Below the pieces are notes generated by a model. The model was given only the letters and a program-made list of their open reading frames with translations. It searched no databases and was not told where the DNA came from. The position numbers and the translations under genes were made by a program. DNA of 64,000 bases from Utricularia gibba (Eukaryota; Streptophyta; Magnoliopsida; Lamiales; Lentibulariaceae), in contig CM007990.1 in NCBI GenBank assembly GCA_002189035.1, forward strand, positions 1,612,001 to 1,676,000. Reading direction: 5' to 3'. Positions 1 to 64,000 of the stretch are shown one piece after another (position 1 is the first letter of the stretch; the number at the start of each line of letters is the position of its first letter).

Positions 1-866
1 TTCCTCATTCCTCTTTCCTTCGAACAAAAGGTTGAGACATCTCTGGGTTTGTTGAAGGAAGTTTTTTTGTCTTGTGAGCCACCATATTTTTCTTGTTTTT
101 GCACCACCATTACACTTTGTTGTAGATGCTGGCTCATAGATTCAACATGTCTCTCAATCCCCAGAACCATGGATAGAACCTCGGCTGCTGAGGGAATAGG
201 TTTCATAAACAAAATCTGCCTCCTAATGTTTTCATATTCCAGGTTAAGGCCCATAAGTTAACAAAGTTGTTTTTCAAGGCTTGCATAAGAGATACTTGCT
301 GTCCACAGCTACACATTGCGGGGGATAAGGTTGACATGAAGTCCTTCCAGAGAAGTTTCCGTTTGGTGTTGTGGTCACTAATTGTAAGACTGCCTTGAAC
401 AAGATTGGTGAGTTACTTTCTTATCTCAAAAAGCATTGGTCCATTACTACTTTCCTACTTTTGCTGTAACTCTAGTCATAGCTCCCTTGCTATCTCACAA
501 TTAAAAGACGGTTGTAGATCTGGAGAGATAGAGCTCATAAGCCAAGCTAAGACCATGGCATCTGCCTGAATCCAATCGTCGTACAAAGTAGAGTGTCTCT
601 TCTGGCATAGATAGTCATCCATCGATGGAAGCTAGTTTCTTTTTAGCTTTAAGAGCAACTCGGACTCCCCTGCTCCAGAGCTTGTAGTTTCTCAATGTGA
701 GAAGGGTGCTAATGAGAGATTGATTGGGGTTCTGTGACCCATGTAGTTTTACGATGCTAGCAACAACCTCTGTGGGTAGTGCTAGCATCGTTCCAAAGGA
801 TTGTTCACTACTTGGAGTGTCCTCATCTTCTTTTCGAAGAGTTGGGTTGCCATTTTTCGCCATCAA
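1..866 (-). pseudogene. Ty1/Copia retrotransposon gag, broken, running off the window edge
   Basis: The minus strand from 866 encodes an 83-residue stretch of plant Copia Gag type, with the typical block NYKLWSRGVRVALKAKKK ending in a SIDG motif. A TGA follows at once. The Gag reading resumes in another frame with YLCQKRHSTLYDDWIQADAM and LAWLMSSISPDLQPSFN, then stops again near 470. A further Lys/Gln-rich Gag-like stretch is readable to the window edge. Gag is the capsid-like protein of the element. The primer binding site and LTR lie immediately upstream (890-1134) in the expected order, so this is the 5' end of a minus-strand element whose pol lies outside the window. The stops and frame changes mark it as inactive. 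Class is clear; exact limits are not. Confidence 0.8.
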
Positions 867-889
867 AGCTTTGAGAGTTCAATCACCTC

Positions 890-901
890 GCTCTGATACC
901 A
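890..901 (-). other. Retrotransposon primer binding site (initiator Met tRNA)
   Basis: Read on the minus strand this is TGGTATCAGAGC, the standard Copia primer binding site complementary to the 3' end of plant initiator methionine tRNA. It directly abuts the CA end of the LTR at 902-1134 and precedes the gag remnant. Confidence 0.85.
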
Positions 902-1134
902 TGTGAAGAAAAAAAAAACTTGTTCATTCTTCCATCACCAGTTGAGAATACAAGGCAACTCACATTTATTACATCATTGCTTCTTTCGTCAACCACACAT
1001 TTTGTCTCCTGTAGCTCAGTTTCTTGAGCCAACAGTTTTGTCTCCGCCTCCTGTATTCTCATGGGTTTGGGCCTGACGACTCAGCATGAAATGGGCGTTG
1101 TGATTTGGTTTCGTGCATGTGCTGTCATTCAACA
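902..1134 (-). mobile_element. 5' LTR of the Copia element
   Basis: On the minus strand this 233-bp stretch starts TGTTGAATGACAGC and ends CTTCACA, so it has the TG...CA ends of an LTR. The 3' end touches the primer binding site exactly. The other LTR is outside the window, so age and target-site duplication cannot be judged here; the first flanking bases on the outer side are ATCGA (1135-1139). Confidence 0.7.
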
Positions 1135-1440
1135 ATCGAGGCTAGTGTTTTTTATTCAATTTAATATTTTTTATAAAAAAATTATAACATTTCTAAAAAT
1201 AAGTTATTATTTTTATTTTTACAATATTAAAATTTAATCCATTATAAGATTTGCAGCGTTATTTCCTTTGGTTGACAAAATGCATTTTTGGTATATGCTA
1301 CGTATCAGGACCTAAAGGCGGAGGCTTATTGAGTAGGTGGACATTGGCGGCGATTCCTTCTGAGCCATGGCCTGTTTTACTGAGTGATAAGCTCTTGAAG
1401 CTGCTTAATTGGCATGATTTTCGATATTTGGAGGAGTTTA

Positions 1441-1824
1441 CTACGTGCCTATGTTTGCCTTCTTCCTCCACCTTGGCAACCATGAGCAGGTTGCTGATGC
1501 TGCCGCAGTAGAAGGAGCAAACAGGAGCAGGAAGAAGGGAAGTAAGTGCACTACGCACACATCTGGTGGCCAGTCTTGGATTTGAATCAAGAAACGATGA
1601 TCGAAGCATATCGAGCAAAGATCGAGGTGGGAGATAGGAATAGCAGCATTGTTGATCAGACAATCCCAAGGTGATGGAGATGGCATGGAGAATCGGGTTC
1701 CTCTTGAGTTGGCTTTCTCCCTTTCCTTGTTGGCCTCCATTAGAGCTTGCTCCAGAAGGGCTCTTGCCTCCTCATTGAGTTCATGCATGAATTTCAGAGG
1801 TGTTGGGCAGACGAGAGGCTCCAT
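1441..1824 (-). CDS. Possible small unknown protein gene
   Basis: This is a GC-richer island inside very AT-rich DNA. The minus strand opens with MEPLVCPTPLKFMHELNEEA and continues as a Glu/Lys/Ala-rich, probably helical segment (about residues 12-42). Beyond that the reading loses protein character, while an overlapping frame (1298-1669) carries a second plausible stretch, so a spliced small gene is possible. I do not recognise either segment. It may equally be a gene fragment. No promoter or splice pair decides between these options. Confidence 0.2.
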   Translation of the reverse strand: MEPLVCPTPLKFMHELNEEARALLEQALMEANKEREKANSRGTRFSMPSPSPWDCLINNAAIPISHLDLCSICFDHRFLIQIQDWPPDVCVVHLLPFFLLLFAPSTAAASATCSWLPRWRKKANIGT

Positions 1825-2379
1825 TGAGGAAGGATTCAGTAAAGTGTGTGTCGTGGTTGTATCTCATAGCTATTACATATCGTATTCTCCTAGAACATGA
1901 AACATGAAAAATATGACAATTTAAATCATAATAACTACAAGGATTTTTGTTTTCAGATGCAACGAGCATAAAGAGAAGTACCCCGATGTTTTCAAATGAA
2001 TCCATGTAATACCCATTAAATCAAAACTATCTACATAGGTGTACAAAAATAATTTTCAAGAGTAAATTTTGCATATACATTATAGTATATAATCAATCAA
2101 AAAGAAATATCAAGTTTTCCCTCATTTGTACACACTTGGGATTGGTGGTGTTTGTAAAACACCGATAGAGTTAAAAGCTTTTTTTGACGACACAATCCGG
2201 TCAGAAACGATAAGAAAAAGTAAAAAAATCAGTTTGCTTCAAATGTAGAGGAACATTCTTTGTCATCTTCAATGATAAATATGAGGATAAAAACCCACAA
2301 AACAAATATCAATACAAAATTCTAACCTTCGATCTGCAGCTATCCAATATTTTAAGCAAATGTAAGATTTCAATATTTT

Positions 2380-3235
2380 AGATGCCACATTTAATCTCTT
2401 TGATGAAAGAACCTAACCACTTAAACTAAAGGCACTTTCAAAAGCTAGTGTTGGAGCAATAGGTGTGAGAATAGCTTTTGCAATCACAACTAAGTTCGAA
2501 GAGATGCTTGATTTTTCTATTAACCCAATATATCAAAGTTATTTTTCAACTGTCCAGCTAATTGATGCATTACATTGTACATGACTACTTTACTTATTTT
2601 ATTAGTTGTAGAAATGGAAATATAAACTGTCACTAGTGATCAGTAATCATCATGGCAATAGAATTCCCTTCAGTATTCTCCACTTGTTCAAAAGATCTAC
2701 CAGCATCATTCTCCATCTCATAAATTCATATAGATACCCAAGTGCTTTCATAGCATTATCATACATGGAATTAGCAATAAGACATACATCAGGTATATTA
2801 AGAGATGGATAATAATCACAAGTCAACCCAAATTTACATGCCATCGAATGAAATGAAGAAACAAAACATGCCTTCCGTTCTTCAAATTGTTGTAAAGCAA
2901 TGTGCACAACTTTTCTTCTATATATAGGAATAAAATGAGGATGTAATCTAGATTGATAAAATTGGCACATTAATGGATTTTCTACATCAATAAAGAGTTG
3001 TTCACTAATAATCAAAGCTAACACACAATTAATTTGTGCAAAATGGGCAACAAACAAAAACTTAGAAGTATTGTTACCCCCAACAACATTCAACTTGGAC
3101 TATCTGTTTATATTAGTATGTTTATCAAAGTCTTTAGTCCTAATATGTCTCAGAAAATTAAAAGTAGATCTACACTTACCATGATTATACACAATAGCAC
3201 AATACTTACATGTTACCTGATGAACGTTGGAATGG
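2380..3235 (-). pseudogene. hAT transposase, internally deleted remnant
   Basis: Three parts of a plant hAT transposase appear in the right order on the minus strand. First (about 3200-3100) is a BED-type zinc finger with VTCKYCAIVY and a later LRHIRTKDFDKH. Next (3093-2650) is the N-terminal region with LALIISEQLFIDVENP and FGLTCDYY. Last (about 2500-2380) is the C-terminal dimerisation block with AKAILTPIAPTLAFESAFSL, interrupted by stops. The large central catalytic region that normally separates the last two is missing, and a TAG breaks the zinc finger from the next part. It cannot encode an active transposase. No terminal repeats were identified with confidence. Confidence 0.65.
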
Positions 3236-3239
3236 GTTG

Positions 3240-6200
3240 CTAAATGTCGTGGTCTAGCACATTCAACGCATCAAAAAAATTTATAAATCTAACTATTCTA
3301 CTACAAAAATATCAGGAATTAATGTAGTGTGGCAAGCAAGTGTCGAATTTATAAGGAATGGTTGTAATTTCCTGAAGTTTAACACATTTACTGGAAACAG
3401 GGTTTTCTGGGGTTTAGTTCTAACGTAGGTAAGATCTAAAATAACAGTGACTGAAATAAACGAGTTGCAGGGGTAAAAAGGGATTGAAATTAACGTGAAG
3501 GTGCAGAAAAATAAAATAAAAGTAATTTGGCTGGATTTTAGACCAGAGTCTGGCTCTTGTGTCACTCAAGAGAGCCCTTAGGCTGAAATCCAGCTTGGAA
3601 CGCTTAAAAACAGAGTAATAGTTTGTAGAAACAGAGCATGGTTCGTAGGAACAGTAAAAGCGTGTTAAACTTAAAGGCAAACATGAAAGGCTTAGTCAAC
3701 AACATGATTAAACGCAGAAATAAGATCTACAGAGGATTTATCGTTCACGACAAGGTGCAAAAACATAACAGAAAGCATGTAAACATTGAAGGAAACAGCA
3801 GCTAGTTGTTAACGAAATAGAAGTGCAGAAAATAGAAAATGAAGTGTCTAGCGGTTGCTCTCGGTCGTAGATCTGCTGGAAATCAAGTTTCTGGGCAGAA
3901 AGACGGTGTAAACACATAGATCTGGAGGTCGCCGGAGAAACGGAGTTCTCCTTGCTCCTACTCGCTCCTGTTCGCTGTCTGTGCACTCTGCGTGCACAGT
4001 GTACTCTCTTTCTTCTTTCCCTTCCTTTTCCCTTTTGCAGCTCAAAATTAAGGGCAGCATTGTCCTTTCCTCAATCTTCTAAAAGGGAGATCTCTACTTC
4101 AAATCTTATCTTTTCAGAAGGGCGGCTACTTTCGGTGGAAAGTGACTTTTGTACAGTTTTTCTGTCTCCTTTGACTTGTCAACGCAGAAAGTGTGCTGCT
4201 ATAGTACTAGCTCTTGCCCTGGTAAGACTTAAAACATAGACTAGACGAAATATTAGAGTTTTCGACTCAATTGTTGCCAATGGAACCTGTTTTCACAATA
4301 AACATATTTCAACATTCTAAATATGCAAAAGAATAAATTTTAACCCTACAAAACACACTTAAAAATATATATAAAAACAGAATAAAAACGGTGTTATTAT
4401 TACCTTTCCAACATCCTTATCTTAAATAAAATGCTCATGCCAACTCTATTTTCTAGAGGTGGGTGAAGAACCACCTGATTCACCCATAGTGTTCCCCTCA
4501 ATCACTTCTAAGTCATCATCCATGAATGTTACAAACTCTAGAATTTGATGGATTTGAAGACAAAATCATGTGAACTTGTGTCAAGCAATTTATGGTTAAC
4601 AAAAAAAATTAGAAAAAATAGAGAATATATTGTTGATTTTCACAGGAACAAGAATGATTGGAACTAGATAGAAAAGAGAAATCTAAAAGAAGTAAATGAA
4701 GATAAATCAAGAATGAAAACCCTAGCTGGCACCCAAGCTTATCTGTCAATGTCAATGTAACTCGTAACCGTTTGAAATGAATATGAATCACAGGTTCAAC
4801 TCATGGCCGGTCAACCCGATGGATACAAGGATTGATCCGCTGTTGTGCCCATATCTAAGTGTGACACAGTTTTATAAAATGATTTCACTATGTCTGAATG
4901 GGCTTCATAGGAACAACACACTAAGATCCAAGATCACATGGCTATACTAGTGAACTTTCAGATTCAATGCTCTATTTCAAAAATTGGCAATTTATACCAT
5001 AAGTATTTCATAATACTCAATATCATGACAACTCATTTAAATTGGAACACATTTATGCACCCATAAATTAAAGATTCTCAAACCCATTGTGTTGTAGACA
5101 TAACGAAATCATGATCAAATAATATCCTCATAGAATAATGCTCAGTAAAGAAGTTCCCCAAAGAACATAACTAGATGAAGAAGGCTTATCAAGAGATGTC
5201 ATGAAAGGCCCTATGCATAGTGTACAGAATGCCCTGATAGATAGATCTCGAAAAAACATTGATGTTATAAAAAAATATCATCTTTTTAAGATGGACTCAA
5301 AGTAGCTCAAGTTTTAGATTTTTGTGATTAGAAAACAGTAAAATTACGAAGATTTCCTTAAAAGAATAGAGAGAAATCCGAGTGTTAAGAGAAAACCCCT
5401 TGAGAACAATGTTACTCGTAAATCCACTAGCACTAGAATGAATTTGGGAAAAAAGATGAAGATTTCTCGGAGGAATGTTGTTTGATGCAAGTTGGTAGAG
5501 AGGATGAGGTTACTTTCTTTTGAAATGAAATCACATATAAGACCCATAGTTTGGCCTTGTCATTTAGTGATATGCACCTCCTTTTATATACATCCATTGA
5601 TAGATATGGTTAGTTATTTCTTTTCTTTAAGACTACGTTTGGTTAATGAGTTTAGCCAGGTTTATAGATAGGTTTAATAATTTAGCAGCATCTGGTACAT
5701 AATTTATTGATAGGTATAAATTTACCCGATACGTTTAGATAAACCCATCAATAATATATAGGTATGATCTAAGTGGATTTAAATATACTCATTTTATAAC
5801 ATCCTTCATTTTCCATTTTTACCCCTATTTTTAAGGGTATTTAAGTAACTTTATATATAAATATATTAAATACATCTTTTATAAATTAGCATACCAAACA
5901 CATGTAATAACAAACATAAATAATATCAACTGGATAACCAAACACATTTCCTACACAAAACTCATGATTATAGGTTTAAAGATACTTAAATAATTCATAC
6001 CCAAGTTAAACTCAAACCCACTAAGCAAAGTAGCAAACAAGCTAAATATTGGTTCAAAATCTGATGCTTGGATGTATTGGGGAGATCTAATGGTAGATAA
6101 CTCCGGAGGTAAGTTTTGTTATGCTTTTTTTGTTCGTTGGGCCTACCAACCCATTGGGCATATATTGGCCCCTAAGCACGCCATGATTATCGGGCATGTT

Positions 6201-6352
6201 GACACATTAATTATGTGATTCCTTAAGTATATAAGGTATGAATTATGATTAATTTTTAAAAAGTAATATACTATAACAAATAATAATTAAAAAATAAAAT
6301 AATATTATATTTATTATTTGAAAAAATATACTAGGTACATAAAAAATTATAT

Positions 6353-6393
<41 letters not shown>

Positions 6394-7882
6394 TATTTAT
6401 TTATTTATTTATTTATTATTTTTAATATCTCAAATAATATATTATTTTATTATTTTTTCTCATTTCAAATAAGTGTATTTCATTAAAGAAAAAAATAGGG
6501 AATATTTATCTTATTTTATTGTAATGCAGAGTATTTAGCAGACTTAGTTTTTGCAGTGGAGTATTTTACTAAATTCCTGATTAGAGTTACTTCCTCTTAT
6601 TGTGTAACATCTTGTTTGGGAGGAATTAAATTATATAATAAAATACAACTATAAAAAGTATGAAATAAAAATCTCTATATCCATCCACAATGTCCATTCA
6701 AATTAAAAAAATTATGTTTGAATTTTTTTTATGAGAATTGAAGTTGATCCAATCCAAGAAAGTGCACCCATGCACTAAGTCATGAAAAGATATGTGAAAG
6801 GAATTTAAGTTGTTCCGCGGTGTCAAGTAACGTGAATTTTCTTCTTTCCTTTACGCGATTTAATAAAATGAATATTCTTCTCTCAACTGCATTCAGTTGT
6901 TTTTATTATAATAAATATAATGAATTTTTTTCTCTCCCCCAGACTTACCTCAATTGACTTTTTCAAATGCACGTAAATTCACATCAAATGTAGTTCATGT
7001 GAATTTAGATATGGTTGAGTGACATTGGTGTAGTGCATATGACATTCATCAACTTCCCAAAGAAGAATTAGAGTTGAAGCTTATTATAGATAATATTTTT
7101 CTCACAAAACAGGTACAGCAGTCAATAGTGAACCAAACTAATGTCTCAAAATGTCAAATTGCTCTTAGGTCATTCACACCTTTGTACTATTCAATTCATT
7201 AATTGTAATTATATATTGCTGACAACCTCCTAGGAAGAAAGGGCAAGTTAGAGCATATTAATTAAATAAAATATTATAATTTTTTCCCATTTCTCATTCT
7301 TCAATCTGCATCTTCTTGACTTTTATTGAATCCCTTGTCAAATGATTATGAATGTGTATCTTAAACTTTGATTGAGTGAAACTTAAAAATTATATATTTG
7401 AATTCAAGTATTTATGAAAAATAAATTATACATTAAATTGTGTGTTATACTTGATGATGATATATACTATTATATTAATATTATTTCATCTTGGTTTCTA
7501 AACCTTGAGTCACGTATGATTGATATTTCACAACTTCTGCTTTTATATTTAGTTAAAACTACTTCACATTCACAAGAAACTTAGGTAGAACTTGAAAGGA
7601 GGAGGCAGTTTGTCAAGTCGTCGTAGACATCAGGTTTGATAATAACAGTAATCGAAGTATCCAGAAACTTCCAAATATAATTGCTAGGAAATCATTAGCC
7701 AAAAAGAGTAGCAACGTGTTCCTAAAGCAAAAAAAAGCAAATGCGAAATCCAAAAGTTACTCTTTAATTTTGTAATGTTATTAGAATATATAACGTATTT
7801 CACAACGAATGATTGTGTTCTTCTGCAATGGGCTTGTAAACACACGTATGTCTTAGCCGCGCAGCAGTCCAATCTCTGTTTG
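3240..7882. other. Gene-free stretch
   Basis: I see no gene I can support. About 3300-4250 is richer in GC than its surroundings, without a convincing reading frame. The rest is AT-rich with scattered short frames and one long TA/TTTA microsatellite (6355-6416). Confidence 0.6.
6355..6416. repeat. Compound microsatellite (TA)n followed by (TTTA)n
   Basis: An uninterrupted TA run of about 35 bases passes directly into seven or so TTTA units. It sits in AT-rich intergenic DNA and is probably length-polymorphic. Confidence 0.95.
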
Positions 7883-8669
7883 TTAAGCAGCTCTCTCGCC
7901 GCCGTAGAAATAGGGGTCAATGTTGCTGAAGTTTTGGTAAGCTTGCAGATCGCTGAGCCCATCGTGGTACGGATTCTGATAAGCGCATCCGGAGAAGTCT
8001 TGGGTGCTGGACATGGGAAAGTTCAGGGTCAGCGATTCGTCGGGGACCATTCCCTGGGAGTTTGTCAAGTCGTCGTAGAACGAGTACGCCGACGCGGAAG
8101 CGTCCCCGTAAAGGACGGCCGCCGACGGAATGGTCGTCATTGCTCCGATTAGTTTCTTCTTCAGCTTGGTGTTCCAGTGGTTCTTGATATCGTTGTCTGT
8201 GCGTCCTGGCAAGTGCGTCGCCATTATTGACCACCTAAGTTTCCGTGATCAAAATATTTTCGTCAACAAGTTAATCCAATTCCATTATGTAATTAACACC
8301 TTAGAGCTGGAAACAGTTCATACCTGCTACCGATAGCCGCGTAGAGCGAACATATAATCCTGTCTTCCTCATCGGAAAAGTATCCATGTTTAAGATTAGG
8401 CCGGAGGTAATTGAGCCACCTTAATCTGCAGCTCTTCCCACATCTCTTCAGCCCTGAGGAATTCACACCATGTCACTAGGGTTTACCTTAACGCCTGTAT
8501 AGAGGATTGCCAAGTGTTTTGTTTTCCTGTTACCTGCTTTCTGAGGTAGAGCAATCCAGCTTCCATCAGTACCAAACTTCTCAATGAAATCCTTCAGAAT
8601 GGCATCTTCTTCAGGCGACCATGGCCCTCTCTTGACCTTCGCCTTATCGCAGCAGGGAGCTCTTCCCAT
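7883..8669 (-). CDS. R2R3-MYB transcription factor, RAX/MYB36-like group
   Basis: Exons on the minus strand are 8669-8534, 8453-8324 and 8234-7883, all with GT-AG introns, giving 205 residues. The first two exons (136 and 130 bp) match the classic R2R3-MYB layout. The start [20 protein letters not shown] is typical of subgroup 14 (RAX1-3, MYB36, MYB68, MYB84, MYB87). R2 includes [20 protein letters not shown]3 includes [15 protein letters not shown]. The C-terminus carries DPYFYG, close to the PYFY end motif of RAX proteins. Members act in the nucleus, for example in axillary meristem formation or Casparian strip differentiation. The tail after R3 is only about 90 residues, shorter than the 300-plus residues usual in the group. 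An inverted repeat lies just upstream of the start codon. Which subgroup member it is cannot be settled without a tree. Confidence 0.93.
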
Positions 8670-8706
8670 CTTCAGCTCTACTCGTCACAAGATGCGCAGC
8701 CCCTTC

Positions 8707-8734
8707 TTATTGGGAGCTTCCTCTCTCCCAATAA
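8707..8734. repeat. Perfect 10-bp inverted repeat upstream of the MYB start codon
   Basis: TTATTGGGAG (8707-8716) and CTCCCAATAA (8725-8734) are exact reverse complements separated by 8 bases. The hairpin would lie 38-65 bases before the MYB ATG, so probably in its 5' leader or core promoter. Confidence 0.85.
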
Positions 8735-11246
8735 TTTGACTTTGCTCATGTCTTGGCGGGTGTCACTGGGACACAGCTTTTTAAAAAAGAGAAACTCCAA
8801 ATGTCAAAGAGGCGTTTGCGCTCAATTTGACTTTCTGTTTCAAGTGCCATCATTGTCTGAAAAAAAGGATTGAAACTTGTCATGAATTCCGGACAACTCT
8901 TTCCTATATTTGAGCATTATTTTACTCTCGGAGGCTTCAACGAGTCGGTTCACAGCAACATGATCCACATGTTTCTTATCCACGTGATCCAAAAATGTAT
9001 ATGCACTGCCGCTGCTTGAATTGTTCAACCTCATTGACCCTATAGAAATTCAACCAATTCAAGTTAGGTCGTATTTGATTTTGGGTGCCCCGCCCGTTTA
9101 TGGCCACAGCTTGTAGACAAAAACATTACGTCCCTGTGACGAAAAGATGAGGTGGATCCCGGGTAGGGGGTGCACTTGAGTTGGTTGGTGGCACCCGAGA
9201 CCAAGTACAATTGCTACTCGATAAATTAGTATTTGTTTGGTTCTATACTTTCAAAAGCTGTTTTAGGTAATAAAATAAGGAATAGAACAATATCAGAGAA
9301 AAGCGCATTTACTCTTGTTACAAATCGTGAACTTTCCTCATAAATTGTGATCTTTCCTTGAAATTGAACATTGAAATATTGTTCAAATGAATTAGGTATA
9401 GTAAACATGTAAGATTTTCAAGGTGTTTAATAGTATAGTATATAAGATTTATATTTAAATTTATACACAAATCATCATTTGATTAATCAACATATGTATA
9501 TCAATATTATATAATTATACTACTCACATATTCATTTTTTTAGTATATGAATGATATTCATGAATGGAGGATAGGGGGAAAGGAGAGTTTAATTATATTT
9601 ACATAAAGACATGCTTTCTCATTTATATCATTTTAAAAATTATTTATCCTTTTAAATTATAACTGGTGTGTTTTTTTGTGGATCTTTCTCTATTCATCTC
9701 TTTTTTATGGAATCAAATTCTCTACGAAATGATTCAATAAATCAAATTATATCTTACACTTCTATTCTCAGATATCAAAAATATATTTGTTATATATCTT
9801 TCAATTGATTATATTCGTATCCAATTATATTATATTTAAACATACAAATATCCTTATTTGTGATTTATGTGTGAGTATACCATTTTAAAAATATCAGTTT
9901 TTTTTTATCACTCTCTTATTTACTCATTCATTCGTATAACTTCACTGACTATTTTTTTCAATAAAGATACTCATAAATTTCTGCTCTTTTTGCAATAAAA
10001 ATCATCGTATTTCGTAATTATACTATTTATAGAGCACTTTTCTAGAAACACCCATTATTAAGGCTTGTAACACCAACCAACCACCGTGTCCGTTTTGATT
10101 GGTATCTTCACAGTCCACTTTCATAAACTTTCTTCGTGAAATGATAACAATATAAGTTATGGTATTGCAATGTTACATGATTTTCGTTTTTACGTATGGT
10201 GGATGTAGAGGGTATAATAGTCAGTTCATTTATGTAAGGTGGTATGAACATAACTTATATGTATGGATGCCTTTCAGTTTTGTAGGCTGTATTCACAGTG
10301 TGTCACAGAAGCCAAAAGTAGACTTTGAGAGCCGTGCATGGAATGATGATGAGCATCTCCCTTCTAAATTCAACTCATGAGTCATCCTTCCCATGACAAT
10401 ACTTTTCTTTTTTTTTTATTTTTATACTTTTAAAATAATATTATTATTTATTTTCTTAGGATAAATTATATATATATATATTTTACCGTATTACAACCAT
10501 AGTGACCTCGTGTTCATTACATACCCTCAGTTTTTACTGCAAAATTGTGATTTGGCAGGGCTTAGCAATTTGGTGATGGCAAGCTCTGATTTTGTTTGTA
10601 TTTCACTTTTTCCAATTGTATTTACATATAATACTGCATCCGTATATTTTTTATATTGGTTCAACTCATTTTTTGGCATGGATTTCGGGCGTAATGCAGT
10701 CTCATAGACTTATTTTGCTGTAGTGTTGAATTCTTATATTGTTAGTTTGACTCGTTTTTTGGCATGAGATTCTCAGTATTGCTGAAATTTTGAGTGTAAT
10801 GCACTTCATTTGTTATGAAATTAAATGCAGGAACAAAAAGGTTGTTTTATTTTATTGAAAACCTTCTACAAATATATGTACAGAGTTTAACAAAGCAGGT
10901 GCATATATATTGCATACCATTTTTAATGGCAAAATGGACTCAATTTCGGGCTTTTGGAAATGGTATAATTTTAATTAGAAAAAAATGTTCACATAGTTGT
11001 TAAACAAAGGATGAGTGAACTATAAGAATGGAGGAATAAATAAAGAGATGAATCATAATAAGACCTATATTTTCAAATTCGTGTTTTTTTAATTTGTTTT
11101 AGTAAATTATCAACGTTAAATACTAATAATGTAGCAATGAATAGACTTCATAATGCATGTTTTGCGCATTTCCACTATTTGGGTAGGGCCTTCCAATGTA
11201 GACATGCATGGTCTAAGGCTCGTGCCTGTCCAAGGAATCTGCCAAT
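8735..11246. other. Intergenic, AT-rich
   Basis: No gene is supported. A coding-like, orphan exon-sized stretch lies on the minus strand at 8840-9034 (see findings). The rest holds only short, low-complexity frames. Confidence 0.5.
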
Positions 11247-11561
11247 CTACATATTCAATATTTTTATGCTTGTTAAGTTCTTCCTCTCTCCTAGCTTTGC
11301 AGACACTTGGATGTGCTTCTTTTCTTGACAGTAATGGCAAACTTTGTCAGGATGGTAGAACCAGTTTGGGGCACATGGTTCGTTTGCAATAAGGGCAAGG
11401 AGGTGATCAGGATCTCTTTCCTTTTCATCCATCCCCTTGTTGGAGTTAAGGTAAGTGGTCTACAATGCCTCTTCATCTATTTCCTTGCTTTGATATTTTT
11501 CATCATGGATTTCACCATATTCAAGGCCTTCAATCAGATGTTTAGGATTAAGCTTCTTCAT
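11247..11561 (-). pseudogene. Retroelement gag-like remnant with zinc-knuckle trace
   Basis: From an ATG at 11561 the minus strand reads MKKLNPKHLIEGLEYGEIHD, then a TAG, then a charged stretch with MDEKERDPDHLLALI and finally VCHYCQEKKH. The last motif resembles the start of a CCHC zinc knuckle (C-x2-C-x4-H), but the fourth Cys is lost in this frame. A neighbouring frame supplies HPSVCKARREEELNKHKN, which would complete it. This fits a decayed LTR-retrotransposon Gag. No LTR or pol was found next to it. Confidence 0.4.
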
Positions 11562-12178
11562 CGCACCAGTGGAGACTGTAGCAATGACTGAGGAGTACTC
11601 TGACTACCTTTTTCTTTACCCTCTTGTCATCAACATTCTCATTGAAGGGCTTTGAGCCTTTTTATTGAAGGCAATAGGGTCTCAACAAATGATGCAATTG
11701 AGCTTCTCGGAGTAAGTTTCAGGTCGTCTATTAATCACCATAAGGTGATGATCTCTTTCTACTTTTTCTCTTCTATAACAGAGAACTTCGAGGTAAGTGT
11801 GTCCTATACTCTTTTCATGATCTTGTAGTATATGATATGGTTGTATGCTTCCCCATCAATAGCTGCATCCAGAATGTTTTATGGTTTGAACTGATACAAA
11901 TTCTGTGGTTTTTTAATCTCTGTTGTAAGTACATTATCACTTATCTAAAACATGACAATTATTTTTTTAATGCAAAACATGCATCTTAAATTGCAAGATT
12001 TAAATGCAAAATAGCAATATATAAGCAAATTCCGGATGTAGAAGAAATGGATATGAATAACGAGAAGACTTTACCGTTTCCAAAAATAACTAACTGTCAA
12101 TATCCAAAAACATTAATAGTAAAAAAAAAACAACTAGCAATCAACTTCCAAAAACAAAGCAAGTAACCTAATTTAAAA

Positions 12179-12541
12179 CTACTGCCCGTTTTCTCCAACA
12201 ATATCAAGGAGAATGCTCTCACGCTCTTCATCATTAGCAGCAGCAAAGTACTTAAGTTTGATGGGGTTTGATGCGATGATCTCTGTAATCTGTAATCTGT
12301 AAATGTTGCATGGGTGACAGATGGAGTGCCATTGTTCGGATGATCTCCAGTATCCTTGTTTGCATTCCGCGAGATCACTCATTTGTGCGCTAATGACACG
12401 AAGCTCAGCACAAGTTTCATTATGCATTGCTCTCAGTTCAGCCAAGAATGATTCATCTATATTCTTTTTCTTGTTCTTGTTTCGCCCAGTGCATATGACA
12501 CTGAAGATGTCTGGTTCCTTGCTATATGACTCATTGGAGTT
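12179..12541 (-). pseudogene. Myb/SANT-like (PIF/Harbinger ORF1-type) C-terminal remnant
   Basis: A continuous minus-strand frame begins with NSNESYSKEPDIFSVICTG, passes a Lys/Asn-rich linker and FLAELRAMHNETCAELRVIS, and ends in LKYFAAANDEERESILLDIV. Such a linker, coiled-coil-like segment and final acidic helix are typical of the C-terminal half of Myb/SANT-like proteins related to PIF/Harbinger ORF1. The N-terminal DNA-binding domain is absent, so it is a fragment. Identification rests on pattern only. Confidence 0.35.
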
Positions 12542-15500
12542 TCTCTTTGTGAGAAAGAAATGATCAAAAGAAAGGGTCGGACGAAACTCTTAGAACTTGA
12601 TGTTTTGGAAGGAACAATGGCGGCAAAAACGTGCATCAGGACAGCAACTTTATTGAGCAGAAAAAAGTGATATCAAAATGAATACAACAACAAGGCTTAT
12701 TCCAAGATTATCTTTTTTCGTTTCGAAAATGATCATCATTTTCGAAAATTGAGTTATTAAGTTTTCGTTACATTTATATTCATTTTCGAAATTATAATAT
12801 TAAAATAATATTAAAATAAATATTATAAACTATATTTTTAAATCATTTATGGAAGTAAATCGGATTTACTCATATTCGTTTCCGGAAAAAATGAAAAACA
12901 AATTTACTCGTTTTCAAAACATTTATTTCATTTCCAAAAATACTATATCAACATTTGCGTAAATGAGAAAAGATGCTATTATGTCGACTTTCCTCATATC
13001 TAGGCTTTTATCATAAATAGCGTACCATCTTAGCTCTATCTTTTCCAAATATATCCAACCAATCATTTTAATAAGCCCTCCCTTATGTTTCATGGAAAAG
13101 TCAGTCAAATGGAAGAATAAATGCATCACAAATGTAAAAGGAACCAAAAATTGATTCTAAGGCATATGGAGCGATCACACAACGTGCTTCAACTCATTAC
13201 ATAGCTCATGGGATGCATATGTGAAAATGAGTTATTTGGATATATTTTATCATTTTGCTTTGTAAAATAGACAATGTTTAGAAAACATTTGTAAACTAAA
13301 TGGTGTTTTAATTTTGATTTGTAAAATAGATGAGGTTTGATTTATATGTTTAAAATTTTAGAAAAATAACATATTTAATTATTTAAAATCAATATTATTA
13401 ATTAAATAATTATATATTATTTTCGTAATATTTTAAAATAATTTAAGCTATTTAATATATATTCAAAAAATTATTTAATGGAAAATAAATTAATATTTCT
13501 GTCAAAAAATTTCGAATAACTGCATAAAAGTGATATATTTAATTTATTTAATATAAAACTAATCTTTAAAAAAGATTACATAAAAATCATCTATTTAAAT
13601 TTAAAATAAATATAAAAAATATCTTATTTGTTTTTTATAATTTATAATCTTATTACATTTGTTTCAAAATTTTTAATTTTATCATATGTGTTTTTAATTA
13701 AAAATTGAAGCATTGGCTAGTTATAATTATTTCATAAGATTCTTTACTAACATCTAAATATATAAAAATTAAATAATTAAATAATTATAACTTAATATTT
13801 TCATAGCATCATCTATTTAACCAATTTTTTTACCAATCTCATATATTTACGAAACAAAATAGAGTAGTACATCTAAAGAGCCTACGCAGTCGACTGCATA
13901 TAGCATGTGTGTAAGGTTATTCATACCCGTTTCTAATAGAGCCAAGAAGTCAACTAGCAGGAAGTATTGCATCTTCCAATTATGAAGCTTTGATGAAAAA
14001 ATTTGAGGTGTGGCCCAAGCTGTTGATTCTAGAGTCACCTTCATAAAACATACTTTCAATGCCTTGATGGTAGTTGTTTTTGAATACATTCTCAATTTTC
14101 CAACCATTTTTTCATGTTTGTTTTATTGCTTCAAGAAAAGCTTTTTCTTACTCACCAATCCAATGATGTGTAGTGATTTCAGATACTATACCAATATTCT
14201 GGAAAATTTTTAAAATTTATTTTAACTTTTTAAAATTATTTTAGAAAAATAGAAATAATTGATAAAAATATAATTAGATTATAAGTGTTTTAGAAAACTG
14301 TAAAAATAATATTTAAAATTAGAAATAACATTTAAAAGTAGCATCTTTCTTACTCTTTTTAAAAATAATTTTTATAGTGTTCAAAATTACTTTTGATAAA
14401 ACTATTTTTATGATTGATACTGCTTTATAATAAAATTATTTTTATTTTTTGAAAAATAGAAATATATTTCAAAAAATTTTCAAAATAATGCTTACATCTC
14501 TTTCACAAAAATATACACAAATGGCAACCAAAATTCTGCAGCATCCACATTATTATTAGAAAAATATGCTATTCGCATATAAAGCAAAACGTTATGAAAG
14601 GTCAAAATTAAAATGAAATGAAGAAAAAATAGAGTAAAAAGGTAACAAATTTCACATATAACAAAATAAAACTAACATGAATATTATTTATGACATCAAA
14701 ATGTATGATATTCACATACATCCTCGTTTGTTTTCTTTTGTAATCCAACCATTGTAAGAAGACAAGGAGGAAAGGAATGAAATCAACTAGGCATTTGACA
14801 AGAATGAAATCAAATATCAAAGTAAGGCACACCTAAGGAGGAATACGAATATGTAGGATTTGAAAAAAGGTGATGAGAGAATAAATAACACATTTAATAT
14901 ACTAGAGTAAAATTACCGTTTTATTATAATGAAAATAAAACTAATCATTTTAAATCATAATTTAATGATCTATCAAAACACATTATGGATCTAACTCTTT
15001 GATAAGGTAATATTGTCCTTTTTCAATTGCCGTTTTTTTGTGACGTTAATTACTAAGTTTTTTTTTTTTCAAGGGATGATATTAATTACAATGTCCTTGA
15101 ATTTTAAATGAGGGAAGGGAAGGACTATCAAGTCACTAGATTACTTATCAGTGCCAACAGATTTTTCAAGATAGATTTATCTCTTTGATAAGGTAATATG
15201 TGTTGAAATTCAGGATATAATGGGTCGATTGAAATAACACATGAATTCTAAATACATAAGAAACGTGGATTACAATATATAAGATTGTATTTAAACGATT
15301 ATTTGTGATTTATAATTTTTTATATATTTCATTATGTCACTTTCATTTTTCGATATAGTATTATGTATTTTAACAATATATCTATTTTTCAATTAATTTG
15401 ATGCTATCATGATTTTCATTAGAAGTAACACCAGCACCCACTCACCAACACAAACATAAAAGCGCAACATATAAATGTAACGAGAAGAACCGTGGAAAGA

Positions 15501-15560
15501 AGTAATACAGCAGAGACACACACAGCCCGCGCAGATTCAAATCCTCTCACCAGTAGCAAC
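12542..15560. other. Gene-free AT-rich stretch
   Basis: No gene is supported. The region contains a perfect 13-bp inverted repeat (12721-12747) among repeated TTTTCG/CGAAAA words, and otherwise low-complexity AT-rich sequence. Confidence 0.6.
12721..12747. repeat. Perfect 13-bp inverted repeat
   Basis: TTTCGAAAATGAT and ATCATTTTCGAAA flank a single C (12734). The words TTCGAAAA and TTTTCG recur over the next 200 bases, suggesting a decayed MITE or satellite-like sequence. Confidence 0.8.
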
Positions 15561-16368
15561 TCAGTTCTTCGCGGGAGCTTTGAACCTGCTGATGATGAAC
15601 TTCGCGAACTCGACGAGCTCTTCGGTCTGGGGCAAAACATCCATCACCGCGGGTTCGGAGGTGAAATATTGAGCCCATTGGAACAAATTCGGAGTCTTGA
15701 TCTCATCGATGAGCTTCAGACCAGACAGCGCCTCGATGACATCCAACAATTTGAGAAAGCATCCTACCGCAATGTCCAGATATCCGATGGTTTCTCCTCC
15801 GAAGAATTTCTTCCCTTTGCTTATACCCACAAAAGCATTTTCCAACAAAGTAACTCCTTCTGTGGCTCCCTCTACGTTCTTCCTCAACTCCTCTCCTTCC
15901 GTCAGCATGATGCCTCTAACAGATGGAAACCACTACAACAGAGCAAACATCAATGAGCGTGGCAAGTACCACAAAATTAACAAATTCGTACTGTAAATCG
16001 GATTCACACGCACTCCCAGGCATAAGGGCTATTCCAAAATCGTACCTTTTCGTCGATGTAGGAAGCCCAGAAACGGGCAACAGCGCGGTCCTGGGGATGA
16101 GAAGGGAGGATCGGGGTCCCTGGGACCAGGTTTCATCGATGTAGTGAAGAATCACGAGAGATTCAGAGATGGGGACATCGCCGTGGATGAGAACGGGAAT
16201 TTTCTTCGTAACAGGATTGGATTTGAGGAGGAGTTCGCTCTTATCAGGAAAATGTTCCACCAGGAACTCGTACTCCACGGACTTGAGGTGGAGGGCTATG
16301 CATGCCCTCAGTACAAATGGGCTTTGCCTTATACCCAAAAGCTTCACATGTGCCGATTCTGCAGCCAT
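15561..16368 (-). CDS. Tau-class glutathione S-transferase, copy 1 (one frameshift)
   Basis: Exon 1 is 16368-16046 and exon 2 is 15932-15561, with a 113-bp GT-AG intron at the position usual for tau GSTs (after YIDEK). The protein would be about 231 residues, normal for the class. The N-terminal thioredoxin-like domain has RQSPF with the catalytic Ser, and the glutathione-binding block ending in [13 protein letters not shown]. Exon 2 is the helical C-terminal domain with FFGGETIGYLDIA, ending FKAPAKN. Tau GSTs conjugate glutathione to xenobiotics and stress products in the cytosol. The frame breaks in exon 1 at 16113-16116, where a run of four G (plus strand) stands where copy 2 has five; everything after is intact. 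That favours a sequence error or a very recent mutation. Confidence 0.85.
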
Positions 16369-16454
16369 GGAGTTTCAGTTGTGCAAACAAGAGACAGAAA
16401 AAAAAAGACTTGTGACGATATCTCGTTGGTGGGAAGTTGTGTTACCTTGTGCAC

Positions 16455-16499
16455 ATTTATATAGCTCTTCAGAAGGTATGACGTATGCAGTGTCGTCAG
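16455..16499 (-). promoter_or_regulatory. Core promoter of GST copy 1: TATA box and as-1-like element
   Basis: CTATATAAATG (minus strand, 16454-16464) is a TATA box about 90 bases before the start codon. Directly upstream lies a pair of TGACG half-sites in inverted orientation (16479-16499). Paired TGACG motifs (as-1/ocs elements) are bound by TGA-type bZIP factors and drive induction of tau GSTs by salicylate, auxin and xenobiotics. Confidence 0.6.
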
Positions 16500-16564
16500 A
16501 GTAATGAATTTGAATTATTATTAAATGTAATTGTGGTTTGCAACCGCACCATTTTGTGCGTCAT

Positions 16565-18925
16565 TGTATGCATATGTTGGAAATTAAATAATCTTATACT
16601 TTATAATCTTGATGGATGCAAAATTCTATAGGTGCTGCAAATCTATAAGTTTTTCCCATGAAAATAAATTTGTAAGTTTATAATTCCAATTAAAATAGAA
16701 ACATTTCCTAATATAAAATGTTTAACATAATCATGATAATGGATAACAAGTATTTACAATGTATTTTTCAAAATACAAGATTCAAAATAACTTCACTCTT
16801 AGTCTTAAGCTAATCTAATACCACCATATAAAATCGATAATTTAAATTAGATAATAATGCAGAAAGTAATAATCTAAAGTAATGCTTTAAAATAATTTAA
16901 AGTAAAATTTGGTGAACAAACACCAAATTTTAATTTACAATTTGACAATCACAAACTCAAATAACCTAAGTTTACTTGAGTCATTTACTACATTTTGAAT
17001 TACAATACTATATAGTTTCCTAATCCATTTTACGTGTAGATCTACCAATTTATAAAATAAATAAAATTAGTTCTATTTTAGAATATCGCTTTATATGATC
17101 ATTTCAATTCTTTGATTTACTTTCAAATTGAGTTTCTAAGTTGTGCTACTAATTGATCTACCCCTTAAATCTATCTGAAGTATGACAAAACAAATAGTAA
17201 TTATGCAAAAATTATGATCAAAACTAAAACTTTGACTCATAACACCATTGTATATTAAGATATCTCATAAATCTATCAACACATAATAAAAAGTAAAATC
17301 ATTACTTTATAAATTAAAATGAGAATAATATCATAGACATAATTTGAAACAAAATAATAATACTGAATTTTCAATAACATAAAGTTGAATAATGTTAAGA
17401 TTGTTCCCTTAGTTAATGCTTCGGTCTAAGAACAAGAACGCTAATTTGAAGTTTGCTTTTTGGTGTGGAGTTGCATCCTCTTCAAATCTCCTTCTTCATC
17501 CATCATTCTTCCTTGGTTTTCTCTTTCGTTTTTCATAAAAATTCTCTATCCTGAAGAAAATGTCTTTTCATTTTATCCTCCCCATTTTCTAAGATAGTTA
17601 TGATTGTTGATATCTGGAAAAGAGAGTGTCATTTGTTCGCGGTTGGCTAGTGTGCACCTCAACTTGATGCATGTAATTTCAGTTCAATTTATTACTAATC
17701 TTATTAATAATACTCAATTAAATTTTAATAAAACAAGATGAATTCAATTAATGAATTTAGTCCATTTTCACATATAAAATTAAAAATAATATAAACGATA
17801 CCTAAAATAATAAAAACTACACAAAAAAATCTAAATTATAGTAAAATATAATGATTTTGTATTATAAAAATGCTAATAAAATATGCGACATCAGTTTGCC
17901 TCTATAGAAGATGGAAGCTAGGAGACATAACTACTTATTGAATGAACAAAATGAAATATGAAGAATTATCTGGCTTGAATGGGAGAAATGTAGACAAGGA
18001 TTTGCCAAGGGGGGATTATGCATCTCGTCTATATGGGGAAAAAATAGATCGCTCTTAACTCTTTGCTAACTGATGATGGAGATTTTCAGCTGAAAAAGAT
18101 GCATTATGAAGGAGCGTCGTAGTCTCAATTACTGAGAAGGAAAGAAGAATGAACATAGATGAAGACCATCTGCAGAAAAAATTATGGTGAAGGATTGTAA
18201 GTGTGAACAAAGAGTGTAGCTATCTTGGACTACATTTGGTATCAAATATGCAATGGAAAGTTAGGAATGGAAAGAAAATTGGATTTTTTTTTAATAGAAG
18301 TAGATATCCACAACTATAATGATTCTAAATCGTAAAGACATCCTTATTTTGCAAGTAAGGAATCTCATCTTCACTATCAATTCATCCCATAAAGTATTGT
18401 TCTCGAGAACATCATTCTCAAGGTGCTTGCTCCTGAAACTCAGATTATTTTCTATTTTCTTGAACAAATTTCTGTATCTTTTATCACTTTCTAATCATAT
18501 AAATCTAAAATTTGAGCTATGTGAAGTTGATGTTAGAAAGAAGAGATTTTTGACAATTCTCTAGCCTCTATCTATTTGAGCAAATTGCACATTATGCCTA
18601 AGGACTTTAGTACAATAAAACTGAGGATATTAAATTTTTGGGTGTCTAAATGTATTCCTATTTAAATGAGGTGTGAAAATATTGAATATTACTAAATACA
18701 TATGCTAGAAAATTGCCAAATATTGAAATAGGGAATTGAATCTGAAATTTCAGTAGCATACCCATGTGAGTTTGGATGCTGGTGTGCTGTTCCGAGGAGG
18801 CCCATTCCAGAATTAGTAAAATCATTTTATAAAAGGGTGTCACACCTGCCTGCTCACATTCGAGATTTGGCCCATTTGATTTTGGAAATTGGTTAATTGA
18901 TTATGTCAAATGAACCTTCAAACCC
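16565..18925. other. Spacer between the two GST copies
   Basis: AT-rich sequence in which I see no gene. It separates the two duplication units and has no recognisable transposon ends. Confidence 0.6.
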
Positions 18926-19067
18926 ATACAACTAACACCAATACCCACTCACTGACAGAAACGGAAAAGCCCAACATACAAATGTAACGAGAAGAACCGT
19001 GGAAAGAAGTAATACAGCAGATACAGATACAGCCCGTGCACATTCAAATCCTCTCACCAGTAGCAAC

Positions 19068-19874
19068 TCAGTTCTTCGCGGGAGCTTTGAACCTGCTGAT
19101 GAGGAACTTAGCGAACTCGACGAGCTCCTCGGTCTGGGGCAACAGATCCTTCACCGCGGGTCGGAGGTGAAATATTGAGCCCATTGGAACAAATTCGGAT
19201 TCTTGATCTCGTCGATGAACTTCACACCAGACAGCGCCTCGATAACATCCAACCATTGGAGAAAGCATCCTACCGCAATGTCCAGATATCCGATGGCTTC
19301 TCCCCGAAGAATTTCTTCCCTTTGCTTATACCCACAAAAGCATTTTCCAGTAACGCAACTCCTTCTGTGGCTCCCTCTACGTTCTTCCTCAACTCCTCTC
19401 CCTCTGTCAGCACGATGCCTCTAACAGATGGAAACCACTACAACAGAGGAAACATAAATGAGCTCGGCAAGTACAATTGAATCAACAAATTCGTACTGTA
19501 AATCGGATTCACACGCACTCCCAGGCATAAGGGCTATTCCAAAATCGTACCTTTTCGTCGATGTAGGAAGCCCAGAAACGGGCAACAGCGCGGTCCTGGG
19601 GATGAGAAGGGAGGATCGGGGGTCCCTGGGACCAGGTTTCATCGATGTAGTGAAGAATCACGAGAGATTCAGAGATGGGGACATCGCCGTGGATGAGAAC
19701 GGGAACTTTCTTCATAACAGGATTGGATTTGAGGAGGAGTTCGCTCTTACCAGGAAAATGTTCCTCGAGGAACTCGTACTCCACGGACTTGAGGTTGAGG
19801 GCTATGCGCGCCCTCAGTGCAAATGGGCTCTGCCTTGTGCCCAAAAGCTTCACTTGTGCCGATTCTGCAGCCAT
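19068..19874 (-). CDS. Tau-class glutathione S-transferase, copy 2 (two frameshifts)
   Basis: Exon 1 is 19874-19551 (108 codons, fully open) and exon 2 is 19437-19068; the intron is again 113 bp. Exon 1 shows RQSPF with the catalytic Ser, and [15 protein letters not shown] for glutathione binding. Exon 2 starts with WFPSVRGI and ends [11 protein letters not shown], like copy 1, but breaks frame twice. At 19302-19305 there is a run of four C, and at 19158-19160 a run of three G (plus strand). In each case one more base restores alignment with copy 1. Between and after these points the sequence stays protein-like. Expected function is cytosolic glutathione conjugation. Whether the gene is dead or misread is unresolved. 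Confidence 0.83.
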
Positions 19875-19959
19875 GGAGTTTCAGATATGCAAATCAAAGA
19901 CAGAAAACACAAGACTGGTATTCAGGTTTCGTTGGTGGGAAATTGTGTGACCTTGTGCA

Positions 19960-20024
19960 CATTTATATAGAAGCTGCAAATATGCCGGTGGCTTTCAGAG
20001 GGTATGACGTACGCAGTGTCGTCA
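19960..20024 (-). promoter_or_regulatory. Core promoter of GST copy 2: TATA box and as-1-like element
   Basis: The same CTATATAAATG TATA box (19960-19970) and the paired TGACG half-sites (20005-20024) are kept as in copy 1, about 35 bases apart because of a short insertion between them. Retention of both elements suggests both copies are, or were recently, expressed. Confidence 0.6.
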
Positions 20025-20104
20025 GAGTGATGAAATTTGAATTCATATTTCTTTATGGCTCATAACAGCAACCCCACCATTCTGTGCGTCATTGCATGCA
20101 TAAG

Positions 20105-22490
20105 TTGGAAATTAAATAACTTTATTTAAAATCGTAGACTTTATAATGCAAGTACAAATATTATGAAATACTCCAAGCAGACCGTAGCTTGCAATGTAAA
20201 ATCGCATTTATTCGATTTTTTGCATAATTTTCTCAAAAAAAGGGCAGATGAATACCAATAATAATAATAATGTTGATTTGGTATTCAACCTAAAAGGTCA
20301 TTTCCATCACTTCTTATGAAAACGACTTGAAATTTTCTTTTAAGCCAGAATTTTAAAGTTCATTCTTTCGCTATGAATGGCCAAAAACTGGCCAGAGCAG
20401 ATCCAAAGACATAAAGAAGCATAGAATGGCACCAGCGGAAGCGTATTTTGTTCTTTTTAATGGAGTTTTTGTTGGTTGTTTCCCCTGCTTTGGAATATGA
20501 ATACCAGTTGTGTGGACATGGAGTTTCTTACCTTATCTTATCCTCAACCTTTCTATTTGGTTGTGTTTGTCTACTTTTATTAATTCTAGTTGCTGTTTTT
20601 TATGGTTTGCTTGTGTTTTGTTTTAAACTCATCACTTCTTATATATGGAGTCTTTATTATTGAAGGAGATGTCCAAATATTCCACATTGGTTTTGGAAAA
20701 TCTTAAAATTAGTATTTATATGCAATTAGGGTTATCAAAACTGAGTGTCTTAATTACACACGTATGATTGGAGTCACGTTACAAAAATATTCTTTAAAGT
20801 ATGTGTAATTTACTTGACCCTTTCAATCATGTTTTTAAAAAATTCTTATTACGTCTAAATTATCTTCGTCAAATGAGTTTTATTTTTTTCATCTATTCTA
20901 AATACCTCTGCTAAACGTAATATTTGAATCGCATGATGTGTATTTTCTAGATATAAATAATTTAAATATATTATTAATTAAACTACTCATCAAACAACTT
21001 TTACTCTTTGTTACACAATGGATTAACCTACCCATTAAATCTATGTGATTATTTTGGAACGGGAAAATTGCGCTATAGTTTCCTAGTGTTTGTCTAAATA
21101 ACATAATTAGTCTAACACTGTTTTAATACCCGATGTTTCAAAACCATTCTTAATTAGTCCTCACTTTTTGAAATGCACAAATGCACAATCAATCAGAAAA
21201 AATGAAAACTAATTTTATAAAATTATGAAACAATGGGGATCAAATATATCTGGTTTTTAAATATTAAACATCAATTATAATTGGTATTGAAAATATAGAA
21301 AAATTAAATGATTAAAATTAAAAAGATTGAGGATTAGATATACTCATTACATCAAAATGCAGGGACTAAATATGCCTGGTACATCAGAATATGAGGAATA
21401 AATATGCTGATGGAATCTAATTATGATATTTTTATTAAACATTGGAGACTAATCGTATCAGTTTTAAAAATAGTGGGGATGTATACGGTCGAGTGCACAT
21501 TTTGGAACCGAGTTAGAACGTATCATTGATATTTTTGGTAGGTGGAGAAGGGGTTCGAATGATTTAAATAAATCACATTTAGGCAATATTGATTTCATGG
21601 ATTTAATGTTTTAATGATCGATATTATGGAATGCAGTTATTATCTATTGGCGGGGATGAAATTCAGAAAAAAAAAAAAAAAGAAATCATGAAGTGAATTT
21701 GTGCAAGTTGATAAGAAAGTATAATAAACCCATGATTTTGAGGGTAGTTGAGAAGCAATCACACCAAATTTATCAAAGTTTTTCAATTCTTGATGTATCC
21801 ATTTCAGTTTAGCTTCCATCAAACATAGATCATCCGAAAAATGAATAAAATAATATATTATTTGTATATTAAATTATTTTTTTATTCTTCAATCTCTATC
21901 TTTCATACTTTAATCGAAATCACTTCATAAATAATTATATATAAATTAGAATTATTTGAATTTAAGATGAATTACATTTTACCTTGTCTGTATTAATATT
22001 ACTTTTTTGGTGGTTTATTTTTATTTTGGTGTCGCTTTCGGTTTACCATCTTAAGACAACATAGAATGGGATGAGGAGAAACGCACATCCTTCCAAATTT
22101 TGTCGACTAATTTGGGTATTAGGTAAAGTTATGAAGTGAATAGTACGGATGTGGGGTGGTGGAGGTGTCAGTGTGCATTTAACTTTCTTCATGTCATGCT
22201 TAATTATTAAGGTTATTCAAAGTGGCCCACGGGGTTGCTTTAATTGCGCAACGGCCCCAACCCTTTTGAATAAGAATGAGAACGAGAGAGAAAGGTTGTC
22301 ATGATTAGAAGGTGCAGCATCCTCTGACTCTCCCCTTCCAGACTCTCCCAGTTCAATGGACGCCTCAAGAATCCCTCATCTCAATTGGTTCCATCAAGAC
22401 AAGGTCTGACAGAACCTCGTACTTATCTAACTGGGATGGATTGATTGCAGCGCAGCGTCAACCTTTTTTTTGTTTGCTTTGTATCAGAGT
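20105..22490. other. Intergenic, AT-rich
   Basis: No gene is supported. The last 250 bases (about 22250-22490) are less AT-rich and are probably the promoter and 5' leader of the DUF1635 gene. Confidence 0.5.
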
Positions 22491-23009
22491 ATGGAGGAGT
22501 TGAGGGAATCATTTTTACTGACAGTCGAGCTCGAAGAAGTTAAAAGAATGGCTGCTAGGGAGCTGGGGCAAAAGGAGGTGCAGATTTCTCAACTACAGGA
22601 ACTTCTTGGGAAAACAATGGTGGAAAAGGATGAAGCCCAAGAGAACTACCGGAAAATGGCGGCTGAGAACGCTTGGCTCCACCGCCAGCTCCGGTATTCC
22701 AGCCGCCGAGAAGAACCCAGATCGGGGATCGAGTCAAATTCGTCGCCGGAATCCGATGACAGCATCACGTCCTTGCCGGTGACTGCGGAGAGGCCGTTGC
22801 CGGAAAAGGGGAAGCTTCTAGAGGCGGTGATGAAAGCAGGTCCACTATTACAGACACTGCTCCTCGCCGGCCCTCTGCCGCAGTGGCGTCACCCACCGCC
22901 GCCGTTAGACGCTCATCAGATTCCTCCGCCGCCCGTGATTTTGCCGAAGCAGCAACAGCTTCACTGCAGCTTAAGGAATAGATCTTTCCCGGAAGCTTCT
23001 GATGAGTAG
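22491..23009 (+). CDS. DUF1635 family protein
   Basis: From the ATG at 22491 this single open exon gives 172 residues. It starts MEELRESFLLTVELEEVKRM, then a predicted coiled coil (about residues 5-70, with QISQLQELLGKTMVEKDEAQ). Next come a Ser-rich linker, the hallmark DUF1635 block KGKLLEAVMKAGPLLQTLLL followed by AGPLPQWRHPPPPL, and a Pro/Gln-rich tail. DUF1635 proteins are plant-specific, probably nuclear, and of unknown function. The frame is open upstream (ALYQS precedes the Met), and many family members start a few residues earlier with a WSYQES-like stretch. A short first exon ending before the TTTGTATCAG acceptor-like sequence is therefore possible; no clear upstream donor decides this. 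Confidence 0.85.
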   Translation: MEELRESFLLTVELEEVKRMAARELGQKEVQISQLQELLGKTMVEKDEAQENYRKMAAENAWLHRQLRYSSRREEPRSGIESNSSPESDDSITSLPVTAERPLPEKGKLLEAVMKAGPLLQTLLLAGPLPQWRHPPPPLDAHQIPPPPVILPKQQQLHCSLRNRSFPEASDE

Positions 23010-23777
23010 CTCCACGGAATCCATCAACCGTACCTGGTTTCTGATACTACATTCGCAGCTTCTGGGAAGATCAGGTGAAGATCGAGGGGCTTAGGAAAGC
23101 AAAGCTTCGAACAGATAAAAGCGATTCATAATCTTATACAGTGGAAGTGTATCTGGTCAGAGGTTCTGTTACTGTTACTGCTGCTGCGGTTGGAGTGTCA
23201 CTTTCCAAGGACAAAAACAGTCATCGCATTTTGACTCTCAGTAGATTTGCTTTCTTTTGGTTAGATCTTGTGATCGTGCATTGAGGGTTTAAAAGAATGT
23301 GGGGATGGATACTCCATAAATTCAAACCCAACTAAAATCCAAATGGTTCCACAGAAGACGGTCCACATAACCCCCGGAAATCCAGAAAGACGGACAAAAA
23401 GCACAAAATAGCAATATGAACGCCCAAGTTCCAGTTTTCATGCTCACTAAGCCGTTTTCAGTAGCCCACAATTGGTCAGTCAAAGCACATGAAAGCTCAC
23501 CAGTCCAACAAGCAGAACAATTATATTTTACACAGATCACTTCTATTGGCGCCAGTAGCAGCCTCTTTTGCTTTCTTGCCTCTTTGTGTAACCAATGTAT
23601 TATAAACAACATAAGCCCTTTGCTGAAGGAGCACATTGACAATCTTTAGAATCATGATTCAATGCATTGACAATGCCACTTCTCAATAGGAAAAACCAAG
23701 GATGTGAGAAAAGTCTTCGCTTGGCATGTGGGAGCACTTTGGCACTTTTGACAAGTTAAGAGATTGTTTTTACCTTC

Positions 23778-26700
23778 TCAATCCTCATCCTCATCTACAA
23801 CCTGGTTGTCCTTTTGGTTATGCTTCTGAGCGTTATACATGTCCGCTACCTGCATGCAGAAAGATCAATGCACCGTGTGGTGGAAGGGGAGAGGATGAAT
23901 AGTTTGAAAGATACGGTGATTCTAAATACTTACCATGTCAGATGAAGAGGCATCTTCAGGTTTCTTATCTTCTCGAACACGAAGCAACCGTGGAAATCGA
24001 AGCGAGATGCCCTTGATTGGTAGAATGCATTACATTAGGAGGCAGGAATTACCATCCCACACATTGCTAATATAAAATCCAGTTCTTGAGTAAACTAATT
24101 ATCAAAGATGATGCATGGTGGTGGAAGTATCTATTTCGCCAAGAAAAAATCATCCAAATTGCTTCAGGGATAGTTTATGTGGTGCAGTAAGTGTGCAATA
24201 ATCATAGAGGGAAGATTGGGCTGAACCTTGTCGTGATCTACAATACCAATGGCTGCACGGTGAACAGGGCTAATGGTGAGATCTGCAGCTTTGACCTCCC
24301 AAACCTATCAAAAAGCAAAACCAATAGTCATGACTGGCGTACGAGATGAGATATGGATGTGACGAGAGATGCTATGAACAGCGACAGGAGAACAAGGCTA
24401 AGAAAATTAAGAACTCGATGACTAGAAGATATATGATAGATATAGATGAACAACAATGGGGCGCAAGGTTTCATGCACTGTAACTAGTAAAATAGGCTGC
24501 AAAGACACGTGATTCAAAGAACACAAAAGACCTACCTCAGTTGGTTCAAACCAAACATCTGGACTAAGTGAATCTGAGTACCTAAAATAAGACTGGGAAT
24601 CGTAGACACAACACAGAAAAAAAATATATTAATGCCTTCTTAAAGAAAGTATAAACTTGATTGCAACAAAGCCGAATCATATCAAACCTTTGGTTTTGGG
24701 ATGACCTTAGAGCGTAAACTTGCAGAACGTTCCTCGAGCATTGCCTCAGAAAAGCCCGTTCCTGGAGGGTGAGCGTGGTTATTCATGTGAATTTAGATGC
24801 ACCAAAATTCCATCAGGAAATAAAATTTCAAGGGATGTAGTTGAATCCCTTGTAGTATCAAATGTTACCAATCTTGCATATGCTTTGGAATTCCTCATTG
24901 CTACCATCATAGCAAGCTAGAAGAAAGGCACCGTATACACCTAGATTCAAAGAGAAATATAGAACTCTTCAAACTGCAATGCTGGAATAAAAAAAGAAAA
25001 GCTCAAGTTGAAATTCAGAAGAAATGCAAGTAAAGACATGCACCTGTCCGCTTGCCCCTTCCATGGAATGCAGCAATGGGAACCAAGTCTAGAGAATCTC
25101 CAATACTTCATGGAAAATACATATGTCGCAACTTAGCATAAACATTAACTTATTCTAGCACCTTCTAAATAAAGGACAAGACTCTACCTTTCCATGTAGT
25201 CCTTTTTTAGCTTAAGCCAGTTAAGAGAACGCTTTGAAGGTTCATAAGTAGCATCCTTTTTCAGTGTTTTGATGATCAAGCCCTCACAACTAGAAAATGT
25301 GCAAGAGAACAGACAAATGATGCAAAAGCTTGATAATTAAGTGAAGGTTTCACATGTAGCACGCACAGGTCATAATTTTCAGAAAATAACAGTCAAAGTG
25401 ACCCAGAAAAAAACAGCCAGCATTATGCCCAAACTTTAAATGATGTTTCGTCTGAACATGATAACATCAACAGTCAGCACATGGAAGCATGCCTAACCAA
25501 AATTGCTTCTCGCGGGTAAGTTTTGTGACCATTAGGGTCATTAATATCCATACATCCAATAGAAAGGGGAAATAAAAGTGGACTAACCTAGAATTAACAG
25601 CATCGTCTAGAAACTTCTGTATTTCTTCAAGATCATTTGATGATATAGCAGTAGCAAATTGGAAAAAACCAGGTTCTTCCAGAAATGACTCATAAAGATT
25701 CTGGAAGAATATCAAATGATGAAATATCAAAATGCATCTCAATGCCACATGGACTTCTATGCAATTCACATTAAGGACTCCAGTGTAGGTAATAGTCATT
25801 CAAATCACGAGAATACTGCACAAAGTACATAATATCTAGATTAAGGCAATGCATCCAATATCATCATGTAAAAGCAAAGTCGAAGATGAAACCTCATACA
25901 AAAATGTTACAGCAAGAAAGCTCACAACCAGTGAGAGTTTGATAATAACTGAAGAAAAATAGTTACCATACCTCTCTTCGTACTACTAGTTGCTCCTGAA
26001 GGAGTTGGCGGCCATTTAGATGGAGAATGTCAAAAGCATATATGCAAACGTTGACTTTTATTTCATCCATTACAACATTCTTACGAGCACGTGTGCTGAG
26101 AACCTGAGTTAAGGGAATGTCAAAGTCGCTGAGTGCATTAAAAATGATAGCTTCATCGAAAATACCATAAAAAAGACAAGAAGCTTCTATAAGTGACCAA
26201 AGAATAATTAATTCTTATTTCCATTTAAATTACACAAACAAAAGACCTACGATTTATGGAATTTTAGAGGCATTTTGCATTTTATTTTCTACTTTAAAAA
26301 TGTTAACCCAATATAGAAACATGATACTTCTATGTCAAAACAATAAAAAAACATAACATTAACCTGGAAAGGGAGGATTTTCTGATTCGCACGATCATAT
26401 GCAACTATTTCACAATCTAGAACAAATGATGTTACAAAAGGCTTTTTTAATCTGCATCCAAACATAAATGTTAGTAGTTACCAGGAAACAATCACAGTCC
26501 ACCGCCAATGGTAAAGGAAACCTGCTTTCAAGAATAAATATGAAACGATAGCTTGCAAAGAAAAAAATGATATCGAGAGACAAAAGGATACCTTGTGATG
26601 GCAGCAACAACATCTGGAAACTTTCCAGTATTCCGCTCAGCATTTCTGCTATATATCTCCACAACACCATCCTCTGTATAATGTATCTATAAAAAAAAAA

Positions 26701-29085
26701 AAGCGGAATTTGCTTAAGCATTCTTTAGCAACCTTAGAACAAGTGTATTCTATTATTTCAAACATCACCTGTGCGCGCTCCCCATCATACTTGTATTCAC
26801 AGGTGAACTCCGTATCCTGGAACTTCTCCACAATTTCAGATACTCCCTTTGTTGGCTTAGCTAACATGGGGCCAATAGGAATACCAGGCATAAAGCCACA
26901 TGTATTTGGCAGATTCCACACGCCTTCATTAAGAAGAGCAGGAATTATTTTTTCATAGACTGGAACAACTGAACATACTTGTTTCACAACCCTTGCAGCC
27001 TAAAATACAGAAAGGAAGCTTTTCATCAATCAAATCAATATGAACATCACATGAAGTAAACCATGTAGAGAAGCCTCCACCAAACAAATGATATACAGGT
27101 AAATAGAAACCACCAATTCTATTCAGCAGTTTAATCCATCGGTCTCAGAGGAGCCAAGTTGCTTACTTCTTCAAAAGGATTATCAAACTTTGCTATAGGA
27201 GATGAATGCTTTTCGGAATATACACTAGCATGTCCTAGGGCCGCTAAAAGAGTTTGAACTGCCAACCCAATACGCAATTTCGCCTGAAAATATCAACGAT
27301 CCACAGATTATGATCTGTATCATGAACCAAATAATGTAAAACATGTATTTACCGAACCTGCAACAAACGTATCAGGTACTGAGGCTCACAATCAGTGGCC
27401 GCAACTAGTAGCCCCTTTATATGGTTCTTCTTTTTCTCTTGGCTATCTTTTCCAGATTCCTGCACACATTGCACGTGAAACATATAAATAACTATATTGA
27501 AGACTATTATTTATTAGGTATGAGATAAAACTATAATATAGGCAAAAAAAGTTTCTTATAAGTATAAGAGAAACAGCAGCCTGCCTAGTGTAGACAACAC
27601 CTATCGCATCCCTAAATAAAATATTCTCCTATGCCTAGAGATCCAGCTAATTAAACATCAACCGATCAGGGTAATATCAACCTCAGTTCAATATTAAGCA
27701 TCCATTCCAGTATAAGTATAAGAAGCACAGTAAACAGAGCACCTTTGCTATAAGCCGAAACGTAGAAAAAACTTTTGCAACAGTTAATGCCTCTGGCTTG
27801 CGCATCAAAGGCTGGGATGACCGACAGGCTTGAGCAACAAGGCCCAAATCTCCAAGCTTCTGCATTTGTTTAAATTCAAAGAAACGTTGACAACCAAGGA
27901 AACACTGGTAAAGAAAAAACCGCACAAGCTATTTAGACGTGTAAAAAGGAAGCTTCAGCACCATGACCATATTCAAGAATACACATCCTAAGGAATGGTT
28001 TGTTAACCAAAGAATCATAATAAGTGTGTGAGCACTCACAATAGAAAATTCTGAAAAAAAAAAGAAGTGTATGCGGTTCAAACATGAAGCACCTAAGTAC
28101 AGCATGCAGGACCTGTAATAACCACCTTGTATTCCCTCTTTATATGTGCTTCTGTGGTACCACAAGCCTCTGCAAGGGCCTTAATAATTGAAGCATCCCC
28201 TATACCAAGCTCCAAGCCCTCATGAGCTGGTGCGATCCTATTTGACAAAAGGTACATAGTAGGCAATAGATCATCTGGCGTGGTCTCAATAACTGTCCTT
28301 AGCATATTGCAAGCAATTTCGGTGATCACAATTCTGCCTGACTCTTTCGATATGGCATCAAATGTCTTAGCCACAAACAAGAAAGGCACCCTCTGTCCTT
28401 CCCAATACGCTGCTCTTTTTACATCGAAATTCGAAGCTTTTACCTTCAATTCTTCCATACTCTCATCTGGGGTGATCGATACTCTTCGCTTCTTAGTCGA
28501 AACTGATTCTTCATCCGAATTGGAATCTTTAACCAGCATTGGCTTAGAATTTGGCGCCTTCTTATTTTTCACGGGTGCCGGGCCGTTATCTACAGCCTGC
28601 AACTCAACACCGTCGCTCTCCCGACTACGCTTGGAAGACTTCTCAACATGGGTATCCCCATTACACTCAGCAGTAATAATATTGGACACCTCTATGCCGT
28701 TTCCAGTTTCATCTGATGCGGAAAGGCCAGGGTTACTACCTGTAGACCTCACATCGATGTTTTTCGGAATCTCCACAGAAGCCTTACGTTTTTTTGGAGA
28801 CGACTCCTTTCCCTTGGCCGACTGCAATCGAGATGGGCTTGTCTTTTTCTTGGAAGCATTAGACATCAGAACATCAAACACCGAGGGGCGAGACGAGGAC
28901 ATTGCCTTCACAATAGGGTTTCTCTCAGCGAAGCAATTCGAGGGTTTTGAAAAGACGAAAAATCTGAGACCAAACTGGCGCTTTCCCACGAAATTCACAG
29001 GGAACGAAACGACGACAGAGCGGCTACAGCAACACCGGAGCGAAAACATTAACCGGTCAGACAAATGGCGGGAGACTTGCAACAC
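23778..29085 (-). CDS. LIG1: ATP-dependent DNA ligase 1
   Basis: Seventeen exons, all GT-AG, give 849 residues: 29085-28126, 27859-27743, 27459-27358, 27283-27167, 26999-26769, 26686-26592, 26451-26364, 26103-25972, 25700-25588, 25289-25188, 25105-25044, 24940-24869, 24761-24688, 24592-24536, 24304-24227, 24011-23934, 23849-23778. Exon 1 holds an Arg-rich, acid-poor N-terminus (mitochondrial presequence-like), then [15 protein letters not shown] at residue 62, and Lys/Arg clusters such as SPKKRKAS that fit nuclear import. The DNA-binding domain follows. The adenylation motif KYDGER has its nucleophile at Lys502. Later motifs include CEGLIIKTL and WLKLKKDY, then the OB-fold and an acidic C-terminus (VVDEDED). 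The enzyme seals nicks in replication and repair. Length is near that of Arabidopsis LIG1 (790), with a longer N-terminal linker. Confidence 0.97.
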
Positions 29086-31338
29086 CTTTGTTAGCTCACC
29101 CTTGCATAGCTATCCTTTTTTTTTTTTTTTTCCCTTTTTTGCGACCAACGGTATTTTCAAAAATAATTATTTATTAAAGCTTTCAATAATTATCTTAATT
29201 ATAAAAATGATTCTCAATTTATAAACTATGCATTGTTAAAAAACCAAGGCCTATACAACCTACACTATGTTTTGTTTTATTGTATTGCTCATTGAAAATG
29301 AATGATGATCAAGACGTTTTAAATGAAAAATTCTATAAATATGTTATGTATTTATCTAAAAAATGATTTTCTAAAATTTTAATTCCTAAATTTTAAAATT
29401 ACATCATAAGTCATTTAATTAACATTTTTTTGTAAATATTTTGACCTCGAACTTATGAATTTGTATATTTAATCTTTCATATTATCAAAACTAATTAATT
29501 TTGATCCATAATGCCATTTTAATAATGCATCGTTGTTAATAATATTTACAATTTTCATTTTTATTCTTCTGATGGTCTTACGCTTGATGACACCAAAATC
29601 ATGAAATGCGAACGGTAATATAATTCTAGTAAAAGATTTTGTTTCAACAAAATTCATATACAAATATGAAAAGTTTTATTATAAAATTTATTGGATGTGA
29701 AATCAGAATTAATTCATAACGTCACGAATCAGCTCACGTCCTAAAAATTCAAAAAAACAGTTTGAACCTTCTCTGAATGATTTTGACAATTTGAAGTGTT
29801 TTTTTGCAATTATGAAACTTGCAGATTACTCTTTTTATATTGATTGAAATTTGCGGGTTTTTTTTTGCAATTTTCACAAAATATTATATTATGAACTTTT
29901 AGAATATAGCTTGGATGGACAAATGAGAGTATTATTATATGCTCGGACGGTAACCCTAGACCAACTAATGAGATATTGCGTTTTACAAAACATATAGTAG
30001 TGCAGAGTCATTAAATTTTGTAAATTCATTATATTAATTCTATATTAATAATATATTATTTTTTCATAAAATATTTTAATTATATCAACAATGCACAAGT
30101 TAAAAAGACGATTACCGAGTATGCGAAGAGATTTTCTTCAAATTACAAAACCTCTTGAGCTCTTCCTGTAACAAAGTGATTGCCACAACATGATACCTCA
30201 TTCCTTCATTTCATGAATTACTCAAAGTGATTGACGAGGGTTTCTCAAGAATCCATTAATGTATCGCGGAGTTGTATAGCCTAAATTGCTTCATTTAAAT
30301 TCATTTTTATAGATATTATTTGATCAACTATATCCTTAAAACAGTAAATAAGTTGAATTAAAATGTATTAATATAGAAAATATTAGTAAAGCCTAAAAAT
30401 TTTTCCAATTTGTCACATCTGTCTCCTAAAAAATTCTTCCTATATTTTCTTCTTAATTGTTGATATTTTTGCCTAAAAAAAATTACATCCTCGACTTGTT
30501 CACTCATTTTTATTATTGTGATTCTATCTCATATTACGTGTCATCGATTTTTAATATATAAATTATGTTTAATTTATTCTAAGATATTGTTTTTAAACTC
30601 TAGAAAAGATATTAGAAAACATATTATACACTTAATTATTTATTTATTTTATATTTAATTAAAAATATAATTAATATTAAAATCATCAAAATCTCCAACA
30701 TTGCGTGCACTTCATTATGTAAAATTTAATTATAAATAAGATTACAAATTAAGAAATTAAATGGTAAATTTAAAACGTCTCATAATTTTTTTCAAATATT
30801 CTAGTTCGATTTTTAAAATTATTGTATATCCAGTTTCATTTTCTTTAAAAATAATTAGCATATAAGTTAATTCTAATTCAAGCATCCATATAGATGAAAA
30901 CTGATTGGGTAACTCTCGCGGATCTAAAGTTGAAAGAGGAAATAAATATACTCTGACAAAGGTAATTTACAAAATCAGCCGAAGTTGAAACTATACTGTA
31001 CGGTAGGTTGTCCTCGCCACGTTTACCCTGTTTTTGTGGAGAACACCTGTCTATTCTCGTATCTTCCATTCATTGTTTCTTTCACTCTTTCCGTTTTCGA
31101 TAGTACAATCAATCATCGTTTATTATGGTCATAAGCTGCGAAGGTTTTGTAGAAACGCCATTTGTGAACACCTGATTTTGTGGTTCCGATCGTGAAATTT
31201 GGTTACCTTCGTTTCAAGTTATTTTTCTTGTTTGCAACAGAGACTTCTTGGGATCATTTGGCTTCTGCTTGTGCTAAATTCAATTTCTTCACTTGCTTAG
31301 GAATTAAGATTCGTCTCCGAGCACTATCTATCCAGCAT
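29086..31338. other. Divergent intergenic region between LIG1 and the GH79 gene
   Basis: LIG1 and the glucuronidase-like gene point away from each other. Next to LIG1 is a poly-T tract (about 29117-29135). Sequence from 29200 to 30850 is very AT-rich with no supported gene. The last 450 bases are less AT-rich and should hold the promoter and leader of the downstream gene. Confidence 0.6.
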
Positions 31339-33751
31339 ATGGGATTTTGGACACTGTCTGTGGTATTTTTGATCTTCTACCCTGGCATTTTGGCTCAGAA
31401 ATTTGAAGAGGCTACACTTGTCATTGACAAGAATGCAGCTGTTGCTGAAACAGATACCAACTATATTTGTGTCACTCTTGACTGGTGGCCTGAAGATAAG
31501 TGCAACTACAAAAGATGTCCTTGGGGCTTAACGTCGGTGCTGAATCTTGTAAGGATTTCGTCAATGAGATTTTCTTTATGTGAGAAAACATGTTTTTTCC
31601 TGTTGAAGAAGATGGGTGTCTCGTTTCTTTTGACAGAATCTGTCTCACCCTTATCTCGGCAATGCAATTCTAGGTTTGTCTGCACAATCCAGTTAGAATT
31701 TTTTATGTTGGTAGTGGGTGTTGTTTCCTTGTTTTTATAAATATTTTTTTGCACCCTACTGCAGTTTCTTACTTTTTTTTGTGCTAAACAGCTTTCAAAA
31801 ATTTGAGAGTACGAATTGGAGGTTCCTTACAAGATAGTGTAATATATGATGTGGGAAATTTTACATCCGAATGTGGGTTATTTAAGAAGCAATGGGGAGG
31901 GCTGTTTGGATTCACACCTGGATGCTTAAGGATGGACAGGTGGGATGAGCTAAATAACTTCTTCAAGAATACAGGGTAAATATCAATACTTTGTGTTTGG
32001 ATATTTTTTATGTAATACTATTGTCTCTTTAATCACGTATGAATTTTCAAGAATCCCGGCAGCATTGCTGAATTTTTTTTCATGCAATTTCGAGCAACCA
32101 TTTGTGATATTTAGTGGCCGAATTGTCAGACTTCAATGTCTTTACTCGCCTTTTGATTTGCAGGGTGATAGTTACATTTGGACTTAATGCTCTGTATGGA
32201 AGACACCATGTTCTCAGATTTTGGGGAGGAGATTGGGATCCTAGCAATGCTCGCAATTTTATTGCATACAGTATATCCAAGGGATATCATGTGGACTCTT
32301 GGGAATTTGGTATGAAAGCCTACTACTCACCTTGCTGCTCCCTTATATGACATATGACTTCTCAATCAAATCAACCTCCACATGGATATTAACAGGTAAT
32401 GAGTTATCCGGTTTTGGAACTGGTGCATGCGTGGGAGCTGAACAGTATGGAAAAGATACAAGCACTCTGAAGACTATGCTTGATGAGTTGTACCGTGGTT
32501 TAAGCACCAGACCCTCAATTGTGGCACCTGGAGGCTTTTATGCAAGTTGGTGGTTCAATGAATACCTTCAAGCCTCGGGTCCAGATGTTGTCAGGATAGT
32601 TTCTCATCATCTCTATACTTTGGGACCGGGTGAGTTCTAATACAATGATGTATCAGATAAAGCATGGTTGGCCTTGTGTTTCATACACATATACATTGTC
32701 CAGGGAATGCCCCCAATATGAAGTCTAGAATTCTAAATCCAAAGTACTTGGATAGAGCTGCTTCTACTCTGAAGAATGTTAATAAAACTATTGAAAAGTT
32801 TGGACCTTGGGCTTCCGCTTGGGTTAGTGAATCTGGAGGATCCGTAAACAATGGTGCCATGGGTGTATCAAACACTTTTTTAAACAGTTTCTGGTAACCT
32901 ATCTCCTTCATTTTTTCCTAAAGCACTGCATATGGTTTATGAAGGATTGATGAAGTTGTCTTGTCTCAACAAAGGTATCTCGATCAGCTTGCATTGGCTG
33001 CCAAGTACAATACGAAAGTCTACTGCAGACAAACTCTGGTTGGTGGGTTCTACGAGCTTCTTGATCAAAACACATTTGTTCCCAACCCGGATTATTACAG
33101 GTAAGTTTGAATGATTAAACATCAAAGCCGAACTATAATTTTAACTTAGCATCGAGTGCATATGCTTCTTGTATATAGTGCACTTCTTTGGCATAGACTC
33201 ATGGGGAGACGAGTGCTTTCAGTTAAAACCTCTGCTTCCAAATCTCTGCGAGCTTATGCTCACTGCGCAAAAGACAGAGTTAAGCTGCCATTTTGCTGAT
33301 TCTTTGCATTTCTCTTCATTCTCCACGTTTTGTTGATCTGATCATCCTCCTTGTTCAGGATGGCATATCCTTGCTTCTCATCAACCTAAGCGACGAGACG
33401 ACGTACGCTCTCGAAGTCGAGTCCACAAACTACATTCAGCTTCTCCAAGAACGTAGAAGAGACATCAAGAAAAGATCTTTCATCCACAGTCTGAAGAAGC
33501 TGATCGCCTTGCTGGGAAACAGAGCCTCAGATGGAAGTGTGCCCAGGGAGGAGTACCATCTGACTCCCCAGAATGGCGATCTTCAAACCAAGATCGTCCT
33601 TCTGAATGGAAAGCCGCTGCAGCTAACAGAGAATGGAGCGATCCCCAGTCTGGATCCTGTTCTCGCAGACATGAACGCTCCTCTCACAATTTCTCCTCAT
33701 TCCATCAAATTCGTGGTGCTCCCCCACTTCCACTCCCCTGGTTGCAAGTGA
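31339..33751 (+). CDS. Heparanase-like beta-glucuronidase, GH79 family
   Basis: Nine exons with GT-AG introns give 539 residues: 31339-31548, 31637-31673, 31792-31975, 32164-32309, 32396-32629, 32704-32893, 32975-33100, 33179-33278, 33359-33751. The start MGFWTLSVVFLIFYPGILAQ is a signal peptide; the frame is open further upstream, but this Met gives the usual length and secretion signal. Family blocks include CVTLDWWPEDKCNY and VRIGGSLQDSVIYDVGNF. The catalytic acid is Glu195 in EFGNELSG and the nucleophile is Glu313 in VSESGGS. Plant GH79 enzymes remove glucuronic acid from arabinogalactan proteins in the apoplast or vacuole. It most resembles heparanase-like proteins 1/2 (GUS1/GUS2 type). 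All exons are intact. VPS41 follows 607 bp downstream on the same strand. Confidence 0.95.
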
Positions 33752-34358
33752 TTCCTGTCCTCGGTGTGTTTATTGTGTGAGATATGCAGTTTATAAAATA
33801 CAAATACAAATTCTATATAAATTAAAATTCTAATTAAATTTTTCTAATGTTGTTTTTAAATATCGTTGTATTAAAAGAGAAAATTTCTAATAAAGCACTA
33901 ACTTCAAAAGCAAAAAAGGCTTACAAATTTTGTAGAAATTATTGTTTAACAAATAATTACTATCACGTATTTGATATAAAATTTTATATTTAAATTTATA
34001 TTATAGATTCTTAAAATGACTATAATAAATAGATGGGGAAAAAATGAAATAAAACAATAATATTATATTTTAATATGATGAGTTTGTATTTCATCATTAA
34101 TAAAACATTATATAAAAGAATTGTTTGAATATCACATTTATGATACTTAAGATCAATAGTAGTAAATATAATGTAAATGCAGTTTTTTGGAACACGTCAC
34201 CAATGAATAAAATGTTTTTATAATTAAAGATGATTACCATAAAAATTCGTCGAATGAAAATAGGGAAAATAAAGTAATTATAGGAAAGTTAAATCGCCGC
34301 CAATCGGTTATACAGATTGCCGAGGCGTTGATTCAATTATTTTGCTCTTTGGCCGGAG
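33752..34358. other. Short intergenic spacer
   Basis: AT-rich spacer holding the 3' end of the GH79 gene and the promoter of VPS41. No other gene is visible. Confidence 0.7.
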
Positions 34359-37300
34359 ATGTCGTCCGTCTTATCGGAGAACGGCGTGGAAAGGGAGGAT
34401 GAGAGGGAGGAAGGATCGGAGCGGGAAACCTCCGAGGTTGAGGATGCAGAAGGGGATGAGGAGGAGGAGCCCAGGCTGAAGTACCAGCGGATGGGTGGCA
34501 GCGTGCCGTCCATCCTCCAAAGCGACTCTGCTTCGTGTATTACAGTTGCCGAGCGCATGATCGCACTCGGTACCCTCGGCGGCTCCGTCCACATTCTTGA
34601 TTTTCTCGGAAACCAAGTGAGATTCTTTCCTATCTTTGCTTGGCGTTTCTTTAGCCTTGCTGGGAATTAGGTGGAGTGCTTTTTGTAATCATCACAACGG
34701 ACTGAGAGTTTCACATCTCTTAGATTGTGAAAAGGGTGGTTTTCAGTGTTTTCTGTCTACGCCCGCATTACTGATCATTGCAGAGCCATAAGATTAACAT
34801 AATCAATACTGGTCAGCATATTCACAGGCAAGCTTCCTGTAGATGGATTGTGGAGTGGATACAATGTAGTTACGGTCCTGGTAAAGAATTAACATGTGGG
34901 GTTCATGTGGAAATTAACCTTTGAATGAGCAGGTGTGATTTAGCTCAGAATACCTAAGGCTTTATCATGCTTCTTCGGTAAACTTATCCTTCCAGATTTC
35001 AATCATTGACGGGCATTTCATATGAAGGAATTTCTTCTTCTACAGGTTAAAGAATTCATTGCTCACTCGGCTGTTGTAAATGATCTGTCTTTTGATATCG
35101 AAGGTGAATTCATTGGAAGCTGTTCCGATGATGGATGTGTAGTAATTAATAGTCTTTTCTCTGAGGAAAAAATGAGGTTTGAGTATCATCGCCCCATGAA
35201 GGCCATTGCTTTAGACCCTGATTATGTGAAAAGGTCTTCAAGAAGATTTGTTAGCGGTGGCTTAGCTGGAAATTTATATTTTAACACGAAGAAGTGGATG
35301 GGCTATCGTGACCAGGTATGACATTGCAAAGGATCCAATATTTTTAGACTTTGAACTTGAAATTGTTTTGATTCCATTTTGAGTCTCCAGGTTTTGCACT
35401 CAGGCGAAGGTCCAATTCATACAGTGAAGTGGAGAGGTAGTCTGATAGCTTGGGCCAATGATACTGGTGTTAAAGTATATGATGCTGTCAATGATCGACG
35501 AGTAACATTCATTGAAAAGCCTAGAGGAAGTCCACATCCTGATCTTCTGCTCCCTCATTTGGTTTGGCAGGTTTGATAAAACTTATATAAAATGTGATCT
35601 TTTGAAAAAAAAAATAGTATGAACTGGATACAATAAGGACAGAGTTTCTGCTTTCTCAGATGCTTTATGCTTCATTCAGGATGATGCACTGCTGGTTGTG
35701 GGGTGGGGAACATGGGTTAAAGTAGTTTCAATAAAAAGCAATGTCAATCAAGGCGCCAATGGGACATATAAGCATATCCAAATGTCTGGCTTGAAAAGGG
35801 TTGACATTGTCGCATCTTTCCAAAGCACCTATGCCATTTCAGGAATCGCACCCTTTGGTGATGCTTTGGTCATTCTTGCATATGTCCTGATTGATAAAGA
35901 TGGTGAAAAGAATATCAGTAGCACTCTTTCTTCACTGCAGGTACTTTTTCTTCTGATGCTCAAATGCTTAGTGATAATGTGTTTTCTATTTGTTTTTTCA
36001 GCGTTGAGTAACTCATGGACTTCCATTGTATGTTGTTTGAATGTTACACGGAATAGTCCCTGATCTAATCAGGTCCCATTCCTTGCTTTTTAAAATTTTT
36101 GGCTTACAGATCTCCACTAATAGTAAATGATTTTTTAAAAGTTTTTTTAAATTTAGGTTATTCGTGTTTTTTTAAAAGTGCTTTCTCTTTTATCACTCTT
36201 TTCCATGTTTGCTGTATTTTATGGGCATAGTGGCACTGGTTAGAATGCATGTGGATCGTGCTTAGGTTAGGATTTGTCTCCAGGGAAATGCACAGCGACC
36301 AGAAGTGCGTGTTGTCACTTGGAATAATGATGATCTTGCAACTGACGCGCTACCCATACATGGATTTGAACATTACAAAGCTAAAGATTATTCCCTTGCT
36401 CATTCTCCTTTCTCAGGTTGGGTGTGTGCTTTTCAAAAAAAGATAAATCCAGATCTTTTATTTATTCTGATGAATTGGTCATAGGTAGCAGCTATGCAGG
36501 AGGCCAGTGGGCCGCTGGTGATGAACCATTGTACTATATTGTCTCTCCTAAAGAAGTAGTCATTGCCAAGCCAAGGTTATTACCCTCATAATTGGTTCCT
36601 TAAACTTTTTCCCTCTGCCTTTTTAAGTTAAACACAGTATTTATAAATGGCTCATTGGAAATAATTTTAATGATCATAGAATTGTACACACGTGCCATCT
36701 ACCAATGCATATTTAATTTGTCAACTTTCAAAGCTCTCCATGTTAGGGATGCAGAAGATCACATTTCTTGGCTTGTTCAACATGGATGGCACGAGGAAGC
36801 CTTGGCAGTAGTGGAAGCTGGTCAGGCAAGGAGTGAGCTCCTTGATGAGGTACCATTTCTAAACTAGCATGAATAAAAACTGATTTTCATTAACCTGAGG
36901 TCTGTTGTTGCTGTGTTGTCATGTCCTATGATCACTTCCACGAAGTCATGACTTTTTAAAGAATCCATTTCCTGCAGTTGGGATCTAGGTATCTTGATCA
37001 TCTTATTGTGGAGCGCAGATATGCATTTGCAGCATCTTTGTGTCCAAAATTACTGAGAGGGTCATCCTCTGCCTGGGAAAGGTGCTACAATTTTGTTCCA
37101 CTTTCAAACATTTACTAGTTGAAAAATTATCCCTATTTTTTTCGTATTAACTAGGATTTGGACACCTATACAGGTGGATTTTCCATTTTGCGCAGCTTCG
37201 TCAACTTGTAGTCTTAGTTCCCTACATCCCGACAGAGAATCCAAGGCTACGAGATACTGCCTATGAGGTATCTTTCTGGATTTTGAACCGAGTATTTGTT

Positions 37301-39906
37301 TTCTTGATGTCAATCATTCCTGGAATGTATCTCGTCTGCTAGGTTGCACTAGTAGCTTTGGCAACAAATTCATCATCTCACAAGGATCTCCTCGCAACTG
37401 TCAAAAAATGGCCCCCTACAATTTATTCTGCTTTACCTGTGATCTCTGCCATAGAACCTCAGCTGAGTTCCTCGTCAGCAACTGATGCTTTAAAAGAGGT
37501 CTTTTTACTGGGATACCTTTTATTTCCATCAACTAATTCGGGTGCCTTACTCATCATCCATTTCTCTTTTAGGCGTTGGCAGAGCTATATGTAATTAATG
37601 GTCAGTATGAGAAAGCATTTAGCTTTTATGCTGATGTAAGCCACCAGTAATCCTTGACCATGTGATTGTAATCATATTTGCATTCATTAGTACCCATAGT
37701 TTTCTTCTTGGTACTTCTACTGTATTTATTTTTGCTTCCTTCATTTCAGCTCATGCAGCCAGATATATTTGACTTCATTGAAAAGCACAATTTACATGAA
37801 GGAATTCGCGGAAAGGTATTATAATAGCATACTCTATGGATAAATTTTGAATGTTCTATAAAGAATGAAGTGACTTAATGTTTTTTAGAATTAATATTAC
37901 TGAGCCAAAGCGATATAAAAAATCTTACTCTGGTTATTGAATGGAAGAAAAGTATTATAGGGGATAGATCATGTTATAGATATTTTAATAAGTTAATGTG
38001 AAAACATGTGATTGAAAAGTTTGGTTTGGTTTTGCAGGTTGCACAGCTTATGATCACTGATTCCAAACGTGCAGTTTCATTGTTTATCCAGCACAGAGAC
38101 ATTGTAAAACCATCAGATGTTTTCTCTCAGCTTTTGGCTGCAAAGAAAAATTGTGACTACAGATACTTTTTTCACCTGTATCTGCATTCACTATTTGAGT
38201 CAAATCCTCATGCAGGAAGAGAATTTCATGATATGCAGGTTGGTAGTTATGTTCAGTCATTGGCCCATTTTTATCATAAAGTATCTTCAAATCACAACTT
38301 GAATAAACATTAACTGAAGTACCAAAGCACATTGCCATACCACCTTGCTACACCCGAATTCAATTTCAAAATTGCATTGTCTTCATCACTGGAAATTGAA
38401 GAGAAGTTGGTGTCTAATAATACTTGCCCTAAAATCGTACTTAAGATTTTACTTATCTGAAACTGTGATAACAGGTAGAGCTGTATGCTGATTATGATTC
38501 AAAAATGCTGCTGCCGTTCCTTCGGAGTAGTCAGCACTATACACTAGAGAAGGTTTAACCATCACATGCTGATGACTTGTTTTTTTTAACTTCTGTCGCT
38601 TTTGTGGCCTTTAACTATTTTGTATTTGGTCTCAGGCTCTCGAAATTTGTCTAACACATGATCTACTGAGAGAGCAAGTATTTATCCTTGGAAGAATGGG
38701 AAACTCAAAACAAGCCTTGGATGTGATAATAAACAAATTGGGAGACATTAAAGAGGTTCCCATCCATATGCTTTAGTTATTTCCGGCATGTTCATATTTT
38801 TACTCGGCTCAAATATATCTTGGTTCTTAATGATGCCTTGTGTCAGTTAGTTAGTTTTTTTGTTTTTTTGAATTTACCGATGGATTTTTTCAGGCTATGG
38901 AATTTGTTAGAATGCAACATGATGATGAACTCTGGGATGAATTAATTAGGAAAAGTTTAAACAAACCCGACATGGTAACTCCTTTTGGTTGATAATGTAA
39001 ATAAACTGCACTTTCTTTTTAGGCAATTTTATAGTTATTCCTGAATCTCCTTGAATCAGGTAGGGGTACTTTTGGAGCATACGGTTGGCAATCTTGATCC
39101 TCTGTACATAGTTAGCATGGTACCCAATGGCCTGGAGATACCCATGTAAGAATTCCATGTGTGTTGAAGGCTTTTCATCATCAACTCTTGAAATTCATAT
39201 TGCTGCTGTCAGCTGCTTTAGTTCGTGACTTGCAACAATTGATGTAAGTATGTTGTTATTGATGCTATTTATTTGCTCTTCAGGTTGCGAGATCGTTTGG
39301 TTAAAATAATCACAGACTATCGTACAGAAACTTCTCTACGGCATATGTGCAATGATATACTTAAGGTAATGATATCATTGCTCTACCTCTCTTCTCCGGG
39401 TGACCAATTCTTCTAGTTGTTTTATTTGAAGAAAATGGTGGCTTCATCGATCAACGTGTGCAATTTTGCAGACAGATTGTGTTAACCTGCTAATCAAATT
39501 ATACAAAGAAGCGAGACGCGCTATTTACATGAGCAATGAGGAAGCTGAGCTCCGCATCAAGAAAAGGAATAAAGATGAGCTTCCCCTTCTATCTTCTGAT
39601 GTAACAACCAGAAGCATGGAAATCAAATCGAAGAGCAGAGGTGGGACGAGATGCTGCATCTGTTTTGATCCATTTGCCATACATGATGTTTCCGTGTATG
39701 TTTTCTTCTGCTGCCATGCATACCATGAGACATGTCTCATGGACTCCATTGTTTCCATGGCTGCAAGCAAAAAGAAGCCTCAAGTCCCTCCCCGGAATGA
39801 CTCGTTGTATTACGAGTACGATGGCAGAGATGATGAGGATGATGATGCTGGTGACGATGATGATACCCGGGTACGCTGTATCTTATGCACTACTGCTGTT
39901 GGTTGA
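34359..39906 (+). CDS. VPS41: VPS41, HOPS tethering complex subunit
   Basis: Nineteen exons give 953 residues: 34359-34616, 35046-35315, 35391-35570, 35680-35940, 36284-36416, 36485-36575, 36747-36849, 36978-37081, 37174-37267, 37343-37498, 37573-37635, 37750-37815, 38038-38238, 38475-38552, 38636-38755, 38894-38974, 39060-39145, 39284-39365, 39472-39906. The acidic N-terminus leads into a WD40-like propeller (about residues 40-400, with AHSAVVNDLSFDIEG and FVSGGLAGNLY). A clathrin-heavy-chain-like helical region follows (about 560-790), then a C-terminal RING-like domain starting RCCICFDP (Cys870) with CCHAYHETC and a final CILC. VPS41 tethers Rab7 membranes for fusion with the vacuole. Length matches plant VPS41 (about 980). 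A run of Asp/Glu (about 927-940) splits the last RING cysteine pair from the rest. All frames are intact. Confidence 0.97.
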
Positions 39907-42239
39907 ACTGGCTGTGCGCTTCTATATATATTACTGTTTGCATTAGTTTTGTCGCCCCATGTTTGAAAGAGGCGATCGTCAACTGTTGTACAGTTCGAGA
40001 TGAGCTCATGCCTGTGTAGTGATATTTCCTTCTTCTGTTTGTTGCTTTGATTGAGGGAAGAATGTAAAGGAAGCGGTTTCTCATCACTAACGGCCTCGGC
40101 AAGAAACCCAATTTTTGGAAAAACACAAAGACACGTTCTGAGAATCCATCCTTTAGATATGAAAGCAAGCCATCTCGCTTACTTCAAAAGAGAGTCCATC
40201 AGAACCTGCTCTAAAAATTATACTAAGCTGTGTTCTAATGTAATTCAAAAAAAATTATGGTCAAAATCAGAATATTTCATTTTTATTAATATTTTATTTT
40301 TAATAATGGAATATCATTATAAAATTTGAAACAAAATAAATCCTATATAATTTTTTAAAGTATTAATGAATTAATTATCCATTAACATTAGATTAATTCT
40401 CCAAAACCTATGAATGTTTCCATGCCCATTAGCAGCTCATAAATTGCATTTTTTAAGTAGTTGTATTGATGAACATTCAATACCTAAAATGCTTGTCATT
40501 TCTTCAATTCTAAATGGCCAAAGAATTCTATTGCTACATGATCTTAGGTTCTTTAACATACCACATCAATAGCATTTTGTGTTCGATGCATCAATAAATG
40601 ATGATAGAAAATTGCTTAAGATTTTTTGGGTGTTTGAGAAGTATATGAGATCTTGAGCAGTCTTTTTACTCAAAGTATCAAAGCATGCAACAAGAGTATG
40701 AAGAACAACTATTGAATTATTTTTTATCCATGTACAAAAACATGCATTGATCCACTAACCCTTGCCCTTATATGGCACAATTCATTGTTCTTCAACATGA
40801 AATTTGCTTCAATTGGAGAATAGATTCAAATAAAATTGGTCTATCATTCTTTAAATCCCTTCTTCACCTCTTTCACTATCATCACACCCTTCATCCTCTT
40901 GAACACATAATGATTAGTAACTCAAATCCTAAAATGCGTATTCACTATGTTCAAATACAATTTTACATATAAAATAAATTTATAAACCTAATCACAATCA
41001 ATCATAAATAAATATGAGCATAGTGAAATTAGAATCGAACACAATAAGCACAATGTTTATTGTGTGAATGTCAGTGCATTCTGTTTTTGTCACAATAGTA
41101 AATTAAATCTAAGGTAGGACTAATACAATTCTATGATAAAATACAATAAAAGAATAAATGAGTTAATTGGATTTATGTTTTAAAAAGAACAATATTATGC
41201 TTTGACACTTCCAAAAACAATATACTCATCACTATCCTTATTTCATTCTAATAAAAAATTATTCATCTAACCAAAAGAAGTTCAAATCTATCTAAACTCT
41301 TATTTCTTCCAAATTTTTAATTTACCTCAAATTAAGGTTAACTTATAATAAACATACCACTAGTTCCCTTTTTGAATTTATCCTAGTTTGTTAATAAATT
41401 AGGATGATTATATGGTAAATATAGTTTAATAACTAATGAGCATGTTTGTCTTCTTTGGTCTCAAGGCATCAAGTAGCTACTTATATTAAGAAAAGATAAA
41501 ACAAGTTCATAATATAATATCACAAGTATGTTCATGTCGCAGTTTTACAATAAGAAGATAAATAATATTGATAAATTAAAATCCAAAATGTTAAAATATT
41601 TGTGATCTACTTTTGGCTGAGAGTAATATTCTTGATAATGAAAAATTTTTTCCAGCTTGGTTCTTGGTTTTGTCTACCCTTCCTTTGTGACTATTCGGTG
41701 ATTTTTTTTTTCTTTCAGAACCCCCTTCTCTTGATCTCCCTTGCATCTTTTTCAAAGTCTAGATATTTTTAACTCTTCCACTTCTTGTCCAAAAATCTCA
41801 TTTCTTATCTCTTTGGATTTAGTACGTCTCTTTTCTTTCTATTGTCCCCACTTTCCTATCTCTTAGTTGTATATTTTCGACTCCTCAAGATTTGAATTGC
41901 TGAGAATGTGCTGCATTGCTCTAAAGAAAATAACTAAATCAAATATTGGGGTTAAATTCAAGATTTAGTCTCAATCTAAAGTAAAATATGTAGAACATCA
42001 TTGCTAATCACAAAAACATCAAACACTTAACAAAATCTTAATTTTACACAGTAATAATAGTCATTTTTCTAACTTAAAATTACTAAAAATCATATGTTAT
42101 CATATTATGCTACAATGAGACTAATCTTGTCCTTAAGTTCCAACTCAGTCACATCATTTTGATATCAGAGAATCGACACTAAACAAGAGAATTTTAAAAT
42201 GATGTAATATTGACAAATGAATGAGAAAGGATAGGTGAT
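39907..42239. other. Intergenic, AT-rich
   Basis: Holds the VPS41 3' flank. No gene or identifiable element is supported before the MULE remnant. Confidence 0.6.
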
Positions 42240-43870
42240 TGAAATATTTTTCACCTATAATCTTTATCATATGCGAAAGTCCACTTTTTTGGAGTCATTC
42301 TAGCAAGATATTCATACGCTTCCCCATTTTGATCTTTAATCTTACTCATGAAGGCCTTGAACTTCGATTTTCGTAATAATGCTGCTGCCCAAAATAAGTA
42401 ACGTAGGGAGTTTGATCTATACTTACATTAGAAGTTCAAACATAAATGTTACACACAATAGCGATGAGCATCCTCCGCTTCATTAAATGCCAAAATATAT
42501 TTAACTACAAAACGCAAGTCACTATGTCGATTTGATACAAGACAAGTTTTACACATCTATGTCATACATATCGAATTACATGTTTAAAAAACTAAAGCCA
42601 TGAGTCATGGGACTACTCCTTGATAATAGCAAATGTCAATGGAATTATCACATTATCACCATCTTTTGAGCAAACGACAAGGAGCTTGTGTCGATATCTC
42701 ATGTATAAATGTGTGGCATCAACGCTAGTAATAGGACAACAATGTTCAAAAGCAGTTATACAAGGTCCAAATGTAAAAAAAACATAATGCAACATGTGCT
42801 TACCATCATCACAATCGTAATATTGATATTTCGCAATAGTACCTATAAGTTAAAAACAGAAGGTATCAAATCATTTATGTAATTTTTTTTAATAGAATTA
42901 AAAACATGTTATACATACGAATGTTTTACCTGAATTTGCTTTCTTGATCTCTGCTAGATATAATGGTAATTGGGGAATTGATGTTTTTCATGTATCATAT
43001 AACTTCTTTGTAGCATGTCTAATAGCAAGCCAAGTTTTCTTATATGTAACTTCAAAGTGAAATTCACATTCTATCATCGACAGCACGTCAGCCATCGGGG
43101 TACCATGATCTTTTCTGATTTGGTCCATGATAACTTGTGAAATGAAGTGTGATCTCAAGTTTTGATGATCTGTGGATCTTGTATTACTAGAAAGCAAATG
43201 TAAAGACCTTCATACATGCTAACTATCCAAAATTGTGTGACCTTGCTGTGTATCCTCCTAACTCCTCACATGCATTTCACATCAGTATTTCTTAGACAAC
43301 CACGAACTTCATATCCAAATTACTACTCTTATAGACATGAAAGGGATGCTTCATGATATGAACTATATAAAAAGATAAAGTTTCTTTCATTTGATCCTTA
43401 TTCTTGAAATATGCTCCTTTGTGGGGTTCACCAACACGACCATTAAAATAATTCCATCTAATAGATTTCATAAAAGAATCAATGATAAATGGTGGATCTT
43501 TAAATATATCTGCTTCACACTCAATTTCATTATCACAATCACATGCTTCGTCAATATCCCATAAAATGTCATATTCACTAAGTGAATTTGACCCCTCACA
43601 TTCACTTATGTGAACATAAGATTTTAAATCGAGATCATTATAACTTATATATTGATTAAATACTACACTATTGTCATCAACAGATAAACCCTCAATCTCT
43701 CATAAACAAAATTATATTAAAGTACAAAAATCAACAAAATATATCATATGTTAAAATAAAATAAATTTCAAAAATATAACATGATTTGTATTATAGTCTC
43801 TATTATTTCTATGTTCATTTGGATCGATACCATCACCTTCAGTGGATACATCGTCCATCCCAACTTTTCA
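42240..43870 (-). pseudogene. MULE (MuDR-type) transposase remnant
   Basis: On the minus strand the blocks of a plant Mutator-like transposase appear in order, but in changing frames. About 43560-43330: IRWNYFNGRVGEPHKGAYF and a C-terminal part of the MuDR DNA-binding region. About 43197-42988: VTYKKTWLAIRHATKKLY. 42795-42613: the MULE domain with PITSVDATHLYMRYRHKLLV and GDNVIIPLTFAIIKE. About 42470: a HRYCV-like block. About 42380-42250: FKAFMSKIKDQNGEAYEYLA and KKWTFAYDKDYR. The Asp of SVDATHLY is the first of the catalytic residues. Stops and frameshifts occur between blocks, so no active enzyme can be made. No long terminal inverted repeats or zinc-knuckle end were found. Confidence 0.75.
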
Positions 43871-45017
43871 ACACAGAAAAGCAAATGTTTTATATCAATG
43901 GTTTCAATTTTGAAAGCATAAAATCATAATAAGAGTATAATTAGTACATGAGTCTTCCATATTTAAGCCCATCAATAAGCTGGTGAATGATGGTTTAGGA
44001 ATGATATAAAAATCAATATTCTTCAACAAACAATTTTGTTGAAAAAATGATGTTAAATAACTATCATTGAATACTAATGGATGGTAAAACCATTTCATTC
44101 CACCACTTTCATCCAAGGCAATATAATTCACATAAACATTGATACAACTAATAACAATTGGTAATTTCATAAATGAACAAATAGTGGAGCAAAGACACAA
44201 AGCTCTATATTACACATTTAGAACGTGTATCACATTTAGAATGTGTATCACAATATACTATTTCATTTGAAATAATAATCCCCCCCTCCACGAAAACATC
44301 CTTGGGGTGACTATTATAGCATCCATCTAAACTGAAGTAATAAAAACAAATAGATTTCAAAACCTTCAAATCATGTCCATTTTAGGCAGTTACGTAAACA
44401 AAATCTGAGATAGTAAAAAAAGAGATTCAACAAACATGATTTAGAGATTCAATGACCCAACATTTGTGAAAATAAAAAGATGGATTTTTATTGTCGAAAG
44501 ATGTGAAGAAAACAAGGAGAGGAAGTGAAAGAGAAGAAGTTGGCAAGGTGAAGGAAGTGCGGTGGGAGGGATTGCGTAGGATAAGAAAAAATAAAACAGA
44601 AAAAATGTGTGAAAGAAAATAATAAAATAATGAGTACGAGAAGTTTGATAAAAATATAAAAATATGAATTATTATGAGAGATATTTATAAATTTGGGATA
44701 TAAAACGATTTACTAAAAAATATTATTTTCACTAAAAAAACAAAAGTAGTTAAGAATGATAATGAGTTTCCCAGCAATTTTTCATTTCATCAAGTGGACC
44801 TGAATTGTCTCTTCATACTCCAACATAATTATCAATAATTCTGGACATGATAAATATTAGACATCAAACATATCCAACTAAACAGACAATGTAAACTGAT
44901 AGATTTGTATATCAAGACAAATAGTTGGCACGCTTGGAATCATGACCGGGTCTTTGTTCTTTTAAATGGTCAACTTATCCTTAATCAAGACTAGAAACGT
45001 GTGACGCCTCATTGTAT
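43871..45017. other. Intergenic, AT-rich
   Basis: No gene is supported. It contains a short imperfect tandem duplication (about 44213-44250, two copies of CACATTTAGAAYGTGTAT). Confidence 0.5.
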
Positions 45018-47204
45018 TTACATTATCACGCCCCCATAATATTCCTCGAGCCATCTTCCAATGATGTTGGCCTCTGCCTCCCTTTGCATCACCAGCCAAT
45101 TCGGATCATCTGGAGAGGGTGGAACTAGATCCAGGCAATGCGACCCTGCAAGGTCATTCAAGTAATTTCACTCTCGTGCAAAGATAGTCTGGACATGCAT
45201 CTCTTGCAGCTGCACTTGTAAGAATGAGATTGCAGTCTCACCTTCTTCCGTTGTAAGAGCGATTATGGTCTCGGATATGTCACTGAGTACCCTGATGCAA
45301 GAAAAGGAATGTATGTGATTGATATGCATTTTCCGACAAAAAAAGGAGTAGTGAATTTGCATACCCTCCGGTGCTATACGGATCTCTCATTCCATTGGAG
45401 AAGATTATGTTGCTCCCGAATCTCTTCAGTGCCTTTCTGATATCCTGCAAGTTACAAAATGGGATGAAACGTCATCATTCATGAATTTGTGATGGAGAGG
45501 TGGAGCGAGTTTACAGATCCTCCGTAGTGTGTTGTGATCCAGTGGGGGCGAGGCGCCACTCCGTAGACATGAATGCAGTCTCTGATGGTTTGGTTCATAT
45601 CGAAGGGTGGAGATGCGAACATCGTGTTGTTTCCATTTCCAATCGGCATCACCATTTCACTGCAAAACTGTACCCACAAAGCAATCACCTCTTTCTTCCC
45701 CCCTGCAGTAAAATGTCGTGGAGATGGGAGCTTACTTGCCAAGACCAACCCGAGGCGCTTTCTCCAGAGCTTCCGCCGGACGTATCCAGGCAGCTGGAGA
45801 GCACTCCATAGGCTTTGAGTCCGGCCACCACCCTATCGACGAAACTCCCGGGCGCCGGTGCGCCATCGACGGCTTCGCATATTTCCTTTACGGAGAGATT
45901 GGGCGGCTCGTCGTACTGCGCGGCGTCCAGAAAGTAACCTTCCAACACCTCTTTCAGCTCTTTCGCGCTACCCAGCAAACTGAACAGCCGCCAAAAGGAG
46001 CAGCTCAGAGTTCACCAAGGCAAGCAAGTGGGCAGCAGCAGTTGAAGGAATTGGAAATAGCGGAATGCATGAATTGTATTACGTGCATGTGTTGAACTTT
46101 TGGCTGAGAAGTTCAAGGCCACCGGGCATCGATGCAATTCGATCGATTTCGCCCCAGGATTCCTTTATACTGCCGTAGCAGCTTGCACTTGCATCCTGAA
46201 TAGTAATTGTAGCAACAAATACAAGTATACAAAGAGTATAAAAAATGCATATCATTTTGAAAAAAACCTTGAAATTCTTAGAGGCAACGTTATAGTATGC
46301 ATCCTGAGGCGTAAGATCGTCAAAGTAAAGAATGGGGGCTGAGGAGGCGAGAGCCCCCAAAGCAATGTGAGGGTACTTCAGCCTAAACCATGAAGCCAAC
46401 ACTGAAATAGAATAAAGTGAGTATTTTTTTATTAATAAAATGAAATAAATAAGAATGTATTCTTTGAATATTCTGAAAATACTGACTTCCTCCATAGGAT
46501 CCGCCAACAACAATAACGGGAGATTTCTCCGCAGAAAGATCGCGCTTTACATGCAACAAAATCTCTGCGTAATCGGCCAAAGCTTGAGCTGAACCGAAAT
46601 ACCCGCGAGCGGTTCTGCTGTCGAGGGAAATCGTCGTGTTTTCGAACGGATTCGACTCTCCGTAGAACCGGTGCTGAATCGAAAAAAAAAAAGTAAAGGA
46701 TTAAGTTGATAAAAAACCAGTTGGAAATAGGTTGAATGGGAGTTCTCTGATTATCATAAGGGTGTGTTTAGGTCCAATATATCTCGTGTTTTGACATAAG
46801 GAACCAAAATGTGTTACCTCCATGAACACCATGAGGGCCTTGTAACGGTTCGCCATTGGAACGAGAGCGTCGGCGAGGTACAGCTGTGAATCGAGGGAGT
46901 CCTCGGCCCCGAGGAAAGCGAGGATCGGGGAGCTGGGGCCGCCCCAGAAAGAGGACATCACGGCGTACCTCTGTGAGAACACTGCATAACTTTTCGGCGC
47001 GAAGTTGAAGTGGTCGATGGTTTGCTGGTAATAATGCGCGGTGAAGTTGTTGACAACTGAAATGGAGGAAACCCTATTAGGGCTTTTAAGGTGGCGCTCC
47101 TTGCCATGGAAGACAGCGATTTTTGTGATCTTTGCAGGGAGTGCAGATGAATGATGAACAAGAAGAAGCAGTACAAGGAGAAGATTCGATAAAGGGAGCG
47201 CCAT
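45018..47204 (-). CDS. Serine carboxypeptidase S28, lysosomal Pro-X carboxypeptidase-like, copy A
   Basis: Nine GT-AG exons give 491 residues: 47204-46818, 46673-46487, 46401-46268, 46195-46083, 45979-45736, 45667-45515, 45444-45365, 45291-45242, 45145-45018. The start [20 protein letters not shown] is a signal peptide. The family block [11 protein letters not shown] follows. The catalytic triad is visible as Ser188 in GGSYGG, Asp427 in SNGMRDPYS and His452 in SHCLDL. S28 enzymes cut after proline near the C-terminus of peptides, in acidic compartments; vacuolar or apoplastic location is expected here. A second copy with the same exon structure lies 3 kb further on (50160-52611). All frames are intact. 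A minisatellite begins about 55 bases upstream of the start codon. Confidence 0.94.
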
Positions 47205-47259
47205 TTTTGAGGAAGAAGAGTTCTTGAGGATTGGTGAAGCGATGATTCTGAGACTTTAT

Positions 47260-47500
47260 GGGAAGAAAATTAGGGATTAATGAAGGAATAATTATAGAAT
47301 TTAGAGTCCTCATTGGAAGAAAATTAGGCATTAGTAGTAAATGGAAATTATAGAATCTGAGTCTTCATCGGGAGAAGATTAGAGTCATAGAATTTGAGTC
47401 CTTCGTGGAAGAAAATTAGGGATTAATTACCGAATAATTATAGAATCTGAGTAGTCATTGGAAGAAAATTAGGGATTAGTGAACAGATAATTATTGAGGT
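47260..47500. repeat. Minisatellite of about 55-bp units upstream of the copy A peptidase
   Basis: The word GGAAGAAAATTAGG recurs at about 47261, 47315, 47407 and 47460, with a shorter variant at about 47371. Between them AATTATAGAATYTGAGT and TCATT words repeat in the same order. The period is 53-55 bases, with one unit shortened to about 37. The array lies in the promoter region of the peptidase gene. Confidence 0.85.
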
Positions 47501-47504
47501 GGAT

Positions 47505-50159
47505 GTAGATCCACATTTATAGAACGCATTCTTTGTTTTGAAGACTACAAAACAAAAACGATATAGAACGCATTCCTTGTTTTGACATAATGACTGCACC
47601 AACGAATGAAGATGCTAAAATGGTTTATTTTTTATAAATTCATTTACTATTTTTGGGAATAAGTTAGAATAATAATATAAAAGTCAGTGTGGATCACTCT
47701 ATCTCGTTCTCAAAGAGAGAGAATGGATTAATAACGATGAAGAAAAATTTTAAAAGAAAAAAAAAGTATTTATTGTTCTGATAGCACTCACATTCTTATA
47801 GTCATAGAAGGAAAAATAATTCAAAAAAGCCGTATGGAACATCATATTAATAATAATAACAATAATAATAAATATATGAAAATCTTCGAACCCGAGCTCG
47901 CCTAGATTTTCGTAAACATACTACAATATAAAATAAAAATGGTAGAAAGGAGGGTAGTCGAAAAATAATCATATTGACATTCTTTTTCACGTACTAAAAT
48001 CAAAATTTTATATATAGAATAATTATTTTTCACACATAGTATGATTACTTTTCAGATTTATCCTCGAAAAAAGGAAAAAGCCGTAACTCGAGGTTGATTT
48101 GTAGGGTGTTTTATTGGTGTATCATTTCTCTTCGATTGATTCAGTTGATGTCCGTCTGGAATCAGAAGGCTTATCTTGAAGGCAAGAAGCTGATACTTTT
48201 GTTGTCTCTAAACATTAATGAGCTCCAAATGCAACTGCTGAAACAGAAAGACGAGTTCCAAAGGCACTCTACTGCACTGTGTCAACGCCTCTCGTTCACT
48301 CTAGGTTTTGAACATTGAGTTATTTTGATGATTAAAGAATGGAAAATAGATGACGAGCTATAAGTATTTTGTATGGTTATTGACATATTTTGTACTTTAT
48401 TACAATAAGTATTTTTTGTATGGTTCACTTTACAAATTTATTTGATAATGTGGATTTTTCATAAACAAAAATTTCATGTTGTTGTAAAAATTAGAAATTT
48501 TCGTAACAAACCGAATTTATAAAATCTTAATCTTTATGAATTATAAATTAAACAAAAAATATATAACGGAGTTCTAATTAAAATTGATAGTGAGTAGATA
48601 ATAAAATAAAAAAATGTGAAAAACAATACAGTAAACACTAAACCTTAATTTTTAAAAAATTAAAATGGAGGTGTCTCAAGAATTTCAAAAACATGTGCTC
48701 CCTTGAACTTTGATCTTAAAACTTAAAAATCTCAATTAACGTGAGATGACGTACATCTATCCGAATTAATCTCTATGATTTTTTTATTTTCAATTTTTCT
48801 AATCTTTCTAGACCACCTCATACTTAGATTTATCATTTTATAAATAATATTATATCTATCTGATCTTATTTGTATAACCTAATAAAATTAGCTTTGAAAA
48901 TACATCATACCTCTTTAATCTATTTCTAAAGTTGGTTTTCCTACATTAGGTGTATTACCCCTTTTTTCCTCTTGGTTTTACCCGATTTTTTAGGAAAAAG
49001 TCATAAAAATATTTACAAGTTTTCAAATTCTAAGGAAAGATTATATTTATCCAACTTTTTCCCTAAAACACACTACAAAATATATAGCCATTCTTGCTGA
49101 AATAAAGGTAAAAGCATGTTCATAATCATAGTCATAATCGTAAAATGACATGCTGAAAATAAAATGTAGTCCCACAAATGAAAGTAATTTGAGTTCTAGT
49201 TCTGCGATATTGTTCCTAGCTAGGAGCAATATTGCTTGATAGTAGTTTCCTAAGTCTTCGTCTAGGTAATTAAGAATCTAGTGAGTTAGACAAGCACGAG
49301 CATGAAATCTTCACACACAACAAATGTAGATTATATTAAAAAATATATGAAATTTAATCGATTATCAGTTATATACAAGTTATTAAATATTGATCATATA
49401 ATTTCAATCTTCTAATGTAGAGTTGATTACTTTAATTGTCTGATGTCGCCTCATGTTAGAATTCTTTAAAAAGTAATGTATCTTCCTTTTGCCTTTTCAT
49501 TTCCCCAAAATATTTTCAATTTTCTACATTATACTATTCCTAAATTGAACCTACACACTATGAACCGTGAAGATATCTATCATATTTATTCCAGGTATGT
49601 CATGTCCCATCGATTTTTCGCATATAAATTAGATTTGATTTGTTTCATAATATTGATGATAATACTTAAAAAATATTAGAAAGCATAATATATGCTAAAC
49701 TATTGATTTATTCCACATTTATATATAAAATACAAATAAAACGAAATTATCAAAATATTAGAAATCATAAATAGTATATTTAATTTGAATACATATTAAT
49801 TTTACAATATAAAAATATTAACAAAATATATGTTATTCATTTCATAAAAAAATTTATACTTATCAAATTGACATCATTGTGAGAGATCAAATGAATTTTA
49901 GAATCCTCGAATCCAAGAAGATAATTAACAGTCTGCCCCAAGAAGTGATGTAATAATACCTTTGGCAAATCGATCCTACACGAAAGGTTATGGACTCGGA
50001 AGAGTAAGTGCCTTTCTAAAATGTTTTTCGATTTATTTGTGACTCCCACAAATTGTTTCATATTTGTATCACAACATAACATAACCATTGTAGTTAAGTT
50101 GTAGCCGTACGGATGTCCGATCAGTTATTGTCCATGAAGCGTATCCCTTGGTGTTGGTT
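47505..50159. other. Spacer between the two S28 peptidase copies
   Basis: AT-rich, with a small ATA/ACA-type microsatellite near 47850-47875. I found no supported gene. Confidence 0.6.
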
Positions 50160-52611
50160 TCATTTGCCCCCAAAATAATATTCCAGAAGCCATCCCCCAA
50201 TGATGTTGGATTCTGTCTCCCTCTGCGCCACCAGCCAATCTGGATCGTGCGGCGAGGGTGGAATCAAATCCAAGCAATGAGAACCTACAATGGCATCATA
50301 CACCAGATAGCAAAACTTGGAACAAAAATAATTCATGGTGTAAATGTAACAATTCATCCTCTTTTTATACAATATAGTTCGTTTAAGATAATCAATCTTC
50401 ATGGTTTTATATTCTTTATTTTTGGAAGAAATTATTCATGTAAAATTAGAAAAAATCCCACCATATGAAGAATATAATTGAATCTCATATAACTTACTAA
50501 TGAAGTAGAAGTATAATTTACGTAAAATCATGAAAATTAGATACTAAAACATACAATATCATGTAAGCAAATTATTGGTTGTTACAATAGAGATCCAAAT
50601 CAATTACTTTTATTATATGTTTCTTTTTTCTTTATACATCTTACCTTCCTTTGTAGGAAGAGCAACAATGGTTTTTGATATATCTTCAAGAACCCTACAA
50701 AAGAAAACGAAATGAATTATATTCTTGAAGACTGAAATCAGGCCATGATCTTGCATACCCTCCACTGCTGTAAGGATCCCGAAGTCCGTTGGAGAAGATG
50801 ATGTTACTTCCGAACTTGGCGAGGACCCTTTTGATGTCCTGAGGGATGAAAGAATCCAGTAAACGCTGGAGTTGTAACACATGACTGAGAAACAAATCTG
50901 GCTTACGAATCCGCCGTAGTATGTTGTGATCCAGTGTGGGCGAGGAACCACTCCGTAGGCGTCAATACACTCTTTTATGGTTTCTTTCAAACTGAAGGGC
51001 GGCGATGCAAACATCGTGTGGTTTCCATTTCCGATCGGCATCACCATTTCACTGCAAGACTGCAAAACGAGAGACATAAAAAAGTTGATAGTTTGCAACT
51101 ATTGAAATTAAAGATCTAATAGGTTGGCACAAATATACTTGAAATCTAAATATATAATATATTAGAAAGTTGATAGTTTATAATCTTTAATATATTTATT
51201 ATTTTAATTTCATTTTTCGATGTTACATTGTTGTTCTAATGGCAACAAATAGTTTATGAGAAATAGAAAGCTTACTTGCCATCCCCAACCCAAGTCAGTT
51301 TCACTCGGGTTGATATCGAAGATGGGTAAGCAGCTAGAAAGGATTCCATCAGCTCTGAGTCCGGCCACAACCCGGTCCACGAAGCTCGCGTTTGCGCCGG
51401 CGCCATCCACGCCCTTGCAGATGGTCTTCACCGATAGATTCGGCGGCGCGTCGTACTGCGCAGCCCCGAGAAGGTTGCCTTCCAAAGCATTCTTCAGATC
51501 GGCCGCAGTTTGCAACGGGCTGAAACAAGTAGAAGATGACCAACCTACAATAAAGTAGCAACTTCCAATGCACAAATTCCATTACGTGCATGTGTTGAAC
51601 TTCTGGGTTAGAAGCGCCAGACCAGTCGGTGTGGATGCAATTCTGTCTATTTCACCCACGATTCCTTTATACTGTGGTAGCAACTTGAACTTGCATCCTG
51701 AATTAAAAAAAATATTCATTTATATGCATATATAATTCCAAAAATAAATATAAATACTGCCTTAAAATCTTTAGAGGCAACGTCGTAGTACGCATCCTGG
51801 GGAGTAAGACCTTCGAAGTAAAGAATGGGGGCTGAGGAGGCGAGAGCCCCCAAGGCAATGTGGGGATATTTCAATCTAAACCAGGAAGCCAACACTGAGA
51901 AAGAGAATCAGCATTCAACAAAATAATCATTTGAGAATTTAATGTAGTTTTAAATACGGACTTCCTCCATAGGATCCACCGGAAACGATGACCGGAGATT
52001 TCTCAGCGGAAAAAGTTCTCTTTATATGCAACAGTATCTGTGCGTAGTCAGCCAGGGCTTGAGCAGAACTGAAGTATCCACGGCCAGTTTTATTCGCGAG
52101 AGAAGCCTCCATGCTTCCGTATGGATTAGATTCTCCATAGAACCGATGCTGACAAAGGCGGTGCAAGATTATATGGTTTTTAGAATACATAATATTCGAT
52201 AATGGGAGGAGTTAAACCAGGAACCTCCATGAAAACAATGAGGGCTCTGTAGCGTTGTGCGATCGGGGTGAGACTGTGGACGATGAAGAGCTGCTGGTTC
52301 AGGGGCGCTTCGGCTCCGAGATAAGCGATAATCGGAAAGTCCGGGCCGCCCCAGAAAGAGGAATTCACTGCGTATGTCTGCCGGAAAACTTCGTAGCTTC
52401 CGGGTGCGTAGTTGAAGTGATCGATGGTTTGGTTGTAATGATAGAATGTGAAGCTCCTGGAATAGAAATCGAGGGAATGCTTGTAAGGGTTCCTGTAGAA
52501 GGTTTGTCTGCCATGGAGTACGGAATGCTTGGTGATTTTGGTGGGGAGTGACGAGGAATGGTGAACAGAAACAAGTAGGAGGATGAGAAGATACGATAAA
52601 GTGGGTGCCAT
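50160..52611 (-). CDS. Serine carboxypeptidase S28, lysosomal Pro-X carboxypeptidase-like, copy B (one frameshift)
   Basis: Nine exons mirror copy A almost base for base in length: 52611-52225, 52148-51962, 51894-51761, 51697-51586, 51519-51276, 51059-50907, 50838-50759, 50694-50645, 50284-50160. The start [12 protein letters not shown] is a signal peptide; it was chosen because exon 1 then equals copy A (129 codons), although the frame is open upstream. The triad is kept: [21 protein letters not shown]. Exon 4 has one base fewer than copy A: a run of three C (plus strand, 51655-51657) makes a TAG two codons later. One more base in the run restores frame. The end of exon 3 uses either a GC donor or a GT donor three bases further. 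The rest is intact, so the gene may be functional if the break is an error. Confidence 0.87.
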
Positions 52612-54639
52612 TTTCCGATTGACATGAAGCATTTTCCGCAGTGGCTTATCATGCCACACCAAAGAGCCACTTCGGTTGACTGCTTCTTTAATGACGAAGA
52701 ACCTTGTGACCGAATTTGTGTGCATCTGTAGAAAAGTGGCTTCTAGCACAACACATAGCATGCCCGAGTGTCGGGCTGCATCATCACTTTTATTATATAC
52801 TTCAGAGCATGGGCTCTATCACTCCGTTGACATCACAGCACAATTCCACGCCCAATATAAATGCTTTTATTGTTGTGATCGGTTTCATATAACCAATGGT
52901 TTATAAACCATGGTTCTGTATCAAATTCGATTTTGTTTTTTATTTGAAACGGGAATCATAAACCTTGAACTATGTGTAAATTGAAACCAAATTACATAGT
53001 TTTGTTTCGAAACTGAAACTGAATCGTATGGTTTCGATTCTAACCATAATATTAAGAATTAAAAATTAATTTAAAAATAAAAATTCTATTTTCAAATACC
53101 CACAACAACATCTATTATGGGTGTTTGGAAACACTCCCAAATATGCCAAATTTTTCACGCACCTACTTGTGCATATTTGATAATTACAATGTTTTTCAAA
53201 ATTTTTATCAAGTATTCGTAACAATTATTATGAGTGTTTAAAAATTTTCCAAAAATGTAGACTTTTTTCATTTATCCACAAGAATATTTTTTAATAGTTT
53301 TTTTCAGGCATCCGTAATAGTTCATGTACGTTCCTCAAATTTAAACCTTTGATTTCATTGGTTTCAAAGGGGTTGGAACCGCAGTTTCTCATTTCAAAAG
53401 TAACGAATCAATCCTAAAACCAGAGGTCTTTTATTAAAGTATCTACTGTACTAATCTCTTTCATACATTAAGATTATTTGTTTCAACATAAAATGGGTAT
53501 TTTTATCACATAGTTAAATTACAGTAGGTATTTTTCAAATTAACTCCTAGAATCAGATGTCGAGAATGGCATCAACAAGAAGCCGACCCCTAGTCTTAGG
53601 AATTGATGCAACCAACTTTACTGATTATCTTATGATGAAATGGTTTTCTAAATAAATGAAAAAGAGTAGTTCCATGAACCTGCCACTGCTGTCAGCTTGT
53701 TTATTTAGCTTAATGATTAGGTTACGGCTTGTAGAGCAAAGCTTGATCAGAGAGTCGGAACACGATAACAGTTCCTACTTGACCGGCCGGCCGGCATTAA
53801 CCTTCCATTAATTGGTAATTAATGAGACGACTAACAACTAAAAATGAACCACCACCTACCCCACGTGGATGGGCTTCAGCCCAGGATCACAATCCACCTA
53901 ATGCAGAGAGTTTGTTGTGTGGCCCAGTTACAAGTCCATGCATCGTGTGACAACACACAAACAGACTTGACGGAAAGAAGGGCCTCAAGGCAAAATGAAA
54001 ATTAGCAATATTATGCCAATAAAATTGCAATAAAAATATATCAAGTTTTAGTTATTATAGATACTTGAATTCTCAAGTTTCAAAATTACAAAAAAAAACT
54101 TCAAATTATTAAAATTTTACAACATAAATCCAAACACCTTTTAAAATTTTTTAAAAATAAACTAGTTTATAGGCAATGTGAACCGGCTCTAGTTTCAAAT
54201 CTAATGCATTTGCATCTAGGGTTCAGCAAATCAAATGATACACTTATTAAGCTTACATCGTATTTGCATTTTTTATGATTTAAAATAATGATAGTTATAT
54301 GGCATTCATGTTCATATTTCATACGATACACTATTATAATGGTGTTATGGTCAAAACTAATTGTGGTTAAATATATAATTTTATAAATTTGAAAGTAAAT
54401 TATTTACAAAAACAAACTGAGGAATTTATGACGTAATTTTGAAACGTACGAGTTAAATTATTTATAATGGCTATAATTTAGAGTGACATCGGCAAACTCC
54501 ACAGATTATGCCACTCAGTAATGTTTCAATATGAAAATTTTTGCCCCATTTCAACATTATGAACTGTAAATGTCATATTATTCTAATTTAGGTGGTCCGC
54601 TCCGCTGCCAGGGAAGAAGATGTGCATCCAAGGCCGGTC

Positions 54640-54707
54640 AATGATCGATCATTAACGCGGTTGAACTACGCACTTTGACTTCCATGTTCACTGTCGTGGG
54701 TCCCACG
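54640..54707. promoter_or_regulatory. Pair of perfect palindromes in intergenic DNA
   Basis: AATGATCGATCATT (54640-54653) and CGTGGGTCCCACG (54695-54707) are both perfect palindromes. The second contains GGTCCCAC, matching the class I TCP binding consensus GGNCCCAC. They lie in a less AT-rich island far from any recognised gene, so a regulatory role is only a guess. Confidence 0.3.
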
Positions 54708-57700
54708 TCCACCCCCCTCCCTACCTCCCTCCATAATTCAATCTCGCTGAGCCCTTGGATTAATGAACGCATCCTGGCAATTTATTAGCGTTGAGATTAT
54801 GCAAAACAGAGTTTAATGAAAGCTTTTATTTTCTTTGTGTAAAAAAATCAACTAATTATGACAAGGAAGTCTACCTAACCTAAGGAGTAAGGATCCCATC
54901 CAGCCAAGATGGCATGGACAGACTAGGCTCTAGAGCTTGGTGAGGACCAGAGGTGTCAATTTATCATTCCATTAAAAAAAAATATAGGAATTAATTGATA
55001 AAAACATGCGTTGTGTAAGAAGCAAGAATCGAATAAATCCTTACCGGTCCCTCCCTCCCACTCCCCGCGACAACCCAAAGTCGTGGTAGGCCTTCTTTCT
55101 TCCACCCGTTCCTTTACGGATTAAAAACTAGTTTAGTTGGTGCCCAAAATAATGTTAGGGTTAGTGCAGGGAGCCATACATGCAGGGAACTTTGGCTCAC
55201 TCAAAAAAAATGAACATTTGTACAATTCATCACACATAGTAAATTAGAGTATCTCCAATAGTTTCAAAAAATTTAGAGTGCTATGTCAATTTTATTATAT
55301 TTTTAAAAATCTAATTACTAAATTTCTATTTTATTCACAATCATTTCCTTAACACAAATCATTTACAGAAATATGAAATGTCATATTTTTTGTGTACATT
55401 TTAATGAATTTTCATAATGAAAATGAAAATTCTATTTAGTGTAAATAAAAAAACAAAACTATATACATACAATAATTTTTGAAAATCTAATAAATAAAAT
55501 GAAAGTACCACATAAACTTTTGTGGAAACCGTTGGAGATGCTGTTAACATTTTTATATTACGGATAACTACTTTTATTATACAATGAAAGGGGGGTGTCC
55601 ATATTTCTAATTAACCCAAACTGCACTCCCAAGAAAAAAGTCAAGACTTACACGTTTTTTAGTTCTTGATTGATTCAATTTAGGTACTGTTTCATATTTT
55701 CTCTTAAAAGTTGACATTTAGTTCAAGAATATTTCAATGCATAATTATTAATTATCATGTATCAATGTTAATTTATACGTTACATAATCTAGATTTATAT
55801 ATTTTTTGATTTATTTGAGTTTAATGATGATGGAGTTGATCTGAATTGATGTTAGTAAACAACAATATCTTTTAATCTTTAATACTATAGTATATTGTTT
55901 AATGCAATATGCAATTAATGGTTGAGGAAGTGCTCTTCATTTATCTCAAACTTTATTCTTATGCTATAAAAGTGATACACCATAAAATTATGTAGTTTCG
56001 AGAAAGTTTGATGTTAGAGTTTTAAATATAATATTTACAAAGATTATCAAAAAGATCAAAAATAAAGGTAGTGTTTAGTGGGTTGTTTAATGGTGAATTT
56101 AAGATATGTTTTATTTAACATATATATTTGTTAAGAAATTTTAAATTAAACCAAGCGGTTTAATATAATTAAAATTACATACATAGTTTTATTCAAAAAC
56201 TAAGGGGTTATATTATTGAATATTGTTTCAATAAAAAATTTTAAAAAATAAAATAAAATGCAAGTAATACGAATATTGATCACATAAAGTTGATTTCAAG
56301 ATAAAAATATAATTCAAAATCGAATATATATTATCATGATTTTGTAAATGTAAATTATAAAAATAAACATAAATGGTGAATTTTAAGTAAGAGCCCTATT
56401 GTTGGGATTAAAATTCTTTCTAATTATGTTCACGCTAACTTCACCCTTTTCCATTTATTTCAAATAATCGGTTATAAGAATAAAAAATTATCTATATTAT
56501 CTTATATTCTTTTGCGAGGAAGCAAAGAATTACATCATGTTACTCTCATTTGGGCAATTGAAAAAAAAGGTCTTCCCATCGATTACTTTAGCTATTAAAT
56601 TGCACATATGTATTTAAGTGTTGTCATGATTCAAATACAAGATCACTATCTATCTTTTGTATTAAGGTATAATCATAAATAAAACATTGTTTCTCTCAAA
56701 CCAAAAAGATAGAAGTCATTGTTTTTTACTTTACTCATCAAAACTAGTAAGGAGTTATAATTGCTTATGAATTTGGACCATAGATCGTTACAGAAAACTG
56801 CTAAGTTGTACTCAAGGACGTGTGAAACTCAATTGAATCTTTCAGTTACGAAACATACAAGCAAAAGTCTTCCAATATTTCTTTCACTTCTAAATAAATG
56901 GAAAATCAATTATTTAAAATCACAATCAAAACATCTTTTCATTACAAAATATAACACATCTAAATCCATATGCCAAACATATTCTAAATTTAAAATCATA
57001 AAATACATTTTATGTTAAACGATATTATCAAAATCTTAAATTACTTGCCAACTACAACCTTAGTGTTACATATCCGATTTGAAAACCTAGGCACTATGGC
57101 TTGAAATTCATTTAGACTATGCTTGATTTTGTTCCTTCAATTACATTTTAAGAAATAAATCTTATTTCTAAAGTGTAAAAATAATTAGTCTTTGGTAAAA
57201 TAATTGAAAGTAAAATATTTAATTTTAAGTGTATATTTTATGTTAATTACTAATTTACCCTCAATTATTGCATAAACGTGTTCATTGTTAATGTGGTTTC
57301 TTCTTCTTTTTTTTTTAATTGGACAAATTATTTATATTTGTCAACTCATTAAAACTAGTGTCATACCTGGATAAAAAGTCCACATGCAAATAATCATCTT
57401 TATTTCATGTGTTTAATTTAGAGGAAATATGTCCATGTGTTCTTGGACATACTTTAAAAAATGCTAGCTCTAGTGCATGATGATACAAGTGTCCCTAAAA
57501 CTATTTTCAATCTTTCAGACTTCTTGCACAATGTATCACTTCAAAGCTTATGGTAGGTAAGTTTTCTATTTGGGTTCCAATATCATTTTGTTCTTTGGTA
57601 AATTTATCAACAACCCTTTGAAGAGGCATGTTAAATACAGCAACCAAAAATGAAATTTTGAAACAATGATGACGCATGCAACTGGATAAGGAGAAGCTCC

Positions 57701-58144
57701 AATGCACCACGTTCGTGAAGAAGAAGAAAAAAATATAAAGGTAGGTGGGGGCGGTGGGTAAAGTGAAAATGAGTAATAATTGATTTTTTTAATTAAGTAA
57801 ATATGAATTATTTTATAATTTTTTTACGAAAACCAGCAAAACTATATTTTTTTCCCTACTTGTATACTAGATGCCGTATAACATTAAATCTAAATAAATT
57901 ATACCAATGTATCAAATATTAACTATTTTTAAACATTTAAATTACGTTTATATAAATCAAAGATAAAATTATAACCACATCAACTAAAGTTCCTATACAT
58001 CTTTAGTTTGGTGGGGGCAAAAAGATGATAGAAAAAAAAAATACTTCTTTTGTTAGCTTTAGTATCTCAAAAGACGGCAACAGCACAACAAAAGTTGGTG
58101 ATTCTTGTCTGGAAAAAAAAGGGTTGGGATTCATATTATACAAA

Positions 58145-58458
58145 ACGTGGGTGCAGGCGCGTCATTAATATAGATACGAGTGCACAAATATGGATACGGT
58201 AAATTTAAAATAATTCTATTAGAATAATATATTTAATTATCATTTATTATTTTATAACTAATAAATTAGATTAATTAAAAGTCAATCCTAAAATTGTCAA
58301 ATACACTACAAAAAGTATTATTAAAAAAGAGTACCAATCCAATCATCAAAAAGGATAAAACTAAACGATGGATGATGATCAATAAAGTCGTAAAAATGAT
58401 TTAATATTTTTAATTTTTAATAACAACATTATATTGGGACGTACCTGCACACCCACGT
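58145..58458. mobile_element. MITE-like element with imperfect terminal inverted repeats
   Basis: The left end ACGTGGGTGCAGGCGCGTC and the reverse complement of the right end, ACGTGGGTGTGCAGGTACGTC, agree apart from a 2-base indel and two substitutions. They enclose about 310 bp of AT-rich, non-coding sequence. No target-site duplication is evident at these limits. Superfamily is not assigned. Confidence 0.4.
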
Positions 58459-58479
58459 ATCGGGTACGCACCCGATACG
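58456..58479. repeat. Perfect 10-bp inverted repeat with 4-base loop
   Basis: CGTATCGGGT and ACCCGATACG flank ACGC. The stem is GC-richer than its surroundings and overlaps the right end of the MITE-like element by three bases. Confidence 0.85.
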
Positions 58480-59424
58480 CCCAAAACACAAGTACGAGTG
58501 ATATGCAGGAAACGGAATGAAGAGCGCATAGTAAGATGCGTCTACTCCAGAAACAACACCCGACCCTCGAGAATTAATACGTTGAGAGAGTGGGATATTT
58601 GGTGGGTCTGCTCGAAAAAAGAAACAGCTCTGCTAGCGACTTCTTTCCAAATTCAAATCCTTTCATGTTCTCCATCACATCACGTGCTAGCGACTCAGCA
58701 GCAGCACACCAGCTCCCGCGCTGGCATGGCATGGCATGGGAGTTGGATGATTGATAAATGAAAAATTTAAAATGTTATAAAATTTTAATTTCACGTAATA
58801 ATATTATTTATTTTTAAATTAAAATTACTAAAAACTATGTGTTATCAATAATTGATTGACAGTAATACCTGCCCTCAAAGTTATCCCAAGAAAGGCATAT
58901 AGCAGCCATGCGTGGAGTAGAAGCTCACCTTGCCACGCCAATTAAGACAAAGGCATTATTTGTCGTCCTGTTTAGTTAACGAATACATTATTTAAAAAAT
59001 ATATTGAAAATAGGCATTTTTTTGAAGCAATTTTTTTTGAATAAATATGAAAAAAGAAAAGAAATGATCAAACAATAGAGTATGTAGGGGACGGCGTAGC
59101 AGATCAACTGCCAGTGGAGACGGGTTCCGAGTTTTTGAGCGGAGGAATTAAATGGAAATATTGGTACAACATGGGATCCGTGGCGTACAATCCCGGGAAG
59201 GCCGCATTTACAAGTGCCAAGTAAACTGCTGCCGGATTTCAATTCAGACTGGGTATCATCCATCCTCCGCCGTTGCTCCTCGCGGGACTATTGACTTTTC
59301 ATTCTTTTCGTGTGTATGCAAGGCATAGATACAGGGGCGGTTCATAGTTGTTTTCGGGGACATACTCTTGGTAATCTGTTTGTTGGAATCAAAGCGGAGG
59401 AGAAAGACAGGTGTTCACTCAGAG

Positions 59425-62234
59425 ATGCTGCCGGCGGCGATTTGGGTTGTTGTACCGTTTCTGTTTACGATAGCGCCGGCGGCAGCGGTGGGTCTTGGAG
59501 GGGAGAGATTGACTTTTAATCTAGAAAGGGTAGACACCATGGAATGGAGCTAAATCAACTCAGAGACATGGACCGTGTTAGACGCGGCAGATTCTTGCAG
59601 CAATCTGCTGGTGTTGTTGAGTTTCCTGTCTCCGGTTCCTATGATCCCTACACTGTCGGGTATGAACAAGTTTTGGGTTGAAACAATATTGCAACTTTTC
59701 CTGCGAATTCGGTGTTACAAATGGATTCGATGGGTTTGCTTTTGTTCTCCTGATGGAACTGATTTCATTGACTTGGTGGACTTTCAATTTCTGGATGAAT
59801 CGCATCCGATGTATCATGTTTTTGATGAGTTATTGCTTGCTCTTTTTTTTTGTTGGAGATTCACTTGATTTTTGCGTTTGAGATCTGTGTAATCTTTGAT
59901 GTGTTTGTGCAATAGATGTTGAAGTGCAGGAATATGTCAAGATCATTGATGATTTTCTTTTATGATTCTTCCTCATCACACCCTTGCCGTTCATACCTTT
60001 CTTTAGTACCCACTCCTGGAATTGATTTATGGGGTTCTTTTTGGAGATATTGAGAACCTTAATGCTTAATGTTGTCTCTAGGCTATACTATACAACAGTT
60101 AACTTGGGGAACCCTCCAAAAGAATTCTACGTACAGATAGATACTGGAAGCGATGTGTTGTGGGTCAATTGTGTTCCCTGTTCTGGGTGTCCAAGATCAA
60201 GTGGACTCCGGGTGAGTTCATCCTGAAAAAGTTGTTTAATTTTCTTCTAATTTGGAAATATGATCGTTGATATGGTTATTGCCAATTAAACAGCTTCAGC
60301 TCGAGTTTTATGATCCCTCGAGCTCATCAACTTCTGGTTCGATTTCGTGTAATGATCAAAGGTGTCTCTCCGGAGCGCAGACAACTGATTCCATTTGTAC
60401 CCAGGGTCGGTGTTCATATGTGTTTCAATATGGTGATGGCAGTGGAACCTCGGGTTATTATGTATCTGACATCCTCAACTTTAATACTGTTGTCGGAAAT
60501 TCATTAACTTCCAATTCTTCAGCTCCTGTTGTTTTTGGGTAAGTTTCACTGCCTGCTGTTAGTAATTCAAGCTTACTTTTTATTATGTTCTATCCTGAAC
60601 TATCAACCACGTTTCCTTCTCATTTTAGATGTAGCACTGCAGAGACAGGAGACCTCACAAAGTCTGATAGAGCAGTTGATGGTATTTTTGGTTTTGGCCA
60701 GGCGAAACTATCGGTGATTTCTCAGCTTTCATCCCGGGTATCACTCCAAGAGCATTTTCTCATTGCCTGAGTGGTCAAAGTAGCGGCGGGGGGATTTTAG
60801 TTCTTGGCGAGATCGTGGAGCCAAATATAGTTTTCACACCACTCGTGCCCCAACAGTATGTCCTTGTCCTGCTTAAATCATTATGTTAGATGTGCTGCTA
60901 GCCAAATCTTCCTGCTGAGGTGTATGCAAATATTTGAACAGCATGTTCGGGTGAAAAGTTCATGCATAGGTTTTTGAATCTTTTTTATATAAACTCGGAC
61001 CTCCCTTTGCAGGAGATCTTGAATTGATTAATGGGAACTTAAAACTGCTAACATTCATCTAACTGGAGATTATTCTTATTTACTCATGAGGATCTGCTCA
61101 TCTTATTTCTTTAGGCCGCATTACAATGTTGCTCTTGAGGGGGTGTCCGTAAACGGGCAGATGTTAAGTATCGATTCTTCCGTGTTTGTGACATCACAAA
61201 ACCAAGGAACGATCATTGATTCTGGGACAACCTTAGCATATCTACCGCAACAAATTTTTGATCCTTTGTTTAGTGCAGTAAGTGAGAGTGTTCTTATTTT
61301 AGTGATTAAAGTCCTCTAGTTACATCATCAGATATTCGTCTTCCTTTGTGTGTTCTCTGCAGATTTTGGGAAATCTCCCTGAATCAGTTCAAACTACTAG
61401 CCCCAATGGAAACCAGTGCTTTATAACTACTTCCAGGTTCTCATCCCGAGATATATATATACGTATATGTATTTTATGTGTCAAAATTGAACTCTTGTTC
61501 ATTTGATTCTGTAGCCTATCCGACACTTTCCCTTCCATTTCATTTCACTTTGCCGGCGGAGCTGCAATGCAACTGAATGCCCAGGATTATCTTTTGCAGA
61601 GCACTGTTGTATGTTGGCATTCTCATCTTCTGCATTTAATCTTCTTATGCAGTTTTCCGATCCTATGGTTAATTTGGGCTCTCCATTCTTATCTCAATTC
61701 TGTTTTATTTTTTCTCGATGAAGAGTGGAGCTACGATCTGGTGCATGGGATTTCAGCAATCTCAGGGTCAAGCATTCATTATTCTTGGAGGTGTGAGTTT
61801 TATCAGCAAACTGATATTTAATCTCTGCAGCATTTAGTTCTCATTGTTGAACAAGTAATCCTCCGTTTTTCCTTCCTTAGACCTCGTTTTGAAGGACAAG
61901 ATAGTCGTATACGACTTGGAAAGACAGCGCATCGGATGGGCCAATTATGACTGTAAGTTTCCCCAAACAAAAACGCATTCTCTAATCTGTGCAATCTGCA
62001 AAGGATATGGAAGTAGCATTGTCTTTGTTTATAAACCTCGCCTTTCATGGTGGCTCAGGCTCATCGCCGGTGAATGTCTCGACGAGCCGGAATGGGACGG
62101 AGTACGTGAATCCAGAACGACCCACCTCCGGTAGTTCCACCGGCATCCAGCCACCATATCTGGTGACTCCATTCCTGGCTATGGCTCTTCTGTTGATCCA
62201 CTCAGCATTCTTTGATGCTTCCCCATTCTTATGA
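59425..62234 (+). CDS. Pepsin-like (A1) aspartic protease, secreted, A36/A39-like (two frameshifts)
   Basis: Ten exons: 59425-59659, 60082-60211, 60294-60538, 60629-60855, 61115-61277, 61363-61436, 61515-61608, 61724-61790, 61881-61952, 62059-62234. Exon 1 encodes a signal peptide ([20 protein letters not shown]), then a propeptide with [16 protein letters not shown] and [16 protein letters not shown]. The two catalytic Asp are in [10 protein letters not shown] (60140) and [11 protein letters not shown] (61218). The Cys pattern and [14 protein letters not shown] are typical of plant A1 proteases. The C-terminus is hydrophobic ([19 protein letters not shown]), as in GPI-anchored A36/A39, which act at the plasma membrane in pollen. 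The frame breaks at GGG runs in exon 1 (59528-59530) and exon 4 (60736-60738); one more G in each restores family-like sequence. All other exons and phases fit. Confidence 0.88.
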
Positions 62235-62807
62235 TGCACGGGGTAGCAGTATTGGATTCCCCTCATTAACCATTCCATAGGTGAAACGACACTGACCAGC
62301 AGCTGCTGCGGCCCTCTTCTGTTTTACAGAAAGCCTTTTTATTTACTCACAGGATGACTACACCACAGCTCTGTACAAATAGGAAACCATACGAATGAAT
62401 GAAGCATATACACACATCACTTCTGCGATGGCAGGCTGCCGTTCATCTAGAGGATTCTTGACCGTTGGATCTTTTTACGTATATTATTTAGTATTTTGCA
62501 TCATCTTTATGCCCTTTTTCTATTTCCTAGTGTTCGATCATCGATGGTGATGTTTGTCGGTTTTAATTTAATAATAGAAAAAAAAAGAAGGAGTTTAGAC
62601 AGCCGGAGGGGGACACGGGGACTCGCTGCCATAAACCCATTTTGAATTGAAGGATGTTAGGGGGGGATACGGATGAATTTAATTTTGACGAATTAATAAA
62701 TACCACCACTCTAAGATGCCCTTTTGCTCTCATTTTCCAATCCTCTGTTCACGGAATCCTGACGCTGTAAACGGGACATTGCTGGTGAGAGCGGTTCGCC
62801 GACGGAA
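62235..62807. other. Spacer before AXS
   Basis: Holds the 3' flank of the protease gene and the promoter and leader of the AXS gene, with a short A-rich tract near 62576-62590. No other gene is visible. Confidence 0.6.
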
Positions 62808-64000
62808 ATGGGGAACAAACGAGTAGATCTGGACGGAAATGCCATAAATCCGATGACGATATGCATGATCGGCGCCGGAGGATTCATCGGCTCGCACCTC
62901 TGTGAGAAGCTGATGCACGAGACTCCACACAAGGTGCTGGCGGTGGACGTTTACAGCGACAAGATTAAGCATCTACTGGAACCAGCCTCGCTGCCTTGGG
63001 CTGATCGTATACAGTTCTACCGTATCAATATTAAGAGTGACTCTCGCCTTGAAGGCCTCATTCGCATGGCGGATCTTGTAATTCTTCTTGCTATTTGTTG
63101 CTTTGCATTTCACTGCGTATATGGCTTGATCTGGGCTCTGCGGTTTTCTTTTTCGTTTGATGCTGCAAAATTGGTAGATTGAAGTGAAAATGATGTGTGT
63201 TTAGGTTAGATCTTGATGACTCTCCGCGGATCTGAAGCTTATATTTCACTAGAAACTCTAGACTAGGTGGTTGCCCTAAGTTTACGCTATTTCTTTGTAG
63301 AATAGCTGCCTATTCACATATCTTCTATTCATTGTTTTTTTCACTGCTTCCGGTACAATCATCGTTTGCTTCTTTAGCACAAGAATTTTCATTAGTCAAG
63401 CTATCTATTTCTTTGTTGTGTAGACCATAAATCTTGCGGCTATTTGCACTCCAGCAGACTACAACACTCGTCCTCTAGACACGATTTATAGCAATTTCAT
63501 TGATGCTCTCCCTGTGGTAAGTTATCACGTTTTTTTTATGCTGTATTCCTGGTTCTTGATGTTTCTTGTCAGCATGTTTCGTGTAGTATAGTCTCTTGAA
63601 GTTGACTGATCTCCGTTTAGGTCAAATACTGTTCAGAGAATGGAAGACGGCTGATACATTTCTCCACCTGTGAAGTTTACGGGAAAACCATCGGCTCCTT
63701 TTTACCAAATGATAGTCCATTACGCCAGGTGAACCATGATTTCCATCTTTCCTAAGTGCATTTTAAAAGGGAGATTTTTTGATGAATGATCTAATAAAGG
63801 AGTGCTGATGTAGCCAGCTCCATCAATTGGCCTTTTTGAGAGAATCTTCCGTTGTTTTATGTTTGTGTTTCTAGACCTGAACGGCCGTATGCCTATTTTT
63901 ATCAGGATCCGGCGTATTATGTTCTCAAGGAAGATGCATCGCCATGCATATTTGGACCTATCGAGAAGCAGAGGTGGTCATATGCATGTGCAAAGCAGTT
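62808..64000 (+). CDS. AXS: UDP-D-apiose/UDP-D-xylose synthase, 5' part (cut by window end)
   Basis: Four exons are visible: 62808-63077, 63424-63516, 63621-63728 and 63906 to the window end (incomplete), giving 157 residues of an expected 390 or so. The NAD-binding motif GAGGFIG spans residues 22-28 in a start typical of the family (MGNKRVDLDGNAINPMTICM). Later blocks are INLAAICTPADYNTRPLDTI, HFSTCEVYGKTIGSFLP and the SDR active-site motif YACAK near the edge. The enzyme is cytosolic and converts UDP-glucuronate to UDP-apiose and UDP-xylose. These are precursors of rhamnogalacturonan II and other wall sugars. Introns are GT-AG and all frames are intact. Confidence 0.96.

What the first reader, a model, noticed from the sequence alone, without database searches (positions are those of the whole stretch)
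15561..62234. Six frameshifts in four genes are all G/C runs one base too short
Breaks occur in GST copy 1 (16113-16116), GST copy 2 (19158-19160 and 19302-19305), S28 copy B (51655-51657) and the aspartic protease (59528-59530 and 60736-60738). In each, adding one base to a run of 3-4 G or C restores the frame and the family sequence, and all other exons, phases and catalytic residues are intact. Random pseudogene decay would also give substitutions, stops and indels elsewhere. The pattern points to homopolymer under-calling in the assembly, so calling these genes pseudogenes may be wrong.
Basis: partly seen in the sequence, partly recalled or inferred. Interest (0 to 1): 0.62.

Follow-up and report, generated by a model that had tools for sequence, protein, structure and literature searches.

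The report
Assembly drops bases in G/C runs
Six apparent gene-breaking mutations in this plant genome window are most likely places where the genome assembly dropped one letter from a short run of G or C, a fault that also breaks transcription-factor and HSP70 genes elsewhere in the same assembly, so these genes should not be called dead.

Summary
An intron- and frameshift-aware alignment of the four genes finds exactly six frame breaks, each one base missing at a run of 3-4 G or C, with no stop codon or other shift. Sister copies in the same assembly are whole: S28 copy A, the aspartic protease on contig C451, and three GST copies.

In the same genome, 10 GRAS transcription-factor genes and 2 cytosolic HSP70 genes hold 19 frame breaks. 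All 19 are a missing base, none an extra base; 16 touch a G/C run of 3 or more (5.3 expected, P about 3e-7) and 10 a run of 4 or more (1.5 expected). None of the 12 has an internal stop. Redundant contigs differ mainly by single-base deletions. Codon evolution past the breaks is constrained: dN/dS 0.12-0.16 for the protease and S28.

Conclusion: systematic G/C-run under-calling, probably in an unpolished PacBio assembly; size and contiguity fit Utricularia gibba (inference). A known kind of artefact. No reads were available, so base-level proof is missing.

The parts
15561..16368 (-). GST copy 1 (tau-like, two exons), one frame break
   Evidence: 230 aa aligned over the full 231-aa relative L006, 85% identical, one missing base, no stop
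16113..16116 (+). GGGG where GST2, L004, L005 and L006 have five
19068..19874 (-). GST copy 2, two frame breaks
   Evidence: 229 aa aligned, 89% identical, two missing bases, no stop
19158..19160 (+). GGG where L004 has four
19302..19305 (+). CCCC, one base short; the same site is short in GST L002 and L007, five long in L005 and L006, GGAGGA in GST1 and L004
50163..52611 (-). S28 peptidase copy B, one frame break
   Evidence: 481 aa aligned, 69% identical to copy A, no stop
51655..51657 (+). CCC where S28 copy A has CCCC
45000..47205 (-). S28 peptidase copy A, intact control (approximate bounds)
59425..62234 (+). Pepsin-like aspartic protease, ten exons, two frame breaks
   Evidence: 474 aa aligned, 88% identical to the intact C451 copy, nine introns, no stop
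59528..59530 (+). GGG at the first protease break; the C451 copy reads [10 protein letters not shown] in frame here
60736..60738 (+). GGG (in CCCGGG) at the second protease break; the C451 copy reads SSQGITPRAF in frame here

Best explanation
The six breaks are errors of the assembly, not of the plant: the consensus reports short G/C runs one base too short. When a long-read consensus cannot settle the length of a G or C run and takes the shorter length, an exon loses its frame and a whole gene looks dead. GST1, GST2, S28 copy B and the aspartic protease are most likely intact genes. Shown: the breaks, their form and sites, intact sister genes, and the same excess elsewhere in the genome. Inferred: the sequencing chemistry (PacBio, HGAP, not polished with short reads) and the species (Utricularia gibba).
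For: Six of six breaks are missing bases at G/C runs, with no other lesion. In 12 genes elsewhere 19 of 19 breaks are missing bases; 16 touch a G/C run of 3+ (5.3 expected, P 2.7e-7), 10 touch 4+ (1.5 expected, P 2.9e-7); those genes have no internal stops. Two cytosolic HSP70 genes, 94% and 96% identical to an intact one, are broken this way. In intact GRAS genes no called G/C run exceeds 6, while four broken sites have a called run of exactly 6. Redundant contigs: C316 against C412, 9.8 kb, 5 substitutions and 11 one-base indels, all short in C316; C422 against C414, 3.7 kb, 7 substitutions and 19 one-base indels, 17 short in C414; a real paralog pair has 310 substitutions and 47 indels. Protease dN/dS 0.14, 0.12-0.13 past the breaks; S28 0.20, 0.16 past the break. 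Three GST copies break at one and the same site.
Against: No reads or RNA evidence. The redundant-contig deletions hit A/T as well as G/C runs, so they show a deletion bias but not the G/C bias. Two redundant contigs (C304, C241) carry the same short sequence in an HSP70 gene, which a systematic error or a real mutation would both give. The 12 genes were chosen because they were broken, so rates per gene are rough. One published PacBio project found its residual deletions mainly in A/T runs (PMC6005640), so a G/C preference is not universal.
Confidence: 0.91

Rival explanations
1. The four genes are true, recent pseudogenes; one-base deletions in G/C runs are ordinary replication-slippage mutations.
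For: Slippage favours runs, and tandem GST and protease families lose copies often (own knowledge); GST2 and L002 share a break.
Against: No stop, larger indel or second kind of lesion in any of the four. Same pattern in GRAS and HSP70 genes. Nineteen deletions and no insertion. If GST2 and L002 had inherited one inactivating break, their later changes would be neutral, but they are 16 nonsynonymous to 17 synonymous, which rejects neutrality (P 0.001).
Confidence: 0.05
2. Mixed: most of the six are assembly errors, but one or two (for example GST2 site 2) are real mutations.
For: At GST2 site 2 the earlier codons may have been GGA GGA, so the lost base may be an A and not part of a run; the same site is short in L002.
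Against: L007, a distant copy, is short at the same site, and L005 and L006 have a five-G run there, which fits recurrent under-calling.
Confidence: 0.03
3. The runs are truly short and the genes are rescued by slippage during transcription or translation.
For: It would explain constraint and the lack of stops.
Against: The breaks share no further motif, the runs are only 3-6 long, sister genes of the same families read straight through, and routine rescue of this kind is not known for plant nuclear genes (own knowledge).
Confidence: 0.01

Closest known systems
Residual homopolymer indels in PacBio long-read assemblies (PMC5964635, PMC6005640)
   Same: One-base indels at homopolymers that give false frameshifts and mostly vanish after short-read correction; residual errors are indels far more than substitutions.
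   Different: Those papers report A/T runs or runs over 14 bp; here the breaks inside contigs sit at called G/C runs of 3-6.
Recent plant pseudogenes in tandem families
   Same: Frameshifted copies next to intact ones.
   Different: Real pseudogenes collect stops, larger gaps and mixed indels, as the GRAS relative L066 does (two stops); none of that in the four genes.

Membership tests
Assembly homopolymer under-call | The break is a missing base at a homopolymer | tested here: met
   6 of 6 in the window; 19 of 19 missing base and 16 of 19 at G/C runs of 3+ elsewhere
Assembly homopolymer under-call | Hits genes under constraint, without other lesions | tested here: met
   No stops in the four window genes or in the 12 others; dN/dS 0.12-0.20 for protease and S28
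Assembly homopolymer under-call | Genome-wide, not confined to one locus | tested here: met
   GRAS, HSP70, UDPGT and GST genes on many contigs
Assembly homopolymer under-call | Redundant assembled copies of one locus disagree mainly by indels | tested here: met
   Two contig pairs; the indels are not limited to G/C. A third pair is identical over 901 bases
Assembly homopolymer under-call | Independent reads show the longer run | not testable with these tools
   No reads or transcripts on hand
Pseudogene | Stops, larger indels or relaxed constraint | tested here: not met
Utricularia gibba PacBio assembly | About 100 Mb, megabase contigs, HGAP | tested here: inconclusive
   G000 is 100.09 Mb in 516 contigs, longest seen 8.5 Mb; published U. 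gibba: HGAP, 88x, N50 3.4 Mb (PMC5793159). No species marker was tested

The most novel reading that the evidence does not exclude
The short G/C runs are real in this plant: a small genome under a G/C-run deletion pressure that breaks many conserved genes, with expression kept up by some unknown rescue.
Probability: 0.02. Interest if true: 0.75.

Novelty: not a real feature. Interest (0 to 1): 0.2.

Why it matters
Pseudogene counts, gene-loss claims and protease or GST family sizes drawn from this assembly will be off wherever an exon holds a G/C run. Roughly a quarter to a third of the GRAS genes found appear split (rough count). Short-read polishing would settle it.

Tried and rejected
Letting any base be added at any place to best fit the relative overfits diverged codons; it was dropped for an interval method with position-matched controls. 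A Fisher test with a hand count of 13 events: the count was not derived by a fixed rule, so it is not used. First alignments of GST and protease loci in the wrong range or strand (in part, 14) were replaced. A redundant contig over the four genes was looked for; only paralogs were found. The UDPGT table is mostly partial-domain hits; two split genes were read by eye and not counted. The main U. gibba genome paper is not held.

Full report
WHAT WAS CHECKED. The window is 64 kb inside contig C2 (6.19 Mb) of a 100.09 Mb, 516-contig plant genome. I wrote a protein-to-DNA aligner that allows frame shifts and GT-AG introns and aligned each broken gene to an intact relative from the same assembly. 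GST1 has one shift, GST2 two, S28 copy B one, the aspartic protease two. Each is one base missing, each placement interval touches a G/C run of 3-4, and there is no stop codon and no other shift. S28 copy A, the protease copy on contig C451 and GST copies L004-L006 are whole. For the exons concerned the chance of touching a G/C run of 3 or more is 0.22-0.28 per site, about 3e-4 for all six.

A QUALIFICATION. At GST2 19302-19305 the lost letter cannot be assigned with certainty. L005 and L006 have a five-G run there, but GST1 and L004 have GGA GGA. GST copies L002 (just left of the window) and L007 (on C451) break at exactly this site too. If GST2 and L002 had inherited one inactivating mutation, their later differences should be neutral; they are 16 nonsynonymous to 17 synonymous, which rejects neutrality (P 0.001). 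The branching order of GST1, GST2 and L002 is unresolved.

GENOME-WIDE TEST. GRAS genes mostly lack introns, so a match split into abutting pieces in different frames means a broken frame. The search gave about 30 whole domains and a group of split ones. Aligned to whole GRAS relatives, the broken ones carry almost only missing-base events and, apart from L066, no stops. In the 10 best-conserved GRAS genes plus two cytosolic HSP70 genes (94% and 96% identical to an intact one) there are 19 events: all a missing base, none extra. Position-matched controls expect 5.3 to touch a G/C run of 3 or more; 16 do (P 2.7e-7). They expect 1.5 to touch a run of 4 or more; 10 do (P 2.9e-7). Intact GRAS genes (40.8 kb) show no called G/C run longer than 6, while four broken sites have a called run of exactly 6. 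The genes were chosen because they were broken, without regard to where the break lies.

DIRECT ERROR MEASURE. Two small contigs duplicate parts of large ones. C316 against C412, 9.8 kb: 5 substitutions and 11 one-base indels, all short in the small contig. C422 against the end of C414, 3.7 kb: 7 substitutions and 19 one-base indels, 17 short in C414. A true paralog pair (C120, C2) has 310 substitutions and 47 indels in 5 kb. So the assembly does lose single bases, though in these places (which I take to be thinly covered) A/T runs suffer too. A third pair (C304, C241) is identical over 901 bases and shares a break; that does not separate error from mutation.

CONSTRAINT. The window protease against the C451 copy has dN/dS 0.14, and 0.12-0.13 between and after the breaks; S28 copy A against B 0.20, 0.16 after the break. 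A long-dead gene would not look so; a very recent death could.

MECHANISM. Most likely the long-read consensus reports G/C runs one base short. Published cases show false frameshifts from uncorrected PacBio homopolymers (PMC5964635; PMC6005640), although there mainly in A/T or long runs. The genome fits the HGAP assembly of Utricularia gibba (88x, N50 3.4 Mb; PMC5793159), an inference from size and contiguity only. Species, chemistry and lack of short-read polishing were not shown.

VERDICT. Observation confirmed, interpretation supported; an ordinary artefact with practical weight for annotation. The missing proof is read evidence at the six runs.

Noticed in passing
L002 and L007 (C2:1601869-1602827; C451:2117372-2118066): Two more GST copies are broken at the same site as GST2 site 2; copies L004, L005 and L006 are whole.
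   Followed up: yes
C451 about 2.112-2.118 Mb against the window: A duplicated block: the protease, GST, UDP-apiose/xylose synthase and a DUF1635-like gene all have counterparts there, protease dS about 0.5, as expected of an old genome duplication.
   Followed up: partly
Contigs C316, C422, C241: Small contigs nearly identical to parts of C412, C414 and C304: redundant assembly pieces.
   Followed up: partly
Window 7886-8684, 27686-29109, 31788-33748, 34332-39903, 62817-64000: By eye: an R2R3-MYB, a DNA ligase 1-like gene, a heparanase-like (GH79) gene, a VPS41-like gene with a RING end, and UDP-apiose/xylose synthase; MYB and synthase exons read in frame.
   Followed up: no
L066 (C244:2105200-2106400): A GRAS relative with two stops and mixed indels: looks like a true pseudogene, a useful contrast.
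   Followed up: no
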